Part shown: one piece after another, positions 1-64,000 of the stretch | Layout: each line of letters starts with the position of its first letter | How positions within the stretch are numbered: the stretch's first letter is position 1 | NCBI RefSeq assembly: GCF_039503195.1 | Contig: NZ_JBCJKP010000001.1 | Coordinates: 4,774,001-4,838,000, forward strand | Origin: Streptomyces mirabilis | GTDB taxonomy: Bacteria > Actinomycetota > Actinomycetes > Streptomycetales > Streptomycetaceae | DNA length: 64,000 nucleotides | Direction of reading: 5' to 3' | Notes under the pieces: generated by a model | The model's database searches: none | What the model was told of the DNA's origin: nothing | Seen by the model: the letters and a program-made list of their open reading frames with translations, nothing else | Program-made: the position numbers and the translations under genes

Positions 1-713
1 CCCGGCCGCGCCGCGAGGATCGCGAGCGCCCGCTGCACGGCCCCGTCGAGGCTCTCGCCGCGGGCCAGCGCGTGCACGATGACGGCGTACGCGCCCGCCG
101 CGAGGTACGCCGTGGGGTGCCCGTGCGTCTGCGCGGCGCACTCGACGGCGAGTTGCATCACGAGCTGCGGCTCCCAGCCGACGAGCAGCCCGAAGGGCGC
201 CGAGCGGGCGGCGGCCTCGGGCCCGAGCTCGCCGGGGCTCTTGGGCGCGTCCAGCGTGCCCATGATGTCGTCGCCGAAGCCGATCAGGCACGCGCGGGCC
301 GGGTCCCGGCGGGCGTACAGCCACTCCTCGCGGGCCAGCCAGCCGTCGTCCTTGCGGCGCTCGTCGGGGCCCCAGTCGCTCTGGGTGGCCGCCCAGCGGC
401 GGTACGCCCGGTGGAGGTCGGTGGGCGGATGCCAGGCGCCGGTGTCACGGCGCACCTGGGCGCGTATCAGACCGTCGAAAGAGAAGAGGGTCAGCTGGGT
501 GAGGTGGGTGACGGAGCCACGCCGGCCGTACCCGAAGGCGAGGTCGACCAGCCCCTCCGGGCCGTGGGCCTCCCGGATCCGCTCCAGGGTGAGCCCGTCG
601 ACCGGCGCCCCGAGGGCGTCCCCGACGGCCGCGCCCAGCAGGGTCCCACGTACCCGGCTACGGAAGTCCTGCTGCTCCGCACGGCCCCAGACGGCACCGG
701 CTGTCGCACCCAC
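1..713 (-). CDS. ADP-ribosylglycohydrolase family protein (3' end beyond window)
   Basis: Minus-strand reading frame that is open to the left edge, so the C-terminus is missing. Translation from GTG at 713 gives the family signature GTLLGAAVGDALGAP near residue 24, and downstream the segment FGDDIMGTLDAP typical of ADP-ribosyl-acceptor hydrolases (DraG/ARH fold, di-magnesium site). Such enzymes remove ADP-ribose from modified proteins or nucleic acids. The start was chosen because GGGAGG lies 5 bases before GTG 713; another in-frame GTG at 731 has no ribosome-binding site, and a stop lies further upstream. The segment SDWGPDERR in the middle is compatible with the family's insertion before the second metal motif. 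The substrate cannot be told from sequence. Confidence 0.85.
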   Translation of the reverse strand, partial: MGATAGAVWGRAEQQDFRSRVRGTLLGAAVGDALGAPVDGLTLERIREAHGPEGLVDLAFGYGRRGSVTHLTQLTLFSFDGLIRAQVRRDTGAWHPPTDLHRAYRRWAATQSDWGPDERRKDDGWLAREEWLYARRDPARACLIGFGDDIMGTLDAPKSPGELGPEAAARSAPFGLLVGWEPQLVMQLAVECAAQTHGHPTAYLAAGAYAVIVHALARGESLDGAVQRALAILAARP

Positions 714-866
714 CGAGACCTCCCCAGGCACCGTCCGTACGTCCGACAGCTCAGCACTGTAATCGACCGGGAACGGTCCGTTCAGGGGCCCGATCGGAAT
801 ACGGAGTGCGGGTCAAGTGAACCCACCCGGTCAGGTTGCGAAGGCTCCCTCGACGATGTGGCCTAG

Positions 867-1136
867 GTGAGGGCCGGGATCCACTCGGTCCTCCGGGGAG
901 GCCGACGGTCAGCCGTACTTGACACGCCTCGCTCCAGCCAGGCGTCGACGGAGCGCGCCAGGCGGTTCACATCTCGTTCGGTGAGCTACGGCAGCAACGT
1001 CGGCCCCGGCTGCGTCGAAACCGCCCTAGCCCCCGCCGCCACCGTCCACGGCCGCGACTCCAAGGACACCCAGCGCGCCCAACTGGCCTTCACCGGCGCC
1101 TCCTGGACGGAGTTCGTCAGTTCGGTCCGCCGCTGA
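867..1136 (+). pseudogene. DUF397 domain remnant
   Basis: The last ~52 codons read SYGSNVGPGCVETA, then VHGRDSKD, and end SWTEFVSSVRR, which is the layout of Streptomyces DUF397 proteins (W-x-KSSYS... CVEVA... VRDSKD... W..F). The usual N-terminal W-KSSYS block is degraded to SRSVSYGS, and no good ribosome-binding site precedes either the ATG at 867 or the in-frame GTG at 981. DUF397 genes normally follow an XRE-family regulator; none is present here. I read it as a decayed solitary copy, although a short expressed form from 981 is possible. Its 3' end overlaps the convergent ATPase gene by 20 bp. Confidence 0.5.
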
Positions 1137-3504
1137 GGCGGGCGCGCAGGGCGCCGGCCCACTCGTAGGAGGGGCGGAGCTCCAGCGCGCGGTCCAGGGC
1201 GGCGAGGGCCTCCTCACGGCGGCCCAGTTCGGCCAGCGCCGCGCCCCGGCTGGCGTGGGCCGAGGCGTACTCGGGATCGATGGTGAGCGCCCTGTCGTAG
1301 TCGGCGAGGGCCTCCTCGTGGCGGCCGGCCACTCGGAGGGCGTCGCCACGTTCGCAGTGGCCCCAGCCCCAGTCGGGCCAGAGGCCGAGGGCCCGGTCGA
1401 GGTCGGCCAACTGGCGTTCGTGTTCGGCCAGTCCACGCCAGGCCCGGGCTCTGCGGCCCAGTGCCCAGGCGTAGTCCGGCTTGAGGTCGAGCGCGCGGCC
1501 CAAGTCGGCGAGGGCCGCGGCGGGGTCCCCGGCGCGCTCGTGGGTGGCGCCTCGGGAGGCCCAGGCGAAGGCGTTGGCCGGGTCGCGTCGAATACCTTCG
1601 CTCAGGTCCCGGACCGCCTCGTCGTCATGGCGCAGGAGGCGGTGGTGCTCGCCACGCAGGACGATGTTGTCGGGGTTGTCCGGCTCCAGCTCCACCACGC
1701 GCTCCACATCGGCGAGTGCGCCCTCATGGTCGCCCAGGCCGCCACGGGTCAGGGCCCGCCCTCGGTGGGCCCGCACCAGGTACGGGTCCAGGGCGAGGGC
1801 ACGGCCGTACTCCTCCAGTGCGCGCTCGTAGGCACCGTCCCGCGCGAGAGAGTCGGCCAGCTCCGCCCGGGCCCGCGCCCGCCAGGGCTCGTCGCCCCGT
1901 GCCCGCCTCAGCAGGAACCGGAGTACCTCGGGCTTGCCTCCCTCGTCGAGGGCCCGCGTCAGGTCGCTTCCGCAGTCCCGTACGGCCTGGGCGTCCGCGT
2001 CCTGTCCCGCGTCGGCCAGCAGCCGCGTCCAGCGCCTCACCAGGTCGTCCGCCTGACCACAGGCATCCACGACGTCGGTGAGGACGGCGGGAAGCGCGGA
2101 GCGGGGTGCGGCGCACAGCAGGTGGTACGACTCCGCGAGCCGCAGCTCCCGCCACTCCTCGTCGGCCCACTCATAGCCGTCCTCCAGCCTGGCCTCGGTC
2201 TCCTCCCGCCACCCGGCGAAGGCCGCCGCGAGCCGCTCGTGCCGTTCGGCCCACCGCCTGGGCGAGCCCCTGCGCTGGAGGCGCAGCATCGGAGCCCGTA
2301 CGACGTCGTGGTACTGCATCCGGTCACCGCGTTCGTCGACGAACGGTCGTTCCCGCAACCAGCCGTAAAGGGCGTCGAGTTCGGTGTCCGTACCGTCCAC
2401 CACCGCCCGGAACACGTCCGCGTCCAGGCGCCGCGGCAGCGCACACGCCAGAGCGACCGCGCGCCGCACCGGGTCCGGCTCCCACTTCAGGAACCGCTCC
2501 ACCGCCGTCGTGCTCGGGTCTCCCACGCCGTCCGGATCGGCGGGCCGGGTCTCCGCGAGGGTCGACACCAGCACCGGCAGGCCGCCCGTGAGGCGCAGCA
2601 CCTCGTCGACAACCGGCTCGGCCACCACCCCCTTGCCGGCGAGCAGACCCCGCGCCTCCGCCTCCGTGAACGGCCCGAGCGGCACGTCCGTCATGAAGTC
2701 CGCGAAGCCGCCCCAGCGAGCGGTGTCGAAGGGCCGTTGGCCGGAGGTGACGATGACGACGTCGGCGGACAGAGTGCCGTAACGGTCGGTGGTGATCACC
2801 TCGTGCAGCCAGCCATCGAGGAACGGCCCGGTGCGTTCGTAGGTGTCGAAGAACAGGACGATCCAGGGCGCCGTGGACGCCGCCTCCGACAACTCGCCCA
2901 GCAGCACCGGCGTCAGCACCCGTTCGGGTGTCAGGACCAGCTGCACGTCCTCCTGGCTGCGGAAGCGGGCACTGAGGCTCGCCCGGAACCTGTCAGCGCC
3001 CTGGGCCAGTTGGCCCGCGTCCAGGGCGCCCGCGAAGGCGCCCACGCCCGGCAGCATGCCTAGTCCGACCAGTCCGGCGCGTGCCACCACCAGACCGGCC
3101 GCCGAGGGATCACCGGGTTCGGCGTCGACCACGGCGATCGCCTCGGCCTCGCGCCGCCGCTCCCGGTGAACGGCGAGCAGCCGATCCAGTTCCTTCAGCC
3201 TCCGGCCTTGCAGGCCGAGTTGGCGACTGATCGTACCCATGGCCTCGGGCACGCTGTCGACGCTCTCGTCGACGTACGCCGTCAAGGCTCCGCGCTCCCG
3301 GGCGATCTGCTCGAACTCCCTCACCAGGAAGGTCTTTCCGACGCCCGCGTTGCCGTGCACATGGAAGAGGAAGCGGTGGTGTTCGTCCTCGGGCGGCAGC
3401 TCCAGATTCCGACGGAAGACGACCCGTTCGTGACTCCGCCCCACGAATCCCGCCCGTCTGCGCCGAGCGATCAGCTCCTGCATCGACGGCCGCGCACGCC
3501 CCAT
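1117..3504 (-). CDS. P-loop ATPase with C-terminal TPR repeats (STAND-like)
   Basis: Protein of 795 residues. An N-terminal NTPase module carries Walker A GNAGVGKT at residues 51-58 and a Walker B-like IVLFFDTYE near residue 215, followed by a helical region. From about residue 540 onward there are tandem tetratricopeptide repeats (for example ALEEYGRALALDP, ALADVERVVELEP, ALADYDRALTIDP). The design resembles signal-transduction ATPases that switch on ligand binding, with TPRs as the protein-binding sensor. No effector or DNA-binding domain is visible, so the output is unknown. It lies 28 bp downstream of the L,D-transpeptidase-like gene on the same strand, so the two are probably cotranscribed. 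No signal peptide is visible and the product should be cytoplasmic. Confidence 0.8.
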   Translation of the reverse strand: MGRARPSMQELIARRRRAGFVGRSHERVVFRRNLELPPEDEHHRFLFHVHGNAGVGKTFLVREFEQIARERGALTAYVDESVDSVPEAMGTISRQLGLQGRRLKELDRLLAVHRERRREAEAIAVVDAEPGDPSAAGLVVARAGLVGLGMLPGVGAFAGALDAGQLAQGADRFRASLSARFRSQEDVQLVLTPERVLTPVLLGELSEAASTAPWIVLFFDTYERTGPFLDGWLHEVITTDRYGTLSADVVIVTSGQRPFDTARWGGFADFMTDVPLGPFTEAEARGLLAGKGVVAEPVVDEVLRLTGGLPVLVSTLAETRPADPDGVGDPSTTAVERFLKWEPDPVRRAVALACALPRRLDADVFRAVVDGTDTELDALYGWLRERPFVDERGDRMQYHDVVRAPMLRLQRRGSPRRWAERHERLAAAFAGWREETEARLEDGYEWADEEWRELRLAESYHLLCAAPRSALPAVLTDVVDACGQADDLVRRWTRLLADAGQDADAQAVRDCGSDLTRALDEGGKPEVLRFLLRRARGDEPWRARARAELADSLARDGAYERALEEYGRALALDPYLVRAHRGRALTRGGLGDHEGALADVERVVELEPDNPDNIVLRGEHHRLLRHDDEAVRDLSEGIRRDPANAFAWASRGATHERAGDPAAALADLGRALDLKPDYAWALGRRARAWRGLAEHERQLADLDRALGLWPDWGWGHCERGDALRVAGRHEEALADYDRALTIDPEYASAHASRGAALAELGRREEALAALDRALELRPSYEWAGALRARLSGGPN

Positions 3505-3532
3505 CCGTCCGCCCCCTCCATCGCCCCGGCCG

Positions 3533-4108
3533 CTACTTCGTCACGGTGACCTTCGTACCCTTGGTGCCGAATGCCCAGACCGCGTCCCCGTCCGCGCTGT
3601 GCATGCGGATCCCGCCGGTCTTCACTCCCGTCGCGGGCTGCGGCGAGGAGCCGTCCTGCGCGTTGGAGAACGCGATGTTCACGCCGGACGCGACGGTGAA
3701 GTAGACGATGTTCTCGACCTTCGTGCCGTCCGTTCCAGTGGTGGAGGGGACGGTGGTCGACACCGCGTACCGGCCCGGCGCCGGGCTCACCGTGCCCGGC
3801 CACACCGCGAAGGTGCGGCGGACGGCCTCGCCGGTGTCGACGAGCCACACGCGCCGCTGGGCGAGCGAGTAGACGATCCGCCGTCCCGTGCCCGAGCCGT
3901 CGGGCACGGCGACCGGCTCGGACTTCTTGGGCGAGGCGGAGGGGTGCGGGCTCGCCGACGCGGACGGCTTCGCCCCGGCGGCGTGGGCGGCGGTCGGGTG
4001 CGCCCCTTGGTCGGCCTGCGCGGCGAGGGCGGTGACGCCCATGATCGCCACCGTGGTCAGTCCGGTGACCCAGATCCAGGAGGGAAGCCGTCGGGCAGGC
4101 ACGGACAC
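3533..4108 (-). CDS. membrane-anchored L,D-transpeptidase-like protein lacking catalytic residues
   Basis: About 191 residues from GTG 4108, chosen because GAGGAG lies 4 bases upstream; the frame extends to 4186 without a better start. A single N-terminal membrane segment (LPSWIWVTGLTTVAIMGVTA) is followed by an Ala/Ser/Pro-rich linker and a C-terminal domain. That domain follows the YkuD pattern: VWLVDTG at the start, a P-x-PGRYAVS strand, and GGIRMHSADGDAVW at the end. In active enzymes the last block reads S-H-G-C-[IV]-R; here it is T-G-G-I-R, and the upstream IHG histidine is replaced (VNIAFS). So the fold is recognisable but the Cys/His pair is absent. A role as a cell-wall binding or regulatory pseudoenzyme is inferred. 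Confidence 0.65.
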   Translation of the reverse strand: MSVPARRLPSWIWVTGLTTVAIMGVTALAAQADQGAHPTAAHAAGAKPSASASPHPSASPKKSEPVAVPDGSGTGRRIVYSLAQRRVWLVDTGEAVRRTFAVWPGTVSPAPGRYAVSTTVPSTTGTDGTKVENIVYFTVASGVNIAFSNAQDGSSPQPATGVKTGGIRMHSADGDAVWAFGTKGTKVTVTK

Positions 4109-4201
4109 GCAACTCCTCGGATTCACCGGGCTTCTGGGCCCTCCACCGAGGGTCGGATCATCGTACTCCGACGCGCCCGGGGCCACCGCACGCTTCGGCC
4201 G

Positions 4202-6787
4202 TCACTCCAGGACCGGCAGCAGCTCCGGCAGGTGTCCGTCCGAGACCTCCGCCGCCCGCTGCCGCTCCTCGGGGACCTCCCCGTACAGAGTCGTCCGCGG
4301 CCTCGCCGGACGCCCGGCCGCCTCCGCGACGGCGATGAGGTCCTTGACCGACTTGTACGAGCCGTACGAGGAGCCCGCCATCCGGGAGATGGTCTCCTCC
4401 ATCAGCGTGCCGCCGAGGTCGTTGGCGCCGGAGCGGAGCATCTCCGCCGCGCCCTCGGTGCCCAGCTTCACCCAGCTGGTCTGGATGTGGGGGATGTGCG
4501 GGTGGAGCAGGAGGCGGGCCATGGCCACCACCGCGCGGTTGTCGCGGGTGGTCGGGCCCGGACGGGAGATGCCCGCCAGGTACACCGGCGCGTTGGTGTG
4601 GATGAACGGGAGCGTCACGAACTCGGTGAAGCCGCCGGTCCGCTGCTGGATGCGGGAGAGCGTGCGGAAGTGGCCGAGCCAGTGGCGGGGCTGGTCCACA
4701 TGCCCGTACATCATCGTGGACGAGGAGCGGATGCCGAGCTCGTGCGCGGTCGTGACGACGTCGATCCAGGTCGCCGTGGGCAGCTTGCCCTTCGTCAGGA
4801 CCCAGCGGACCTCGTCGTCGAGGATCTCCGCCGCCGTGCCGGGGATGGTGTCGAGGCCGGCCTCCTTCGCGGCGGTCAGCCACTCGCGGATGGACATCCC
4901 CGTGCGCGTCGCGCCGTTGACGACCTCCATCGGGGAGAAGGCGTGCACGTGCATGCCGGGGACGCGCTCCTTCACCGCCTTCGCGATGTCGAAGTAGGCG
5001 GTACCCGGGAGGTCCGGGTGGATGCCGCCCTGCATGCAGACCTCGACGGCCCCGAGCTCCCAGGCCTGCTGGGCGCGGTCGGCCACCTGGTCCAGCGACA
5101 GCGTGTACGCGTCGGCGTCCGTGCGGCGCTGGGCGAAGGCGCAGAAACGGCAGCCGGTGTAGCAGACGTTGGTGAAGTTGATGTTCCGGGTGACGATGTA
5201 CGTGACGTCGTCACCGACGGCGGACCTGCGCACGTCGTCCGCGATCCGGCAGAGGGCGTCGAGCGCCGGACCGTCCGCGTGCAGCAGCGCGAGCGCCTCG
5301 TCGTCGGTGAGCTTCGTCGGGTCGTCGGCGGCGGTCGCGAGGGCCGCCCGTACGTCGGTGTCGATGCGGGAGGGCACCATCCCGGGCGCCGCCGCCTCCC
5401 GCAGCGCCTCCCAGTCGCCGTACACGAGGTCGAAGTCGTCCCGGCGGTCGCCGGTGCGCCCCTCCGTGTCGATGGTGCGGTGCAGATCGGTGCGCCCCGA
5501 AGCCGTGAAGGCCTCCTCCGGCTCCTGCCAGGGGTGCCCCTCGACGACGGCGTCCTCACGGGCGAGCCCCGTCTCCGGGTCGGCCAGCGCCCGTACGTGC
5601 GGCAGCAGCCGCGGGTCGAGCCAGGGCTCCCCGCGCTGCACGAACTCGGGGTACACACACAGCCGCTCGCGCAGTTCGAAGCCGACGGCGCGCGACCGCT
5701 CGGCCAGCTGCTCGATCTGCGGCCAGGGCCGCTCGGGGTTGACGTGGTCGATGGTGAGCGGCGAGACCCCGCCCCAGTCGTCGATGCCCGCGCCGATCAG
5801 CCGCCCGTACTCGGAGTCGACGAGGTTCGGCGGGGCCTGGAGGCAGGCGGCCGGTCCCATGATGTGCCGGGCGACGGCCACCGTGGCGACCAGTTCGTCC
5901 AGTTCGGCGTCCGGCATCCCGCGCATCGCCGTGTCCGGCTTGGCGCGGAAGTTCTGGATGATCAGTTCCTGGATGCCGTGGTACGCCCGGGACACGCGTC
6001 GCAGCGCGAACAACGACTCGGCGCGCTCCTCGTACGTCTCCCCGATCCCGATCAGCAGCCCGCTGGTGAAGGGAACGGACGACCGTCCCGCGTCCTCCAG
6101 GACCCGCAGCCGTACGGCGGGCTCCTTGTCCGGAGAGCCGTGGTGCGGACCGCCGGGCTCGCTCCACAACCGCGTCGCCGTCGTCTCCAGCATCATGCCC
6201 ATGCTCGGCGCGACGGGCTTGAGCCGCTGGAAGTCGGTCCAGGACATCACCCCCGGGTTGAGGTGAGGCAGCAGTCCCGTCTCCTCCAGGATCCGGATGG
6301 AGATGGCACGGACGTACGCGATCGTGTCGTCGTACCCGTGCGCGTCCAGCCACTCCCGGGCCTCGGGCCAGCGGTCCTCGGGCTTGTCGCCGAGCGTGAT
6401 GAGGGCTTCCTTGCAGCCGAGTTCCGCGCCGCGCCGGGCGACGTCGAGGACCTCGTCCGGCGACATGAACATCCCGTGCCCGGCGCGGCGCAGCTTGCCC
6501 GGAACGGTGACGAAGGTGCAGTAGTGGCACTTGTCCCGGCACAGCCGGGTCAACGGGATGAAGACACTCTTGGAGTACGTGATGACGCCGGGCCGTCCGG
6601 CCGCCTCCAGGCCCGCGTCCCGCACCCGGGCCGCGGACGCGGCGAGGTCCTCGAGGGCCTCGCCGCGCGCCTGGAGCAGCACCGCGGCCTCGGTCACGTC
6701 GAGGGCGACGCCGTCACGGGCGCGTTTGAGGGCGCGACGCATGGAGTTCTCGGTCGGGCCGGTTCCGGAGGTCGCGGTGGTCGTCAT
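4202..6787 (-). CDS. fbiC: FO synthase (CofG/CofH fusion), F420 biosynthesis
   Basis: Protein of 861 residues, the normal length of the fused actinobacterial enzyme. Two radical-SAM domains are present: the CofG half with CRDKCHYC (Cys83, 87, 90) and the CofH half with CYTGCRFC (Cys542, 546, 549), each able to bind a [4Fe-4S] cluster. The enzyme joins tyrosine to a diaminouracil ribityl precursor to make FO (7,8-didemethyl-8-hydroxy-5-deazariboflavin), the chromophore of cofactor F420. It is monocistronic here, divergent from the PHP gene. It matters for the rest of the window because at least three candidate F420-dependent proteins (17066, 19135, 33854) are encoded nearby. The ATG at 6787 sits directly after GAAGG, an unusually tight spacing. 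Confidence 0.97.
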
Positions 6788-7025
6788 CCTTCGAGCATAC
6801 GATCGCGGTGATCAGGCGTTACAGGGCGTGGCCGTATTCCTCCGGGGCCACAGATCGTTACAGGGTGCCACTGGCGCCGCGCGCGGGTCGGGCCCCGGCA
6901 GGTGCGCCGCCTCCCCGAAAGCTGGCGATTTCCTTCCCTTGCCCCGCAGTTCACAGCCGACTACCAGGGTGGTACGTGCCAACGTGCACCACCCATGTCA
7001 CTCACGACGCCCTGGGGGCAGCAGC

Positions 7026-8561
7026 ATGTGCGAGGACGAGCACGGCATCGAAAGCTTCGACGGCATCGGCAGACGCGCGCTGTTCGTGACGGGGGCGGCA
7101 GCCGCCCTTACGTTGGGAAGCGTGACCTTCGCGAGCGGCTCCGACGCGGCCGACCGTACCGAGACCCGTACGGTGTCCGGCACCCTGCCCACCGGTTCGC
7201 CGGACTTCGTCTACCTCCCGCTGGAGATCCCGCGCGGGGTGCGGGAGATCCACGTCGCGTACACCTACGAGAAGCCGTCGGTCCCGGCCGGCACCGCGGG
7301 CAACGCGCTGGACATCGGCCTCTTCGACGAGCGCGGCACGGCACTGGGCGGCGAGGGCTTCCGCGGCTGGTCGGGCGGCGCGCGCACCGAGTTCTTCGTC
7401 CGCGCGGACGACGCGACGCCTGGCTACATCCCCGGCCGGATCCACTCCGGCACCTGGCACATCGCGCTCGGCCCCTACACGGTGGCGCCGCAGGGCCTGC
7501 CGTACGAGGTCACGATCACGCTGACGTACGGGGAGCAGGCCGCCACCCCGGCCCCGACGTATCCGCCGTCCCGCGCGAAGGGCCGGGGCCGCGCCTGGTA
7601 CCGCGGCGACTGCCACCTGCACTCCTGGTACTCGGACGGCCGCCGCACCCCCGCGGAGATCGCCGCGCTGGCGCGGGCCGCGGGCCTGGACTTCATCAAC
7701 ACCTCGGACCACAACACGCACAGCTCGCACCCCCACTGGGCGGATCAGGCGGGGGACGACCTGCTGATCATGCTGGGCGAGGAGGTCACGACCCGCAACG
7801 GTCACGTGGTGGCCCTCGGCACGGACCCCGGCACGTTCGTCGACTGGCGCTACCGGGCCCGCGACAACCGTTTCGGCCGTTTCGCCCGCCAGATCCGCCG
7901 CGCGGGCGGCCTCGTGGTCCCCGCCCACCCGCACGCCACCTGCGTCGGCTGCGGCTGGAAGTTCGGCTTCGGGGAGGCGGACGCGGTGGAGGTGTGGAAC
8001 GGCCCGTACACCCCCGACGACGAGGTGACCCTCGCGGACTGGGACAACACGCTGGTGGCGGCCGTCCGTTCGGGCACCGCCGACCGCTCCTGGCTCCCGG
8101 CGATGGGCAACAGCGACGCCCACCGCGACCCCGACCCGGTCGGCACCCCGCAGACGGTGGTCCTCGCCGACGACCTGACCCGCGAGGCCATCCAGGAGGG
8201 TCTGCGCGCGGGCCGCTCCTACGTGGCGGAGTCGAAGCTCGTGTCCCTGACGTTTTCGGCAGCCGGCGCGAAGGGCGAGCACGCGGGCATCGGCGAACGC
8301 CTGCGGGTCGCCCCCGACACCCCGGTCACCGTCCGTCTGGAGGCCACCGGCGCCCCCCGCTGCACGGTCCGCTTCGTCACCGACCAGGGGGTCCTCTTCA
8401 CGAGCGCCCCCTTGCCGGTCTCGGGTTCCGGAACGGTGGAGTGGAGCACGACGGCGCAGTACGCGACCTACGTACGCGCGGAGTTGCGCCACGAGACGGC
8501 GGCGGGACCGGTACCGGGGGCGTTGGCGGCGTTCACCAACCCGATCTTCCTCGGGACATGA
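7026..8561 (+). CDS. Tat-exported PHP-domain phosphoesterase-like protein (CehA/McbA type)
   Basis: Protein of 511 residues. The N-terminus carries a twin-arginine signal (GRRALFVTGAAAALTLG), predicting export in folded form. A beta-rich region follows, then a PHP metal-binding domain: GDCHLHSWYSDG near residues 193-204, TSDHNTH, a central PAHPHA, and GNSDAHR near residue 360. These supply the His/Asp ligands of a multinuclear metal site. CehA/McbA-type PHP proteins hydrolyse phosphoesters or carbamate-like bonds; the substrate here is unknown. The domain after the active site is Ig-like. ATG 7026 follows GGGGGCAGCAGC. The gene stands alone, with about 240 bp separating it from fbiC. Confidence 0.85.
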   Translation: MCEDEHGIESFDGIGRRALFVTGAAAALTLGSVTFASGSDAADRTETRTVSGTLPTGSPDFVYLPLEIPRGVREIHVAYTYEKPSVPAGTAGNALDIGLFDERGTALGGEGFRGWSGGARTEFFVRADDATPGYIPGRIHSGTWHIALGPYTVAPQGLPYEVTITLTYGEQAATPAPTYPPSRAKGRGRAWYRGDCHLHSWYSDGRRTPAEIAALARAAGLDFINTSDHNTHSSHPHWADQAGDDLLIMLGEEVTTRNGHVVALGTDPGTFVDWRYRARDNRFGRFARQIRRAGGLVVPAHPHATCVGCGWKFGFGEADAVEVWNGPYTPDDEVTLADWDNTLVAAVRSGTADRSWLPAMGNSDAHRDPDPVGTPQTVVLADDLTREAIQEGLRAGRSYVAESKLVSLTFSAAGAKGEHAGIGERLRVAPDTPVTVRLEATGAPRCTVRFVTDQGVLFTSAPLPVSGSGTVEWSTTAQYATYVRAELRHETAAGPVPGALAAFTNPIFLGT

Positions 8562-8725
8562 GTCGGCCGGTGTGACGTGCTCCTCGGGCCACTGAAGCCC
8601 GAGGCCTCCGGCGTTCCCGTCCGTCGCCGTGCCGCTGCGCGGCACAGGTCTCTGGCGGGGATCCATGACGTCCCGATGGGGCCGTCGGCCGGCCGGTGCC
8701 GCTGATCGAGAAGCGGCGAGACCGC

Positions 8726-9136
8726 TCAGCGCCCACCGGCCGGCTCCGGCCACAACGCCCGCACCGCGTCTGGCACCTCGGCCACAACAGCCGGGTCGAG
8801 CAAGGCCGGTGGGAGGATGTAGCCCGGGAGGACGGAGAGCACCGCGGAAGCGATCGCCTCGGCCGTCACCGTGGTGGGCAAGTCGCCGTGGTCCTGGTGG
8901 TCACGGGCCATGATGACCAGGTCGGCGTTTGGACCGGCTCTGCCGGTTCGTGGCGACGGTGAGCGTGATGTCGAGGACCTCGCGCATGTTCTCCTCGGCA
9001 TGTCGCAGGCGATGGCGAGGAGCGGGCCGAGGGGGGCGACCAGGCCTCCGGTGACGAGTACCAGCATCGCGAGGGCGGTCAGGCCGGCCCGGTCGAGGGG
9101 AGTGCGCCGGGAGCCGGTGGTGTCGGTGTTCGCCAT
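8726..9136 (-). pseudogene. remnant with TetR C-terminal ligand-domain sequence
   Basis: The last ~60 residues (DHGDLPTTVTAEAIASAVLS, then LPGYIL and VPDAVRALWP) match the extreme C-terminus of TetR-family regulators, but no helix-turn-helix precedes them. Instead the same frame begins with a hydrophobic segment (LTALAMLVLVTGGLVAPLG), and the part between reads as low-complexity Arg/Ser sequence. The stretch that would bridge the two makes better protein (EENMREVLDIT) in another frame. I interpret this as a junction or frameshift product of a broken regulator gene; a small chimeric membrane protein is the alternative. The intact TetR gene next door starts 80 bp downstream on the same strand. 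Confidence 0.45.
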
Positions 9137-9218
9137 GTGGCCGACGTCACGGAGGGTGTCGACCGGTCGGCATCCGATGTCGTACTCAGGTCACCGTGAG
9201 GCCGTGAGCTGAGTACGG

Positions 9219-10034
9219 CTACTCCGGCGTCGTGTTGGACAGCCGGTCCAGCCATTCGCCCAGGAGGGCGGACTCGCCCGGGGTGAAGTCCGGCCTCGGG
9301 GTCCGGCGGAGGAGGGCGGCGAGGTGGGTGGCGGTGGCGGGGAGCACTTCTGCCGCTCCCGCTTCCTCGTCTTCCGCTCCCGCTTCCTCGTCTTCCGCTC
9401 CCGTTTCCTCGTCACCGGCGGACGTGGTCTCCGGCCCCATCGCCTCCGGGGTGAAGACGACCGCGTGCACCGCGTCCCGTGTCCGGCGGGAGAGCGTCTC
9501 GTCCGTGAAGGTCGCCGGACGGGATACCAGCATCAGGGAGACGCCGACGTTGGCGGACATGATCATCTGGGCGGCGAGTTCGGGGGCCAGGCGCAGCTTG
9601 CCCTGTTCGGCCGCGCGCCGGAGGTCCGCGGTGAGAATGCGGTGGGACTCCAGGGCGGCGGCCGGCGGCGTACGCATCGCCGGGGAGTTCATCAGGCGGT
9701 AGAGGTTCGGGTTGCGCAGGGCGAAGTCGGTGTGGGTGTCCCAGCCGTCGCGCAGGTCCTGGATGGGGTCCGTGCCGGGCCTGCGGCTGCGCTTGGTCGT
9801 CAGGTACTTCTCGTATCCGTGGTCGACCACCGCCGACAGCAGGCCCTCCTTGTCACCGAAGTGGCGGTAGAGGGCCGGGGCGCCGACCCCCGCCGCCTCG
9901 CAGACCGCCCGGGTGGAGACGTCCCCGTCGGGGGAGTTCGCCACCAGCTCGGCCGCCACTTCGAGGATGCGCGCTTTCGTACTGCTCACGGACGTGCTCA
10001 CGGTAGCGACGTTATCCGAGTCGCCCGAGGTCAC
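9219..10034 (-). CDS. TetR/AcrR family transcriptional regulator
   Basis: About 271 residues. A TetR DNA-binding domain lies near the N-terminus (KARILEVAAELVANSP... VCEAAGVGAPALYRHFGDKE), followed by a helical ligand-binding domain and an acidic Asp/Glu/Ala tract encoded by 21-bp tandem repeats. GTG 10034 is preferred because GGGGA lies four bases upstream and its GTGA overlaps the TGA stop of the upstream SDR gene, indicating translational coupling. Later GTGs (for example in VSTSVSS) are possible. It is the last gene of an SDR-SDR-TetR operon, so it probably controls its own operon in response to a substrate of the dehydrogenases. The ligand is unknown. Confidence 0.88.
   Translation of the reverse strand: MTSGDSDNVATVSTSVSSTKARILEVAAELVANSPDGDVSTRAVCEAAGVGAPALYRHFGDKEGLLSAVVDHGYEKYLTTKRSRRPGTDPIQDLRDGWDTHTDFALRNPNLYRLMNSPAMRTPPAAALESHRILTADLRRAAEQGKLRLAPELAAQMIMSANVGVSLMLVSRPATFTDETLSRRTRDAVHAVVFTPEAMGPETTSAGDEETGAEDEEAGAEDEEAGAAEVLPATATHLAALLRRTPRPDFTPGESALLGEWLDRLSNTTPE
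9355..9412. repeat. 21-bp tandem repeat inside TetR gene
   Basis: Two perfect 21-bp units (9355-9375 and 9376-9396) plus a partial third copy (to 9412). They encode a seven-residue acidic period (Glu-Asp-Glu-Glu-Ala-Gly-Ala type) between the ligand domain and the C-terminal tail. The unit length keeps the frame, so copy-number variation would only lengthen the linker. Confidence 0.85.
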
Positions 10035-11008
10035 GCCGTCCCCTTCCGCGCTACGGGGGACAACAGGTCCGCCAGGCCGATCCGGGTCAGGAACTCGGCG
10101 CGGACACGGTCCGCGACCAGGCTGACCTCCTGCGAACCGTCGTCCGCCGGGTCGACGTGCACCCGGAGGGGGCGCTTCCCGTACGGGGTGTCCACCACGT
10201 CGACGATCGCGTCGGCGACGAGCGACACGTCCGCGTCGGGCGGGGTGAGGGTCGCCAGGCGTCCCGCGACCTGGTCCATCAGGCCCGCGTAGTGCTCCTC
10301 GTAGGCGGGGAGCACGGTCTGTTCGCAGGGGTGGCCGCCGCTCGCGAAGTGGTTCGTGCCCGAGGTGAACGCGCCCGGCACCACGATCGTCGTCTCGATG
10401 CCGAAGCGGGCCAGTTCGGCGGCGTACGACACGGCGAGCGCGTCCATCGCGGCCTTGGCGGCGAAGTACGGCGCCAGGTACGGCGGGGTGCCGCCGCGCG
10501 TGGAGGTGGAGCCGACCCACAGCAGCAGCCCGTGGCCCTGGGCCCGCAGGTGCGGCAGCGCGGCCCGGTTGACCCGCTGGGTGCCCAGCACGTTCGTGTC
10601 GTACACCGCGGCCAGTTCGGCGGGTGTGAAGGCCTCCGTCGGGCCGGTCACCATGTGCCCGGCGTTGTGGACGAGCACGTCCAGCACGCCTGCCTCCGAC
10701 AGCACCGTGGCGATCGCCGCGTCCGCCGACTCCTGGGAGAGGACGTCGAGTGCGACCGTACGGAGGTCCACCGCGTGCTCGGCGGCGTACGCCTCGGCCT
10801 CCGCGACCCGGGCCGCGTTGCGGCCGCCGGTGTCGCGCATCGCGGCGTACACCGTGTGCCCGGCGCGGGCGAGGGCACGGGCGGACAGCGCGCCGAAGCC
10901 GGATCCGGCCCCCGTGATGACGATCGTCTTGCGCGCAACGGCGTCCCTGGCCGAATTCGCGACTGATTCCCTGACTGATTCCTTGACCGATTCCGTGCCC
11001 GAATCCAT
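10031..11008 (-). CDS. short-chain dehydrogenase/reductase (SDR)
   Basis: 325 residues from ATG 11008, with AGGAG about 7 bases upstream. The Rossmann cofactor motif TGAGSGFG lies near residue 30, NAGHMV in the middle, and catalytic Ser in GSTSTRGG with Tyr-x-x-x-Lys as YFAAK. This is a classical SDR of NAD(P)-dependent oxidoreductases; the substrate is unknown. The first 16 residues are an unusual four-residue repeat (TESV/KESV/RESV) encoded by 12-bp DNA repeats, not part of the enzyme fold. The gene starts 28 bp after the preceding SDR and its stop overlaps the start of the TetR gene, so the three form one operon. Confidence 0.88.
   Translation of the reverse strand: MDSGTESVKESVRESVANSARDAVARKTIVITGAGSGFGALSARALARAGHTVYAAMRDTGGRNAARVAEAEAYAAEHAVDLRTVALDVLSQESADAAIATVLSEAGVLDVLVHNAGHMVTGPTEAFTPAELAAVYDTNVLGTQRVNRAALPHLRAQGHGLLLWVGSTSTRGGTPPYLAPYFAAKAAMDALAVSYAAELARFGIETTIVVPGAFTSGTNHFASGGHPCEQTVLPAYEEHYAGLMDQVAGRLATLTPPDADVSLVADAIVDVVDTPYGKRPLRVHVDPADDGSQEVSLVADRVRAEFLTRIGLADLLSPVARKGTA
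10961..11008. repeat. 12-bp degenerate tandem repeat at SDR start
   Basis: Four contiguous 12-bp units (10961-10972, 10973-10984, 10985-10996, 10997-11008), the last containing the ATG of the SDR gene. On the coding strand they specify MDSG-TESV-KESV-RESV. The first two units differ at one base; the outer units are more diverged. Confidence 0.7.
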
Positions 11009-11036
11009 GACTGAACTCCTCTTGAGACGTGGCGAG

Positions 11037-11795
11037 TTACGCGATGCCGCCATTGGCCCGCAGCACCTGGCCGTTGACCCAGCGGCCTGCGGGACCGGCG
11101 AGGAAGGACACCACCTCGGCGATGTCCCGGGGGGTACCGAGGCGCTCCAGCGGCGGCTGGGCCGCCGTCCGCGCGATGGTCTCCTCGTCCTTGCCGTCCA
11201 GGAAGAGGGCCGTGGCGGTCGGGCCGGGGGCCACGGCGTTGACGGTGACGTCCCGGCCGCGCAGCTCACGGGCGACGATCAGAGTCATGGCCTCGACGGC
11301 ACCCTTGGTGGCGGCGTACGCGCTGTACCCGGGGATCGCGAGCGCGATCACGGAGCTGGAGAAGTTGATGAGCGCGCCGCCCGCGCGCAGCCGTCGTGCG
11401 GCCTGCTGGTCGACGACGAACGTGCCGCGGATGTTGGTGCGGTGCATACGGTCCAGCGCGTCGAGGTCGAGGTCGACCAGGGGCGCGAGCGCCATGACAC
11501 CGGCCGCGTGGACGACGACGTCCACCCCGCCGTACGTGGATTCGGTGGCGTCGAAGAGGGCGGCCACCTCGGTCTCGTCGGCGACGTCGGCGCGGACGGC
11601 GATCGCCTCTCCGCCCGCCTCGGTGATCGCGGCCACGGTCTTGTCGGCCTCGGCCTCGTTGCCCGCGTAGTTCACGACGACGGCGTAACCGTCGGCCGCG
11701 AGGCGCTCGGCGGTCTCCCGGCCGATTCCGCGGGATCCGCCGGTGACGACGGCCACCCGGCGGGACGTTCCCGGCGTGCTGGAGTGCTCGGTCAT
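11037..11795 (-). CDS. SDR family oxidoreductase
   Basis: 252 residues from ATG 11795, with GAGGAG 7 bases upstream; an in-frame start 42 bp earlier lacks such a site. It has the nucleotide-binding motif TGGSRGIG, HAAGVMA in place of NNAG, catalytic Ser in NFSSSV, the Tyr/Lys pair in YAATKGA, and PGPTAT after it. The overall pattern is that of FabG-like or 3-ketoacyl-reductase-like SDRs. It heads the three-gene operon with the next SDR and TetR. The upstream hydrolase gene at 11892 runs the same way 96 bp away, so read-through is possible but a separate promoter is likely. Confidence 0.88.
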   Translation of the reverse strand: MTEHSSTPGTSRRVAVVTGGSRGIGRETAERLAADGYAVVVNYAGNEAEADKTVAAITEAGGEAIAVRADVADETEVAALFDATESTYGGVDVVVHAAGVMALAPLVDLDLDALDRMHRTNIRGTFVVDQQAARRLRAGGALINFSSSVIALAIPGYSAYAATKGAVEAMTLIVARELRGRDVTVNAVAPGPTATALFLDGKDEETIARTAAQPPLERLGTPRDIAEVVSFLAGPAGRWVNGQVLRANGGIA

Positions 11796-11891
11796 GACGA
11801 TGCTCCTCGATGGGGCGGGGGTAGCGGTGTTCACCACCCGATGAGAGCAACGCTAACACCCATGCGATAGCAGCGCTACGGTCAATCGCGC

Positions 11892-12758
11892 TCAGCCCAG
11901 AAACGCCGCTACGGTCGCCACGAAGCGCCCGGCGTCGTCGAGCCAGGGGTAGTGACCGGCGCCCGCCTGCACGACGAGCCGCGCGTCGGGGAACAACCCC
12001 GCGAACTCGGCCGTCGCCTCGGGTGGGCTGTTCAGGTCGAACTCCCCGGTGAGCAGCAGGACGGGGGCTCGGCAGGCGGCGAGCGCCGCGCGGGTGGCGG
12101 GCGGGTCGAAGGCGCCCTCGGCCCCGAAGAAGGCCACGGCCTCCTCGTTGCCCGGCCGGGCGGCCGCATGGTGTTGCCGCGCCGCGGCGTCCCAACGGCC
12201 CCAGAAGAAGGGGGCGACGGCCTCCCAGTCACTGCCCGTCCCCGCGCCGATCGCCTCCAGCGCGGAGAACGCCGCCGGGAACCACGGCTCACGCTCCCTG
12301 AGCCGTGCGCGTGCGCGCCGCACCTCCCCCGTGACCTCGATGCCGACGGCCCGGGTGCCGGGGCCGATCAGGGCGAGCCTGCCGACGCGCTCCGGGTACC
12401 GGGCCGCGTACTGCGTCGCGATGTTCGCTCCGGCGGAGTGGCCGAGCAGGTCGAGCCGGGCCGGCCCGAGGTGCGCGCGCAGCGCCTCGACGTCGTCGAC
12501 CAGGCGGTCGCAGCGGTAGCCGGCGGTGTCGTGCGGGAGCGCGGACCGGCCGGTACCGCGCAGGTCCAGGACGGCCAGCCGACGGCGCGCGGAGAGGCCT
12601 CCGAGGTCGCCGAGGTAGCGGGAGTCCGTGGGGCCGCCGGGGACGCACAGGACCGGATCGCCGTCGCCGTCTCCGCTCCCGCCTCCCATCAGGCGGTAGG
12701 CGAGGCGGGTTCCGTCAGGTGCGGTGAAGGTGGGCATGACGCGGATCCTGACAGTCAT
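11892..12758 (-). CDS. alpha/beta hydrolase (proline-iminopeptidase-like)
   Basis: About 288 residues. It shows an oxyanion-loop PGGPTDSRYLG, nucleophile elbow GHSAGAN (Ser), acid in GEFDLNSPP and histidine in GAGHYPW: a complete Ser-Asp-His triad of the alpha/beta hydrolase fold, closest in style to proline iminopeptidases and epoxide-type hydrolases. Two starts are possible. ATG 12758 lies exactly 6 bases after TATAAC, which suggests a leaderless mRNA beginning at the ATG; ATG 12737 has a weak AGGA. I prefer 12758 because the divergent regulator gene uses the same arrangement. The promoter lies inside the ATAACC palindromes, so the neighbouring HTH protein probably controls it. Confidence 0.85.
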   Translation of the reverse strand: MTVRIRVMPTFTAPDGTRLAYRLMGGGSGDGDGDPVLCVPGGPTDSRYLGDLGGLSARRRLAVLDLRGTGRSALPHDTAGYRCDRLVDDVEALRAHLGPARLDLLGHSAGANIATQYAARYPERVGRLALIGPGTRAVGIEVTGEVRRARARLREREPWFPAAFSALEAIGAGTGSDWEAVAPFFWGRWDAAARQHHAAARPGNEEAVAFFGAEGAFDPPATRAALAACRAPVLLLTGEFDLNSPPEATAEFAGLFPDARLVVQAGAGHYPWLDDAGRFVATVAAFLG

Positions 12759-12824
12759 AACCGGGTTATACAACCGGGTTATGACCCCGTGGGGACAGTC
12801 GACCTGGGTATATAACCGAGCTAT
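12757..12824. promoter_or_regulatory. mirrored divergent promoters overlapped by three ATAACC palindromes
   Basis: Three related 13-bp elements: ATAACCGGGTTAT at 12757-12769 (perfect dyad), ACAACCGGGTTAT at 12770-12782 (one mismatch), and ATAACCGAGCTAT at 12812-12824. On both strands the sequence TATAAC is followed by exactly six bases and then an ATG (12758 on minus, 12823 on plus), the spacing expected for a -10 box with transcription starting at the A of the ATG. The palindromes cover both -10 boxes and both start codons, so a bound repressor would block both genes. The regulator is inferred to be the adjacent HTH protein. Confidence 0.7.
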
Positions 12825-13443
12825 GGCAGTCGAAGAGGACACACGTCGAACCCCCGAGCCCCCGACCGCGCCCCTGACCGAGGCACAGGTCGAGCGGATG
12901 TTCGCCGACATGAACGACGTCATTCGCGCGGGTGAGGAGATGCGCGGGCTGCGCGCCGAGATGATCAGGCTCTTCGCCGACCTCGGCTGGACCCAGGACA
13001 GGATCGCCCGCCTCACCGGCATGAGTCAGCCCGCCGTGTCCAAGCAGGTCACCAAGCACAGGGGGGACGACCCGTCGCCCCCGCCGCGCCTCTCGCTCGA
13101 CCAGCACGACACCTCCTGGCTGGAGGGACGCCTCTGGGGCCTCGCCGAGGAGATCTCCGAGACCCTCCACGACGCCGCCCACTGCACGCGTCACGTCAAC
13201 GCCGTCGCCCGGGGCCGGAAACACTTCACACCGCAGAACGTCGACGAACTCCGACGCCTGGTCGAGGAGGACCTGCGGCTGCACCGGGCCGCTCTGCCCG
13301 ACGGCCACCGGCACGCCTACGACGAGATCAGTCGCGCCCTCGACACCTCCGCCCCCGCGGCCCCCACCCCCACCGAATCCCCCTCCGCACGCCGCACCCT
13401 GGCCCGCCAGATCCAGCGCGCCCACCTCAGAGAGCAGGCCTGA
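12823..13443 (+). CDS. helix-turn-helix regulator
   Basis: 206 residues. A sigma-factor-like HTH lies at residues ~50-75 (LGWTQDRIARLTGMSQPAVS followed by KQVTKH). The rest is a charged helical region with no recognised enzymatic domain and a Pro/Thr/Ser-rich segment before a basic tail. No ribosome-binding site precedes the ATG; TATAAC ends six bases upstream, pointing to a leaderless transcript. It is divergent from the alpha/beta hydrolase gene and its start codon lies inside one of three ATAACC palindromes. Autorepression and control of the hydrolase are the simplest reading. Confidence 0.75.
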   Translation: MAVEEDTRRTPEPPTAPLTEAQVERMFADMNDVIRAGEEMRGLRAEMIRLFADLGWTQDRIARLTGMSQPAVSKQVTKHRGDDPSPPPRLSLDQHDTSWLEGRLWGLAEEISETLHDAAHCTRHVNAVARGRKHFTPQNVDELRRLVEEDLRLHRAALPDGHRHAYDEISRALDTSAPAAPTPTESPSARRTLARQIQRAHLREQA

Positions 13444-13816
13444 GCGCCCCCTCGGGGCCAGTGTTTCCACATGCCCGCCACCCGCGCCCAGCGCTCCGAG
13501 CTTCGTCTCTGGGCCACTTGCGCGTACGCCAAGGCGGCGATGTCGCTGTCAGCCAGGTTCGCCAGCGCGGCCCTCGACCGGACGGCCTCGTACCTGCCCG
13601 TCCCCTCGCACCGCTACGCGTGCCCGACATCGGAAACAGCCAAGCCCAGCGCCGCGTCATGGGGGCCAGTGCGATCGCCACGCACAGGCCGACGACCAGC
13701 GCATACGCGACCAGGCCGCGCATGTACGCCGTTCGGATGCCGGGCGTCCACGCCGGCCGCCGCTGGAAGGCGAAGATCACGGCAAGCAGCGTCACCCCAT
13801 GTACGGGGAGAACCAC
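13427..13816 (-). pseudogene. membrane-protein fragment
   Basis: From GTG 13816 the first ~65 codons encode two convincing hydrophobic segments (VLPVHGVTLLAVIFAF and GLVAYALVVGLCVAIALA) separated by a basic loop. Beyond PMSGTR the frame becomes Arg/Gly/Pro-rich shadow-type sequence. I see no ribosome-binding site. This looks like the remaining N-terminal piece of a small membrane protein. It fills the stretch between the HTH regulator (ends 13443) and the aldehyde dehydrogenase (ends 13851); I see nothing else there. Confidence 0.3.
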
Positions 13817-13850
13817 TGCCAGGCCCAGGGCCCGACCGGCCGATCAAGCC

Positions 13851-15325
13851 CTAGCCGCCCGACGGCCACACGATCGCCTGCACCTCGCTGTACGCATGCA
13901 GTGCGTACGACCCCACGTCCCGCCCCACCCCGCTCTTCTTGAAACCGCCGAACGGCGCCTCCATGTTGCGGCCGACGGTGTTGACGCCCACCCCGCCCGC
14001 ACGCAGCCCGCGGGCGACGCGGAAGGCGCGGGCGACGTCGCCCGACCAGACGTAGTCGATCAACCCGTAGTCGCTGTCGTTCGCGAGGGCGATGCCTTCC
14101 TCCTCGTCGTCGAAGGGGACGACCACGACGACGGGCCCGAAGATCTCCTCGCGGACCACCCGCATGTCGGGGGCGCAGTCCGCGAGGAGGGTCGGGGCGA
14201 CGTAGAAGCCGCGGTCGTACGGGGGGCGCGTACCGCCCGTGACGATCCGCGCGCCCTCCTTGCGGCCGAGTTCGACGTAGGTCTCGACCCGGTCCCGGTG
14301 GGCCGCCGAGATGACCGGCCCGACGACCGTCCCGGCCTCCCGCGGATCCCCGACCGTCAACCGTCCCGCATACGCGGCCAGTTGCTCGACCAGACGGCCG
14401 TAGATCCCCTTCTGCGCGATCACCCTCGTCGGCGCCGTACAGATCTGGCCGCTGTAGAAGGAGAACGTCGTGCCGATGCCGAGCACCGCCGACTCGACGT
14501 CCGCGTCGTCGAAGACGACCGCCGCGCCCTTCCCGCCCAGCTCCATCAGCTGGCGTTTCATCCCGCGCCCGCACACCTCGGCGATCCGCTGCCCCACCGC
14601 CGTCGAGCCGGTGAAGCTGACCATGTCCACGTCCGCGCAGTCCACGGCCGCCTCGCCGACCTCCGGACGCGAACCGCTCACCACGTTCACGACACCCGGG
14701 GGTACGCCCGCCGCCTCCAGGGCCTGAGCCATCCGGTACACGGACAGCGGGTCCTGCGGGGCGGGCTTCACGACCACCGTGTTGCCCATGGCCAGGGCGG
14801 GGGCGATCTTGCCTGCCGGATTGGCCCAGGGGTTGTTGTAGGAAGTGACGCAGGTGACGACGCCGACCGGCTGGCGGACGGCGAGGGCCCCCATGACCGC
14901 CGCCTTCCCGAACGGACCGGCCTCGTTGATCTGCGGCGGCAGCGGCTGCTCGACGGGTTCCACGCGCGCGTAACGCCGGAAACGGGCCGCGCCCACCCCC
15001 ACCTGCATCCCGCGCGCGGTCCCGGTCGTCGCACCGCTCTCGGCCTGGGCGAGATCGGCGTAGGAGAGGAAGTTGCGCCGGATGATGTCCGCCGCCCGGC
15101 CGAGGAGCGCCGCGCGCTCCTCGGGGGCGTCCGCGACCACGGACCGAAGGCCTCCCGGGCCGCGGCGGCGGCCGCGTGCACCTGCTTCCGCGAGGCCTCC
15201 GGCGCCATCCCGACGACACCCTCCGTCGCCGGGTCGATCACCTCGTAGTGCCCGTCGTCGGGCTCCACCCACGAGCCGCCGATGAACAGCCGCTGCTCGT
15301 CGCCCGCCCCCCGCACGTCGGTCAC
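13851..15325 (-). pseudogene. aldehyde dehydrogenase, frameshifted near the N-terminus
   Basis: NAD(P)-dependent aldehyde dehydrogenase split over two frames. Codons from GTG 15325 give an N-terminus with LFIGGSWVEPDDG, ending at FGPWSRTP; the remaining ~425 residues continue in the next frame from PEERAALLGRAADII. One extra C in the C5 run (G5 at 15123-15127 on the plus strand) would yield a seamless 491-residue enzyme. Catalytic residues are intact: Glu in ELGGKGA and Cys in GQICTAP, with FTGSTAVG for cofactor binding. It is the last gene of the LLM-deacylase-ALDH operon; its GTG overlaps the deacylase stop (GTGA). A sequencing deletion is more likely than real decay. Confidence 0.85.
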
Positions 15326-17052
15326 CTCGTACTCACCGTCTCCGTGTCCCGGCCGGAGCGCAGCACCTTCCCCGGTACGGCACCCGTCACCACGTCCCCC
15401 CGGATCGACTCGACCCCGTTGACCCAGACCGCCGTGATGCCGATCGCCTTGGAGTCCAGTCGCGGGCTTTCTCCCGGCAGGTCGTGCACCAGGGTGGCCT
15501 TGCCGGCGTCGACGCGCTCCGGGTCGAACAGCACGAGGTCCGCGTGGAAGCCCTCCGCGATCCGCCCGCGTTCTCTCAGTCCGAAGAGGCGCGCCGGGTC
15601 GTCCGTGAGCATCTTCACGGCGGCCTCCAGCGTGGTCAGCTTCCGCCCGCGCAGACAGTCCCCTAGGAAGCGGGTCGTGTACGGGGCCCCGCACATGCGG
15701 TCGAGATGGGCGCCCGCGTCCGAGCCGCCGAGCATGACGTCCGGATGCTGCCAGGTCTCGGCGCGCAGCGTCCAGGAGTCGGTGTCGTTGTCCGTGGGCA
15801 TGGGCCACAGCACCGTCCGCAGGTCGTCGTGCGCGCAGATCTCGACCAGGCACTCGAAGGGCTCCTGGTGGCGCCGCGCCGCGATGTCCTTCACGACCTG
15901 CCCGGTGAGGCCGTCGTTCGCCGGGCTGTAGGTGTCCCCGATGACGTACCGGCCGAAGTTGGCGAGGCGGCGGAAGACACCCGCCTCCTTGCTGTTCGCC
16001 CGGGCCAGCATCTCGGCCCGCACGGAGGAGTCCCTGAGCCGTGCGACGCGCTCCGGGACGGGCAGCGCGAGGATCGGGCCCCACCCGGGGATCAGGTTCA
16101 GCGCGCAGAACGTACCCAGGGACATGTTCATGGGGGTGAGGATCGGCATGGTGAGGGCCACCACCCGGCCGCCCGCCTTCCGCGCCCGTTCGCTCGCGAC
16201 CAGTTGCCTCGGTACGCGCTCGGGGACGGCGGCGTCGATGGTCAGCACGTTCCAGTTGAGCGGACGGCCCGCCGCCGCGCTCATCTCGACGAAGAGGTCG
16301 ATCTCGTCGTCGCTGAACTGGTCGAGGCAGCCGGCGACGATCGCCTCGATCTGGGTGCCCTCGTGCTCGCCGACGGCCCTGCTCAAAGCCAGCAACTCCG
16401 CGGGCTTCGCGTGCCGGGAGGCGACCGGTTTCCCGTCGCCGTCGGAGTGGGTGGAGGACTGGGTGGTCGACAGGCCCCAGGCTCCCGCCTCCATCGCCTC
16501 GTGGAAGAGGGCGAGCATCCGCTCCAACTGCTCCCCGGTCGGCTGCCCGCCCACCGCGTCCGCGCCCATCACGTACCGCCGCAGCGCGCAGTGGCCCACC
16601 ATGAAACCCGCGTTGACGGCGATCCGCCCCTCCAGGGCGTCGAGGTAGTCGCCGAAGCTGTGCCAGTTCCAGGGCGCCCCTTCCTCCAGGGCGACCAGCG
16701 ACATCCCCTCGACCTTGGACATCATGCGGCGGGTGTAGTCGGCGTCCTCGGGCCGTGCCGGGTTCAGCGGGGCGAGGGTGAAGCCGCAGTTGCCGCCCGC
16801 GACCGTCGTCACCCCGTGGTTCAGGGACGGGGTGGCGTAGGGGTCCCAGAAGAGCTGGGCGTCGTAGTGCGTGTGCGGGTCGACGAACCCGGGGGTGAGG
16901 ACGAGACCGGAGGCGTCCTCGCTGGTGCGGGACGCCTCCGTGACCGTGCCGATCGCGGCGATACGGCCGTCGCGGATGCCGACGTCCGCGGTGTGGCCGG
17001 GCGCGCCCGTGCCGTCCACGACGGTCGCGCCCTTGATGACGTGGTCGAGCAT
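15322..17052 (-). CDS. N-acyl-D-amino-acid deacylase family amidohydrolase
   Basis: 576 residues, the usual size for D-aminoacylase and related amidohydrolases. It has an N-terminal beta-sandwich strand VIKGATVVDGTGAPG, metal-binding PGFVDPHTHYDAQ near residue 60, GNCGFTLAP with a conserved Cys, and a C-terminal GSDAGAH and GLRERGRIAEG. Such enzymes hydrolyse N-acyl or cyclic amide bonds at a zinc site. Its place between an LLM flavoenzyme (13 bp upstream) and an aldehyde dehydrogenase (4-bp overlap downstream) suggests an amide or imide intermediate. Expression is probably set by the two CTGAC-N5-GTCAG sites upstream of the operon. ATG 17052 is the natural start. Confidence 0.88.
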   Translation of the reverse strand: MLDHVIKGATVVDGTGAPGHTADVGIRDGRIAAIGTVTEASRTSEDASGLVLTPGFVDPHTHYDAQLFWDPYATPSLNHGVTTVAGGNCGFTLAPLNPARPEDADYTRRMMSKVEGMSLVALEEGAPWNWHSFGDYLDALEGRIAVNAGFMVGHCALRRYVMGADAVGGQPTGEQLERMLALFHEAMEAGAWGLSTTQSSTHSDGDGKPVASRHAKPAELLALSRAVGEHEGTQIEAIVAGCLDQFSDDEIDLFVEMSAAAGRPLNWNVLTIDAAVPERVPRQLVASERARKAGGRVVALTMPILTPMNMSLGTFCALNLIPGWGPILALPVPERVARLRDSSVRAEMLARANSKEAGVFRRLANFGRYVIGDTYSPANDGLTGQVVKDIAARRHQEPFECLVEICAHDDLRTVLWPMPTDNDTDSWTLRAETWQHPDVMLGGSDAGAHLDRMCGAPYTTRFLGDCLRGRKLTTLEAAVKMLTDDPARLFGLRERGRIAEGFHADLVLFDPERVDAGKATLVHDLPGESPRLDSKAIGITAVWVNGVESIRGDVVTGAVPGKVLRSGRDTETVSTR

Positions 17053-17065
17053 GGCCGCACCCTCC

Positions 17066-18184
17066 TCAGACCGCTTGGCGGAAACGGGTCGTCCGGTGCA
17101 CCGGGTCCGTGTCGATCTTCGGGATCACGTGCTCCCCGATCAGCCGGATCGTCTGCAGGGTCTCCTCCTTGGGGACCCCGACCGGCAGCCCGAAGGAGAG
17201 CTGGTCGGCGCCCGCCTGCTCCCAGCGCTTGCACTGGGTGAGCACCTCGTCCGGGTCGCCGCAGATCAACAGCTCCTCCTCGATGAGGAGTTCGACGAAC
17301 TCGGCGTTGTACTCGGGGAGCGTCTCCGGCCAGACGGGGAAGCCCTCGGGGCGCGGGAAGGTGTCGTGGTAGCGGAAGACGAGGGAGGGGAGGTAGTGCA
17401 GTCCGCCGCCGACCGCGATCCGTATCGCCTCCTCGTGGGTCGGCGCGCAGATGGCGGTGGTCGTCACCATCACGTTGTCGTTGACGAAGGCCCCGACGGG
17501 CTCGGCGTCCACGATGGCGGTCTTGTACTGCTGGAGCACCCACTCCATGTCGGAGACCTTCTGCACGCTGAAGCCGAGCACGCCCAGGCCCTTGCGGGCG
17601 GCCATCGCGTACGAGGGCGGCGACCCGGCGGCGTACCACATGGCGGGGTGCGCCTTCCCGTACGGCTTGGGGAGCACCTTGCGGGGCGGGAGCTGCCAGT
17701 GCTTGCCCTGGAACCCGACGTACTCGTCCTGGAGCCACATCTTCGGGAATTCGGCGATGGTCTCTTCCCAGATCTCCTTGGTGTAGTTCATGTCGGTGAT
17801 GCCGGGGAGGAAGCCGAGGATCTCGTGGCTGCCCGCGCCGCGCCCGCTGCCGAACTCGAAGCGGTTCTCGCTGAGGTGGTCGAGCATGGCTACCTTCTCG
17901 GCGACCTTCACCGGGTGGTTGACCTGTGCGAGCGGGTTGAAGATGCCCGAGCCGAGGTGGATGCGGTCCGTGGCGTGGGCGAGATAGCCGAGGTAGACGT
18001 CGTTCGCCGAGAGGTGCGAGTACTCCTCCAGGAAGTGGTGCTCGGACGCCCAGGCGTACTTGAAGCCGGACTTGTCCGCCTGGATGACGTACTCGGTCTC
18101 CTCCATCAGCGCCTTGTGCTCCGCGAGCGGGTCGGTCTCGGCGCGCTTGCCCACGTATCCCTGTACAAAGAGCCCGAATTCCAA
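17066..18184 (-). CDS. LLM-class (luciferase-like) flavin/F420-dependent oxidoreductase
   Basis: 372 residues. It begins MEFGLFVQGYV from a TTG codon at 18184; the family usually starts exactly here, and no in-frame ATG or GTG fits. The TIM-barrel features are ASEHHFLEEYSHLS, a glycine-rich FGSGRGAGSHE, and GVLGFSV. LLM proteins of this branch use FMN or F420 to oxidise or hydroxylate small molecules; fbiC in this window makes F420 available. It is the first gene of the operon that continues with the deacylase and aldehyde dehydrogenase. Two operator palindromes lie at 18211-18225 and 18273-18287, 26 and 88 bp upstream. Confidence 0.9.
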   Translation of the reverse strand: MEFGLFVQGYVGKRAETDPLAEHKALMEETEYVIQADKSGFKYAWASEHHFLEEYSHLSANDVYLGYLAHATDRIHLGSGIFNPLAQVNHPVKVAEKVAMLDHLSENRFEFGSGRGAGSHEILGFLPGITDMNYTKEIWEETIAEFPKMWLQDEYVGFQGKHWQLPPRKVLPKPYGKAHPAMWYAAGSPPSYAMAARKGLGVLGFSVQKVSDMEWVLQQYKTAIVDAEPVGAFVNDNVMVTTTAICAPTHEEAIRIAVGGGLHYLPSLVFRYHDTFPRPEGFPVWPETLPEYNAEFVELLIEEELLICGDPDEVLTQCKRWEQAGADQLSFGLPVGVPKEETLQTIRLIGEHVIPKIDTDPVHRTTRFRQAV

Positions 18185-18210
18185 GGAGGTTCACCGTCCC
18201 CAGTATGTTT

Positions 18211-18225
18211 CTGACTATCCGTCAG
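18211..18225. promoter_or_regulatory. CTGAC-N5-GTCAG operator, site 1
   Basis: CTGACTATCCGTCAG, perfect 5-bp arms with flanking T and A extending the dyad. It lies 26 bp upstream of the LLM start at 18184. One of 14 related sites in the window. Confidence 0.8.
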
Positions 18226-18272
18226 ATTGGCTTGCCGCCGACTGTTGCACCACGGGCCTGCACCGTCAATAG

Positions 18273-18287
18273 CTGACTGACCGTCAG
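18273..18287. promoter_or_regulatory. CTGAC-N5-GTCAG operator, site 2
   Basis: CTGACTGACCGTCAG, perfect arms. It lies 88 bp upstream of the LLM gene and overlaps the stop codon of the SDR gene that ends at 18284. With site 1 it forms a pair 62 bp apart. Confidence 0.75.
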
Positions 18288-19060
18288 ATCACGCTGACCC
18301 CCGCCAGCCATCCCCCGTCGATCACGAACGGCTGCCCGGTGATGTACGAGGAGTCCTCGGAGGTCAGGAACAGAGCGAGCCGGGCGACCTCCTCGGGCCT
18401 GCCCACCCGCCCGAGCGGCACGAGCTTGCTGTACAGCTCGTCCAGGGCCCTGGTCATCTCCTCGGGATCGGCCGTCGGGTCGAGCTGGGCCGGGTTCGAC
18501 ATGGGGGTGTCGACGGCCCCCGGACAGATGGCGTTGACCCGTATCCGCTGGTGCGCCAGCTCCAGCGCGGCGACCCGGGTGAGGCCGAGGATGGCGTGCT
18601 TGGTCGCCGTGTACGTGCCCACGGCCGCCATCCCGGTCATCGCGGTGTACGAGGCGGTGTTGACGATCGTGCCCCCGCCGGCCGCGGCGATCTCCCCCGC
18701 GACGGTCTTGATGCCGAGGAAGCAGCCGACCTGGTTGACCTGCACGACCTGGAGGAACTCGTCCAACGGAGTGTCGACGAGGGCGTTGAAGCGCAGGATG
18801 CCCGCGTTGTTGACCAGCCCGTCGATCCGCCCGTACGCGCCCTTCACGGCGGCGACGGCGGCCCCCCAGTCGTCCTCCCGGCCCACGTCGAGGTGGACGT
18901 AGAGCGCGTCCAGCTCCTTGGCCACGTCCTCGCCCCGGTCGTCGAGCACGTCCGCGACGACGACCCTGGCCCCCTCCGCGGCGAACAGCCGCGCCTCCTG
19001 CTCGCCCTGCCCGCGCGCCGCCCCCGTGACGATGACGACGCGTCCGTCCAGCTTTCCCAT
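18284..19060 (-). CDS. SDR family oxidoreductase (hydroxysteroid-dehydrogenase-like)
   Basis: 258 residues from ATG 19060, preceded by GGGAG. Cofactor motif TGAARGQG, NNAGIL, catalytic Ser in NTASYT, and YTATK for the Tyr/Lys pair; PGAVDTPM and GQPFVIDGG complete the classical SDR fold. The TGAARGQG variant is common among 3-alpha/20-beta-hydroxysteroid dehydrogenase-like SDRs, but substrate cannot be assigned. It is the third gene of the amidohydrolase-LLM-SDR operon, separated from the LLM gene by 74 bp that hold 21-bp tandem repeats. Confidence 0.88.
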   Translation of the reverse strand: MGKLDGRVVIVTGAARGQGEQEARLFAAEGARVVVADVLDDRGEDVAKELDALYVHLDVGREDDWGAAVAAVKGAYGRIDGLVNNAGILRFNALVDTPLDEFLQVVQVNQVGCFLGIKTVAGEIAAAGGGTIVNTASYTAMTGMAAVGTYTATKHAILGLTRVAALELAHQRIRVNAICPGAVDTPMSNPAQLDPTADPEEMTRALDELYSKLVPLGRVGRPEEVARLALFLTSEDSSYITGQPFVIDGGWLAGVSVI

Positions 19061-19077
19061 GCCCTGACTCCCTGCTT

Positions 19078-19155
19078 GAGGTGAGGCGCGATCTGGTTGA
19101 GATGGGGTGCGATCTAGTCGAGGTGGGGCGCGATCTAGTCGAGGTGGGGCGCGAC
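19078..19155. repeat. 21-bp tandem repeat across the LLM stop codon
   Basis: Units at 19078-19098, 19099-19119, 19120-19140 and a partial 19141-19155. The last two are identical over 15 bp; the first two are diverged. On the coding strand each unit reads (A/V)APHLD followed by a stop, so the duplication has copied the 3' end of the LLM gene and its TAG into the spacer before the SDR gene. Confidence 0.85.
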
Positions 19156-20127
19156 GTCAGTGCCGAACGCGGTGATCTGGTCGACGAGCTCACTCAGTCC
19201 CCGCGCCCGGAACCGCACCTGGATCTGGTGCACCCCCATCGCCCGGTACGCCCGCAGCGACTCGGCGACCGCCTCCGGGGCCCCGGTCACCGTGCGCCGC
19301 CCGACATGCCAGCCCGGCGTGCCGACGTACAGGGGCTCGGTGATGGCCCCGACGACGAGAGGCGCGGAGATCCCCGCCTCCTCCCTGATCCGGTACAGGC
19401 GGGCGATCTGCTCCGGCAGCCGCTCGCGCGGGTCCCCCTGCGGCAGCCAGCCGTCGCCCCGCAGCGCGGCCCGGCGCACGGCGGCGGGCGAGGAGCCGCC
19501 CACCCACACGGGCACGCGCTCCTGCGCGGGCCGTGGCCGCTGCCCGAGCCCTTCGAAGTCGTACAGCTTCCCGTGGTGCACGGGGAACTCGTCCGGCCCC
19601 AGGGCGGCGCGCAGGGCGTCGATGGACTCGTCGAGCACCGCCCCCCGCCGCGCGAAGTCGGCGCCCACCGCCTCGAACTCCTCCGCCACATGCCCGGCGC
19701 CGACCCCGAGGATCAGCCGACCGCCGGAGAGGTGGTCGAGGGTCGCGTACTGCTTGGCCGTGACCAGCGGATGCCGCAGCCCGACGACCGCGACATGACT
19801 GAGCAGCCGTACGCGCTCGGTCACGGCCGCGAGGTGGGCGAGGGTGGCGACGGGGTCGTACCAGATCGTGCTCATGGCGTCCGCGAGACGGCGCGGGACG
19901 GCCACGTGGTCGCAGCTCGCCACGTAGGCGAAGCCGGCGCGGTCGGCGGCGCGGGCGACCGCGACGAGCTCGCCGGCACCGGCCTCCGCCTCCCAGGGTT
20001 CGGCGTAGAGGGTGCTCTGGGACTGGATCGGGAGCTGCATCCCGTAGAGCAGGGGCGAGGGGTCCGCGGGCGCCGGGTTCGACGGGGACTGGTCCGAGGG
20101 CGCCGGGTTCGACGGGGACTGGTTCAA
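19135..20127 (-). CDS. LLM-class F420-dependent oxidoreductase
   Basis: About 330 residues. The core starts LLYGMQLPIQSQ, typical of F420-dependent LLM enzymes, with ASCDHVAVPR, DHLSGGRLILGVGAG and VWVGGSSPAAVRRAA. It is a TIM-barrel hydride-transfer enzyme; the substrate is unknown. I place the start at TTG 20127, where GGGAGG lies 5 bases upstream and TTGA overlaps the stop of the amidohydrolase gene; GTG 20151 and the internal ATG of GMQLP are alternatives. The first ~28 residues are a Pro/Ser/Asp repeat (QSPSNPAPSD/QSPSNPAPAD) unrelated to the fold. It is the second gene of an amidohydrolase-LLM-SDR operon. Confidence 0.85.
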   Translation of the reverse strand: MNQSPSNPAPSDQSPSNPAPADPSPLLYGMQLPIQSQSTLYAEPWEAEAGAGELVAVARAADRAGFAYVASCDHVAVPRRLADAMSTIWYDPVATLAHLAAVTERVRLLSHVAVVGLRHPLVTAKQYATLDHLSGGRLILGVGAGHVAEEFEAVGADFARRGAVLDESIDALRAALGPDEFPVHHGKLYDFEGLGQRPRPAQERVPVWVGGSSPAAVRRAALRGDGWLPQGDPRERLPEQIARLYRIREEAGISAPLVVGAITEPLYVGTPGWHVGRRTVTGAPEAVAESLRAYRAMGVHQIQVRFRARGLSELVDQITAFGTDVAPHLD

Positions 20128-20130
20128 CGG
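20061..20130. repeat. 30-bp tandem repeat encoding LLM N-terminal extension
   Basis: Two 30-bp units at 20071-20100 and 20101-20130, with a partial third at 20061-20070. They encode a ten-residue period in the low-complexity N-terminus of the LLM protein; the distal unit reaches into the 3' end of the upstream amidohydrolase gene. Confidence 0.8.
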
Positions 20131-21404
20131 GGACCTCCCGGTCCGGGCCACAGCCCGTCCTCCGTGAGCCCCAGCAGCTCGATGGCGTTGCCCCGGACGA
20201 TCCGTTCCACCACGTCCGCGTCCAGGTGCCCCATCTGGGCCTCACCGACCTCGCGGGACGTGGGCCAGGTGGAGTCGGAGTGGGGGTAGTCGGTCTCGTA
20301 GAGGACGTTCGGGACCCCGATGGCGTCGAGGTTCCGCAGGCCGAACGCGTCGTCGAAGAAACAGCCGTAGACGTGGTCGGCGAAGAGTTCGGACGGCGGG
20401 CGGTGGACCTTGTCGGCGACGCCGCCCCAGCCCCGGTTCTCCGACCAGACCACGTCGGCGCGCTCCAGGATGTAGGGGATCCAGCCGATCTGGCCCTCCG
20501 CGTACATGACCTTGAGGTTCGGGAAGCGTTCGAACTTGCCGCTCATCAGCCAGTCGACCATCGAGAAGCAGCAGTTGGCGAAGGTGATGGTGGAGCCGAC
20601 GGCGGGCGGCGCGTCGGCCGAGGTCGACGGCATCCTGCTGCTGGAGCCGATGTGCATGGCGACGACCGTGCCGGTCTCGTCGCAGGCGGCGAGGAAGGGA
20701 TCCCAGTCGTCGGTGTGGACGGAGGGGAGTCCGAGGTGGGGCGGGATCTCGGAGAAGGCGACCGCGCGGACGCCACGGGCGGCGTTGCGGCGCACCTCGG
20801 CGGCGGCGAGTTCCGGGTCCCAGAGGGGTACGAGGGTGAGCGGGACGAGCCGGCCGTGGGCCGCCGGGCCGCACCACTCCTCCACCATCCAGTCGTTGTA
20901 GGCCTTCACTCCCAGCAGGCCCAGCTCACGGTCCTTGGCCTCGGTGAAGGTCTGGCCGCAGAAGCGCGGGAAGGTGGGGAAACAGAGCGCGGACTGGACG
21001 TGGTTGACGTCCATGTCGGCGAGACGCTGGGGGACGTCGTACGAGCCGGGGCGCATCTGCTCGTACGTGATGATCTCCAGCCGTATCTCGTCCCTGTCGT
21101 AGCCGACGGCGGTGTCGAGGCGGGTGAGGGGCCGGTGCAGGTCCTCGTAGACCCACCAGTCGCCGATGGGGCCGTCGTCGCCGGGCCCGCCCATCACCGG
21201 GGCGAACCTGCCGCCGAGGAAGGTCATCTCCTTCAGCGGCGCGCGGACGATCCGGGGTCCGGTGTCCTGGTACTTCGCGGGGAGGCGGTCGCGCCAGACG
21301 CCGGGTGGCTCCACGGTGTGGTCGTCCACGGAGATGATCTTCGGGAACGGGGTCGTGGACGCCTGGGCGGCCTCAGTGGTCCTCGTGGTCTCCATACGGC
21401 TCAC
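20124..21404 (-). CDS. amidohydrolase family 2 (ACMSD-like) protein
   Basis: 426 residues. It belongs to the TIM-barrel amidohydrolases related to ACMSD decarboxylases. The N-terminal metal motif is IISVDDHTVEP rather than H-x-H; then CFPTFPRFCGQTF, AMHIGSSS (metal His), and ETDYPHSDSTWP (catalytic Asp). A paralogue with the same blocks lies at 61338. Such enzymes decarboxylate or hydrolyse aromatic or ring-derived carboxylates. It is first in an operon with an LLM enzyme and an SDR. Start GTG 21404 or ATG 21395; neither has a ribosome-binding site. An operator palindrome ends 12 bp upstream of 21404. Confidence 0.88.
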   Translation of the reverse strand: MSRMETTRTTEAAQASTTPFPKIISVDDHTVEPPGVWRDRLPAKYQDTGPRIVRAPLKEMTFLGGRFAPVMGGPGDDGPIGDWWVYEDLHRPLTRLDTAVGYDRDEIRLEIITYEQMRPGSYDVPQRLADMDVNHVQSALCFPTFPRFCGQTFTEAKDRELGLLGVKAYNDWMVEEWCGPAAHGRLVPLTLVPLWDPELAAAEVRRNAARGVRAVAFSEIPPHLGLPSVHTDDWDPFLAACDETGTVVAMHIGSSSRMPSTSADAPPAVGSTITFANCCFSMVDWLMSGKFERFPNLKVMYAEGQIGWIPYILERADVVWSENRGWGGVADKVHRPPSELFADHVYGCFFDDAFGLRNLDAIGVPNVLYETDYPHSDSTWPTSREVGEAQMGHLDADVVERIVRGNAIELLGLTEDGLWPGPGGPR

Positions 21405-21416
21405 GGTAGCGCCGAT

Positions 21417-21431
21417 CTGACGACCCGTCAG
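21417..21431. promoter_or_regulatory. CTGAC-N5-GTCAG operator, site 3
   Basis: CTGACGACCCGTCAG, perfect arms, 12 bp upstream of the amidohydrolase start at 21404. The rest of the 300-bp gap up to afsR shows no other gene. Confidence 0.8.
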
Positions 21432-21703
21432 CTATCCGTCGGTCACCCATCGGCTGCCCGTCGCCAACTCGCCGGCCGCCCGTCGCCGACTCACCGGCCG
21501 TCCGCTCCGCCGCCGTACTCCCCCGCACACCTCTGGAATGGGCGGCTCTGTGCGGAGATGTGCGCAGTGGTTGTGAGAGCCCTGTGATCCCCCGTGCCTG
21601 TACGGTGTGCGGGCCTGTGATCGCTGTCTCGCACGGCTGACGCATCCGCCATGAACAAGGCAAACTGGCCTCGTAGTACTGACGGTTCGGCAGGGGGACG
21701 GCG

Positions 21704-24661
21704 ATGGACGGTGTACCGCGAGTGCCGGAGCAGCGACGTGCCGGGGAATCGGCGGCGTTGCGCTTCAGCGTGCTCGGTCCGGTGCGCGCCTGGCGCGGCG
21801 AGGATTCCTTGCCCACGGGGTCCCCGCAGCAACGCGCCCTGCTGGCCGCGCTGCTGCTGCGGGAGGGCCGGACGGCCACGTCCGGCGAGCTGATCGACGC
21901 GCTGTGGGGCGAGGAGTCCCCGCCCCAGGCACTGGCCGCCGTGCGGACGTACGCCTCCCGGCTCCGCAAGGCCCTGGACCCCGGCGTCCTGATCAGCGAG
22001 TCCGGCGGCTACGCGATCCGGCTGGCCGCGAGCGACAGCTCCCTCGATCTCGCCGAGGCCCAGGAACTCGCCGCCGACGCCGAGAAGGCCAAACACTCAG
22101 GCGACCTGTGCTCCGCCCGCGACCTGCTGAACCGGGCGCTGGGCCTGTGGGACGGGGAGCCGCTGGCGAGCGTGCCCGGACCGTACGCGGAGACCCAGCG
22201 GGCCCGACTGGAGGAGTGGCGTCTCCAACTCCTCGAATCCCGCCTCGACATGGACCTGGAGCAGGGCTGCCACGCGGAGGCGGTCTCCGAACTCACCGCC
22301 CTGACCGCGGCGCACCCGCTGCGCGAGCGGCTGCGCGAACTGCTGATGCTCGCCCTGTACCGCAGCGGGCGGCAGGCCGAGGCGCTCGCCGTGTACGCCG
22401 ACACGCGCCGCCTCCTCGCCGACGAGCTCGGCGTGGACCCGCGTCCGGGCCTGAAGGAGCTCCAGCAGCGGATCCTCCAGGCCGACCCGGGCCTCGCGGA
22501 ACCCTCGGCCCCGGCGGCCGAGCCCATCGCCGCACCGGTCCGCCCGGCCCAACTCCCGGCCACCGTCACGGACTTCACCGGACGCGCCTCCTTCGTCCAG
22601 GAACTGAGCGACGTCCTGGCCTCCGCCTCCTCCGCCGAGGGTGAGGGCCAGGTCATGGCCGTCTCGGCGCTCGCGGGCATCGGCGGCGTCGGCAAGACGA
22701 CCCTCGCCGTGCACGTGGCCCACCAGGCGCGCGCGGCGTTCCCCGACGGGCAGCTGTACGTCGACCTGCAGGGTGCGGGGCAGCGGGCGGCGGAGCCGGA
22801 GACGGTCCTCGGCGCGTTCCTGCGTGCCCTGGGAACGGCGGACTCCTCCATCCCCGACTCCCTGGAGGAGCGCTCGGCGCTCTACCGCTCGGTCCTGGAC
22901 GGCCGCCGGGTCCTGGTCCTCCTGGACAACGCCCGCGACGCGGCCCAGGTCCGCCCGCTCCTGCCCGGCACGGAGGGCTGCGCGGCCCTGGTCACGTCCC
23001 GGGTGCGGATGGTGGACCTGGCGGGCGCCCACCTGGTCGACCTCGACGTGATGTCCCCGGAGGAGGCCCTCCAGCTCTTCACGAAGATCGTCGGCGAGGA
23101 GCGGGTGGCGTCGGAGCGTGAGGCGGCCCTCGATGTCGTCGCGGCCTGCGGCTTCCTTCCCCTCGCCATCCGCATCGCGGCCTCCCGGCTGGCCGCCCGC
23201 CGCACCTGGACCGTCTCGGTCCTGGCGGCGAAACTCGGCGACGAGCGCCGCCGCCTGGACGAGCTGCAGGCCGGCGACCTCGCGGTCAAGGCCACCTTCG
23301 AACTCGGCTACGGCCAGCTGGAGCCGGCCCAGGCCCGCGCCTTCCGTCTGCTGGGCCTGGCCGACGGTCCCGACATCTCCCTGGCCGCCGCGGCCGCCGT
23401 CCTCGACCTCCCGATCGAGGACACCGAGGACCTCCTCGAATCCCTCGTCGACACCTCCCTCCTGGAATCCGCAGCCCCCGGCCGCTACCGCTACCACGAC
23501 CTCGTACGCCTCTACGCCCGCGCCTGCGCGGAACGCGACGAACAGCCCCCGAGCGAACGCGACGCGGCGATGTCACGGTTGCTGGACTTCTACTTGGCCA
23601 CGGCCGCCGGGGTGTACGCGATCGAACGGCCCGGGGACCGTTTGGTGGACCACCTGGAGAGGACGGAGCACCCGGGTCTGGTGTTCGAGGACCGGCACCG
23701 GGCGCAGGACTGGCTGTACTCGGAGGCGATCTCCCTGCTCGCCTGCATCCGCCAGTCCACCAAGGAGGGATTCCTCCGCCGCACCGTCGACGCGCTGTGG
23801 GCCTCCGTGGATCTGGCGGAGTCCGGCACGAACTCCAAGACGTACGAGGGGGTCGCCGCCGCTCTGCGGGAAGCGGCCCAGGAGGCCGGGGACCCGCACG
23901 CGGAAGCACGGGCCCTGGTCGCCCTGGCCTACGTCCACCACATCACCGGACGCTTCGACCCCGCCCGCGAGGCAGCCGCGCAGGCCCTCGAACTGGCCGC
24001 CGAGACGGATCACCTGACGAGTTGCTGGGCCTCCAACACCCTCGGCGTGATCGCGCTCTACCAGAACCAGTACGACGACGGCGAAGCGCACCTCACCCGG
24101 GCGATCGAGAGCTTCCGGGCCTGCCACGACCGCCCCGGCGAGGCGAGCGCGCTGTGCAACCTCTCCCGTATCCACCTCGCCGCCGGGCGTACCAGCAGTG
24201 CCGTGTCCCTGGCGCAGCAGGGCACCGACATGTACGACGACATGGGCCATGCCCTGAAGGGCGCCAACGGGCGCTACGCGCTCGGCCTGGCGCTCACCCA
24301 GAGCGGCCGCCTTCCCGAGGCCACCGCACGCCTGAGCGAGGCGCTCACGGTCTTCCGCAACAGCCGCCAGCGCCTCTGGGAGGGGATGTCCCTGTTCCGT
24401 CTCGCGGAGGCCGACCTCGCGGCCCAGCGCCCGGCTCAGGCGGCGGCGAACGCCGAGATGGCCCTGACGGTCCTGCGGGGCATCGGTGGCGAGTGGCGCA
24501 GGGGCAACGTCCTCATCGTGCTCGGCCAGGCCCTGAACGGTATCGGCCACTCCGGCCGGGCCCAGGTCTGCTGGCGCGAATCCCTCGACATCTTCGAGAC
24601 GTTGGGGGCACCCGAGGCCGCCACGGTCAGGGCGCTCCTCAACCCGCTCGCCGTCGCATAG
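21704..24661 (+). CDS. afsR: AfsR, SARP-type global regulator of secondary metabolism
   Basis: 985 residues, close to the 993 of Streptomyces coelicolor AfsR, with matching order. There is an N-terminal winged-helix SARP domain (LRFSVLGPVRAWRG... ALLAALLLREGRTATSGELI), then a bacterial transcriptional-activation domain. An NB-ARC ATPase has Walker A GIGGVGKTT near residue 325 and LVLLDNARD as Walker B, and the C-terminal half carries TPR repeats. Known biology: AfsR is phosphorylated by AfsK and other kinases, which raises DNA binding, and it activates afsS. ATG 21704 has GGGGGA 5 bases upstream. The afsS gene lies 216 bp downstream on the same strand, and afsK at 29770. Confidence 0.95.
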   Translation: MDGVPRVPEQRRAGESAALRFSVLGPVRAWRGEDSLPTGSPQQRALLAALLLREGRTATSGELIDALWGEESPPQALAAVRTYASRLRKALDPGVLISESGGYAIRLAASDSSLDLAEAQELAADAEKAKHSGDLCSARDLLNRALGLWDGEPLASVPGPYAETQRARLEEWRLQLLESRLDMDLEQGCHAEAVSELTALTAAHPLRERLRELLMLALYRSGRQAEALAVYADTRRLLADELGVDPRPGLKELQQRILQADPGLAEPSAPAAEPIAAPVRPAQLPATVTDFTGRASFVQELSDVLASASSAEGEGQVMAVSALAGIGGVGKTTLAVHVAHQARAAFPDGQLYVDLQGAGQRAAEPETVLGAFLRALGTADSSIPDSLEERSALYRSVLDGRRVLVLLDNARDAAQVRPLLPGTEGCAALVTSRVRMVDLAGAHLVDLDVMSPEEALQLFTKIVGEERVASEREAALDVVAACGFLPLAIRIAASRLAARRTWTVSVLAAKLGDERRRLDELQAGDLAVKATFELGYGQLEPAQARAFRLLGLADGPDISLAAAAAVLDLPIEDTEDLLESLVDTSLLESAAPGRYRYHDLVRLYARACAERDEQPPSERDAAMSRLLDFYLATAAGVYAIERPGDRLVDHLERTEHPGLVFEDRHRAQDWLYSEAISLLACIRQSTKEGFLRRTVDALWASVDLAESGTNSKTYEGVAAALREAAQEAGDPHAEARALVALAYVHHITGRFDPAREAAAQALELAAETDHLTSCWASNTLGVIALYQNQYDDGEAHLTRAIESFRACHDRPGEASALCNLSRIHLAAGRTSSAVSLAQQGTDMYDDMGHALKGANGRYALGLALTQSGRLPEATARLSEALTVFRNSRQRLWEGMSLFRLAEADLAAQRPAQAAANAEMALTVLRGIGGEWRRGNVLIVLGQALNGIGHSGRAQVCWRESLDIFETLGAPEAATVRALLNPLAVA

Positions 24662-24689
24662 GGCTCCGCGGCAGGGCTCACGCCTGGAC

Positions 24690-24711
24690 GTTCATCGTTC
24701 GTTTATCGCCA
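24690..24711 (+). promoter_or_regulatory. possible PhoP/AfsR direct-repeat site upstream of afsS
   Basis: Two adjacent 11-bp units, GTTCATCGTTC (24690-24700) and GTTTATCGCCA (24701-24711), resemble the PHO-box direct repeat (GTTCACC plus four bases). AfsR and PhoP are known to bind overlapping sites in the S. coelicolor afsS promoter. A TAGGGT at 24779-24784 could be the -10 box. The position, about 167 bp before the afsS ATG, is rather far, so this is tentative. Confidence 0.4.
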
Positions 24712-24877
24712 CCCGGCACTCTCAACGAGTCGATCCGTCGCGTCGGGGGGCAGACGGGGCGACCTGAGGCCGTAGCACTAGGGTAGCGGCCCCGAGATGC
24801 CCGTCCGGCGGCCCACGGGGGAGCTGCCGGGCGGGCCGCTCCATCCATTGCACCGAGACTGTCAGGGGGACAGCCAC

Positions 24878-25057
24878 ATGAGCGACACCAACAGCACCGA
24901 CAACATCCACGCCACGGGCGAGCCGGTCGGCGAAGCCACCACGGACAACATCCACGCCACCAGCGAACCCCTCACCACCAAGAACCTGATCACCAAGGAC
25001 GACGGCACCGGCGACGCGACTCCGGACAACATCCACGCGACGGACGAGCCGGTCTAA
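24878..25057 (+). CDS. afsS: AfsS, small repeat-containing regulator
   Basis: 59 residues, directly after afsR. It contains three copies of the motif DNIHAT (TDNIHATGEP, TDNIHATSEP, PDNIHATDEP). S. coelicolor AfsS is a 63-residue protein with three similar repeats containing DNHAT. AfsS is a pleiotropic activator of antibiotic production and stress responses, acting below AfsR by an unresolved mechanism. ATG 24878 is preceded by AGGGGGACAGCCAC. The protein is very acidic, has no membrane segment and is presumably cytoplasmic. The extra Ile in the repeat core differs from what I recall of the S. coelicolor protein. Confidence 0.88.
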   Translation: MSDTNSTDNIHATGEPVGEATTDNIHATSEPLTTKNLITKDDGTGDATPDNIHATDEPV

Positions 25058-25166
25058 GTCCCACCGGGGGGCGGACTTACACCACACGGGGATCGGCCGC
25101 GGCGGCGCGGAGGGGGAGCCGTCGCGGCCGATGTGTGTCCAGGGCCAGATGCACCGGGGGAGGATC

Positions 25167-25529
25167 ATGATGACCGCACAGCACGCCCAGCCCGGCGGGC
25201 CCGGCATCACACGGCCCGAGCGGACGCCGGCCGCCCTCCGGTGTGCTCTGGCGCAGGTCGCGCCCCACCGGCTCGCCGAGATGGAGCGCGACAAGGACGA
25301 GGCGATCGCGCTCGCCGCGGCCACGGACCGCCTCGGGCCGATCGTCCAGTTCCTCGAGACGTGGGCCGTCGCGGTGGAGATCGCCAGGAACCCGGCGTTG
25401 GCAGCGCGATTGCGCGCTGCCGAGCACGCGGCTCGGACCACCGACCGGAACGCCCCCGTCTGGCGTGCCGCCATGGACGAGATCCACGCCGTCCACGCCG
25501 TCGCCCGGCAGTCCCTCGTCCGGGAATGA
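25167..25529 (+). CDS. DUF6247-like small protein
   Basis: 120 residues from ATG 25167, with GGGGGAGG 3-4 bases upstream. After a Pro/Gly-rich start it is mostly helical and charged (RTPAALRCALAQVAPH, then EMERDKDEAIALAAAT and LETWAVAVEIARNP). The layout matches the short Streptomyces proteins grouped as DUF6247, which often sit beside toxin-like partners. No partner is evident here. It lies between afsS and the convergent CoA ligase; the function is unknown. Confidence 0.6.
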   Translation: MMTAQHAQPGGPGITRPERTPAALRCALAQVAPHRLAEMERDKDEAIALAAATDRLGPIVQFLETWAVAVEIARNPALAARLRAAEHAARTTDRNAPVWRAAMDEIHAVHAVARQSLVRE

Positions 25530-25581
25530 CCCGCGCGGCCGTCCTCCCCGTCGCATCACGCCTGCGCGAGCGGCCCGAGCC

Positions 25582-27180
25582 TCACCGCTCCCGCAGCTCC
25601 CCCTTCACCACCTTCCCGCTCGCGTTCCGCGGGAGTTCCCGTACGAATTCCACCGCCCGCGGGACCTTGTAGTTCGCCATCTCGCGGCGGGACCAGGCGA
25701 TGAGGTCGTCGGAGGTGAGGACGGAACCCTCCCGCCGTACGACATACGCCTTGCCGACCTCGCCCAGGCGGTCGTCCGGTACGCCGATGACCGCCACGTC
25801 CGCGATGTCGGGGTGGAGGCCGAGGAGTTGTTCTATCTCGGCGGGGTAGGCGTTGAAGCCGCCGACGATGAACATGTCCTTGATGCGGTCGGTGATGCGG
25901 AGGTTGCCCGCCGGGTCCAGGACGCCCACGTCGCCGGTACGCAGCCATCCGTCCGGGGTGAGGACGCGGGCGGTCTCCACGGCGTCCTCGAAGTAGCCCC
26001 GCATCACGTTGAAGCCGCGGACCAGCACCTCACCCGGGGTACCCGTGGGCGCTTCCACTCGTACCTCCACGCCCGGGATGGCGCGGCCCGAGGTCGACGC
26101 GATCACCGACGACGGGTCGCCCCGGCGGCACATCGTCACGAATCCGCTGGCCTCCGAGAGGCCGTACGCGGTCAGGACCGTGTCCACGCCCAGTTCGGTG
26201 CGCAGGCGTTCCACCAGACGGAGGGGGACCACGGCCGCTCCCGTGACCACCAGACGCAGCGTCGTCAGGTCGTACGACGCCCGCGCCGGGTGGTCGAGGA
26301 GGGACTGGTGGAGGGTCGGCGGGCCCGGCAGGACCGTGACCCGCTCGGACGCGATGTTCGCCAGCACCGTGTCCACGTCGAACACCGGCTGCGGGATCAT
26401 CGTCGCGCCCCGCATCAGACAGGCGAGCACCCCGGCCTTGTAGCCGAAGGTGTGGAAGAAGGGGTTCACGATCAGATAGCGGTCCTCCCGGCGCAGACCG
26501 GCCAGCTCGCACCACACCTCGTACGCCCGCAGGCTCTGTTCGTGCGTGATCACCGCGCCCTTGGGCCGGCCCGTCGTGCCCGAGGTGAAGACGATGTCCG
26601 ACGGTGCCGATCCGGGCACGGCCGCTGCCCGTTCCCGCGCCTCCGCCGCCCCGACACCCTCCCCGTCCACGAGGAAGTCCTTCCAGGTGCGGAAGTCGGC
26701 GGGGGCGTCGTCCGCCAGGACCACCACCTGTTCGAGGTGCGGGAGTCCGGGGAGGGGGCCGTTCCGGGCGCCCTCCCCCACCCGCTCCCCCTCCCCCGCC
26801 GCGCGTCGCAGCGACGCCACGTACGACGTCCCCAGGAACGTCCCCGTCACGAACAGCAGCCGCGCGCGGCTACGGGACAGCACGTACGCCGCCTCGGCGC
26901 CCTTGAAGCGGGTGTTGAGCGGGACGAGCACCGCGCCCGCCGACACCGCGCCGAGGGCGGAGACGATCCAGTCCAGGGTGTTCGGCGCCCAGATGGCGAC
27001 CCGGTCGCCGAGCCGTACGCCGTTCGCGAGGCAGGCGGCCGCCGCACGTTCGACGCGGACGCCCAGCTCGGCGTAGGAGATCCGCGTACGGCCCTCGACG
27101 ACGGCCTCGCGGTCCGCGAAGCGTGTCGCCGCCGACCGCATCAGCCCCGGGATGCTGCCCCATTCCAGGTCTCCGCGCAT
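25582..27180 (-). CDS. FadD3-like acyl-CoA synthetase (AMP-forming)
   Basis: 532 residues with full ANL-superfamily motifs: P-loop FTSGTTGRPKGA near residue 198, YGLSEASG, GWLRTGDVG, RIKDMFIVGGFN hinge and a C-terminal Lys in NASGKVVKGELR. The block NPFFHTFGYKAGVLACL followed by LPGPPTLHQSLLDHPAR is strikingly like FadD3 of mycobacteria, which ligates CoA to the steroid-ring catabolite HIP. That similarity hints at a polycyclic or propanoate side-chain acid, but homology in this family does not fix substrate. The gene is divergent from the thiolase-like gene, with one operator palindrome in front of each. Confidence 0.9.
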   Translation of the reverse strand: MRGDLEWGSIPGLMRSAATRFADREAVVEGRTRISYAELGVRVERAAAACLANGVRLGDRVAIWAPNTLDWIVSALGAVSAGAVLVPLNTRFKGAEAAYVLSRSRARLLFVTGTFLGTSYVASLRRAAGEGERVGEGARNGPLPGLPHLEQVVVLADDAPADFRTWKDFLVDGEGVGAAEARERAAAVPGSAPSDIVFTSGTTGRPKGAVITHEQSLRAYEVWCELAGLRREDRYLIVNPFFHTFGYKAGVLACLMRGATMIPQPVFDVDTVLANIASERVTVLPGPPTLHQSLLDHPARASYDLTTLRLVVTGAAVVPLRLVERLRTELGVDTVLTAYGLSEASGFVTMCRRGDPSSVIASTSGRAIPGVEVRVEAPTGTPGEVLVRGFNVMRGYFEDAVETARVLTPDGWLRTGDVGVLDPAGNLRITDRIKDMFIVGGFNAYPAEIEQLLGLHPDIADVAVIGVPDDRLGEVGKAYVVRREGSVLTSDDLIAWSRREMANYKVPRAVEFVRELPRNASGKVVKGELRER

Positions 27181-27211
27181 CTCACGCCTCCCGTAGCCAC
27201 GAACCCACTAG

Positions 27212-27226
27212 CTGACTACCCGTCAG
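27212..27226. promoter_or_regulatory. CTGAC-N5-GTCAG operator, site 4
   Basis: CTGACTACCCGTCAG, perfect arms, 31 bp upstream of the CoA ligase ATG at 27180. Confidence 0.8.
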
Positions 27227-27238
27227 ATTAGCTGTAGC

Positions 27239-27253
27239 CTGACGGCCTGTCAG
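27239..27253. promoter_or_regulatory. CTGAC-N5-GTCAG operator, site 5
   Basis: CTGACGGCCTGTCAG, perfect arms, 29 bp upstream of the thiolase-like ATG at 27283. With site 4 it makes a nearly symmetrical pair in this divergent promoter region, centres 27 bp apart. Confidence 0.8.
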
Positions 27254-27282
27254 CAGTCGGGCCCTTCCGTGGAGGTGCACCC

Positions 27283-28431
27283 ATGCCGGGGATCAAGGAC
27301 GCCACCGCCGTCGTCGGCATCGGTCAGACCCCCTTCGCCAAACAACTCCCCGAGTCCGAGAAGACCTTGGCCTGCCGCGCGATCCTCGCCGCCCTCGACG
27401 ACGCCGGAATCGCGCCCTCCGAAGTCGACGGACTCGCCTCCTACACCATGGAGGAGACCGACGAGGTGGAGGTCGCGAAGGCGGTCGGCCTCGGCGATCT
27501 CACCTTCTTCAGCAAGGTGGGCTACGGCGGCGGCGGCTCCTGCGCCACCGTCGCGCATCTCGCCGCCGCCGTCACCACCGGCCAGGCGACGGTGGGAGTG
27601 GCCTGGCGGTCGCGCAAGCGCGGCAGCGGGCCCAGGCCGTGGAAGAACACCGCCGTCCAGCTCCCCACGCCCGCCCAGTGGACCCGCCCCTTCGGGCTGC
27701 TCAGACCGGCCGACGAGATAGGCATGCTGGCCCGCCGCTACATGCACGAGTACGGCGCCACCCGCGACCACCTCTTCAACGTCGCCCTCGCCTGCCGCAA
27801 CCGCGCCAACCAGAACCCCGCCGCGATGATGTACGAGCGCCCGCTGACCCGCGAGATGTACATGACCTCCCGCTGGATCAGCGAACCCCTCTGCCTCTTC
27901 GACAACTGCCTCGAGACGGACGGCGCGTTGGCCTGCGTGATCGTGTCCGCGGAGCGCGCCCGGGACTGCCGGCAGCGCCCCGTCTACGTCCACTCCGCCG
28001 CCCAGGGCCTGCCCGCCCAGCACCACGGCATGGTCAACTACTGGAACGACGACCCGCTCACGGGGCCCGCCTGGACCGCCGCCCGGCATCTGTGGAAACA
28101 CGCCGACTTCACCCCGGACGACGTCGACGTGGCCCAGATCTACGACGCCTTCACCCCCCTGATCCCACTCTCCCTGGAGGGCTACGGCTTCTGCGGACGC
28201 GGTGAGGGCGCGGCGTACACGGAGGGCGGCGCCCTGGAGATCGGGGGCCGGCTGCCCCTCAACACCGGCGGAGGCGGGCTCAGCGAGGCGTACGTCCACG
28301 GCTTCAACCTCATCAACGAGGGCGTGAAGCAGTTGCGCGGCACGAGCACCGCCCAGGTCCCCGGGGCCGCCACCTGCCTGGTCACGGCGGGGGAGGGCGT
28401 CCCCACCTCCGCGATCCTGCTGAGGAACTGA
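27283..28431 (+). CDS. thiolase-fold lipid-transfer protein (Ltp2/SCP2-type)
   Basis: 382 residues. It is a thiolase-superfamily protein (ATAVVGIGQTPFAK start, IYDAFTPLIPLSLE, NTGGGGLSEAYVHGF end). In the nucleophile loop it reads GGGGSCATVAHLA, and the usual NxHGGxxxxGHPxG active-site His block is replaced, so it is not a classical thiolase. The IYDAFT motif is shared with Ltp2, whose catalysis uses tyrosines for retro-aldol cleavage of hydroxyacyl-CoA steroid side chains together with a DUF35 partner. A DUF35 gene follows after 9 bp, supporting an aldolase complex. First gene of a three-gene operon with operator site 5 upstream. Confidence 0.85.
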   Translation: MPGIKDATAVVGIGQTPFAKQLPESEKTLACRAILAALDDAGIAPSEVDGLASYTMEETDEVEVAKAVGLGDLTFFSKVGYGGGGSCATVAHLAAAVTTGQATVGVAWRSRKRGSGPRPWKNTAVQLPTPAQWTRPFGLLRPADEIGMLARRYMHEYGATRDHLFNVALACRNRANQNPAAMMYERPLTREMYMTSRWISEPLCLFDNCLETDGALACVIVSAERARDCRQRPVYVHSAAQGLPAQHHGMVNYWNDDPLTGPAWTAARHLWKHADFTPDDVDVAQIYDAFTPLIPLSLEGYGFCGRGEGAAYTEGGALEIGGRLPLNTGGGGLSEAYVHGFNLINEGVKQLRGTSTAQVPGAATCLVTAGEGVPTSAILLRN

Positions 28432-28440
28432 GGAGCCGAG

Positions 28441-28871
28441 ATGACCGAGCCCCTTCTCACCCCCGTCCTCGACGACGACGGCGCCCCCTTCTGGGGGTAC
28501 GCCGCCCAGGGCGAGCTACGGATCCAGGCGTGCGCCGACTGCGGCGAGCTGCGCTTCCCACCCCGCCCCTGCTGTCCCCGCTGCCGGTCCTTCGGCAGCG
28601 AGTGGCGGCGGATGAGCGGACTGGGCCGCGTCTGGTCGTACGTGGTCCCGCACCCGCCGCTGCTCCCGGCGTACGCGGCCCTGGCCCCGTACAACGCGAT
28701 CGTCGTCGAACTCGCCGAGGCCCCGCACATCCGCCTGGTCGGCAACCTGGTCACGGCGCCGGGCGCCCCGTTCGACTCCTTCCCCCGGACCGGATCCGGA
28801 TCGGAGCGCGGGTACGGGTGGTGTTCGGCGGGGAGGGGCTGCCGCAGTGGGTTCTGGACGGCCGGTCGTGA
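28441..28871 (+). pseudogene. DUF35 zinc-ribbon/OB-fold protein, frameshifted
   Basis: The zinc ribbon has CADC and CPRC cysteine pairs in the first 50 residues, then an OB-fold that binds acyl-CoA (WSYVVPHPPLLPAYAALAP). After APFDS the frame breaks; the expected ending (DRIRIGARVRVVF then QWVLDGRS) continues in the next frame. One more C in the C5 run at 28782-28786 restores a protein of about 143 residues. DUF35 proteins pair with thiolase-fold partners (for example ChsH2 domains with Ltp2). The stop overlaps the GTG of the enoyl-CoA hydratase gene, so translation is coupled. I consider the shift a likely base-calling error. Confidence 0.8.
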
Positions 28872-29649
28872 ACGGCGGCGCGCTGCGGATCGCGACCGAC
28901 AAGGACACGGGTGTCGCGGTCCTGACCCTGAACCGCCCGGAGAAACTGAACGCCATCGACGAGGCCCTGGCATCCGAACTCTCCGCGGCCTGGCGGGCGT
29001 TCCGCTTCGACGAGTCGGTACGGGCCCTCGTCCTCACGGGCGCGGGCGAACGGGCCTTCTCCACCGGCCTCGACCGCGCCACGGAAACCCCCCAGCCCAC
29101 CTCCCCCTACATGGTGGACGACCCGCTCCTGCGCATCGGCCCGAAGGCCAACGACCTGTGGAAACCGGTGGTCGCGGCCGTGTGCGGGATGGCGTGCGGA
29201 GGGGCCTTCTACCTCCTCGGGGAGGCGGAGTTCGTCGTCGCCGACGAGACCGCCACCTTCTTCGACCCGCACACGACGTACGGCATGGTCAGCGCGTACG
29301 AGTCCGTGTACGCGGCGCACCGGATGCCGTACGGGGAGGCGGCGCGGATGGCACTCATGGGGAACGCCGAACGGATGTCCGCGCGGCGGGCGTACGACAT
29401 CGGATGGGTGTCCGAAATCACCCCGCCCGGCGGTGCGTTGGAGGCCGCCGTCCGTTGCGCCACGGTGATCGCCTCCTACCCCCCGAAGGAGTGCAGGGCA
29501 CCGTCCGCGCCCTGTGGACGGCCCACGAGGCCGCCCGCGCCCACGCTTTCGCCCAGGCGCCGCACCTCATCGCCCTGGGCAACCTGCCCCCGGCCCGACA
29601 GACGGAACTGTTCTCCGCACGCCGGCCGAACGGGTTCCGGGTGCGGTGA
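28868..29649 (+). pseudogene. enoyl-CoA hydratase/isomerase family protein, frameshifted
   Basis: Crotonase fold: VAVLTLNRPEKLNAID at the N-terminus, the GAGERAFSTGLD oxyanion loop, CGMACGGAFYLLGEAEFVV. At YPPKE the frame breaks; the natural C-terminus (VQGTVRALWTAHEAARAHAF, then LPPARQTELF) is in the next frame. One additional G after 29491 restores 260 residues. The usual catalytic Glu positions read DPHTTYGM, so the chemistry may differ from simple hydration. GTG 28868 overlaps the DUF35 stop. Last gene of the thiolase-like/DUF35/ECH operon. Confidence 0.8.
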
Positions 29650-29693
29650 TCAGTCTGCGGGACGGTGGGGCGCCGGTCGGCTGGAGGCTTTTA

Positions 29694-29740
29694 GGGGCGC
29701 GGGGAACTGCGCGACCAGCCCCCACTCGGCCGCAGACGAA
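29694..29740. repeat. 47-bp dispersed palindromic element, copy 1
   Basis: The element contains GGGGCGCGGGGAACTGCGCG, a CCAGCCCCC segment and an end CCGCAGACGAA. The first part can fold as nested G/C-rich hairpins. A copy of identical length and about 80% identity lies at 53571-53617. Both are intergenic next to gene 3' ends. It is preceded here by TTTTA, and may act as a bidirectional terminator between the ECH and afsK genes. Confidence 0.75.
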
Positions 29741-29769
29741 TCACCGCACCCCGGGTGACCCGGTCGGCC

Positions 29770-32097
29770 CTACGTCGTGCGGGCCGTGCCCGTCCCCTTC
29801 TCCGCGTCCAGCGCGTACACGCACCGGTCCTTGCTGCACGCGTACACCACCCCGTCCTTGACCACCGGCGCACCGGTGATCTCCCCGCCCGTCGCCAGCT
29901 TCCACCGAAGCCGCCCGTCGTCCGCCTTCAGGGTGTAGAGGAGATGGTCCGTGGAGCCGAAGTGGATGCGGCCCTCGGCGACCGCGGGCGCGCCCACGAG
30001 GTCGCCCCCGGCCTGGAAGCGCCACTTCGGGGTGCCGGTGACCGCGTCGAGGGTGTACAACCCCTTGCCGCTGCCGACGTGGACGTGGCCGGCCGCGACC
30101 AGGACGGGATCGATCGAGGAGCGGGCCTCGGTCGCGATGCGCCAGCGGTCGCGACCGTCCGTCGCGTCGAGGGCGTACACCGTGCCGAGGTAGTCGGCGA
30201 GGTAGACGCCGCCTCCCGTGACCGCGGGGCCCGGCACGAAGGTCGGCGGGGAGAGGAAGACCGCGGGGGCCTCGAAGTGCCAGCGCACGTGCCCGCCGGC
30301 GACGTCGACGGCGAGGACGCGAGTACCCGCGGAGATGTAGACGTAGCCGTCGGGGGCGGAGGTGATCCGTACGGGTACGCCCCCGCACGACGCCGCGTCG
30401 CCGATCGGGTACGACCACCGCTCCTCGCCCGTACGGGCCTCCAGGGCACGCAGCCGGGCGTCCTTCCAGACGTACACCGTGCCGTCGTGGACGGCGGGCC
30501 CGGCCTCCGGGGACTCGAAGTCGCTCTGGGCACCGGTGATCTCCCAGAGTTTCTGGCCGTTGGAGGCCTCCCAGGCCTGCACGCCGCCCCCGCGCGTACC
30601 GGTGATGACGGTCCCGCGGTCGGCCTTCAGGGAGTACACCCAGGCGTCCGTGGACAGTCGCCACAGGTCCGCGCCCTCCCGCGCGTTCAGGGCGAAGAGG
30701 GTCGGGCCGTCGGAGGCGTGGATACGGCCGTCCGCGACCGCCATGGACCAGGCCACGTCCCGCGTCTTGAAGCGGCGGCGGCCGGTCGCCACGTCCAGGG
30801 CGTGGACTTCGAAGGAGGTGACGTAGACGAGGTCGCCCGCGACGGAGGGCGTACCCCATACGTCGTTCGACATGCGGAAGCGCCAGGGCCGCCAGCCGGA
30901 CGGGGAGTCCGGGGCGGGCGGCGGAGCGACCGCCGACGCGGGGTCGGCGCCGTTGACGCCGACGCGCGGGCGGGACCAGGAGGCGGCGAGTCCCGCCTCC
31001 GGAGGAGGTGCCTTCACGGCGGCGGCACGGGCGTCGGCGACGCGCGGCCCGGGGCCGATGGGCACCTGACCGCCCGCGAGCCGCACGGGACCCGCGTCGG
31101 GCGCCCCGACGGGCAAGGGAGCGTGCGAGGGGGGAGGGGGCAGGGCGGGGCCGCGTCCGCCCCCGCTGCGACCGCCGGAGGACTGCGGCTTCACCGGCGG
31201 ACGGCCCCCGCGGCGCGACTCGATCAGGCCCACCGCCCGCTCGGGCAGCCACGCCGACGCCGTACCGCTGTCGTCGGAGCCGGAGCCGAAGAGGTGGGGT
31301 GCCAACTGGGCCTGGAGGTCGGCGGGGTTGGGACGGCCGGTCGCCTCCATCTGCATGCAGGACTCGATGAGGGGGCGCAGCTCGTCCGGGAGGCCCTCCA
31401 GGTCGGGGCCTTCCCGCAGCAGCATGAAGACCGTCTCGACGGGGTTGGCGCCGTGGAAGGGCGCGTGCCCGGTGGCGGCGAACACCAGCATCGAGCCGAG
31501 CGAGAAGACATCGCTCGCGCCCGTCACGCTGCGCGAGTCCTTCGCCTGTTCGGGGGACATGTAGGCCGGGGTGCCGACGGCGACGTTCGTCATCGTCAAA
31601 CGGGTGTTCGAAACGCCGGAGGCGATGCCGAAGTCGATGACCCGCGGCCCGTCCTCCACCACCAGCACGTTCGAGGGCTTCAGGTCGCGGTGGACGAGCC
31701 CGGCGCCGTGGATCGACTGGAGGGCCTCCGCGACGCCCGCCGCCAGCCAGCGCACCGCCTGGGCCGGGAGCGGCCCGCACTCGTTCACTATTTCCTCGAG
31801 GGAGGGCGCGGGAACGTACGCGGTGGCCAGCCACGGCACGGCCGCGCGCGGGTCGGCGTCGACCACGGCCGCCGTGTAGAAGCCGGAGACCGCTCGCGCG
31901 GCCTCCACCTCACGAGTGAAGCGGACCCGGAACAGCTGGTCCTCGGCGAGCTCGGTCCTGACCGTCTTGATCGCCACGCGCCGGCCCGAAGCCGAGCGCG
32001 CGAGATAGACCAGCCCCATGCCGCCGGCACCCAGCCGTCCCAGCACCTCGAACGGCCCGATCCGCCGCGGATCGTGCTGTGTCAGCTGATCCACCAC
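29770..32097 (-). CDS. afsK: AfsK, serine/threonine protein kinase with beta-propeller sensor
   Basis: About 775 residues from GTG 32097, which gives the start MVDQLTQHDPRR known for AfsK; the frame extends to 32130 but GGGGAGGTGG favours the later GTG. The N-terminal Hanks kinase shows GRLGAGGMGLVY, catalytic HRDLKPSNV, DFG and SPEQ. A Pro/Arg-rich linker follows, and then from about residue 400 a series of PQQ-like propeller blades (for example GTPKWRFQAGGDLVGAPAV). Known role: membrane-associated autophosphorylating kinase that phosphorylates AfsR and also DivIVA. Here it is separated from afsR-afsS by about 5 kb of CoA-catabolic genes. Confidence 0.95.
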   Translation of the reverse strand: MVDQLTQHDPRRIGPFEVLGRLGAGGMGLVYLARSASGRRVAIKTVRTELAEDQLFRVRFTREVEAARAVSGFYTAAVVDADPRAAVPWLATAYVPAPSLEEIVNECGPLPAQAVRWLAAGVAEALQSIHGAGLVHRDLKPSNVLVVEDGPRVIDFGIASGVSNTRLTMTNVAVGTPAYMSPEQAKDSRSVTGASDVFSLGSMLVFAATGHAPFHGANPVETVFMLLREGPDLEGLPDELRPLIESCMQMEATGRPNPADLQAQLAPHLFGSGSDDSGTASAWLPERAVGLIESRRGGRPPVKPQSSGGRSGGGRGPALPPPPSHAPLPVGAPDAGPVRLAGGQVPIGPGPRVADARAAAVKAPPPEAGLAASWSRPRVGVNGADPASAVAPPPAPDSPSGWRPWRFRMSNDVWGTPSVAGDLVYVTSFEVHALDVATGRRRFKTRDVAWSMAVADGRIHASDGPTLFALNAREGADLWRLSTDAWVYSLKADRGTVITGTRGGGVQAWEASNGQKLWEITGAQSDFESPEAGPAVHDGTVYVWKDARLRALEARTGEERWSYPIGDAASCGGVPVRITSAPDGYVYISAGTRVLAVDVAGGHVRWHFEAPAVFLSPPTFVPGPAVTGGGVYLADYLGTVYALDATDGRDRWRIATEARSSIDPVLVAAGHVHVGSGKGLYTLDAVTGTPKWRFQAGGDLVGAPAVAEGRIHFGSTDHLLYTLKADDGRLRWKLATGGEITGAPVVKDGVVYACSKDRCVYALDAEKGTGTARTT

Positions 32098-32257
32098 TTG
32101 CCTGCCACCTCCCCGTACGAGCCACGTCATCCACGTATGAACGCAGCCCCGTGCAGCGTCTCACCACCGCACCGCCATGGCGGCACGCACCCCGATTCTT
32201 CCTGTCCGCGCCACAGGTTGCGAACCCGGGGGCGGAACGGGGTGTCTCGGGACAAAA

Positions 32258-33010
32258 TCACCGGCCCCGTACTTGGAGTACGGCGAACGACGCCCCTTGA
32301 TTGTCCGTGACGACGGCCGCCCTTCCGTACGAGGTGTCGAAAGGGGGTGCCTGGACGCGTCCGCCGAGCCGGTTCACCGTACCGAGAGCCGCGTCGACGT
32401 CCTCCACTCCGAAGTGGACGAGGAAGTGCGGCGGCATCTCGGCCGGGAAGACGCCGGAGACCGGGGCGCGGCCGAAGTCGGGCGAGGCGTCGGGGCCGAA
32501 CAGGGCTTCGTGGAACAGGGTGCCGTAGAAACGGTCGACGGTTTCCGGGTCCCGCGCGTACAGCTCGGCCCAGCAGAAGGAGCCCGGCTCGTGCCGCTCG
32601 CCGAAACCGGGATGGGTGCCCGCCTGCCACAGGCCGAAGACCCCGCCCTCGGGGTCGGTCGCGAGGGCGGTCGTACCGTAGGGGCCCAGCCGGGTGGGCG
32701 CGGTGATCACCTGCCCGCCCGCCGCCTGGATCCGGGCCGCGAGCGCGGCGACGTCCGGGGTCGCGAAGGACACCGTCCACACGGTGGGCATCCGGCCGTC
32801 CCGCTTGGGTGCGAGGGCGGCGACGGGCTCCCCGTGATGGCGGGCCCACACGCCCTCCATGTGCGGCTCGAACCCCTCCCCGAAGGTCCAGCCGAACAGC
32901 TCACCGTAGAAACGCCTGCCCGCCTCCACATCGGGAAGCTGCGCGTCGACCCAACAGGGGACGCCCTCCAGGTAGGCGTGCGTTGCGTCGGACGCACGGG
33001 ATACGGCCAT
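32258..33010 (-). CDS. VOC (glyoxalase/bleomycin-resistance fold) family protein
   Basis: 250 residues made of two consecutive VOC modules: the first begins VPCWVDAQLPDVEAGRRFYG, the second GSFCWAELYARDPETVDRFY. Each has the beta-alpha-beta-beta-beta pattern with GVFGLWQAG and SFAVLQVRG near the ends. Such two-module proteins resemble the hydroxylase-like family often near afsK in Streptomyces; metal ligands are not obvious. The function is unknown. It is cytoplasmic, monocistronic and 160 bp upstream of afsK on the same strand. Confidence 0.85.
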   Translation of the reverse strand: MAVSRASDATHAYLEGVPCWVDAQLPDVEAGRRFYGELFGWTFGEGFEPHMEGVWARHHGEPVAALAPKRDGRMPTVWTVSFATPDVAALAARIQAAGGQVITAPTRLGPYGTTALATDPEGGVFGLWQAGTHPGFGERHEPGSFCWAELYARDPETVDRFYGTLFHEALFGPDASPDFGRAPVSGVFPAEMPPHFLVHFGVEDVDAALGTVNRLGGRVQAPPFDTSYGRAAVVTDNQGASFAVLQVRGR

Positions 33011-33164
33011 GCGGCCAAGTTAACGGCCTTTCATCCACTCCGCGCGACGACCCGGACACTCCCGGGCATCGCCCAGGGCCCCCACTCACCGCCCGCACTC
33101 CCCCACGCACCCCATTTGCAGTCGGCCGAATCGCGCTCCGATCACCCCTCGGTAAGCTGACGGC

Positions 33165-33812
33165 ATGACAGGACAAGTGCGTACCGTCGACGGCCGCGTG
33201 GCCGGACGGCGAGGGCAGGCGACCAGGCAGAAACTGCTCGACTGCCTCAGTGAAATGCTCAGCTCGTCGCCGTACCGGGACGTCAAAGTCATCGATGTCG
33301 CCCGGAAGGCGGGCACGTCGCCGGCGACTTTCTACCAGTACTTTCCGGACGTCGAAGGCGCCGTCCTGGAGATCGCCGAGCAAATGGCCGCGGAGGGCGC
33401 CGGGTTGACCCAGCTCCTCGAAGGACGCTCCTGGGTCGGCAAGGCCGGCTGGGCGACCGCGCAGGAACTCGTGGACGGTTTCCTGGAGTTCTGGCGGAAG
33501 AACGAGGCGATCCTGCGCGTGGTCGACCTGGGCGCCGCCGAGGGCGACAAACGCTTCTACAAGATCCGCATGAAGATCCTGAACTCGGTGAACAACTCCC
33601 TCGCGGACTCCGTCTCCGAGCTCCAGTCCAAGGGCAAGGTCGACAAGGACGTGAACCCCGCGGCGATCGCCGGTTCCCTCGTCGCGATGCTCGCCGCGGT
33701 GGCCTCGCACCAGAAGGGCTTCCAGACCTGGGGCGTCAAGCAAGCCGAACTCAAGCCGAACCTGGCGCTGTTGGTGCACCTCGGGGTGACCGGAAAAAAA
33801 CCGACCAAGTAG
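33165..33812 (+). CDS. TetR family regulator; candidate master regulator of the local regulon
   Basis: 215 residues. TetR HTH at residues 15-65: GQATRQKLLDCLSEML... VIDVARKAGTSPATFYQYFP. The C-terminal helical domain is unusually lysine-rich, and the protein ends in basic residues. ATG 33165 has GGTAAGCTGACGGC upstream rather than a strong ribosome-binding site. Its own upstream region has no good CTGAC-N5-GTCAG site (only a CTGACGGCATGACAG half match), so control of the 14 operator sites is a positional inference: it is the only TetR gene within the 18-63 kb cluster and is convergent with a regulon operon. The ligand would be expected to be an acyl-CoA. Confidence 0.88.
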   Translation: MTGQVRTVDGRVAGRRGQATRQKLLDCLSEMLSSSPYRDVKVIDVARKAGTSPATFYQYFPDVEGAVLEIAEQMAAEGAGLTQLLEGRSWVGKAGWATAQELVDGFLEFWRKNEAILRVVDLGAAEGDKRFYKIRMKILNSVNNSLADSVSELQSKGKVDKDVNPAAIAGSLVAMLAAVASHQKGFQTWGVKQAELKPNLALLVHLGVTGKKPTK

Positions 33813-33853
33813 CGCGGCCGCATCTCTTGGGGCCCCCTTCGGCCCGCGTCCTG

Positions 33854-34390
33854 TCATGCAGGCGGCAGTCCACTCGTGGACTGCCGCCTGCTGCGCTGTG
33901 TGCCGCGGCGCACGATGCGAAACAGCCTGATCTCCCGGTCGATCCGCGCCTGGTACGTGGCGTACGGCGGCCAGAACGCCAGCACCGCCTTCCACGCCGC
34001 GTCCCGCTCCTCCCCCTCCAGCAGACGGGCCCTCACCGGGATGTCCTCGCCCTGCCAGCTGATGACGGCGTCCGGACGGGCGAGAAGGTTGGCGGTCCAG
34101 GCCGGATGATCGGGACGCCCGAAGTTGGACCCGACGAGAATCCAGCCGCCCTCCCCCTCCGGCATACAGGCCAGTGGTGTACGCCGCTCCAGCCCACTGC
34201 GGGCGCCCCGCACCGTCAGCACGATCCCCGGCAGCAGCTGCGCGCTGAGCAGCACCTTGCCGCGCGTCAGCCGGTGCACCGCGCGGTCCATGGCGGGGAC
34301 GAGGTGCGGGGCGATCCGGGCGAAGGCCCGCGTCGAGGACACCTTCTGCACACTCCGCACGACGAGTCGCGACCGGATTCCGGGCGCCAT
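33854..34390 (-). CDS. deazaflavin (F420)-dependent nitroreductase-family protein (DDN-like)
   Basis: 178 residues, split-beta-barrel family of DDN/FDOR-B type. Family marks are LPGIVLTVRGARSGLERRTPLAC, GWILVGSNFGRPDHPAW followed by NLLARPDAVI, and ATYQARIDREI near the end, matching the F420-binding pattern of these small reductases. With fbiC present, F420H2 use is plausible; substrates of the family include quinones and unsaturated lactones. ATG 34390 shares bases with the stop of the acyl-CoA dehydrogenase (TGATG), so the two are translationally coupled and probably act in the same pathway. Confidence 0.88.
   Translation of the reverse strand: MAPGIRSRLVVRSVQKVSSTRAFARIAPHLVPAMDRAVHRLTRGKVLLSAQLLPGIVLTVRGARSGLERRTPLACMPEGEGGWILVGSNFGRPDHPAWTANLLARPDAVISWQGEDIPVRARLLEGEERDAAWKAVLAFWPPYATYQARIDREIRLFRIVRRGTQRSRRQSTSGLPPA
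33858..33891. terminator. 16-bp perfect hairpin between convergent genes
   Basis: Perfect inverted repeat: a 16-bp left arm (33858-33873), two-base loop and right arm (33876-33891). It lies between the convergent TetR and DDN-type genes, actually inside the last codons of the latter (RQSTSGLPPA). It should form a very stable stem in either transcript and probably ends both. Confidence 0.7.
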
Positions 34391-35580
34391 CAGACCGCCA
34401 CCTCCGCGCCGTCGAAGAGCCGCGCCGCGTCGGCGGCGTACGCCCGCAGCCGGTGCACGGGCCCGAAGAGCAGTTCGTCGCCGGCCGCGCGCTTGAAGTA
34501 CAGCTGGGCCTCGTGCTCCCAGGTGAAGCCGATGCCGCCGTGCAGCTGGATCGCCTCGGCGGCGGCCGTACGCAGCGCCTCCAGCCCCTGGGCGAGCGCG
34601 AGCCCGCCGACCCGCTCGTCCCCCGCGCCCGCCGCCCAGGCGGCGTAGTACGCGGCGGACCGCGCCGCCTGCACCCGCACGTACACGTCCGCGAGCCGGT
34701 GCTTCACCGCCTGGAAGGATCCGATCGCCCGCCCGAACTGCTCCCGCTGCCGCACATGGGCGATGGTCCGCTCCAGCGCCCGGTCGGCGGCACCGACGGC
34801 TTCGACGGCGAGCACGGCGGCGGCGCCGTCCCCGACGGAGGCGAGCGCGCCGAGCACGTCGCCGTCCTCCTCACCGAGCACCTCGGCCCGCACCTGACGC
34901 AGTTGCACCCGCCCCTGCGCCCGCGTCTCGTCCAACGACGTCTGCCGCATCCGTACGAGCCCCTGGGCGCCCTCCGCCACCAGGAAGATCCGCGTCCGGG
35001 CCCGGGCGAACCCCCCGGTGTGCGCGGCGACCAGCAGGAGCCCGGCGCTGTGCCCGTCGAGGACGCGTTCCACCTCCCCGTAGAGGCGCCAGCCGCCCTC
35101 CTCGCCCGGCCGGGCCTGGACGCCCCCGGCCCGTCCGCCGCCCGCCCAGTCCCCGCCGTTGTCGCCGACCAGGCCGAGCGCGGTGGGGAGCCCGGCACCC
35201 GGTACCGCGAGGGCGGCGGTCAGGTCGCCTGCCGCGATCCTGGGCAGCAGCCCGGCACGCTGGGCGTCGGTGCCGAGGGCGAGGATCAGCGGGGCCGCGA
35301 GGGCGGCCGTGGCGAGCAGCGGCGAGGGCGCGAGGACCCGCCCCGACTCCTCGCAGGCGAGGGCGAGATCGGCGAACGAACAGCCGACCCCGCCGTACGC
35401 CGTGGGCAGGGCGAGCCCCGGCAGCCCGAGCTGCCGCGCGAGGGTCTCCCAGAGCCCGGCGTCGTATCCGACCCCGGTGCGCACGGCCGACCGCACTTCC
35501 TCCGGACCGCAGCGCTTGAGCAGGAGTTCCCGCAGGGTGCGGCGGATCTCGTCCTGTTCGGCGGTGAAACGGGCGTCCAT
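34390..35580 (-). CDS. acyl-CoA dehydrogenase
   Basis: 396 residues. ACAD fold: N-terminal helices (MDARFTAEQDEIRRTLRELL), LPTAYGGVGCSFADLALACEE, and the C-terminal FAD-contact block REQFGRAIGSFQAVKHRLAD. LHGGIGFTWEHEAQLYFKR holds the catalytic-base region (Glu in FTWE). It makes an alpha,beta-unsaturated acyl-CoA, passing electrons to ETF. ATG 35580 has AAAGGG upstream. Operator site 6 lies 21 bp before the start, and the divergent thiolase-like gene shares the region. Cotranscribed with the DDN-like gene. Confidence 0.9.
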   Translation of the reverse strand: MDARFTAEQDEIRRTLRELLLKRCGPEEVRSAVRTGVGYDAGLWETLARQLGLPGLALPTAYGGVGCSFADLALACEESGRVLAPSPLLATAALAAPLILALGTDAQRAGLLPRIAAGDLTAALAVPGAGLPTALGLVGDNGGDWAGGGRAGGVQARPGEEGGWRLYGEVERVLDGHSAGLLLVAAHTGGFARARTRIFLVAEGAQGLVRMRQTSLDETRAQGRVQLRQVRAEVLGEEDGDVLGALASVGDGAAAVLAVEAVGAADRALERTIAHVRQREQFGRAIGSFQAVKHRLADVYVRVQAARSAAYYAAWAAGAGDERVGGLALAQGLEALRTAAAEAIQLHGGIGFTWEHEAQLYFKRAAGDELLFGPVHRLRAYAADAARLFDGAEVAV

Positions 35581-35601
35581 GGCCAGGCCCTTTCTCCCGA
35601 T

Positions 35602-35616
35602 CTGACGGTCCGTCAC
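35602..35616. promoter_or_regulatory. CTGAC-N5-GTCAG operator, site 6
   Basis: CTGACGGTCCGTCAC, one mismatch in the right arm, 21 bp upstream of the acyl-CoA dehydrogenase ATG at 35580. Confidence 0.7.
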
Positions 35617-35675
35617 ATTAGCGCCGTGCGGTACGGATGCCCAGAGCCACGACGACCTCCCGCGCGCCGCCATAA

Positions 35676-35690
35676 CTGATGTACCGTCAG
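35676..35690. promoter_or_regulatory. CTGAC-N5-GTCAG operator, site 7
   Basis: CTGATGTACCGTCAG, one mismatch in the left arm, ending only 4 bp before the thiolase-like ATG at 35695. At this position it would overlap the transcription start or the 5' end of a leaderless transcript. Confidence 0.7.
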
Positions 35691-35694
35691 ATTC

Positions 35695-36864
35695 ATGACT
35701 CCGGGGAAGCGCAAGGTCGCCGTGGTGGGTGTCTCCCTCTCGGACTGCGGTCGCGTGGACGACGCGACGCCCTACGCCCTGCACGCCCAGGCCGCCAGGC
35801 GCGCGCTGGCGGACGCGGGGATGGACCGCTCACTGGTCGACGGGTTCGCGTCGGCCGGCCTCGGCGCACTGCCGCCGGTCGAGGTAGCCGAGTACCTGGG
35901 CCTGCGCCCCACCTGGGTCGACTCCACCGCCGTCGGCGGCTCCACCTGGGAGGCCATGGCGGCGCACGCGACGGACGCGATCGCGGCGGGGCACGCCGAG
36001 GCCGTCCTCCTCGTCTACGGCTCGACCGCCCGCGCCGACATCAAGGCGGGCCGCCGCACCGGCAATCTCTCCTTCGGCGCCCGGGGCCCCCTCCAGTTCG
36101 AGGTCCCCTACGGCCACACGCTCATCGCCAAGTACGCGATGGCCGCGCGCCGCCACATGCACGCGTACGGCACGACACTCGAACAGCTCGCCTCGGTGGC
36201 CGTCCAGGCGCGGGCGAACGCGGCGCTGAACCCGGAGGCGATGTTCCGCACCCCGATCACCACCGACGACGTCCTGTCCGGCCCGATGATCGCCGACCCC
36301 TTCACCAAGCTGCACTGCTGTCTGCGCTCCGACGGCGGCGCGGCGGTGCTGCTGGCGGCCGAGGAGTACGTACGGGACTGCCGTACGGCCCCGGTGTGGA
36401 TCCTCGGCACCGGCGAGCACGTCTCACACACGACGATGTCCGAGTGGCCGGACTTCACCGTCTCCCCCGCCGCGGTGAGCGGACGCCTCGCCTTCGAGCG
36501 GGCGGGGGTGCGGCCCGACGAGATCGACGTGGCCGAGCTCTACGACGCCTTCACGTACATGACCCTCGTGACCCTGGAGGACCTGGGCTTCTGTGCGAAG
36601 GGCGAGGGCGGTCAGTTCGTGGAGAAGGGGCGCCTGACGGTGGGCGGAGAGCTGCCGGTGAACACGGACGGGGGTGGACTCTCGGCCCAGCATCCGGGGA
36701 TGCGGGGCCTGTTCCTCCTGGTGGAGGCCGTGCGGCAACTGCGCGGGGAGGCCGGGGAACGCCAGGTCAGGAAGACGGGCGGACGCCTTCCCGAGCTGGC
36801 GGTGGCCTCCGGGACGGGCGGGTGGTTCTGCTCGTCGGGGACGGTGGTGCTGGGACGGGGGTGA
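35695..36864 (+). CDS. thiolase-fold lipid-transfer-like protein
   Basis: 389 residues, paralogous in layout to the protein at 27283: start VAVVGVSLSDCGR, LYDAFTYMTLVTLEDLGF, NTDGGGLSAQHPGMRG. The nucleophile loop reads AVGGSTWEAMAAH, with Thr where thiolases have Cys, so classical Claisen thiolysis is unlikely. An aldolase or acyl-transfer role with a DUF35 partner, as in Ltp2-type systems, is the best guess; the nearest free DUF35 gene is at 42783. No ribosome-binding site is seen before ATG 35695, and operator site 7 ends 4 bp upstream. Confidence 0.85.
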   Translation: MTPGKRKVAVVGVSLSDCGRVDDATPYALHAQAARRALADAGMDRSLVDGFASAGLGALPPVEVAEYLGLRPTWVDSTAVGGSTWEAMAAHATDAIAAGHAEAVLLVYGSTARADIKAGRRTGNLSFGARGPLQFEVPYGHTLIAKYAMAARRHMHAYGTTLEQLASVAVQARANAALNPEAMFRTPITTDDVLSGPMIADPFTKLHCCLRSDGGAAVLLAAEEYVRDCRTAPVWILGTGEHVSHTTMSEWPDFTVSPAAVSGRLAFERAGVRPDEIDVAELYDAFTYMTLVTLEDLGFCAKGEGGQFVEKGRLTVGGELPVNTDGGGLSAQHPGMRGLFLLVEAVRQLRGEAGERQVRKTGGRLPELAVASGTGGWFCSSGTVVLGRG

Positions 36865-36874
36865 GCCGACCGCC

Positions 36875-37054
36875 TCAGCGGACGGTACGGAGGAAGGCCG
36901 TCCAAGTGGTGGGGGTGATGGTGAGGGTGGGGCCGGTGTGGTTCTTTGAGTCGCGGATGTGGATGGCGGTGGGGGCGGTGGCTATTTCGAGGCAGGCGCC
37001 GCCCTCATTGCTGCTGTAGCTCGACTTGAACCAGGCAAGTTCGTTCGTGTTCAA
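36875..37054 (-). CDS. DUF397 domain protein
   Basis: 59 residues from TTG 37054, with GGGAG 6-7 bases upstream. A textbook DUF397 sequence: ELAWFKSSYSSNEGGACLEI, IHIRDSKN, TPTTWTAFLRTVR. The TTGA start overlaps the TGA stop of the XRE gene, so the two are translationally coupled. In Streptomyces such small acidic proteins are proposed partners or antagonists of the neighbouring XRE regulator, as in the WhiJ and BldB systems. Confidence 0.88.
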   Translation of the reverse strand: MNTNELAWFKSSYSSNEGGACLEIATAPTAIHIRDSKNHTGPTLTITPTTWTAFLRTVR

Positions 37055-37881
37055 AGTTCTCCCGCCTTCTGCTCGATGAGCTCCGCGGACTCCCAGGGGT
37101 TGAGCGCCTGCGCCCGCAGGATGCCGAAAAGTTCGAACAGGTCGTTCACCTGCTCCGGCTTGGAGATCACCGTAGCGCCGCCATGCCATTCCTGGTACAC
37201 GAGCATGCGCCCTTCTTCCGTGCCCATCAGTTGCAACGGACCATGCATTCCCGCATGCGTGTGCCGCTTGGTCGGCATCACCTGGACCGTGAGGTGCTGT
37301 TTCATCGCCCGGCTGCACTCCAAGATGTGCAGCAACTGCTCCTTCAACACCTCCGCGCCCCCGAGATCCCGTTCCAGTACGGATTCTTCGATCACGTAGC
37401 CCACATACGGCGGTGAGTCACGCGTCAGCACTGCCTGCCGCTCGAGTCGGGCGGTGACGTGACGATCGATCTCCTCCTCGGTGTACGCCGGTCGCCGCGC
37501 TTCGTACAGCGTCTGGGTGTACGCCGGGGTCTGGAGCAACCCGGGGATCAGCATGGTCTCGTACGCGCTGATCACCCGCGCGTGCCGCTCTAGCCGCACC
37601 CAGTCCAGGAACGTCGGCGGATACTTCTCCTTCTCGGTGATCTCGATGCATGCGATGAGTGCACCCCTCGCATCCAGCCCCTTGTCCGCATCCTTGAGGA
37701 ACTCGATCGGCGGGATCCGCTCGGCCCTCTCGTACGCACCGAAGATCGACTCGGAGACCAGCAACAACTCCCCGGCCTCCTTCTGCGTAAGCCCCCGCCG
37801 CCCCCGCTGAATGCGCAACAACTCCCCCACCAACCTGCGCCCCACGGACGCCCCACCATTCGTCCCCACAACGACCACCAT
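37051..37881 (-). CDS. XRE family regulator with C-terminal DUF5753 domain
   Basis: About 276 residues. HTH_XRE in the first 80: LVGELLRIQRGRRGLTQKEA, LLLVSESIFGAYERAERIPP. The C-terminal DUF5753 domain has LIPGLLQTPAYTQTLYEARR and ERQAVLTRDSPPYVGYVIEE, followed by QVMP. This is the WhiJ-like regulator class, always paired with a DUF397 gene, as here. ATG 37881 is a compromise: GGGGAGG lies immediately before it, so a GTG a few codons later may be used. A GTGGAC-N3-GTCCAC palindrome at 37901-37915 could be its operator. Confidence 0.88.
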   Translation of the reverse strand: MVVVVGTNGGASVGRRLVGELLRIQRGRRGLTQKEAGELLLVSESIFGAYERAERIPPIEFLKDADKGLDARGALIACIEITEKEKYPPTFLDWVRLERHARVISAYETMLIPGLLQTPAYTQTLYEARRPAYTEEEIDRHVTARLERQAVLTRDSPPYVGYVIEESVLERDLGGAEVLKEQLLHILECSRAMKQHLTVQVMPTKRHTHAGMHGPLQLMGTEEGRMLVYQEWHGGATVISKPEQVNDLFELFGILRAQALNPWESAELIEQKAGEL

Positions 37882-37900
37882 CCTCCCCACAACCAGCAAT

Positions 37901-37915
37901 GTGGACCGTGTCCAC
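37901..37915. promoter_or_regulatory. GTGGAC-CGT-GTCCAC palindrome between XRE gene and 37953
   Basis: Perfect 6-bp inverted repeat with a 3-bp spacer, 19 bp upstream of the XRE ATG and 37 bp upstream of the divergent gene at 37953. It is a plausible operator for the XRE regulator. Confidence 0.5.
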
Positions 37916-37952
37916 CTAGTCACGCTACGCAACCACCGTCACGCTCATAGTC

Positions 37953-38360
37953 ATGACGAACAAACTCACCCCGAATTGGGTCCCGAGGTCCGGTCTTCAA
38001 CTACGCCTCGCCGGGGTCCACTTCGACGCCATCCGCGTGTGCGGCGTACGCGGGGAAGCCGTGCTGCACCACCTCGCCGCGCTCACCGACGGTCACCCCG
38101 GACCGGTCGTCAGGGAATCCAACGGCTGCCGCTGGACGTACTTCCTGCTGGCGCCCGGCGAGGGCGCGGAGCACGACTGGCCGCCCGGCGCCCGCCGGTT
38201 CACACGCTCGGCGCACGACGAGTACGTGGGCGTGCCCGCGCCGGAGGGGAACACGTACCCGCTGAGCTGGGGGCACGGCGCACCGGAGGTGGGTGAGTTC
38301 GTGGACGCGGAGCTGCTGCACGGGGTGCTCATGGCGCAGCTTTGCCGGAACTCCGAGTGA
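37953..38360 (+). CDS. hypothetical protein next to XRE-DUF397 pair
   Basis: 135 residues, no signal peptide or membrane segment. Readable features are RLAGVHFDAIRVCGVRGEAV near the N-terminus, ESNGCRWTYFLLAPG in the middle, and a hydrophobic end ELLHGVLMAQLC. Proteins with this layout commonly sit beside XRE/DUF397 pairs in Streptomyces, and parts resemble the N-terminal region of bifunctional primase/polymerase-like proteins, but I cannot assign a function. It is divergent from the XRE gene and shares the GTGGAC palindrome region; the PNPOx gene starts 10 bp after it. Confidence 0.7.
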   Translation: MTNKLTPNWVPRSGLQLRLAGVHFDAIRVCGVRGEAVLHHLAALTDGHPGPVVRESNGCRWTYFLLAPGEGAEHDWPPGARRFTRSAHDEYVGVPAPEGNTYPLSWGHGAPEVGEFVDAELLHGVLMAQLCRNSE

Positions 38361-38370
38361 TACTCGGGGC

Positions 38371-39042
38371 ATGGGAACGGATCTTCACGAGCTGCTCAGG
38401 TCACTGCGGGTGTGGGACGTAGAGCTGCCCTCCTTCGACCCGGCATCCGCACCCGCCGAACCACTCCCCCTGTTCACGGAGTGGTTCGCGGACGCGGTCG
38501 CGGCGGGGCAGAGCGAACCGCACACGATGTCGCTGGCGACGGCGGACGAGGACGGGCTGCCCGACGTCCGGATCGTCATGCTGCACGGCGCGGACGCGGA
38601 CGGCTGGGCCTTCGCGAGCCATGTCACCAGCCGCAAGGGCCGCCAGCTGGCCGCGCGCCCGTACGCGGCTCTGGGGTTCTACTGGCCCGCCCAGGGCCGT
38701 CAGATCCGGCTGCGGGGGCCGGTCGAGGTGGCCCCGGCCGAGGAGGGGCAGGCGGATCTGCACGCCCGTTCGACGGGGGCGCTGGCCGCCGCGCTCGTGG
38801 GCGGGCAGAGTGAAGTGCTGGGTTCCGTAGCGGAGTTGCGGCGGGTCTCGGACGAGGCCTGGGACCGCGCACGGCGCGAGCCCGACGCCCCGGCCCCGAC
38901 GTGGACCCTCTACCGCCTCCGGCCGCAAGAGGTGGAGTTCTTCCAGGGTGACGCGAGGCGTCGGCACGTACGTCTCGTCTACCGCCGCACGGAACCTTCT
39001 CCGGAGGGCGGTGGCTGGCGCAAGGAGCTGCTCTGGCCCTGA
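38371..39042 (+). CDS. pyridoxamine 5'-phosphate oxidase-family FMN protein
   Basis: 223 residues, split-barrel FMN-binding fold with the PdxH order: N-terminal LHELLRSLRVWDVELPSFDP, then SLATADEDGLPDVRIVMLHG. The FMN-binding basic block SRKGRQLAARPYAALGFYWP follows, and QIRLRGPVE. The C-terminus WTLYRLRPQEVEFFQG fits the substrate-binding tail. The canonical enzyme oxidises PNP/PMP to PLP; divergent residues make an FMN-dependent side activity possible. ATG 38371 follows the previous gene by 10 bp, so cotranscription is likely. Its 3' end overlaps the convergent LysR gene by 64 bp. Confidence 0.85.
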   Translation: MGTDLHELLRSLRVWDVELPSFDPASAPAEPLPLFTEWFADAVAAGQSEPHTMSLATADEDGLPDVRIVMLHGADADGWAFASHVTSRKGRQLAARPYAALGFYWPAQGRQIRLRGPVEVAPAEEGQADLHARSTGALAAALVGGQSEVLGSVAELRRVSDEAWDRARREPDAPAPTWTLYRLRPQEVEFFQGDARRRHVRLVYRRTEPSPEGGGWRKELLWP

Positions 39043-39956
39043 GGCACGGGAGGGGCCAGGTGGGCCTGGGCGCACTTGCGGAAGGCCGCCACAAGGCGGC
39101 TTCGGTCGTCGGCGCGGGTCGCGAGCACGACGTGGCTCGGTTCGACGCCGTGCAGGGGGACCGTGGTGAGGTCGGGGCGGATGCTGTCGGCGCGCGGGTC
39201 GGCCGGCACGATGCCCACGGCCTGCCCGGAGGCGATGAATTCGAACTTGTCCTCCAGTGCCTCGATGAGCGGACCGTCGGGCGCCCGGCTGCCGTCGGGC
39301 CGCGGGTCGATGCGCCAGAACGCGTTCCAGGACGCGTCGGACACCCGGGGCAGGGGTTCGTCGGCGATGTCGTCGAGGGTGACGGATTCCTTGCCGGCCA
39401 GGCGGTGGTCGAGGGGGACGAGGAGCAGGCGGGGCTCGTCGTAGAGGATCGTGACGTGGAGCTGGTCGGTCCGCATCGGGAGGCGGGTCACGGCCACGTC
39501 CACCCGGTGCTCGACCAGGGCCGCGTGGGCGTCGTTCCAGACGAGGTGCTGGGCGACCACCTCGGCGTCCGGGTGCAGCCGGCGCATCTCGCGCACCGCC
39601 GGGGTGACGATGATGCTGGAGGTGTAGCCGATGGTGACACGGCTGGGCTGGGCGGCGGCCCGGGTGCGCGCCGCGGCCTGAGTGGCCGAGCGCAGCAGCG
39701 CCTTGGCCTGGGGCAGGAAGACCTCGCCCGCCTCGGTGAGCCGACTGCCCTGCGGGGTACGGTCCAGCAGCCGGGCGCCGAGCTGTTGTTCGAGGCGGCG
39801 GATCTGCCGGCTCAGGGACGGCTGGGCGATGCACAGGGCCGTGGCGGCCCGGCCGAAGTGCCGGTGCTCGGCGACGACCGTGAAGTACCGCACGAGCCGC
39901 AGGTCGAGGTCGACCGGAGGCGAAGGCTGCTCCTGCGGCGACGAGTCGGGCGTCAT
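38979..39956 (-). CDS. LysR family transcriptional regulator
   Basis: 325 residues from ATG 39956. Winged helix at residues ~17-75: LDLRLVRYFTVVAEHRHFGR, TALCIAQPSLSRQIRRLE, LLDRTPQGSRLTEAG. The effector-binding domain follows (VTIGYTSSIIVTP... VDVAVTRLP). The divergent gene at 40164, an SDR-type epimerase, is the probable target, as usual for LysR regulators. The first 15 residues before the HTH are polar extension; an earlier in-frame ATG exists but lacks support. Confidence 0.9.
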   Translation of the reverse strand: MTPDSSPQEQPSPPVDLDLRLVRYFTVVAEHRHFGRAATALCIAQPSLSRQIRRLEQQLGARLLDRTPQGSRLTEAGEVFLPQAKALLRSATQAAARTRAAAQPSRVTIGYTSSIIVTPAVREMRRLHPDAEVVAQHLVWNDAHAALVEHRVDVAVTRLPMRTDQLHVTILYDEPRLLLVPLDHRLAGKESVTLDDIADEPLPRVSDASWNAFWRIDPRPDGSRAPDGPLIEALEDKFEFIASGQAVGIVPADPRADSIRPDLTTVPLHGVEPSHVVLATRADDRSRLVAAFRKCAQAHLAPPVPQGQSSSLRQPPPSGEGSVRR

Positions 39957-40163
39957 GTCTTCATGGTATTCCCCGTGACTGCGGGCTGATCGCAAGCCTT
40001 CGCCATTGACCTGCGGTGATGCCTGAAACGCATGTGCCATTGCGATACAGGCCTTGGACGGGCGACCCCACGTGGCCGCACGGTGGATCCGGAATCACCT
40101 GGGCGGGGAACCACCGGGCGGGGAACCGCCGGGCCGGACCTCATCACCTTTTTGGAGTGCACC

Positions 40164-41069
40164 ATGCGTGTGTTCGTCACCGGGGCCACCGGATTCGTCG
40201 GCAGCTCCGTCGTACGCGAACTGCTGGACGCGGGACACCGGGTCCTCGGCCTCGCCCGCTCGGACCGGGCCGCCGCGTCGCTGACGGCCGCGGGGGCGGA
40301 AGCGCACCGTGGCGCTCTCGACGACCTCGACAGCCTGCGGGCGGCCGCGGGCGCGGCGGACGGCGTGATCCACACGGCGTTCCAGCACGGCTCCTCCGAC
40401 TTCGCCGCCGCCGCCCGGACGGAGATCCACGCCATCCGGACGCTCGGCGAGACGCTCGTGGGATCCGGTCGGCCCTTCGTCGTGACCTCCGGGACCGCCG
40501 GTCTCACGCTCGTGCCTGGCCGTGTCGCGACCGAGGACGACGAGCAGGATCTCTCCTCGCCCGCGGCGGCCCGGATCCCGGGGGAGGCGGCGGCACTGTC
40601 GTTCGCCGAGCGCGGGGTGCGGGCCTCGGTGGTGCGGCTGCCGCCGTCGGTGCACGGCGAGGGGGACCACGGTTTCGTCCCGCACATCATCGCCGTCGCC
40701 CGGGCGAAGGGCGGCTCCGCCTACCCCGGCGACGGCTCCAACCGCTGGGCCGCCGGGCACCGGCTCGACGCCGCGCACCTGTACCGGCTGGCCCTGGAGG
40801 AGGCGCCGGGCGGCACGCGGCTGCACGCGGTCGGCGACGAGGGCGTACCGGTCCGCGACATCGCCGACGCCGTCGGCCGATACCTGAAGCTGCCGGTCGC
40901 CGCCATCCCTCGCGAGGAGGCGGCCGACCACTTCGGCTGGCTCGGACACTTCTTCGCGAGGGACATCCCTGCGTCGAGCACCCTCACGCGGAAGCGGCTG
41001 GGATGGCACCCCGAGCGGCCCGGCCTCGTCGAGGACCTCGAAGAGGGCCACTACTTCGCGAAGTCGTAG
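40164..41069 (+). CDS. NAD-dependent epimerase/dehydratase-like (atypical extended SDR)
   Basis: 301 residues. Rossmann motif TGATGFVG at residues 7-14, then LARSDRAAASLTAAGAE and DGVIHTAFQH. The typical Tyr-x-x-x-Lys is not visible; TSGTAGLT occupies the active-site strand, so it belongs to atypical SDRs that may bind NAD(P) without classical catalysis. ATG 40164 is preceded by TTGGAG. It is divergent from the LysR regulator. The last codons (HYFAKS) lie in the first copy of a 51-bp direct repeat. Confidence 0.85.
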   Translation: MRVFVTGATGFVGSSVVRELLDAGHRVLGLARSDRAAASLTAAGAEAHRGALDDLDSLRAAAGAADGVIHTAFQHGSSDFAAAARTEIHAIRTLGETLVGSGRPFVVTSGTAGLTLVPGRVATEDDEQDLSSPAAARIPGEAAALSFAERGVRASVVRLPPSVHGEGDHGFVPHIIAVARAKGGSAYPGDGSNRWAAGHRLDAAHLYRLALEEAPGGTRLHAVGDEGVPVRDIADAVGRYLKLPVAAIPREEAADHFGWLGHFFARDIPASSTLTRKRLGWHPERPGLVEDLEEGHYFAKS

Positions 41070-41175
41070 ACGGGTTGTCGCAGACGGGTTGTCGTAGACG
41101 GCTACTTCGCGAAGTCGTAGACGGGTTGTCGCAGACGGGTTGTCGCAGACGGCTACTTCGCGAAGTCGTAGACGG
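41051..41175. repeat. 51-bp direct repeats joining two convergent gene ends
   Basis: Copies start at 41051, 41102 and 41153 (the third is 23 bp long). Each begins with the palindrome-rich CTACTTCGCGAAGTCGTAG followed by a GACGGGTTGTCGCA unit that is itself repeated. Copy 1 contains the stop of the epimerase gene; copy 3 contains the stop of the convergent acetyltransferase gene. The near-palindrome lets the same sequence encode a Phe-Ala-Lys ending on either strand and could serve as a terminator. Confidence 0.85.
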
Positions 41176-42052
41176 CGAAGTCGGCGACGGGGCGGTAACC
41201 GATGCGCTGGTAGAGGCCGTTGCTGGTCGGATTGGCGAGGTCGGTGAAGAGGAGCACCTCGTCCGCTCCGCCGGCCAGCGCGGCCCTGCTGACCTCGGCG
41301 GTGGCGGCCCCCGCGTAGCCGCGTCCGCGCAGGGGTGCCGGGGTGTAGACGGGAGCGACCCGGATCTGCCCGGCGATCAGGGGGGTCGCTCCGGCCATGG
41401 CCACCGGCGTGCCGTCCGGCGTCTCCCAGAGCGTGACACCGCCGTACGCGAGTCGGCTCTCGGCCCAGCGGTCCGGGTCCTGCCTCTCGTTCCGCCCGAA
41501 GATCCCGGCGAACTCGGAGTACCAGCGCGCGACGAGCGCGTGGTCGCTCTCGCCGGCCACCCGGGCGCGGCCCGGCGGAACGGGCGTCGGCGGCGTGAGC
41601 GTACCGAGCCGGTACAGCCGTTCGCTTCTTCTGAGTTGGGCCCGCGCGCCGGCGTGGCGCTCCCAGGCGGCGGCGAACTCGGCGGCCGTGTCCACCGGAC
41701 CGCCGACGCCCGGGAACGAGTACCCCTCGTCCGCGAGCCGCGCGGCCAGCGCGTCGATGCCCTCCGCCGGGAGGTCGGTGAGGTTGAGCTGGTACGGCGG
41801 GGTGTGGAACAGCACGGCCGACACCGCACCGACCCCGTCGTCCTCCCCTTCCTCCGCCCTGTCGGCGTCGGCGAACCGGCCGAAGAACGGTGCCTCCTCC
41901 CCGTACACGTCCGGCCCTCGTCTGCGCAGCGCGTCGGTCACGGACAGCGCCACGGTGTGCGCCGCGGGCCGCGAGCGCAGGAAGTCCCCCGCGCTGGTGA
42001 GGAATTCGTCCAGATCGTGGGTGAACACCCAGCCACGCGCGTCACGAGTCAT
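41153..42052 (-). CDS. GNAT family N-acetyltransferase
   Basis: 299 residues from ATG 42052; ATG 42061 is an equally possible start. The N-terminal half is a GNAT-like variable domain. The C-terminal half carries the acetyl-CoA block: RVAPVYTPAPLRGRGYAGAA (Q/R-x-x-G-x-G/A pattern), then LLFTDLANPTSNGLYQRIGY, the classical end of the fold. The substrate is unknown. It converges on the epimerase gene through the 51-bp repeats; the next acetyltransferase gene lies 76 bp upstream on the same strand. Confidence 0.85.
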   Translation of the reverse strand: MTRDARGWVFTHDLDEFLTSAGDFLRSRPAAHTVALSVTDALRRRGPDVYGEEAPFFGRFADADRAEEGEDDGVGAVSAVLFHTPPYQLNLTDLPAEGIDALAARLADEGYSFPGVGGPVDTAAEFAAAWERHAGARAQLRRSERLYRLGTLTPPTPVPPGRARVAGESDHALVARWYSEFAGIFGRNERQDPDRWAESRLAYGGVTLWETPDGTPVAMAGATPLIAGQIRVAPVYTPAPLRGRGYAGAATAEVSRAALAGGADEVLLFTDLANPTSNGLYQRIGYRPVADFAVYDFAK

Positions 42053-42128
42053 ACCCGGCATGATCCCGCGCACGGCATGCCCGGTGCCTCCGGTTTTCCC
42101 GGCCCCGCGCACCGTGCCGGACCGGGTT

Positions 42129-42752
42129 CTACCGGGGCCCGGAGCCCGTCGGCGGCAGCGTCGGCTCCGGGTCCGTCGCGATCCGTGCGTGCAGGTGTAC
42201 GTCCCGGAACGCGTCGTGCCGCCCCGACTCGAACATCGCCTCCCGCAGCGTCCCCTCGTACGGGAACCCGCACCGCTCGGCGATCCGGCAGGACGCGTCG
42301 TGGCCGAGGGCGTGGCCCAGTTCGACGCGGTGCAGACGGACGGCGCCGAAGGCGTAGCGGGCGGCCAGGGCGAGGGCACGGGTGGCGACCTGGTGACCGC
42401 GGGCCTCCGGAAGGACCCAGTAGCCGACGATGCCGACGCGTATGACGTGGTTGATGTCGTTGACGCCTATGTGACCGAGGGTCGTACCGGTGGCCGCGTC
42501 CGTGATGCAGAAGGCGACGGCGGTGCCGTCGGCGACGGCCTCGGCGCGCGAGCGGAGCGAGTCACGGGCGCTGTCCAGGTCCCGGACGATCTTGACCGGG
42601 GTGTTCCAGCGCTGGAACTCCGGGTCGGACAGCCCGCGCAGCCAGGTCGCGACATCGGCCTCGGACTCCGGGTCCCAGGGGCGAAGCCGCAGGCCGTGGC
42701 CGTCGACCACGGGGAAGGGATGGGCGAGGGACTTCTCGTGAACGTCGGACAT
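42129..42752 (-). CDS. GNAT family N-acetyltransferase (RimJ/RimL-like)
   Basis: 207 residues. RimJ/RimL pattern: LRLRPWDPESEADVATWLRG, LGHIGVNDI, VGYWVLPEARGHQVATRALA (acetyl-CoA loop), HRVELGHALGHDASCRIAER and CGFPYEGTLRE. It transfers acetyl groups to amino termini of proteins or small amines. ATG 42752 was chosen because the homologous core begins soon after; 42776 is in frame but unsupported. It is 30 bp downstream of the DUF35 gene on the same strand, so it may be a distal member of the DoxX-DUF35 transcript. Confidence 0.85.
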   Translation of the reverse strand: MSDVHEKSLAHPFPVVDGHGLRLRPWDPESEADVATWLRGLSDPEFQRWNTPVKIVRDLDSARDSLRSRAEAVADGTAVAFCITDAATGTTLGHIGVNDINHVIRVGIVGYWVLPEARGHQVATRALALAARYAFGAVRLHRVELGHALGHDASCRIAERCGFPYEGTLREAMFESGRHDAFRDVHLHARIATDPEPTLPPTGSGPR

Positions 42753-42782
42753 CCGGCCATTATTCACGGGGCCCAAAGGGGT

Positions 42783-43313
42783 TCAGGAAGTGGTTTTCGA
42801 CGCGGAGGAGGGGGATGGGACGGCGGGGGAAGGAAACGAAACAGCGCCGGACCGTGGCCGGAACACGGGCACCCCCGCCCTGAACGTGACCTCCAGCCCC
42901 ATCCCGATCCGCAGCGCGCCGTCCTCGCACTCCACCACCTCGGTCATCATGCGCGGCCCCTCCGCGAGGTCGACGACCGCGGCGACGTACGGCACCCGCT
43001 CGCCGAACGGCGGGAGGTCGTTGCGGTGCACGACGGACCAGGTGTAGAGCGTGGCGTGCCCGCTCGCGGGCCGCCAGCGCACGTCCTCGCTCCAGCAGTG
43101 CGGGCAGAACTCCCGGGGGTAGTGGTGGGCCCGGTCGCAGCCCGCGCAGTGGCGGATCAGCAGCCGACCCTCCGCCGCCGCGTCCCAGTACGGCCGGGTG
43201 AAGGCATCGACCTCGGGCAGATCGAAACGCGCCCCGCCCGACGCGGGCGCCCTGTCCGCGGCACGCACTTCGCCCGACGGACGCTCCTCGCTCGACGCGC
43301 GCTCCCCGCTCAT
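42783..43313 (-). CDS. DUF35 zinc-ribbon/OB-fold acyl-CoA-binding protein
   Basis: 176 residues. A low-complexity N-terminal ~30 residues is followed by VDAFTRPYWDAAAEGRLLI, a zinc ribbon CAGC...CPHC, and the OB-fold (LYTWSVVHRNDLPPFGERVP, MMTEVVE). The standard partner is a thiolase-fold protein; none is adjacent, so the separate thiolase-like protein at 35695 is a candidate. ATG 43313 starts 31 bp after the DoxX gene. Membership of the CTGAC regulon follows from site 8 upstream of doxX. Confidence 0.85.
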   Translation of the reverse strand: MSGERASSEERPSGEVRAADRAPASGGARFDLPEVDAFTRPYWDAAAEGRLLIRHCAGCDRAHHYPREFCPHCWSEDVRWRPASGHATLYTWSVVHRNDLPPFGERVPYVAAVVDLAEGPRMMTEVVECEDGALRIGMGLEVTFRAGVPVFRPRSGAVSFPSPAVPSPSSASKTTS

Positions 43314-43344
43314 GAGCACACCCCGACCCCGGTCGACACGCCCC

Positions 43345-43797
43345 TCACGAGAACAGGCCCATCGCACTGTCCAACGACCACGTCTGCCACCCCATCCCGA
43401 AGAAGGCGACGCCCGAGATCAGCGCCATCATCGCGTTCTGCCCCTGCTCGGCCCAGTCGTGGATCATGAGGGTGAAGTACAGGACGTTGAGGAGCAGCCC
43501 GCCGACCAGCGCGATCGGCGTCAGGAACCCGGCCACCAGTCCCAGCCCGAGGGCCAACTCCGCGTACACGACGACGTACGCCATCGTCCGCGGCCGGGGC
43601 GCGACCACGACGTCGAAGCCGGAGCGCACCGCGTTCCACCGGTGCTTGCCCGCGACGTCCGCCGCCCAGGCGATCCCGGTCCCCCGCTCGAACCAGCCCT
43701 TCTTGTCCTTGTGCCGCCAACTCTCCAGCCACCACAGCCCGAGCCCGATCCGCAGCACGGCCAGCCACTCCGCTCCGCCGAGCCAGATCGTGTCCAT
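43345..43797 (-). CDS. DoxX family membrane protein
   Basis: 150 residues with four predicted membrane segments: LAVLRIGLGLWWLES, YVVVYAELALGLGLVAGFL, IALVGGLLLNVLYFTLMI, and a weaker C-terminal one (MMALISGVAFFGMGW). It is a DoxX-type small integral membrane protein; relatives form membrane oxidoreductase complexes or serve quinone-linked electron transfer. ATG 43797 lies 24 bp downstream of operator site 8. It is followed by the DUF35 gene, so it may supply electron transfer for the pathway. Confidence 0.85.
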   Translation of the reverse strand: MDTIWLGGAEWLAVLRIGLGLWWLESWRHKDKKGWFERGTGIAWAADVAGKHRWNAVRSGFDVVVAPRPRTMAYVVVYAELALGLGLVAGFLTPIALVGGLLLNVLYFTLMIHDWAEQGQNAMMALISGVAFFGMGWQTWSLDSAMGLFS

Positions 43798-43821
43798 GGC
43801 AGTCCACGCCCCCTTCGATTT

Positions 43822-43836
43822 CTGACGGTACGTCAG
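43822..43836. promoter_or_regulatory. CTGAC-N5-GTCAG operator, site 8
   Basis: CTGACGGTACGTCAG, perfect arms with flanking T; GACGGTACGTC makes the inner part nearly symmetrical as well. 24 bp upstream of the DoxX start at 43797. Confidence 0.8.
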
Positions 43837-44027
43837 TTCAGCGCACGGAGCACGCCCGCGCAAGAGGCGTGGGCCGCCCTCCCCTTCACTCGTCCCCCCT
43901 CTTCGAACACAACCGAGTGACCTACGCCACCGGCCCCACCCACTCCTCCTACAGTCGTGATCAGTTCGCAACCGATTCCGGGCTTGACCGAGACCTATCA
44001 AGTGACGACGTGATTACGCTCGCGCAC

Positions 44028-45323
44028 ATGGCCGACTCGACTGCTTCCTCGACACCCCGCCCGGTGCCGTCCCACGAAGACCGCCCCGTGTACGTCATCG
44101 GCGGCGGCCCCGGGGGGCTCGCGACGGCGTACGCGCTGCGCGCCCAGGGCGTACGGGCCGTCGTACTGGAGAAGTCCGACCAGGTCGGGGCGTCCTGGCG
44201 GCGCCACTACGACCGGCTGCACCTGCACACGACCCGGCGGCTGTCCGGCCTGCCCGGCCTCGCGATGCCGCGCTCCTTCGGGCGGTGGGTCTCGCGCGAC
44301 AACGTGGTGCGCTACCTGGAGAAGTACGCCGAGCACCACCAGCTGGAGATCGTCACGGGCGTCGAGGTCTCGCGCGTCGAGCCCGCCCCGGGTGGCGACG
44401 GCTGGCTGCTGCACGCCACCGGCGGCCGCGAGCTGACCGGCCGCGCCGTGGTCGTCGCCACCGGCCACAACCACACCCCGCGCCTGCCCGAGTGGCCCGG
44501 CCGCGACTCGTACACCGGCGAACTCCTGCACGCCGGCGACTACCGCAACCCCGCCCCCTACACCGGCCGTGACGTCCTCGTCGTCGGCGTCGGCAACACG
44601 GGCGCCGAGATCGCCGTGGACCTGGTCGAGGGCGGCGCCTCCCGGGTACGGCTCGCCGTGCGCACCGCGCCGCACATCGTGCGCCGCTCCACGGCGGGCT
44701 GGGCCGCCCAGTTCACCGGGATCCTCGTACGACGGCTGCCGGTGCGCCTCGTCGACGCACTCGCCGGGCCGATGGCCAAGGTCAGCGTGCCGGACCTGTC
44801 GGCGCAGGGGCTGCCCCGCCCCGACACCGGCCTCTACTCCCGCGTCAACGAAGGCTCCATCCCCGTCCAGGACGTCGGCCTCATCAACGCCGTCCGCAAG
44901 GGGCGCGTCGAGGTCGTGGCCGCGGTGGAGGGCTTCGAGGAGGACAAGGTCGTCCTCGCCGACGGGAGGCGGATCGACCCGGACGTCGTGATCGCCGCGA
45001 CGGGGTACGTACGCGCCCTGGAGGGCATCGTCGGCCACCTCGACGTCCTCGACGGGCGTGGCCGCCCGGTCGTGCACGGCGCCCACACCCCGAAGAAGGC
45101 ACCCGGCCTCTACTTCACCGGCTTCACCAACCCCATCAGCGGCATGTTCCGCGAACTCGCCCTCGACGCGGAGAAGATCGCGAAGGCGGTCGCGAGGACC
45201 GCGCAGAAGGCGGAGAAGGCGGAGAAGGCGGCGGAGAGGGCGACGTCGAAAGCGGGGGCAGGGGCGACGGCGGGGGCGAAGACGGGGGCGCGCGACACGG
45301 GCGACACCCGCGCCGCGCGCTGA
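44028..45323 (+). CDS. FAD-dependent monooxygenase/oxidoreductase (FMO-like)
   Basis: 431 residues. FAD site GGGPGGLATAYAL near residue 24, second nucleotide site VVGVGNTGAEIAVDL, and ATGY before the C-terminus, as in flavin-containing monooxygenases and Baeyer-Villiger-type enzymes. Possible roles are oxidation of ketones or heteroatoms. The last ~35 residues are an Ala/Lys/Gly-rich tail (KAEKAEKAAERATSKAGAGA) outside the fold. No operator palindrome is in front, so regulon membership is not supported. ATG 44028 has no ribosome-binding site; upstream GTGs are possible. Confidence 0.85.
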   Translation: MADSTASSTPRPVPSHEDRPVYVIGGGPGGLATAYALRAQGVRAVVLEKSDQVGASWRRHYDRLHLHTTRRLSGLPGLAMPRSFGRWVSRDNVVRYLEKYAEHHQLEIVTGVEVSRVEPAPGGDGWLLHATGGRELTGRAVVVATGHNHTPRLPEWPGRDSYTGELLHAGDYRNPAPYTGRDVLVVGVGNTGAEIAVDLVEGGASRVRLAVRTAPHIVRRSTAGWAAQFTGILVRRLPVRLVDALAGPMAKVSVPDLSAQGLPRPDTGLYSRVNEGSIPVQDVGLINAVRKGRVEVVAAVEGFEEDKVVLADGRRIDPDVVIAATGYVRALEGIVGHLDVLDGRGRPVVHGAHTPKKAPGLYFTGFTNPISGMFRELALDAEKIAKAVARTAQKAEKAEKAAERATSKAGAGATAGAKTGARDTGDTRAAR

Positions 45324-45330
45324 GTCGTCG

Positions 45331-46674
45331 TCAGTTGGCGGCGAGAACCGCCGTGTTGTTCGTGGTGTCCGGGTCGAAGGCGAAGTCGCCGAACTCGGGG
45401 TGGATGCTGACCTCACCGGTCGTGCCGGGCACCGCCGTGTCGATCCGCAGCTGGAAGACGTACGTGCGCTCGGTGTTCTCGGACACCCAGTAGGGGAGGG
45501 CGCAGTCGTAGCGCGGGGCGCCCGTCCGCTTCTCGTAGTACCCGCCCGTGAGGGTGTGCGGGACGCAGTCCGCGGGGACGCCGGTGACCGTCGTACCGGT
45601 CGGGACGAGCAGCCTGACCTTGGCCGCCGGGTCGCCGGAGCCGAGGTTCGCGAACCAGGCCGGGCCGTTGTTCTTGAAGGTGAGCGGGGCGGTGACCGTC
45701 TGGCCCGCCGTACCGGTGACCGCGGCGCCGGTCACCGAGAAGTCCGCGGTGTTGTCCGTGCCGATCTGCAGGGCCGCGTAATTGTCGCGGCTCGCGAGGT
45801 CGGTCGCGCCGTCGGCCGGGTCGACACTGATGTCCAGTCGGTCGTTCAACGCGTGCCGCGCGATCGCCAGCTGCAGCGGCGCGGGCAGTTCGAAGGAGTC
45901 ACCGGGAGCCAGCACCTGGTCGAACGTGCAGGTCGCGTCCGTCATCGGCGCGTACTCGTCACCGCCCGTCCGCGTGTAGGTGCAGGCGTCGTACTTGTTC
46001 AGAAAGTCCACCCCGTACGACGCCGTCATCTTCACCGTGACGCCGTGCGCGCTCTCGTTGCCCTTGTTGGTCAGCGCGAAGGGGATCGTCTCGGTGCCAC
46101 CCGGCTGCGCGTGCTCGACGTCGGCCACGGGGGCGAGGGAGAGATCGGGGCCCGAGGCCAGCGTGACGTCGGTCTCGAAACTGTCCTCGGGCGCGGTGAG
46201 CGTGCCGTCGGGGCCACCGGTGGCCGTCGCCCCGTAGGTGATCCTGCCCTGCGACCCGGCCCGCGCACCGTCGGCCGCGCGGATCCCGAGGTGGATCTGC
46301 CGGCTGTAGTCGGACCCGATCACGGGCACGTCCGGCACGCTGCACACCGCGGTCGCGCCGTTCGGCGCGCAGTTGTCCGGCCAGGTCACCTCGCCGACCC
46401 CGGCCAGCCCGGAGGCGTCGACGCTCACCTTGCCGTCGGTCACCGTGAAGTGGCCGTTGTCGTGGTAGATCCCCACGTCGATCGTCCGGCTCTGCGGCGC
46501 GCCGCCGTCCGTGCCGAGCGGCAGGGCCTGCTCGGAGGGTGCGTCGATCCACAGCTGGTCGGACTCGGTCTCGGCCGACGCGGGGGCGACGGCGAGCCCC
46601 ACGGTGACAAGTCCGGCCGCGAGCGTCGTACAGGCTCCGAGCCGCAGCGCGCGGCCGAAGGAGACAGGTCTCAT
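45331..46674 (-). CDS. secreted CARDB/DUF11-like repeat protein
   Basis: 447 residues. Signal peptide of about 35 residues (ALRLGACTTLAAGLVTVGLA, cleavage after PASA). The mature part is beta-rich with Ig-like modules typical of CARDB/DUF11 domains: DLSLAPVADVEHAQPGGTET, PFALTNKGNESAHGVTVKM, PLTFKNNGPAWFANLGSG. No cell-wall sorting signal or membrane anchor is seen at the C-terminus (TTNNTAVLAAN), so it is probably released. ATG 46674 has GGGGGA 5 bases upstream. It is convergent with the monooxygenase gene; the function is unknown. Confidence 0.8.
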   Translation of the reverse strand: MRPVSFGRALRLGACTTLAAGLVTVGLAVAPASAETESDQLWIDAPSEQALPLGTDGGAPQSRTIDVGIYHDNGHFTVTDGKVSVDASGLAGVGEVTWPDNCAPNGATAVCSVPDVPVIGSDYSRQIHLGIRAADGARAGSQGRITYGATATGGPDGTLTAPEDSFETDVTLASGPDLSLAPVADVEHAQPGGTETIPFALTNKGNESAHGVTVKMTASYGVDFLNKYDACTYTRTGGDEYAPMTDATCTFDQVLAPGDSFELPAPLQLAIARHALNDRLDISVDPADGATDLASRDNYAALQIGTDNTADFSVTGAAVTGTAGQTVTAPLTFKNNGPAWFANLGSGDPAAKVRLLVPTGTTVTGVPADCVPHTLTGGYYEKRTGAPRYDCALPYWVSENTERTYVFQLRIDTAVPGTTGEVSIHPEFGDFAFDPDTTNNTAVLAAN

Positions 46675-46869
46675 GACATCCCCCAGGGTGAGAAGAAAGG
46701 TGAGGAGAAGGAGAGAAGCGGTGGCTTGGCCGACGTGAGACGACAGGACCATGTCATAGACGATCAAGGGGAGTTGAAGGTTGTGCGGCACCTCCACGGG
46801 TTCCGGCCCCGCGCGCGGCGGGTACGAACCAGATCCCCGCCGCCCAGCCTTTTGCTTGCACGACGGTTC

Positions 46870-46884
46870 CTGACGCGGCGTCAG
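46870..46884. promoter_or_regulatory. CTGAC-N5-GTCAG operator, site 9
   Basis: CTGACGCGGCGTCAG, perfect arms, 57 bp upstream of the acyl-CoA synthetase start at 46942. Confidence 0.75.
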
Positions 46885-46893
46885 TTAAGTAAT

Positions 46894-46908
46894 CTGACAG
46901 TGCGTCAG
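46894..46908. promoter_or_regulatory. CTGAC-N5-GTCAG operator, site 10
   Basis: CTGACAGTGCGTCAG, perfect arms, 33 bp upstream of 46942 and 24 bp from site 9, two to three helical turns, which suits cooperative binding. The surrounding sequence is locally AT-rich (TTAAGTAATC, TTAATTGG) and is likely the promoter. Confidence 0.8.
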
Positions 46909-46941
46909 TTAATTGGCTGTCACACAGGAGCGGGCGGACCG

Positions 46942-49167
46942 ATGCTTGGATCAACCCACGGCACCCTCACCACCGACTCCCGCCGGGCCCGCGTCATCGC
47001 CTGCGGCGAGCAGCCCTCACCCGTCGTGCACGGCCGCCCGGCCGACGTCGACGACCTGGACGTCAGCGGCCGTCCGCTGTACGCCGACACACCTGATCTG
47101 GACCGCTTCTTCCGTCCCGAGTCCGTGGCCGTCGTCGGCGCCTCGGACGCCGAGGGCCGGCCGAACACCGGCATCACCCGGCAGCTGATCGCCTGGGCCG
47201 AGCGGGTCGGCGCCCGGCTGCACCCGGTGCACCCCACCCGTCAGTCCGTCTTCGGCATCCCCTGCTCCCCTTCCCTGGCCGACCTGCCCGAGCAGGTCGA
47301 TCTGGCCGTGCTCCTCGTCGGCGACCCGCTCCCCGTGATCGGGGAACTGGCCGAGGCCAAGGTGAAGTTCGCCGTCGCCTTCGCCTCCGGGTTCGCCGAG
47401 ACCGGGGCCGAGGGCGCCGCCGCGCAGGCCCACCTCGCCGCCGCCGTCCGCCGCGCGGGCCTCCGGCTCCTGGGGCCCAACACCAATCTCAACGCCTTCG
47501 AGAAGTTCCGCGACGATCTCGACGGTCCCGCGATCGCCCTCATCACCCAGTCCGGACACCAGGGCCGGCCGGTGTTCGCGATGCAGGAGCTGGGCGTACG
47601 GCTCTCCCACTGGGCGCCCACCGGCAACGAGGCCGACCTCGAGACCGCCGACTTCATCTCCTACTTCTCCGAGCAGCCGGAGATCGGAGCGATCGCCTGC
47701 TACGTCGAGGGGCTGAAGGACGGCCGCTCCTTTCTGCTCGCCGCCGACCGCGCCGCCCGCCGCGGAGTGCCCGTCGTCGCCGTCAAGGTCGGCCGCACCG
47801 AGACCGGCGCCCGCACCGCCGCCTCACACACCGGCAAGCTGACCGGCGCCGACACGGTGGTGGACGCGGCGATGCGGCAGTACGGCGTGATCCGTGTCGA
47901 CGGGCTCGACGAACTCCAGGACACCGCCGCCCTGTTGGCCCGCGCCCGCGCCCCGCGGGCGGAGGGTGTCGTGGTCTATTCGATCTCGGGCGGCACGGGG
48001 GCGCACTTCGCCGACCTGGCGACGGCGGCGGGGCTGCCCCTGCCGAGTCTCTCCGCCCCCAAGCAGGCCGAGCTGCACCAGTGGATACCTGAGTACCTGA
48101 GCGTGACCAATCCCGTCGACAACGGCGGGCACCCGGTCGGCGACTGGCGCGGGCGGAAGATCATCGACGCGATCCTCGCCGACCCGGAGGTCGGCGTACT
48201 GATCTGTCCGATCACCGGGCCCTTTCCTCCGATGAGCGACAAGCTCGCGCAGGACCTGGTGGACGCGGCGGAACAGACGGACAAACTGGTGTGCGTGGTG
48301 TGGGGCTCGCCGGTCGGCACCGAGGCCGCCTACCGCGAGACGCTGCTCGGTTCGTCGAAGGTCGCCACCTTCCGGACCTTCGCCAACTGCATCACGGCCG
48401 TGCGCGCCTACCTGGACCACCACCGGTTCGTCGGCGCCTACCGCTCCCCCTTCGACGAGGCTCCCCGCACTCCCTCGCCGTCCTTCCGCAAGACGCAGGC
48501 GCTGATGCGGCCGGGGCAGCAGCTGAGCGAGCACGCGGCGAAGCAGCTGCTGCGGGCCTATGGGATCCGGGTGCCGCGCGAGCAGTTGGTGACCAGCGCG
48601 GCGGCGGCCGTGCGCGCGGCGAGTCTCGTCGGGTACCCCGTGGTCATGAAGGCGTCCGGCGCCCAGATCGCCCACAAGACCGAACTGGGTCTGGTGAAGA
48701 TCGGGCTGACCTCCGCCAGCCAGGTCAGGGACGCCTACCGCGAGCTCACCGACATCGCGCGCTACGAGGGGATCTCGCTGGACGGGGTGCTGGTGTGCCA
48801 GATGGTCGAGCGGGGCGTGGAAATGGTCGTGGGTGTCACGCACGACCAGCTCTTCGGGCCGACCGTGACCGTCGGGCTGGGCGGCGTGCTCGTCGAGGTG
48901 CTGCGGGACGCGGCCGTCCGCGTGCCGCCGTTCGGCGAGGACCAGGCGCGGGGCATGCTCGGCGAACTGCGCGGGCGGGCCCTTCTGGAGGGCGTGCGCG
49001 GGGGGCCGCCGGTGGATGTGGACGCGCTGGTCGAGGTCGTCATGCGCGTACAGCGAATGGCGCTGGAACTCGGGGACGACATCGCCGAGCTCGACATCAA
49101 CCCGCTGATGGTGCTGCCCAGGGGCCAGGGAGCGGTCGCGCTGGACGCGCTGGTCGTCTGCCGCTGA
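46942..49167 (+). CDS. ADP-forming acyl-CoA synthetase (CoA-binding plus ATP-grasp)
   Basis: 741 residues. The CoA-binding Rossmann domain starts near residue 53 (FFRPESVAVVGASDAEGRPN); a succinyl-CoA-ligase-like flavodoxin domain follows (GPAIALITQSGHQ, SHTGKL). An ATP-grasp domain is at the C-terminus (LLRAYGIRVPREQLV, GYPVVMKASGAQIAHKTELG, ELDINPLMVLP). It forms acyl-CoA from a free acid using ATP to ADP. The first ~50 residues are an unusual extension. Operator sites 9 and 10 precede it. An enoyl-CoA hydratase gene follows after 73 bp and is probably cotranscribed. This type is rarer than AMP-forming ligases for such pathways. Confidence 0.88.
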   Translation: MLGSTHGTLTTDSRRARVIACGEQPSPVVHGRPADVDDLDVSGRPLYADTPDLDRFFRPESVAVVGASDAEGRPNTGITRQLIAWAERVGARLHPVHPTRQSVFGIPCSPSLADLPEQVDLAVLLVGDPLPVIGELAEAKVKFAVAFASGFAETGAEGAAAQAHLAAAVRRAGLRLLGPNTNLNAFEKFRDDLDGPAIALITQSGHQGRPVFAMQELGVRLSHWAPTGNEADLETADFISYFSEQPEIGAIACYVEGLKDGRSFLLAADRAARRGVPVVAVKVGRTETGARTAASHTGKLTGADTVVDAAMRQYGVIRVDGLDELQDTAALLARARAPRAEGVVVYSISGGTGAHFADLATAAGLPLPSLSAPKQAELHQWIPEYLSVTNPVDNGGHPVGDWRGRKIIDAILADPEVGVLICPITGPFPPMSDKLAQDLVDAAEQTDKLVCVVWGSPVGTEAAYRETLLGSSKVATFRTFANCITAVRAYLDHHRFVGAYRSPFDEAPRTPSPSFRKTQALMRPGQQLSEHAAKQLLRAYGIRVPREQLVTSAAAAVRAASLVGYPVVMKASGAQIAHKTELGLVKIGLTSASQVRDAYRELTDIARYEGISLDGVLVCQMVERGVEMVVGVTHDQLFGPTVTVGLGGVLVEVLRDAAVRVPPFGEDQARGMLGELRGRALLEGVRGGPPVDVDALVEVVMRVQRMALELGDDIAELDINPLMVLPRGQGAVALDALVVCR

Positions 49168-49240
49168 CCCCCAGCGCTCCAGCCTCCGCGCCATCGCCCG
49201 CCCCCGCCGCACCGCCCCCCGTAAAAACCGGAGCACCCCC

Positions 49241-50086
49241 ATGACATCCTCCCCCGAGAGATCTGCCGCGAAATCGGCCGCGAAATCGGCCGATCCCGTC
49301 GACTCATTGGTACTGCACGCCACTGACAATCACGTCGCGTGGATCACCCTCAACCGTCCCGAAGCCCTCAACGCCATCACTCCTGACCAGCGCGAACGCC
49401 TCATCCAGCACCTTTCCCACGCCTCCTGCGACCCCGACGTACGGGCCGTCGTGATCACGGCGAGCGGACGTGGTTTCTGCGCGGGCGCGGACCTGCGCGG
49501 GGGGCCGCCGACCGGGGAGCGGGTGGCCGGGTACGTGGCCCGCATGATCCGGCTCGGCGCTCAGCGCCTGATCGGCGCGGTCCTCGACTGCGAGAAGCCC
49601 GTGATCGCGGCGGTCAACGGCACCGCGGCCGGCCTCGGCGCCCACCTCGCCCTCGCCTGCGACCTCGTACTCGCCGCCGATTCCGCCAAGTTCATCGAGG
49701 TGTTCGTACGCCGCGGCCTGGTCCCCGACGGCGGCGGCGCGTATCTGCTGCCCCGGCTCATCGGCCCCCAGCGCGCCAAGGAACTGATGTTCTTCGGCGA
49801 CGCGCTGACGGCGGCGGACGCGGCGCGGCTCGGGCTCGTCAACAGGGTCGTACCGGCGGACGATCTGGAGAAGACCGCCCGCGACTGGGCCGAGCGCCTG
49901 GCCACCGGCCCGACCCGCGCCCTCGCCCTCACCAAACAGCTGGTCAACGCCTCCCTCGACACCGACCGCACCACAGCCTTCGCCGCCGAAGCCGCCGCCC
50001 AGGAGATCAACATGACCACGACGGACGCGACCGAGGGCGTGACCGCCTTCGCGGAACGCCGAACCCCCCACTACCGGGGCCGCTGA
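49241..50086 (+). CDS. enoyl-CoA hydratase/isomerase
   Basis: 281 residues. Crotonase fold: VAWITLNRPEALNAITPDQR, oxyanion loop SGRGFCAGADLRG, AAVNGTAAGLGAHLALACDL, FVRRGLVPDGGGAYLLPRLI and FAERRTPHYRGR at the C-terminus. The catalytic Glu positions show R-R and D in VRRGLVPDGG, as in several EchA-like proteins of uncertain chemistry. The Ser/Ala/Lys-rich start (SAAKSAAKSA) is low-complexity. It follows the ADP-forming synthetase and would act on its product. Confidence 0.88.
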   Translation: MTSSPERSAAKSAAKSADPVDSLVLHATDNHVAWITLNRPEALNAITPDQRERLIQHLSHASCDPDVRAVVITASGRGFCAGADLRGGPPTGERVAGYVARMIRLGAQRLIGAVLDCEKPVIAAVNGTAAGLGAHLALACDLVLAADSAKFIEVFVRRGLVPDGGGAYLLPRLIGPQRAKELMFFGDALTAADAARLGLVNRVVPADDLEKTARDWAERLATGPTRALALTKQLVNASLDTDRTTAFAAEAAAQEINMTTTDATEGVTAFAERRTPHYRGR

Positions 50087-50107
50087 GGCAGTCCCGCCCC
50101 TTCCTAT

Positions 50108-50122
50108 CTGACGCCCCGTCAG
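50108..50122. promoter_or_regulatory. CTGAC-N5-GTCAG operator, site 11
   Basis: CTGACGCCCCGTCAG, perfect arms, ending 5 bp before the flavin reductase ATG at 50128. Confidence 0.8.
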
Positions 50123-50127
50123 CTTCA

Positions 50128-50757
50128 ATGGGTGGTGTGATGGGACACGCAGGGATGGCGGCCGCCGCCGTCCGTTATCTCAGGTCGGCCGGGGCTTCCA
50201 CCGTCGCGGGGCATGTTGAGGCGCTGCCGCGGCCGGAGTTGCGCGCGGTGGGGGACGATGAGCGGGCGCCGGTCGATCAGGTGGCGTTTCGGCGGGTGTT
50301 GGGGAACTTCGCGACGGGCGTCACCGTCATCACCGCACCGGGCGTCGAGGGCGAGGCCGGTGGCGAGGGGCCGGCCGGGTTCGCCTGTCAGTCGTTCGCG
50401 TCGCTTTCACTCGATCCGCCCCTGGTCTGCTTCATGGTGGGGCGTACGTCGGCGACCTGGCCGCGGATCGCCCGCGCGGGCGTGTTCTGTGTGAACGTGC
50501 TGGGGGCGCACCAGGGCGAGTTGTGCCGTGGGTTCGCGGTGAGCGGGGCGGACAAGTTCGCCGGGGTCGTGTACGACGCGGCGCCCGTTTCCGGTTCGCC
50601 GCGTCTCGCGGGGGCCGCGGCCTGGGTCGACTGCACGATCCACGCGGTGCACACCGGTGGGGACCATCTGATCGTGGTGGGACGGGTGGACGCGCTCGGC
50701 GCGAGCGACGACGACGACGTCGCGCCGCTGCTGTTCCACAGGGGGCGGTTCCTCTAG
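50128..50757 (+). CDS. flavin reductase (NADH:FMN/FAD oxidoreductase domain)
   Basis: 209 residues; HpaC/HsaB-type split barrel. Family blocks: FRRVLGNFATGVTVITAPG, GFACQSFASLSLDPPLVCFM, TWPRIARAGVFCVNVLG and HTGGDHLIVVGRVDAL. It supplies reduced flavin to a two-component monooxygenase; the HsaB relative serves steroid-ring hydroxylation in actinobacteria. ATG 50128 is 5 bp after operator site 11, which suggests a leaderless mRNA; GTG 50137 and ATG 50140 are alternatives. Its partner oxygenase is not adjacent: the LLM proteins or the flavoprotein at 44028 are candidates. Confidence 0.88.
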   Translation: MGGVMGHAGMAAAAVRYLRSAGASTVAGHVEALPRPELRAVGDDERAPVDQVAFRRVLGNFATGVTVITAPGVEGEAGGEGPAGFACQSFASLSLDPPLVCFMVGRTSATWPRIARAGVFCVNVLGAHQGELCRGFAVSGADKFAGVVYDAAPVSGSPRLAGAAAWVDCTIHAVHTGGDHLIVVGRVDALGASDDDDVAPLLFHRGRFL

Positions 50758-50794
50758 CTCGCCGGCAGGCCGCCCGGTCGGGGTGCCGGAATCG

Positions 50795-52282
50795 TCAGGC
50801 GATCGCCGCCACCGCGGGTGTGCCCGTCGCGGGGCGCCGTCGGATCACCAGTGCCATCAGGGCCGCCGCCGCGCACAGCGCGCCCGAGGCGTACCAGACC
50901 ACGTCGTACGAGCCGAACGCGTCCCGCGCCACACCGCCGAGAAAGGCGACGAGGGCGGCGCCGACCTGGTGGGAGGCGAGGACCCAGCCGAAGACGATGG
51001 CGCTGTCCTCGCCGTACTGCTCGCGGCACAGGGCCAGGGTGGGCGGAACGGTGGCGACCCAGTCGAGGCCGTAGAAGACGATGAAGAAGATCATCGGGGG
51101 GTGGACGGAGGGGGCGAGGAGCATGGGGAGGAAGAGGAGAGAGACGCCGCGCAGCGCGTAGTAGACGGCGAGCAGCCGACGCGGTTCGAAGCGGTCGGTG
51201 AACCAGCCGGAGGCGACCGTTCCGACCACGTCGAAGACCCCGATGACCGCGAGCAGCGAGGCCGCCGCCGTGATGGGCATCCCGTGGTCGTGGGCCGCGG
51301 GCACGAAGTGCGTCTGGACCAGGCCGTTCGTCGAGGCACCGCAGATCGCGAAGGTGCCGGCCAGCAGCCAGAACGGGCCGGTGCGGACGGCGGAGAGCAG
51401 GACCGTCACCGCGCGCCGGGCGGCGCCCTGCACGGGCGCGGGCTTCGGTACGAACTCCGCCGACCCGTACGGCTTCACGCCCACGTCCGCCGGGTGGTCC
51501 CGCAGCAGCAGCCATACGAAGGGGACGACCGCGAGCGCCGCGAGGGCCACCGTCACCGCGGCCGGGCGCCAGTCGTGCTCCGTGACGATCCAGGAGAGGA
51601 GCGGCAGGAAGATCAGCTGGCCGGACGCCGAGGCCGCCGTCAGGATGCCCGTGACCAGGCCCTTGCGCGCCGTGAACCAGCGGTTGGTGACCGTCGCCGC
51701 GAAGGCCAGCGCCATGGAGCCGGACCCCAGACCGACCAACAGGCCCCAGCAGAGCAGCAGCTGCCAGGCCGCCGTCATCCACACGGTCAGACCGGAACCG
51801 AGCGCGATCACCATCAGGGCGACCGCCACCACCCGGCGGATGCCGAAGCGGTCCATCAGTGCCGCCGCGAACGGCGCCGTCAGCCCGTACAGCGCGAGGT
51901 TGATGGACACCGCCGCGCCGATCGTGCCGCGCGACCAGTGGAACTCCTGGTGCAGCGGGTCGATCAGCAGACCCGGGAGTGAACGGAAGGCCGCCGCACC
52001 GATGATCGTCACGAAGGTGACGGCGGCGACGAACCAGGCGCGGTGGATGCGGACGCGGGGAGCGGAGGCGCGGGTCGGCTCGACGGAGTCGGTCGACTCG
52101 GTCGAGACGGTCGACTCGACGGAGTCGGTCGGCTCGATCGAGTCGGTGGAGCCGGTCGGCTCGGTGGGGCGGGGGTCCTCCGCGGCTGCGGCGCCCCCCG
52201 GGAGGCGGCATCGGTTGTCTGGGTCACGCCATCGAGCTTCGGGCCTGCCGTTCCCGCGAACGAGTGGCCCGAAGGACAGCAT
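50795..52282 (-). CDS. MFS transporter
   Basis: 495 residues as an open frame, with 12 predicted membrane helices from about residue 85 (AWFVAAVTFVTIIGAAAF onward). The MFS loop motif DRFGIRR follows helix 2 and DRFEPRR follows helix 7. It resembles oxalate/formate-antiporter-like or nitrate/sulphonate MFS proteins; the substrate is unknown. The N-terminal ~80 residues are a Thr/Ser/Glu/Pro-rich repeat (TDSVESTVSTES). A GTG at 52227 in another frame would read MTQTTDAASRG and join the transporter frame if the G6 run at 52194-52199 were G7, so the given N-terminus is uncertain. Confidence 0.88.
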   Translation of the reverse strand: MLSFGPLVRGNGRPEARWRDPDNRCRLPGGAAAAEDPRPTEPTGSTDSIEPTDSVESTVSTESTDSVEPTRASAPRVRIHRAWFVAAVTFVTIIGAAAFRSLPGLLIDPLHQEFHWSRGTIGAAVSINLALYGLTAPFAAALMDRFGIRRVVAVALMVIALGSGLTVWMTAAWQLLLCWGLLVGLGSGSMALAFAATVTNRWFTARKGLVTGILTAASASGQLIFLPLLSWIVTEHDWRPAAVTVALAALAVVPFVWLLLRDHPADVGVKPYGSAEFVPKPAPVQGAARRAVTVLLSAVRTGPFWLLAGTFAICGASTNGLVQTHFVPAAHDHGMPITAAASLLAVIGVFDVVGTVASGWFTDRFEPRRLLAVYYALRGVSLLFLPMLLAPSVHPPMIFFIVFYGLDWVATVPPTLALCREQYGEDSAIVFGWVLASHQVGAALVAFLGGVARDAFGSYDVVWYASGALCAAAALMALVIRRRPATGTPAVAAIA

Positions 52283-52298
52283 TCGCTAGGATCGGGCC

Positions 52299-53366
52299 AT
52301 GGTCTCTCACGGTACGCATCCTCGCCACCGCGTCGTCGTGCTCGCCCTCGACGGGCTGCTGCCCTTCGAGCTCGGCATCCCGCAGCGCCTCTTCGGCAAG
52401 GCACGCGACGCCGACGGGCGGCCGCTGTACGAGATCGTCACCTGCTCGGTCCGGCCGCCCGGCCCCGTCGAGACGGACGCCGACTTCGCCGTCCTCGTCG
52501 CGAACGGCCCCGAGGCCCTCGCCACCGCCGACACCGTCGTCATCCCCGCCTCCTACGAACTCGGCCCCGTCCACGAGGAAGGCATCCTCACCCCCGAACT
52601 GGCCGCCGCCCTCGCCCAGATCCGCCCCGGCACCCGCCTCGTCTCCATCTGCACCGGCAGCTACGTCCTCGCCGCCGCGGGCTACCTCGACGACCGTCCG
52701 GCCACCACCCACTGGATGCACGCCGAGCACTTCCAGCGGCTCTTCCCGAAGATCAAGGTCGACGCCGAAGTGCTCTTCGTCGACGACGGCGACGTCCTCA
52801 CCTCCGCCGGCGTCGCCGCGGGAATCGACCTGTGCCTCCATCTCGTACGCCGTGACCACGGCACCGCCGTCGCCAACGACGTGGCCCGCCGCACCGTCGT
52901 ACCCCCGCACCGCGACGGTGGGCAGGCGCAGTACATCCAGCGGCCGGTGCCGGAGCCGCAGGCGGCCACCACGACCGCCGCCCGCGCCTGGGCCCTGGCC
53001 CGCCTCCACGAGCCGATCCAGCTGCGCGACATGGCCGAACAGGAAGCCATGTCGGTACGCACCTTCACGCGCCGTTTCCGCGAGGAGGTCGGGGTCAGCC
53101 CCGGGCACTGGCTGACCCAGCAGCGCATCGAACGGGCCCGGCACCTGCTGGAGACCAGCGACCTGTCCGTCGACCAGGTCGCGCGGGACGCCGGCTTCGG
53201 CACGGCCCAGTCGATGCGGCAGCACCTGCAGGCGGTGCTCGGGGTCACCCCCACCGCGTATCGGCGCACCTTCCGGAGCTCCAGGGGGGTCGTGGCGACC
53301 GGCGTACGGGCGCCGGTGGCGACGACGGACCAGGTCAGGACCCGTTTGGTGGCGACGTCTCGGTAG
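52299..53366 (+). CDS. GlxA-type AraC family regulator (DJ-1/PfpI plus HTH)
   Basis: 355 residues. The N-terminal DJ-1/PfpI domain has the nucleophile elbow SICTGSYVLAAAGYLDDR and TTHW, though it is probably non-catalytic. The C-terminal AraC-type double HTH has LARLHEPIQLRDMAEQEAMS, VRTFTRRFREEVGVSPGHWL and DLSVDQVARDAGFGTAQSMR. This is the GlxA class of activators. It is divergent from the MFS gene 16 bp away, so it probably controls that transporter. The C-terminal 35 residues are an Arg/Val-rich tail. Confidence 0.9.
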   Translation: MVSHGTHPRHRVVVLALDGLLPFELGIPQRLFGKARDADGRPLYEIVTCSVRPPGPVETDADFAVLVANGPEALATADTVVIPASYELGPVHEEGILTPELAAALAQIRPGTRLVSICTGSYVLAAAGYLDDRPATTHWMHAEHFQRLFPKIKVDAEVLFVDDGDVLTSAGVAAGIDLCLHLVRRDHGTAVANDVARRTVVPPHRDGGQAQYIQRPVPEPQAATTTAARAWALARLHEPIQLRDMAEQEAMSVRTFTRRFREEVGVSPGHWLTQQRIERARHLLETSDLSVDQVARDAGFGTAQSMRQHLQAVLGVTPTAYRRTFRSSRGVVATGVRAPVATTDQVRTRLVATSR

Positions 53367-53570
53367 CTCGTGCGACGACGCCAGGGACGGGTCCGACACC
53401 ACCCACGGGATTTCCCCGCCCTGTGGATAACTCCGTCCGCGGTCACCGGCCCAACGGTTCCTCGCCCCCGCCGCCCCTACCCTCCCCCCAGGCTCTCGGC
53501 TTCGCCCCCCACCGGCCGACGGCCAAGCGAATCGGGTGGGCGGGGAATGCGGGGCGAAGCCCCCGCCCTG

Positions 53571-53617
53571 GGGGCGCGGGGAACCGCGCGGCCGGCCCCC
53601 GCCCACCCGCAGACGAA
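53571..53617. repeat. 47-bp dispersed palindromic element, copy 2
   Basis: Second copy of the element at 29694-29740: the same start (GGGGCGCGGGGAAC) and the same end (CCGCAGACGAA) at the same length. The preceding stretch 53460-53570 is G/C-rich with further imperfect inverted repeats and no gene. It lies between the 3' ends of the convergent GlxA-type regulator and alcohol dehydrogenase genes, consistent with a terminator role. Confidence 0.75.
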
Positions 53618-53628
53618 TGAACCGCCCC

Positions 53629-54677
53629 CTAGAACGTCAGCACCGCCCGCGCCACCCTCCCCCCTCCGCGTCCTGTGCCGCCTTGTCGAAGTCCTCCACC
53701 GGGTAGGTCTGGGTGACCAGTTCGTCCAGGAGGAGGCGGCCGTCTCGGTAGAGGTCGGCGTAGAGGGCGATGTCACGCTGGGGGCGGGAGGAGCCGTATC
53801 GGCAGCCCAGGATGGACTTGTCGAGGTACATGGAGGAGACGAGGAAGGACGCCTCGGCCGTGGCCGGGGGTACGCCGAGGAGGACGGCCTGTCCGTGGCG
53901 GTCCAGCACATCGATGGCCTGGCGAATGAGTTCGACGCGCCCGACGCACTCGAAGGCGTGGTCCGCCCCCGTCGGAAGGATGTCCTTCACGGCCTCCGTC
54001 GACGTCAGGAAGTGCGTCGCGCCGAACCGCCGGGCCACGGCCTCCTTCGCCGGGTTGGCGTCGACCGCGACGATCTTCAAGGCGCCCGCGAGCCGCGCGC
54101 CCTGGAGAACGTTGAGCCCGATTCCGCCGGTGCCGATGACGAGGACGGTGTCCCCCCGGTCCACCCTCGCGCGGTTCAGGACCGCGCCCACTCCCGTCAG
54201 CACGCCGCATCCGATCAGCGCGGCGGACGGGAGGGGGATGTCCTTGGGGATGCGGACGGCCTGGACCGCCTTCACCACCGTCCGTTCCGCGAACGCGGAG
54301 TTGGACGCGAACTGGTACAGCGGCAGCCCGCCCCGCGTGAACGGCTGCCGCGGCATCCCGATCGCCCTGCGGCACATCGTCGGCCGCCCCCGATCGCACT
54401 CCGCGCACGTCCCGCAGTTGGCGAGCGTGGAGAGCGCGACATGGTCGCCGGGTCGGACATGGCCGACACCCGCGCCCACCGCCTCGACGATCCCCGCGCC
54501 CTCATGCCCCAGGACCACGGGGACGGGAAAGGGGATCGTCCCGTCCACGACCGACAGGTCGCTGTGGCAGAGCCCGGCCGCGGAGATCGCGACCTGCACC
54601 TCGCCGGGCCCCGGATCCCGTATCTCCAGGTCGTCCACGACCTGGGTCCGCTTGCCGTCGAAGATCACGCCTCGCAT
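53629..54677 (-). pseudogene. zinc-dependent alcohol dehydrogenase (MDR), frameshifted at the C-terminus
   Basis: MDR-superfamily enzyme: GLCHSDLSVVDG (catalytic zinc), GHEGAGIVEAVGAGV, structural-zinc cysteines in CGTCAECDRGRPTMC, coenzyme motif VIGTGGIGLNVLQGARL. All catalytic features are intact. Near the end DAEGG runs into a wrong frame; one more G in the G6 run (C6 at 53650-53655 on the plus strand) would give the natural ending RVARAVLTF and a stop at 53629-53631, total 349 residues. It probably oxidises hydroxy-acyl or alcohol intermediates. Last gene of the SDR-ACAD-ADH operon; ATG 54677 has GAGGGAG upstream. Confidence 0.85.
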
Positions 54678-54687
54678 CGCGACTCCC

Positions 54688-55833
54688 TCAGCCCTTGGGT
54701 TCCCTCGGCAGGCCGAGCACGCGCTCGGCGATGATCGTGCGCTGGATCTCGTCCGAGCCGCCGTAGATGGTGTCGGCCCGGCTGAACAGGAACAAGTGCT
54801 GAGAGGAGTCGAGTGCGTACGGGGCCACGGCCGACCAGTCCCCGGGACCGGTCGCGGCCTCCGCCCCCCGCACCCGTACCGCGAGTTCACCGAGCCGCTG
54901 GTGCCAGCGGCCCCACAGCAGCTTGGCGACGCTGGGCGCGCCCGCGTCGCCCGAACCACCCAGCGTCCGCAGGGCGTTCCAGCGCATCGTGCGCAGCTCC
55001 GCCCACTGGCGTACGAGGTGGTCGCGGACGACCGGGTCGGCCGCCGCGCCCGTGGCGACGGCCGTCTCGATCACCCGGCCCAGCTCCTCCGCGAAACCGA
55101 TCTGCTGGGCCAGGGTCGAGACCCCTCGTTCGAAACCGAGGAGGCTCATGGCGACCTGCCAGCCGTTGCCCGCGCCGCCGACCACGTGCTCGGCACGCGC
55201 CACCGCCCCGTCGAAGAAGACCTCGTTGAACTCGCTCGTGCCGGTGAGCTGGCGGATCGGACGGACCTCGACGCGGCCGGGCTGGTCCATCGGGACGAGA
55301 AGGAAGGACAGGCCGTGGTGACGGCTCGACCCCGGTTCCGTACGGGCGAGGACGAAACACCAGTGCGCCTCGTGGGCGAGCGAGGTCCAGATCTTCTGGC
55401 CGCTGACACGGTACGTGTCGCCGTCCCGTACCGCGGCCGTACGGATCCCCGCCAGGTCCGAACCCGCGCCCGGCTCGCTGTATCCCTGACACCAGAGTTC
55501 CTCGCCGCGGGCGACCGGGGGCAGGAAGCGGGCCTTCTGTTCCGGGGTCCCGTGGGCGATGAGGGTGGGGGCGAGGAGCTTCTCGCCGATGTGGCCCGAG
55601 CGGGCCGGGGCCCTGGAACGGGCGTACTCCTCGGCCCAGACGACCTGTTGGGTCAGGCTCGCCCGCCGGTTGCCGTAGCCGTCCTCCGCCCAGCCGAGGC
55701 CGATCCAGCCGCCCCGGCCCAGTTCCCGTTCCCAGTCCTGACGGACGACCGGATCACCGACCGGGTGAGCGGTCAGCCAGTCCCGTGCCGTGCGCCGGAA
55801 GGCCTCGTCCTCGGCGTCGAATCCGAACTCCAT
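54688..55833 (-). CDS. acyl-CoA dehydrogenase
   Basis: 381 residues. ACAD signatures: LWCQGYSEPGAGSDLAGIRT, VSGQKIWTSLAHEAHWCFVL, TGTSEFNEVFFDGAV, and the FAD-contact end IYGGSDEIQRTIIAERVLGL. It is similar in style to the large subunits of steroid-type ACADs. The middle helix block lacks the FTWE base seen in the partner type, so a heteromeric enzyme is possible, but only one ACAD gene is in this operon. It sits between the SDR gene (58 bp upstream) and the ADH gene (10 bp downstream). Confidence 0.9.
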   Translation of the reverse strand: MEFGFDAEDEAFRRTARDWLTAHPVGDPVVRQDWERELGRGGWIGLGWAEDGYGNRRASLTQQVVWAEEYARSRAPARSGHIGEKLLAPTLIAHGTPEQKARFLPPVARGEELWCQGYSEPGAGSDLAGIRTAAVRDGDTYRVSGQKIWTSLAHEAHWCFVLARTEPGSSRHHGLSFLLVPMDQPGRVEVRPIRQLTGTSEFNEVFFDGAVARAEHVVGGAGNGWQVAMSLLGFERGVSTLAQQIGFAEELGRVIETAVATGAAADPVVRDHLVRQWAELRTMRWNALRTLGGSGDAGAPSVAKLLWGRWHQRLGELAVRVRGAEAATGPGDWSAVAPYALDSSQHLFLFSRADTIYGGSDEIQRTIIAERVLGLPREPKG

Positions 55834-55891
55834 GTGTCCCCCTCGCCCACGGACCCAAAGAACAACGGCACCTCACGCGTTCGCCCTCACC

Positions 55892-56806
55892 TCACGCGTT
55901 CGGCCGCGCCTTGCGCGCCGCCGCCCGCGCCATCGCCTCCACCTGTTCCAGCAGGGGCATGGGGTCCACGCCCACGGTCCCCGGCAGGAAGTCCGCGATC
56001 CGCTCGGGCGTCCAGGGGCCGCCTTCCGCGTACCCGGCACGCAGCTCCCGCGGCTGTGCCCACACCGCGATCTTGGGGCCGGCGATCGTGTAGACCTGCC
56101 CGGTGATGCGTTCCTCGCGGGCACGGTCGGAGAGGAGGTAGACCACCAGCGCGGCCACGTCCTCCGGTTCGCCGATCTCCTTCAGCTCCATGGGGACATG
56201 GGCCGACATGCGGGTACGGGCGACCGGTGCCACCGCGTTCGCCGTCACCCCGTACTTGTGCAGGCCCAGTGCCGCGCTGCGGACCAGCGAGATGATCCCG
56301 CCCTTCGCCGCGCTGTAGTTGGCCTGCGCGACCGAGCCCTGGTGGTTGCCGCTGGTGAAGCCGACCAGCGTGCCCGCACCCTGTTTGCGCATGACCGCCG
56401 AGGCCGCCCGGAAGACCGTGAACGTGCCCTTCAGATGGGTGGCGACGACGGGGTCCCATTCCTCCTCGGACATGTTGAACAGCATCCGTTCACGCAGGAT
56501 GCCGGCCACGCACACCACTCCGTCGATACGTCCGTACGAGGTCAGCGCCGCGTCGACGACCCGTTGGCCGCCGGCCATCGTGGAGATGTCGTCGGCCACC
56601 GCGACCGCTTCCCCGCCCGCCGCCTCGATCTCCTTGACCACGGCGTCGGCGATCGAACTCGTCGGCTCGGCGCCCTCGATGGACACCCCGTAGTCGTTGA
56701 CGACGACCCGTGCGCCCTCGGCCGCCGCGCCGAGCGCGACGGCGCGGCCGATCCCGCGGCCCGCCCCCGTCACAGCGACGACCTTTCCTGCCAAGAAGTT
56801 CCCCAC
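55892..56806 (-). CDS. SDR family oxidoreductase (peroxisomal HSD17B4-like)
   Basis: 304 residues, longer than the ~250 typical of SDRs. TGAGRGIGRAVALGAAAEG at the start, VVNDYGVSIEG (the NDYG block is typical of 17-beta-HSD4/3-hydroxyacyl-CoA dehydrogenase-type SDRs), catalytic YSAAKGG. The C-terminal extension may close the substrate pocket. A 3-hydroxyacyl-CoA dehydrogenase role fits the CoA pathway. First gene of the operon with ACAD and ADH; operator site 12 is 22 bp before ATG 56806. Confidence 0.88.
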   Translation of the reverse strand: MGNFLAGKVVAVTGAGRGIGRAVALGAAAEGARVVVNDYGVSIEGAEPTSSIADAVVKEIEAAGGEAVAVADDISTMAGGQRVVDAALTSYGRIDGVVCVAGILRERMLFNMSEEEWDPVVATHLKGTFTVFRAASAVMRKQGAGTLVGFTSGNHQGSVAQANYSAAKGGIISLVRSAALGLHKYGVTANAVAPVARTRMSAHVPMELKEIGEPEDVAALVVYLLSDRAREERITGQVYTIAGPKIAVWAQPRELRAGYAEGGPWTPERIADFLPGTVGVDPMPLLEQVEAMARAAARKARPNA

Positions 56807-56828
56807 GTCCGGCCCCTTCCCGCAGTTT

Positions 56829-56843
56829 CTGACGGTCCGTTAG
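56829..56843. promoter_or_regulatory. CTGAC-N5-GTCAG operator, site 12
   Basis: CTGACGGTCCGTTAG, one mismatch in the right arm. It lies 22 bp upstream of the SDR gene (minus) and 62 bp upstream of the cyclase gene (plus). A weaker sequence, CTACGACCCGTCGG at about 56863, resembles a degenerate second copy nearer the cyclase gene. Confidence 0.7.
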
Positions 56844-56905
56844 ATTCGGTCCCCTCGGATTCTACGACCCGTCGGATACCCGGAGACAAGCCCCGCGGAG
56901 GACTC

Positions 56906-57832
56906 ATGTCACTTCCGGTCGAGTTCCACGACATCGCCAAGCGCGTGAACAACTGGGGGCGTTGGGGCGCCGACGACGAGATCGGGACCCTGAACCTGAT
57001 CACCGACGAGGTGGTACGAGAGGCCGCCGCCTGCGTCCGCACGGGACGGCGTGTCCCGCTCGCGCTCCCTCTCCAGGAGGACGGCGTGCAGACCGGGATG
57101 ATCCCGGGGCGGATCAATCCGCTGCACGTCATGGTGCAGATCAACCAGGAGATCTTCGGTCCGGGAACGGTCGCGTGCAGCGACGACGCCGTGACCCTGG
57201 GACTCCAGGCGGCGACCCACTGGGACGCGCTCACCCATGTCTCGCACTCGGGGAAGCTCTACAACGGCCGCCCGGCCGGCACGATCACCCCCCACGGTGG
57301 CGCCGAGTTCAGCGGCATCGACAAGCCCCGGCACATCGTCTCGCGGGGCGTCCTGCTCGACATCCCGCGCGCGCGGGGCGTCGACCGCCTCGACGGCGGG
57401 CACGCCGTGACCCCCGAAGACCTCGACGCGGCGGAGGAGTTGGCGGGCACACGGGTGCGGTCCGGGGACATCGTGCTCGTACGGACCGGGCAGATCCAGG
57501 TCTACCTGGCCGGCGACAAGCACGCGTACGGGTATCCGTCGCCCGGGCTGTCGATCCGTACGCCCGAGTGGTTCCACGCACGCGACGTCGCGGCCGTCGC
57601 GAACGACACTCTCACTTTTGAGATCTTTCCTCCCGAAATCGAGGACCTGTGGTTGCCCGTACACGCGCTCGACCTGGTCGAAATGGGGATGCTGCAGGGC
57701 CAGAACTGGAATCTCGAAAAGTTGTCCACAGCCTGTGGACAAGAGAATCGCTACGCCTTCCTGCTCTCCGCGATGCCGGAACCCTTCGTGGGCGGCACAG
57801 GGACCCCCGTGGCACCGGTGGCCATCCTCTGA
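56906..57832 (+). CDS. cyclase family protein (kynurenine-formamidase-like)
   Basis: 308 residues, metal-dependent cyclase/hydrolase fold. The metal-binding block reads THWDALTHVSHSGKLYNG, and VLLDIPRARG plus GDIVLVRTG follow in the usual order. Family members hydrolyse N-formylkynurenine or lactone/amide rings. It is divergent from the SDR-ACAD-ADH operon, sharing operator site 12. ATG 56906 has GGAGG 4 bases upstream. Together with the deacylase at 15322 it suggests that ring or amide opening takes place in the pathway. Confidence 0.87.
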   Translation: MSLPVEFHDIAKRVNNWGRWGADDEIGTLNLITDEVVREAAACVRTGRRVPLALPLQEDGVQTGMIPGRINPLHVMVQINQEIFGPGTVACSDDAVTLGLQAATHWDALTHVSHSGKLYNGRPAGTITPHGGAEFSGIDKPRHIVSRGVLLDIPRARGVDRLDGGHAVTPEDLDAAEELAGTRVRSGDIVLVRTGQIQVYLAGDKHAYGYPSPGLSIRTPEWFHARDVAAVANDTLTFEIFPPEIEDLWLPVHALDLVEMGMLQGQNWNLEKLSTACGQENRYAFLLSAMPEPFVGGTGTPVAPVAIL

Positions 57833-58276
57833 GGTCCCCGATGAGCCCCTGGAGCCCCCGGGGAAAGGGTCGGCTGGCGGCGCGCCACTGCGCGCCCCGA
57901 GCACGGCATCGCGCGCCGCCATCCGGTTCCGGCGTACCCGCCCTGCTCCCTCTGGCCCTGTAGGAGCCGACGCCGAATCACGACCCGCACTCGCCGAGGG
58001 CTCCCGTCACCGAAACCCTCGTCGTCCCCTCGCGGCGAATCGCTGAACACAAGCGTGATCAAACGGACACGCCACGTCAACACCCGTTCGGGGAATTATC
58101 ACTTACGTACCCTTTACGAAGGCGCGCACGGAAGCACATCCCGGCGCATTCGGCCCCGACAGGGCCGCGGAGACGGAACGCGTGCACAGATGCACGAACC
58201 GTGCCCCCGCACCAGAGGTGCGGGAGTGAGTGCGTCCGCGGACCAGGGTCCGTCCGGCGGACCACGCCGCACAGGC
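57833..58276. other. 444-bp intergenic region
   Basis: No coding frame here looks real: all candidates are Arg/Pro-rich shadows without ribosome-binding sites. It contains a locally AT-richer stretch at about 58080-58110 and a clear hairpin at 58206-58224, annotated separately. The region separates the cyclase gene from the convergent anti-sigma-type ATPase gene. Confidence 0.6.
58206..58224. terminator. hairpin downstream of the anti-sigma-type ATPase
   Basis: CCCGCACC-AGA-GGTGCGGG: perfect 8-bp stem with a 3-base loop, about 50 bp past the stop of the minus-strand ATPase gene. A second small inverted repeat (GGACC-AG-GGTCC) follows at about 58240. It fits a rho-independent-like terminator without a U-tract, common in Streptomyces. 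Confidence 0.5.
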
Positions 58277-58759
58277 CTAGACCGCCTCGTACGCCTCGTA
58301 CGCGAAGTCCTCATAGGGGGACGCCGCGCACGCGCCCCCCGCCCGGGCGCCCTGCGTACAGCGGTCGACCTCGCACCAGATGCTCTTGCCCGCACCCTCG
58401 GGGTTCCAGCCCCAGCGGTCCGCCAGGCCGTCGACCAACTCCAGGCCGCGGCCGTTGGTCTCGTCGCCCTCGGCGTGCCGGGGTACCGGGGGGCGGGCGC
58501 TGGAGTCGGCCACCTCCAGGCGGACGGTACCGATGGACTCACCGAGGACGCCCGGCAGGGACAGCCGCAGCACGGCCGGACAGCCGGTGTGCACCACGGC
58601 ATTGGTGACGAGTTCGGAGACGAGCAGGATCAGCGTCTCGGCGAGCGGCTCATCGACCCCTATCCCGGACCCGGCAAGCCGCGAACGGGCCCATCTCCGA
58701 GCTCGCCCCACCTCCGCGGGGTCGGGCCGGATCTCCAGCTGCACTTGAAGCACCTGCAC
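58277..58759 (-). CDS. ATP-binding anti-sigma-factor-like protein (HATPase_c, RsbW/SpoIIAB type)
   Basis: 160 residues. HATPase_c motifs: N-box in LILLVSELVTNAVVHTG, G1-like TVRLEVADSSARPP, G2 region TNGRGLELVDGLADRWG. Streptomyces has dozens of such stand-alone kinases or anti-sigma factors; the partner is unknown. GTG 58759 is the start; GTGs two and five codons later are equally possible. The C-terminal 30 residues are Ala/Glu/Tyr-rich (YEDFAYEAYEAV). No operator palindrome lies nearby, so it is probably unrelated to the catabolic regulon. Confidence 0.85.
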   Translation of the reverse strand: MQVLQVQLEIRPDPAEVGRARRWARSRLAGSGIGVDEPLAETLILLVSELVTNAVVHTGCPAVLRLSLPGVLGESIGTVRLEVADSSARPPVPRHAEGDETNGRGLELVDGLADRWGWNPEGAGKSIWCEVDRCTQGARAGGACAASPYEDFAYEAYEAV

Positions 58760-58940
58760 CGCTCACACCATCCGAACCGGCGGACACATCGCCTCGCGCC
58801 TCACGAGGGCCACGATCGTGGCCATGACCTGCATGACCAGAACCAGGATCACGGAACGTGATTCCCTTGAGAGACAGCATGGTTGACGTACAGTCACCCC
58901 AACAAGCGCTTCGGGCATATTCCAGCGCGAAGGAGTACGC

Positions 58941-59129
58941 GTGCGGCATACTGTGCGACGCTCGCCGTGGGGAGTCGAACAGGCAGTCGCGGGGGTCCGC
59001 ACTGCCTTGCGAGCGGCGAGCATCGCCGGATCCGGCGCGGCCTCAGGGGCAACACCGGGATCGCTCGATCTCGGAACCACTCGCATCCCACACAAGGTAC
59101 CCGAGCCCGCCGCCGACTCCAGGCCGTGA
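58941..59129 (+). CDS. small protein of unknown function
   Basis: 62 residues from GTG 58941, preceded by GAAGGAG with 5 bases spacing, one of the clearest ribosome-binding sites in the window. Sequence starts MRHTVRRSPWGVEQAVAGVR and ends in a Pro/Ala-rich tail; no membrane segment or known domain. The strong translation signal and a divergent position relative to the anti-sigma-type gene argue for expression, while the composition is close to that of shadow frames. I do not recognise it. I see nothing else in 58760-59235. Confidence 0.4.
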   Translation: MRHTVRRSPWGVEQAVAGVRTALRAASIAGSGAASGATPGSLDLGTTRIPHKVPEPAADSRP

Positions 59130-59235
59130 CAAGTCACGCGTAGGACACAACCCGATATCAACGCTCCGTAATTCCGGTATGCCACGATCCGCGACATTCA
59201 TTGCACCCCTTTCCGGACCGTGCCTGCACAGAGCC

Positions 59236-60165
59236 CTATCGGCCCACTCCGGACACGAGGTCGGCCGCCAACAGTTCCTCACTCTCCGTAGCCGTTCCCG
59301 CACGTTGAGTCCGCGTCCAGGCCCGCTTCAGATACAGGTGGACGTCGGACTCCCAGGTGAAGCCCATGCCGCCGTGCACCTGGAGGCAGTCGCGGGCGCC
59401 GCGCACGGCGGCCTCGTCGGCGAGCAGCCGGGCCGCCGCGATGTCCACGGGGTCGGCCGTGACGGCGGCGGCGTAGACCGCGGCGCGCGCCAGTTCCACC
59501 CGCACCAGCATCCGCGCGCACAGGTGCTTGATCGCCTGGAAGGCCCCGATCGGCTGCCCGAACTGCTCACGGGTCCGGGCGTGTTGCACGGCTGTCTCGC
59601 AGGTGCGGGCGGCGGTGCCGAGCTGTTCGGCCGCCGTGAAGAGCGAAGTGAGGGAAGCCGTGGGGAGTGCGCCGGTGGAACTCACGGGGCGCGCGTCGAT
59701 GAGACCGGCCCCACCGGATACGGGTACCCGGTGCAGCGGTGTCAGGGGGTCCACCGGCCGCAGCGGCTCGGCGCCGGTCGCGTCCCCGCGTACGACGTCC
59801 GCCTCGGCCAGCCACTCCACCAGGCCCCGGCCGTCGACGGCCGTCACCACGGCCTCTCCGGTGGCGGCCCCGTCCACCACGCCCGCCGCGAGGTGCGTGG
59901 CGATCAGCGGGCCGGGCAGCAGGACCCGCCCGGCCTCCTCGAAGGCGAGCACCGTCTCCGGGAGGCCGAGTCCGACGCCGCCGTCCGCCTCGGGCAGGCG
60001 CAGCGCGAAGAACCCCGCCTCGCCGAGCTCGCGCCACAGGGCCCGGTCGAGCCTCGGCCCCTCGTCCACGGCGGCGCGCAGCCGCTCCCGGCCGAACCGC
60101 GCCGCGAGCAGCTCGCGCACGCCCGCTTTCAAGGCTCGCTGGTCGTCCGTGAGTTGGAAGTCCAC
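59236..60165 (-). CDS. acyl-CoA dehydrogenase, small subunit type
   Basis: 309 residues, about 70 shorter than a full ACAD. It keeps the C-terminal blocks REQFGQPIGAFQAIKHLCAR and VHGGMGFTWESDVHLYLKR (catalytic Glu in FTWE) but has a shortened middle beta domain with few FAD-binding features. This matches the half-site subunit of alpha2-beta2 ACADs such as ChsE1-ChsE2 and FadE28-FadE29 in steroid side-chain degradation. Its partner is the ACAD gene 10 bp upstream on the same strand. ATG 60165; cotranscribed third gene of the amidohydrolase-ACAD-ACAD operon. Confidence 0.88.
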   Translation of the reverse strand: MDFQLTDDQRALKAGVRELLAARFGRERLRAAVDEGPRLDRALWRELGEAGFFALRLPEADGGVGLGLPETVLAFEEAGRVLLPGPLIATHLAAGVVDGAATGEAVVTAVDGRGLVEWLAEADVVRGDATGAEPLRPVDPLTPLHRVPVSGGAGLIDARPVSSTGALPTASLTSLFTAAEQLGTAARTCETAVQHARTREQFGQPIGAFQAIKHLCARMLVRVELARAAVYAAAVTADPVDIAAARLLADEAAVRGARDCLQVHGGMGFTWESDVHLYLKRAWTRTQRAGTATESEELLAADLVSGVGR

Positions 60166-60175
60166 GGGAAAGTAG

Positions 60176-61330
60176 TCACCGTCCCTTCGGCAGGCCCAGG
60201 ATCCGCTCGGCCACGATGTTGCGCTGGATCTGCGAGGTGCCGGCCGCGATGGTGTACGACAGGGAGCTGAGCCGGTCGAGCGTCCACTCCCTGCCCAGGT
60301 CCAACGCCTCGGGCCCGAGAACCTCGGCGGCGGCGTCGTACAGCTCCTGCCGCGCGTGCGAGTACCTCAGTTTGAAAACCGAACCGCCGACCCCCGGCAC
60401 TCCCCCGTTGCTCTGTGCCTCGCTCACGTTCCACTGCGTGAGCCGCCACAGCGCGCGGAACTCCGCGTTGAGCCCGCCCAGCCGCCGCCGAAGTGCCGGA
60501 TCGTCCCAGCGGCCGTTCTTCCGGGCTTCGCGCGCGACCTCCCCGAGCACCCGTCGGCAGGCCACGACCTCACCCACGAAGGCGGTACCGCGCTCGTACG
60601 ACAGGGTCACCATGGTCACGCGCCAGCCGTCGTTCTCGGCACCGACCCGGTGCGCAACGGGCACCCGCACCTCGTCCAGGAAGACCTCCGCGAACTCGGT
60701 CGAGCCCGCGAGGGTGCGCAGTGGCCGGACGGTGATCCCGGGGGCGTCCATCGGCATCGCGAGCCACGAGATCCCGCGGTGCTTCGGGGCCGCCGGGTCG
60801 GTCCTGACCAGCAGCTCGCACCAGTCGGCGACCTCGGCGTGGGAGGTCCAGATCTTGGACCCGCTCACTACGTAGTCGTCGCCGTCCCGCCACGCGCGGG
60901 TGCGCAGTGCCGCGAGGTCCGAGCCGGCGTCCGGTTCGCTGAACCCCTGGCACCAGACCTCCTCGCCGCGCAGCACCGGCGGCAGCCAGCGCGCCCGCTG
61001 TACGGGGGTCCCTTCGGAGGCGATGGTCGGCCCGGCGTGCAGCAGTCCGACGAAATTGGCCCCCACGTAGGGGGCGCCCGCCTTTTCCGTCTCCTCCAGG
61101 TAGATGAGGTGCTGGGTCGGCGTGGCGCCCCGGCCCCCGGCGTCGACGGGCCAGTGCAGCCCCGCGTACCCGGCGTCGTACAGCATCCGCTGCCACCCGA
61201 GGTCGTACGCCCGCCGGCCGGGCCAGTCGGCCGGGGACGGTTTCGGGGGCAGCGACGGGAGCACCTCGGCGAGCCACTCCCGCAGCCGGGCGCGGAACTC
61301 CTGCTCCTCGGGGGTGTACGTGAGATCCAT
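60176..61330 (-). CDS. acyl-CoA dehydrogenase, large subunit type
   Basis: 384 residues. The FAD- and substrate-binding blocks VWCQGFSEPDAGSDLAALRT and VSGSKIWTSHAEVADWCELL are complete, and the end reads AAGTSQIQRNIVAERILGLP. The catalytic FTWE block is absent, as in the FAD-binding subunit of heterotetrameric ACADs; the partner at 59236 supplies it. It starts 7 bp after the amidohydrolase stop. Together they would desaturate a bulky acyl-CoA. Confidence 0.9.
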   Translation of the reverse strand: MDLTYTPEEQEFRARLREWLAEVLPSLPPKPSPADWPGRRAYDLGWQRMLYDAGYAGLHWPVDAGGRGATPTQHLIYLEETEKAGAPYVGANFVGLLHAGPTIASEGTPVQRARWLPPVLRGEEVWCQGFSEPDAGSDLAALRTRAWRDGDDYVVSGSKIWTSHAEVADWCELLVRTDPAAPKHRGISWLAMPMDAPGITVRPLRTLAGSTEFAEVFLDEVRVPVAHRVGAENDGWRVTMVTLSYERGTAFVGEVVACRRVLGEVAREARKNGRWDDPALRRRLGGLNAEFRALWRLTQWNVSEAQSNGGVPGVGGSVFKLRYSHARQELYDAAAEVLGPEALDLGREWTLDRLSSLSYTIAAGTSQIQRNIVAERILGLPKGR

Positions 61331-61337
61331 GGGCCCG

Positions 61338-62530
61338 CTACTCGTCGAGGTCCAGGTCGAGCATGCGGATGGCGTTCCCGCGCATCAGCTTGTGGATGGT
61401 CTCGTCGTCGAGGCCCTTCACATGGTCGAGGGCGACCTCCTTGGTGTGCGGGAAGGTCGAGTCGACGTGTGGGTAGTCGGTCTCGAAGGTCGCGTTGTCC
61501 CGTCCCACGACGTCCAGCGAGGCGACGCCGTGCTTGTCGCGGAAGAAGCAGCAGAAGATCTGCCGGTAGTAGTACGTCGAGGGCGGCTCGGGGATGAGGT
61601 CCCGGACGCCACCCCAGGCGCGGTGCTCCTGCCAGACGTCGTCGGCGCGCTCCAGGGCGTAGGGGATCCAGCCCATCTGCCCCTCCGAGTAGGCGAGTTT
61701 GAGGCGTGGGAACTTCACCAGCACCCCGCTGAAGAGGAAGTCCATCATCGAGGCCATCGCGTTGTTGAAGGACAGCGAGGCCTGTACGGCGGGCGGCGCG
61801 TCCGGGGACGCGGCGGGCATCTGCGACGAGGAACCGATGTGCATGTTCACGACCGTCCCCGTCTCCTGGCAGACCGCGAAGAACGGGTCCCAGTAGCCGG
61901 AGTGGATGGAGGGCAGGCCGAGGTGGGTGGGGATCTCGGAGAAGGTCACCGCCTTCACTCCGCGCGCGGCGTTGCGCCGAATCTCCGCGACCGCCCGTTC
62001 GATGTCCCACAGCGGGATGAGGCACAGCGGGATCAGCCGGCCGCCGCTGTCGCCGCACCACTCCTCGACCATCCAGTCGTTGTACGCGCGCACGCAGGCC
62101 AGGGCCACTTCCTTGTCGTGCGCCTCGGCGAACGTCTGCCCGCAGAAGCGGGGAAGGTCGGGAAGCAGAGGCTTCCCTCGACATGGTTGAGGTCCATGTC
62201 CTTGAGCCGCTCGACGGGGTCCCAGCAGCCGCGCCGCATCTCCGCGCGCGTGATGCCCTCCAGGGTCATCTCGTCGCGGTCGAAGCCGACGGCGGCGATG
62301 TTGCGCTTGTACGGGAACTTGAGGTCCTCGTAGATCCACCAGTCGGCGGGCGGGCCGTCCGGGTCCATGGTGATCTGGTACTTGCCGCCGACGTAGGCGA
62401 GTTCACCGATTCCGGCCGTGAGGGGCTTGGGTCCCCGGTCCTGGTACTTCTTCGGCAGCCAGGTCTCGAAGAGGTGCGCGGGCTCGATCACGTGGTCGTC
62501 GACGCTGATGATGCGGGGCAGTTCGATCAT
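61338..62530 (-). pseudogene. amidohydrolase family 2 (ACMSD-like) protein, frameshifted
   Basis: Paralogue of the protein at 20124. The N-terminal part from ATG 62530 reads IELPRIISVDDHVIEP... CFPTFP, after which the frame breaks; RFCGQTFAEAHDKEVALACV continues in the next frame to AMRMLDLD-type ending. One additional C (G4 run at 62150-62153 on the plus strand) restores 397 residues. Metal and catalytic blocks NMHIGSSSQMPAAS and ETDYPHVDSTFPH are intact. First gene of the operon with two ACADs; operator site 13 is 26 bp upstream. Probably functional in the organism. Confidence 0.85.
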
Positions 62531-62556
62531 GGTTCCCCTCCGCCTGGCGTACTTAT

Positions 62557-62571
62557 CTGATGGGTCGTCAG
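62557..62571. promoter_or_regulatory. CTGAC-N5-GTCAG operator, site 13
   Basis: CTGATGGGTCGTCAG, one mismatch in the left arm, 26 bp upstream of the amidohydrolase ATG at 62530. Confidence 0.7.
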
Positions 62572-62646
62572 ATTTTCACTTCCCCAGCAGGCTAGTCCCG
62601 CACCCCTGGACCGACAAGGCGCCGAGCCCTACGCTCTGCCCACGAT

Positions 62647-62661
62647 CTGACTGTCCGTCAG
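62647..62661. promoter_or_regulatory. CTGAC-N5-GTCAG operator, site 14
   Basis: CTGACTGTCCGTCAG, perfect arms, 29 bp upstream of the CoA ligase GTG at 62691. Confidence 0.8.
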
Positions 62662-62690
62662 TTCCATCACGGTCACAGGGGGCCGCCGCC

Positions 62691-64000
62691 GTGAACGACA
62701 CCGCCCACGCACTGAGCGCATCCCGCACCCTCTGGGAACTGGTCGCCCGCCGGGCCGACCTCACCCCCGACCGCCCGGTCCTCCTCCAGGGCGACCGCAC
62801 CCTGAGCTTCGGCGCGTTGCGCGACCGAGCCGAGCGGGTGGCGGCGGGCCTGTACGACATGGGCGTACGCCCCGGCACGGTGGTCGCCTGGCAGCTGCCC
62901 ACCCGTATCGAGACCGCCCTGCTGTCCTTCGCCCTGGCCCGCCTCGGCGCCGTGCAGTCCCCGGTCATCCCCTTCTACCGCGACCGCGAGGTCGGCTTCG
63001 CGCTGCGGGAGTCCAAGGCCGAGTACTTCGCCGTACCGGGCGAGTGGCGCGGGTTCGACCACACGGGGATGGCACGGCGGCTCGGCGCGAAGGGCGTCTT
63101 CGAGGCGTACGACGTGTTGCCGGACGGCGATCCCGCCGCGCTGCCCGCGCCGCCCGCCGAGGGCACCTCGGTCCGCTGGATCTACTGGACCTCGGGGACG
63201 ACGTCCGACCCCAAGGGGGTCCTGCACTCGGATCGCTCGCTGATCGCGGGCGGCTCGTGTCTCGCCCACGCGCTGCGGCTGTCGGCCGCCGACGTGGGCT
63301 CGATGGCCTTCCCGTACGCGCACATCGCCGGGCCCGACTACACGGTGATGCTGCTGCTGTACGGCTTCCCGGCGGTGATGTTCGAGCACTTCGCGCTGCC
63401 GGAGGCGCTGGCGGAGTACCGGCGGCACGGAGTGACGGTGGCGGGCGGTTCGACGGCGTTCTACTCGATGTTCCTCGCCGAGCAGCGCAAGCGGCCGTCC
63501 GAGCCGGTCGTCCCCACGCTACGGCTGCTGGCGGGCGGGGGCGCGCCGAAGCCGCCCGAGGTGTACCACTCGGTCGTGCGGGAGATGGGCGTGCAGCTCA
63601 CCCACGGGTACGGGATGACCGAGGTCCCGATGATCACGATGGGGGCGCCGGACGACACGGCCGAGAACCTCGCGACGACGGAGGGCAGGCCGCCGGCGGG
63701 CATGGAGATACGGATCGTGGACGGCGAGGTACGGCTGCGTGGGGAGGCCGTCTGTCAGGGGTACCTGGACCCGGCGCAGACCGCCGACGCCTTTGACGAG
63801 GACGGGTTCCTGATCACCGGCGACGTCGGTCGTCTGACGGAGAGCGGGCATCTCGTCCTCACCGGGCGCCTGAAGGACGTCATCATCCGCAAGGGCGAGA
63901 ACATCTCGGCGAAGGAGATCGAGGACCTGCTGCACCAGCACCCGGCCGTCGGGGACGTCGCGGTGATCGGCCTCCCGGACGCCGACCGCGGCGAGCGGGT
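62691..64000 (+). CDS. AMP-forming acyl-CoA synthetase (3' end beyond window)
   Basis: At least 436 residues, open at the right edge. ANL-superfamily motifs: IYWTSGTTSDPKGVLHSD near residue 165, LTHGYGMTEVPM, GFLITGDVGRLTESG, RLKDVIIRKGENISAKEIED; the C-terminal catalytic Lys lies beyond the window. GTG 62691 is preceded by AGGGGG at 9 bases. It is divergent from the amidohydrolase-ACAD operon and each direction has its own operator. It is the third CoA ligase of the proposed regulon, and more distant from FadD3 than the one at 25582. It is related to cyclohexanecarboxylate- or crotonobetaine-CoA-ligase-like proteins. Confidence 0.9.
   Translation, partial: MNDTAHALSASRTLWELVARRADLTPDRPVLLQGDRTLSFGALRDRAERVAAGLYDMGVRPGTVVAWQLPTRIETALLSFALARLGAVQSPVIPFYRDREVGFALRESKAEYFAVPGEWRGFDHTGMARRLGAKGVFEAYDVLPDGDPAALPAPPAEGTSVRWIYWTSGTTSDPKGVLHSDRSLIAGGSCLAHALRLSAADVGSMAFPYAHIAGPDYTVMLLLYGFPAVMFEHFALPEALAEYRRHGVTVAGGSTAFYSMFLAEQRKRPSEPVVPTLRLLAGGGAPKPPEVYHSVVREMGVQLTHGYGMTEVPMITMGAPDDTAENLATTEGRPPAGMEIRIVDGEVRLRGEAVCQGYLDPAQTADAFDEDGFLITGDVGRLTESGHLVLTGRLKDVIIRKGENISAKEIEDLLHQHPAVGDVAVIGLPDADRGER

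Follow-up and report, generated by a model that had tools for sequence, protein, structure and literature searches.

The window analysed here, a 64,000-nucleotide stretch of Streptomyces mirabilis DNA, contains fifteen copies of a short palindrome, CTGAC-N5-GTCAG, at the promoters of a scattered set of genes. An earlier note on this DNA had listed fourteen of them between 18211 and 62661, ten perfect and four with one mismatch (35602, 35676, 56829 and 62557); on re-checking, every coordinate was exact and the split was as claimed. The additional, fifteenth operator, CTGACGGCATGACAG at 33157, had been overlooked. All were placed by pattern and by scoring matrix, and conservation was followed by footprinting in the regions of 14 relatives, where a site was counted as kept if it had no more than one mismatch.

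Operators 1 (18211–18225) and 2 (18273–18287), both perfect, share the promoter region of a luciferase-like (LLM) monooxygenase gene (17066–18154, minus strand; PF00296; site kept in 7/7 orthologues), which heads an operon with the adjoining Amidohydro_3 gene (15322–17052, minus; Pfam), as judged from spacing. The perfect operator 3 (21417–21431) precedes the head of another putative operon, an Amidohydro_2 gene (20124–21395, minus; Pfam; site kept in 9/9) followed by genes for an LLM monooxygenase (19135–20151, minus; Pfam) and an SDR protein (18284–19060, minus; Pfam). The Amidohydro_2 protein is kin to DitZ and PtmU3 in a PDB sequence search, and its homologues in family f16 are also preceded by the site; DitZ would suggest a link to diterpenoid degradation. 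Operators 4 (27212–27226) and 5 (27239–27253), perfect and 27 bp apart, a spacing repeated in G007, G013, G009, G015 and G004, lie in a divergent promoter region between an AMP-forming CoA ligase gene (feruloyl-CoA synthetase/FadD13-like; 25582–27180, minus; Pfam, PDB; 10/11) and a gene for an Ltp2-like thiolase-fold protein (27283–28431, plus strand; NCBIfam PRK07855 above cut-off; 11/11). The latter protein matches PDB entry 6OK1, titled 'Lipid-transfer protein', which we take to be Ltp2. Next come a DUF35/ChsH2-type OB-fold protein (28441–28785, plus; Pfam), which opens a longer reading frame and whose end is approximate, and an enoyl-CoA hydratase (28847–29649, plus; Pfam), whose pieces form a single frame in 3/3 relatives. 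Two regulon genes appear to be frameshifted in this assembly, this one near 29.5 kb and another near 62.1 kb.

Further along, operators 6 (35602–35616) and 7 (35676–35690), each with one mismatch, lie between divergent genes for an acyl-CoA dehydrogenase (34390–35580, minus; Pfam; 10/10), which adjoins an F420H2-dependent quinone reductase family protein (33854–34390, minus; Pfam), and a thiolase-like protein (35695–36864, plus; Pfam; 9/9). Operator 8 (43822–43836, perfect) serves a gene for a 150-aa protein (43345–43797, minus; 5/5), whose former label, DoxX, could not be confirmed as no Pfam or NCBIfam family was matched, and which adjoins a DUF35/ChsH2-type gene (42783–43319, minus; Pfam). 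The perfect operators 9 (46870–46884) and 10 (46894–46908), 24 bp apart, precede genes for an NDP-forming acyl-CoA synthetase (46942–49167, plus; Pfam, PDB; 7/7) and an adjoining enoyl-CoA hydratase/isomerase family protein (49241–50086, plus; Pfam), while operator 11 (50108–50122, perfect) precedes a flavin reductase gene (50128–50757, plus; Pfam; 7/8). Operator 12 (56829–56843, one mismatch) is divergent, between an SDR gene (55892–56773, minus; Pfam; 4/4), followed by an acyl-CoA dehydrogenase (54688–55833) and a zinc alcohol dehydrogenase (53637–54668), and a Cyclase-family (PF04199) gene (56906–57832, plus; Pfam; 4/4). Operators 13 (62557–62571, one mismatch) and 14 (62647–62661, perfect) separate a second Amidohydro_2 gene (61338–62530, minus), apparently frameshifted with its N- and C-terminal parts in different frames and followed by two acyl-CoA dehydrogenases (60176–61330 and 59236–60165), from a divergent AMP-forming CoA ligase gene (62691–63998, plus; Pfam) cut by the window end. 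The gene set looks mixed, with Ltp2/DUF35-type proteins, a feruloyl-CoA-synthetase-like ligase, an NDP-forming synthetase with a hydratase, and a DitZ/PtmU3-like amidohydrolase. Operator 15 (33157–33171, one mismatch) spans the ATG of a TetR-family gene (33165–33812, plus; PF19352 TetR_C_38 and PF00440, Pfam), the proposed repressor, for which it may be the autorepression site.

The ten perfect sites compare with a mean of 0.04 in shuffled sequence, and none of 100 shuffles reached ten. The loose pattern, allowing up to two mismatches, showed no significant surplus (35 in the window versus 41 expected); the signal lies in exact arms, flanks and positions. For scoring we derived a matrix from 63 perfect sites of other Streptomyces, drawn from 12 regions (of which G010 and G031 contribute none), with the window held out. 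The fourteen listed sites scored 19.4–32.9, followed in the window by the site at the TetR gene (15.2) and then by 8.1; the top score across eight Markov-simulated windows was 12.8. The operator is also longer than had been noted, with an outer A (−9 from the centre) and an outer T (+9) as well as G/C at positions 6/10, and 77 sites gave the consensus A-N-CTGACG-NNN-CGTCAG-N-T. Over seven promoters, letters differing from the window were 25/490 in the arms, 1/98 at positions 6/10 and 7/98 at the outer A/T, compared with 51/147 in the centre and 985/2058 in the distant flank, a count that used the best matrix match per promoter and so favours the arms, although not the centre or distant flanks. 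The operator appears to be a repeat of 15 to 19 letters that is shared by Streptomyces and by some more distantly related groups; our literature search on the motif found no description of it.

Site placement bears on how such an operator might work. The earlier note had all sites intergenic, which is nearly correct, the exception being operator 2, which overlaps the final bases of the upstream SDR gene; its distance of mostly 4–33 bp to the start codon holds for 10/13 nearest sites, with a full range of 4–62 bp. These figures refer to 13 site-served starts chosen by us, the TetR gene excluded, one of which belongs to a frameshifted gene; where sites come in pairs, the farther one is as much as 119 bp off. 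Twelve Streptomyces regions of 60 kb contained 67 perfect sites, of which 30 were tandem, 36 divergent and one at an edge, with none convergent and none inside genes (20-bp margin), compared with 77% of random positions falling inside genes. This supports a placement of the repressor kind, as far as sequence can indicate. An activator or dual regulator seems improbable: paired sites spaced 24–27 bp at two promoters could allow co-operative action, and some TetR proteins do activate, as the accessible part of PMC12093943 describes, but nearest sites at 4–62 bp, and one across an ATG, resemble the KstR2 layout, for which the available text of PMC3068626 gives sites 22–82 bp from the starts of repressed genes.

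Conservation extends the same pattern. The site was kept at 96/99 orthologous operon heads (TetR included; g37, 2/8, and g53, 1/1, excluded) versus 9/152 other genes, and the core pattern was present in 121/121 Streptomyces genomes, at 4–67 copies compared with 0–8 for a control. Elsewhere in the genome are 34 perfect copies, of which 14 score at least 19 (13 of these intergenic) and strong ones often precede similar genes; the regulon extends beyond the span of at least 45 kb first proposed. The motif is therefore neither scattered at random density nor absent upstream of orthologous operons, two of the outcomes that the earlier note had named as fatal, and its idea of a single regulon is supported. 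Not every perfect genomic copy can be an operator, as 14/34 outside copies lie within predicted genes and only 14/34 score at least 19. We also rejected afsR as a target through a one-mismatch site at 21679 (score 8.1; 0/11 orthologues). A chance or compositional artefact, or a terminator-like hairpin repeat, could draw on these genic copies, on the lack of enrichment of the loose pattern and on family f15, in which hundreds of copies occur, those sampled often lying within genes or where convergent genes end. Promoter placement, the held-out matrix and orthologue conservation nevertheless make such an origin of the window sites extremely improbable, and the sampled f15 copies are probably something else because they lack the outer A/T.

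Which protein reads these sites? The earlier note had supposed a TetR-type regulator and left it unnamed; our reasoning supports the type and names TetR 33165 as the candidate. Its N-terminal helix-turn-helix matches PF00440 (26.7 bits, cut-off 24) and its C-terminal ligand-binding domain PF19352 (242.7 bits). The structure model, mostly helical and based on 18 close sequences, is mediocre (pLDDT 70); it resembles EthR, FadR and SlmA alike, and the fold search with it brought out no single relative. The stretch GTS.ATFYQYF, taken as the putative recognition helix, is kept in 18/19 aligned homologues, the f6 homologue reading QTS. Protein identity is 75–100% in 37/37 genomes of the genus and 58–66% in 14/14 genomes of family f3. 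A palindromic operator at the own promoter, a feature of the TetR family, is present by sequence: the site across the ATG is identical in 12/12 Streptomyces relatives and has one and two mismatches in two f3 genomes, and a site with no more than one mismatch lies near the projected TetR start at another 13/14 Streptomyces loci and at 7/7 f14/f16 loci, where protein identity is 47–52%. The corresponding counts are 1/4 in f20, a weak site, and 0/1 in f6. Within Streptomyces the identical site is weaker evidence, because coding sequence makes up half of it and the TetR promoter is near-constant over its entire length (51/504 distant-flank letters differing); among the fifteen it also scores lowest in the matrix (15.2), and one letter of its arms is mismatched. 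The diverged families carry the weight of the evidence from the TetR site.

The TetR gene and the motif also occur together. Each of the 14 TetR-bearing f3 genomes has 15–95 motif copies, compared with 2–8 in ten genomes without a close TetR. For the refined motif, the statistics drew on 35 of 197 genomes of the class, 20 TetR-positive outside Streptomyces and 15 negative (f16 and f20). In f16, seven TetR-positive genomes had 10–24 copies and five negative ones 1, 2, 3, 6 and 15 (p = 0.009), and sites there are followed by runs of genes that include homologues of the amidohydrolases, CoA ligases and acyl-CoA dehydrogenase pair of the window; in f20 enrichment of the refined motif was not significant (p = 0.16). 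TetR-positive genomes of f6, f14 and f24 had 6, 7 and 5 copies, no surplus over TetR-negative ones of the same draw (0–15), and the f6 homologue carries an in-frame stop. Our confidence is tempered by this lack of surplus and by the conservation of the whole TetR promoter in Streptomyces.

By position, TetR 33165 would correspond to S. coelicolor SCO4421: one predicted gene separates it from the afsK-like kinase in the window, in keeping with the SCO numbering, in which afsK is SCO4423. In the available part of PMC3878966, SCO4421 is a TetR regulator expressed in spores in dependence on whiA; its mutant showed no phenotype, and no targets are reported there. Such expression alone does not fit a catabolic repressor and might suggest that the sites are read by another regulator, TetR 33165 being one target among others, given that TetR genes can be targets of different regulators, that promoter constancy in Streptomyces extends beyond the site, and that the window also holds a TetR (9219–10034) and a LysR (38979–39956). 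We regard this as unlikely. Motif and TetR gene go together, both from family to family and inside f16, diverged families still have a site where the TetR gene starts, and in G010 and G031 the TetR keeps its own site even though the 60 kb around it contain no perfect one; TetR 9219 and the LysR have no orthologue in the 14 compared regions, and these two and the XRE protein are, from that comparison, unlikely readers. The reader of the sites is very probably TetR 33165, a little-studied regulator whose gene lies amid the cluster.

Comparison with known systems helps to delimit the regulon. The motif is unlike those of KstR and KstR2, as the earlier note had said, and as the motifs given in the available text of PMC1995591 and PMC3068626 confirm. 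KstR2, the TetR regulator of HIP catabolism in mycobacteria and rhodococci, has the operator AnCAAGnnCTTGnT, which differs in letters and half-site spacing and is not found in the 77-site consensus; shared features are a TetR inside its own regulon, an autoregulatory site, divergent promoters and CoA-thioester catabolic genes. KstR, with operator TnnAACnnGTTnnA, again different, governs a large autoregulated TetR regulon of lipid and steroid catabolism according to the portion of PMC1995591 at hand, a layout like that proposed here; the same text gives SCO2319, not SCO4421, as its possible S. coelicolor orthologue. PDB searches returned no chain named KstR or KstR2, either for the window TetR (E ≤ 0.001) or, among 55 rows at E ≤ 1, for its f16 homologue, many row names being general in both. 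TetR acyl-CoA sensors of the FadR type (B. subtilis FadR, SaFadR) resemble TetR 33165 in CoA-catabolic targets and in the fold match of the modest model, but identity in the fold alignments is only 14–17%.

A direct steroid-ring regulon, the Streptomyces counterpart of KstR/KstR2, would draw on the Ltp2- and ChsH2-type genes of the window and on f16 genome G170, in which the TetR and an operator lie at an SDR/echA20-ipdA-ipdB-ipdC-like locus of the kind targeted by KstR2; in mycobacteria this steroid-ring locus is the place of KstR2. The ipdABC-like locus was found in 21/25 genus members searched, but no operator scoring at least 13 lies within about 20 kb of it (5/5 Streptomyces and 1/1 f3 regions), unlike KstR2. 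We rejected it as a target there, since none of 20 loci (f1 and f3) scores at least 13 within 1.5 kb, the best being 12.3. Steroid catabolism pathways, moreover, occur in only 2/57 Streptomyces genomes in the part of PMC4810484 available. For Streptomyces this reading is already weakened, and we hold it to be rather unlikely.

Our preferred reading is TetR 33165 as repressor, and we consider it likely, with good confidence, that this autorepressing protein controls CoA-thioester catabolism through these operators. A TetR dimer would bind about 19–23 bp at A-N-CTGACG-NNN-CGTCAG-N-T, shutting its own promoter through the site spanning its ATG and repressing about a dozen window operons and scattered ones elsewhere, with genes for CoA ligases, acyl-CoA dehydrogenases, hydratases, Ltp2/DUF35 proteins, LLM and flavin enzymes and amidohydrolases. 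Accumulation of a pathway intermediate, which we guess by analogy to be a CoA thioester, as the target genes suggest, may then release the repressor. On a broader scale, and only as a tentative proposal about which we have more doubt than belief, the PF19352 TetR subfamily with CTGACG-N3-CGTCAG could be a separate and ancient master switch by which Actinomycetes degrade polycyclic carboxylates of a steroid- or terpenoid-like kind, replacing KstR2 at ipdABC in some families; in Streptomyces it would serve an upper pathway for a non-steroid substrate, linked to sporulation via the SCO4421 orthologue.

A conserved Streptomyces TetR with spore-specific expression and no phenotype thereby gains a probable operator and a list of candidate targets. 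The sites mark out what may be a genus-wide catabolic programme, and they indicate families in which the same switch would sit at steroid-ring genes of the kind controlled by KstR2.

The window occupies C1:4774001-4838000 of an 11.1-Mb genome, and a pattern search of it bore out, as described, all 14 CTGAC-N5-GTCAG palindromes listed in the earlier note, ten of them perfect where chance would give 0.04. When two mismatches were allowed, the pattern was no commoner in the window than expected by chance, so the case could not rest on loose matches and a held-out matrix was trained on other Streptomyces regions (12 regions given, two without a perfect site; 63 perfect sites in all), with the window excluded. 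This matrix scored the 14 sites at 19.4-32.9 and a fifteenth, previously overlooked site at 15.2, while no other match in the rest of the window exceeded 8.1 and the maximum across eight simulated windows was 12.8. The original observation is confirmed and extended, and the reading of the sites as one regulon is supported. Among the matches listed in a literature search of open-licence papers, we found no description of this operator or its regulon.

A profile was built from 77 cluster sites, ten from the window and 67 from relatives. The 5-bp arms first described are present, but operator information reaches past them, to G/C at positions 6/10 and A/T two bases beyond each arm, giving an extended operator A-N-CTGACG-NNN-CGTCAG-N-T. 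The strict form occurs four times in the genome, always within the window, whereas the extended pattern with one mismatch allowed has 62 copies versus 8 for the control. Across seven promoters, differences from the window amounted to 5% in the arms, 1% at positions 6/10 and 7% at the outer A/T, against 35% in the three central bases, 31% in the near flanks and 48% in the distant flanks; these counts use the best-scoring site per promoter, a choice which favours the arms but does not explain the free change of the centre and distant flanks. The TetR promoter is an exception, as its flanks are almost constant too (51/504 differ).

Twelve 60-kb Streptomyces regions contain 67 perfect sites: 30 in tandem gaps, 36 in divergent gaps and 1 at an edge. 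None lay inside genes or in convergent gaps, compared with 77% of random positions inside genes. Perfect or one-mismatch sites were kept upstream in 96 of 99 orthologues of twelve operon heads, versus 9/152 other genes; kinship between genomes inflates these counts, but the contrast between heads and other genes in the same genomes holds. Two genes of doubtful status, g37 (2/8) and g53 (1/1), were left out. No upstream site was found among orthologues of afsR (0/11) or the afsK-like kinase (0/8). The 60-kb regions of genomes G010 and G031 contained no perfect sites; the cluster part of the regulon is thus reduced in some species.

The fifteenth operator (33157-33171) lies across the ATG of a TetR gene (33165-33812), and is identical in 12/12 Streptomyces regions; two f3-family genomes have it with one and two mismatches. 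In another 29 TetR loci, a perfect or one-mismatch site lying across the projected start or no more than 200 bp upstream of it was present in 13/14 Streptomyces, 7/7 f14/f16, 2/3 f15, 1/4 f20 and 0/1 f6 loci, and the putative recognition-helix stretch was almost constant across these families. The protein was found at full or near-full length in 37/37 searched genomes of the genus, and the best 80 matches in named records were all labelled Streptomyces. The earlier note had expected a TetR-type repressor; we can now name this protein, with good confidence, as the reader of the sites. From gene order we infer that it corresponds to SCO4421 of S. coelicolor, a TetR near afsK which is reported to be expressed in spores, lowered in a whiA mutant and without phenotype when mutated (PMC3878966). 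A deletion strain of SCO4421, K319, already exists (PMC3878966). Another TetR, SCO4385, has CoA-ligase and hydratase neighbours and a 23-bp consensus (PMC12093943).

The pattern is not confined to the 45 kb first outlined: ten of 44 perfect genomic copies are in the window and 34 outside, 14 of the latter in predicted genes and 20 not. Fourteen outside copies score at least 19, and 13 of these are intergenic. Among the genes beside them are a paired enoyl-CoA hydratase and CoA ligase, two LLM enzymes, a MaoC hydratase, a ferredoxin reductase, an acyl-CoA dehydrogenase, an SDR and, 520 bp away, a thiolase-like protein gene, but also genes for an isochorismatase-family protein, a hydrolase, a permease and a glycosyltransferase. 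The remaining 20, lower-scoring, look like background. Separately, G000:C1:3194830-3194878 carries, 30 bp apart, two extended operators with one mismatch each and, judged from sequence, is likely a further regulon promoter.

The core pattern occurs in 121/121 Streptomyces genomes at 4-67 copies (reversed control 0-8), the lowest counts being 4 and 5 in two genomes. Fourteen TetR-bearing f3 genomes had 15-95 copies versus 2-8 in ten others. In a class-wide survey of TetR and motif covering 197 genomes, seven TetR-positive f16 genomes had 10-24, against 1, 2, 3, 6 and 15 in five negatives (p = 0.009), the last being an assembly 68% complete. The contrast was weaker in f20 (p = 0.004 for the core pattern, p = 0.16 for the refined motif), and TetR-positive f14, f24 and f6 genomes showed no surplus, with just 5-7 copies. 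Five f15 genomes (G147, G169, G186, G201, G216) hold 232-473 perfect copies per 4.3-5.5 Mb (control 2-7). In twenty 20-kb samples of G147, 8/22 copies lay between convergent genes (random positions 2.9%) and 8/22 in genes; the sampled f15 copies lack the outer A/T, and may be a hairpin that works in both directions at gene ends, or a DNA-organising site.

The window regulon encodes a protein of the Ltp2 type, whose best match in the PDB is 6OK1, DUF35/ChsH2 proteins, acyl-CoA dehydrogenases, a CoA ligase resembling feruloyl-CoA synthetase/FadD13, an NDP-forming synthetase with a hydratase as the next gene, and an amidohydrolase most similar to DitZ and PtmU3. A second Amidohydro_2 gene (61338-62530) appears spread over two frames, its N-terminal (62033-62530) and C-terminal (61338-62339) portions matching consecutive parts of the 20124-21395 protein, and reflects either an assembly error or a decayed gene. 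Within 28441-29758, the DUF35 gene is followed by an enoyl-CoA hydratase that seems frameshifted near 29.5 kb; its pieces share one frame in 3/3 relatives. The 150-aa protein behind operator 8 (43345-43797), whose site is kept in 5/5 orthologues, matched no Pfam or NCBIfam family.

In f16, gene runs behind sites hold homologues of the window amidohydrolases, LLM, CoA ligases and acyl-CoA dehydrogenase pair. In the f16 genome G170, the neighbours of the TetR are an SDR and an operon encoding a hydratase, a pair of CoA-transferase-type subunits and a protein of the nitronate-monooxygenase type, and sites lie in between. PDB entries 6CO6/6CO9, labelled simply as a CoA-transferase alpha subunit, match the alpha subunit of this operon (E 3e-95); we take these entries to be IpdA. 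ipdA-like genes occur in 21/25 searched members of the genus, and the genome of the window has its own SDR/echA20-ipdA-ipdB-ipdC-like locus at G000:C1:3043900-3048160. In mycobacteria the place that the TetR has at the G170 locus is taken by KstR2, whose operator is a different one (PMC3068626); the role of the genes is treated in PMC5380842. An operator within about 20 kb of the ipdABC-like locus was found in 0/5 Streptomyces regions and 0/1 f3 region, so the f16 locus does not name the Streptomyces substrate; it suggests the kind of chemistry involved. Steroid pathways are reported to be rare in Streptomyces, at 2/57 genomes (PMC4810484), and the Streptomyces ipdABC-like locus may represent a lower pathway without a steroid upper one.
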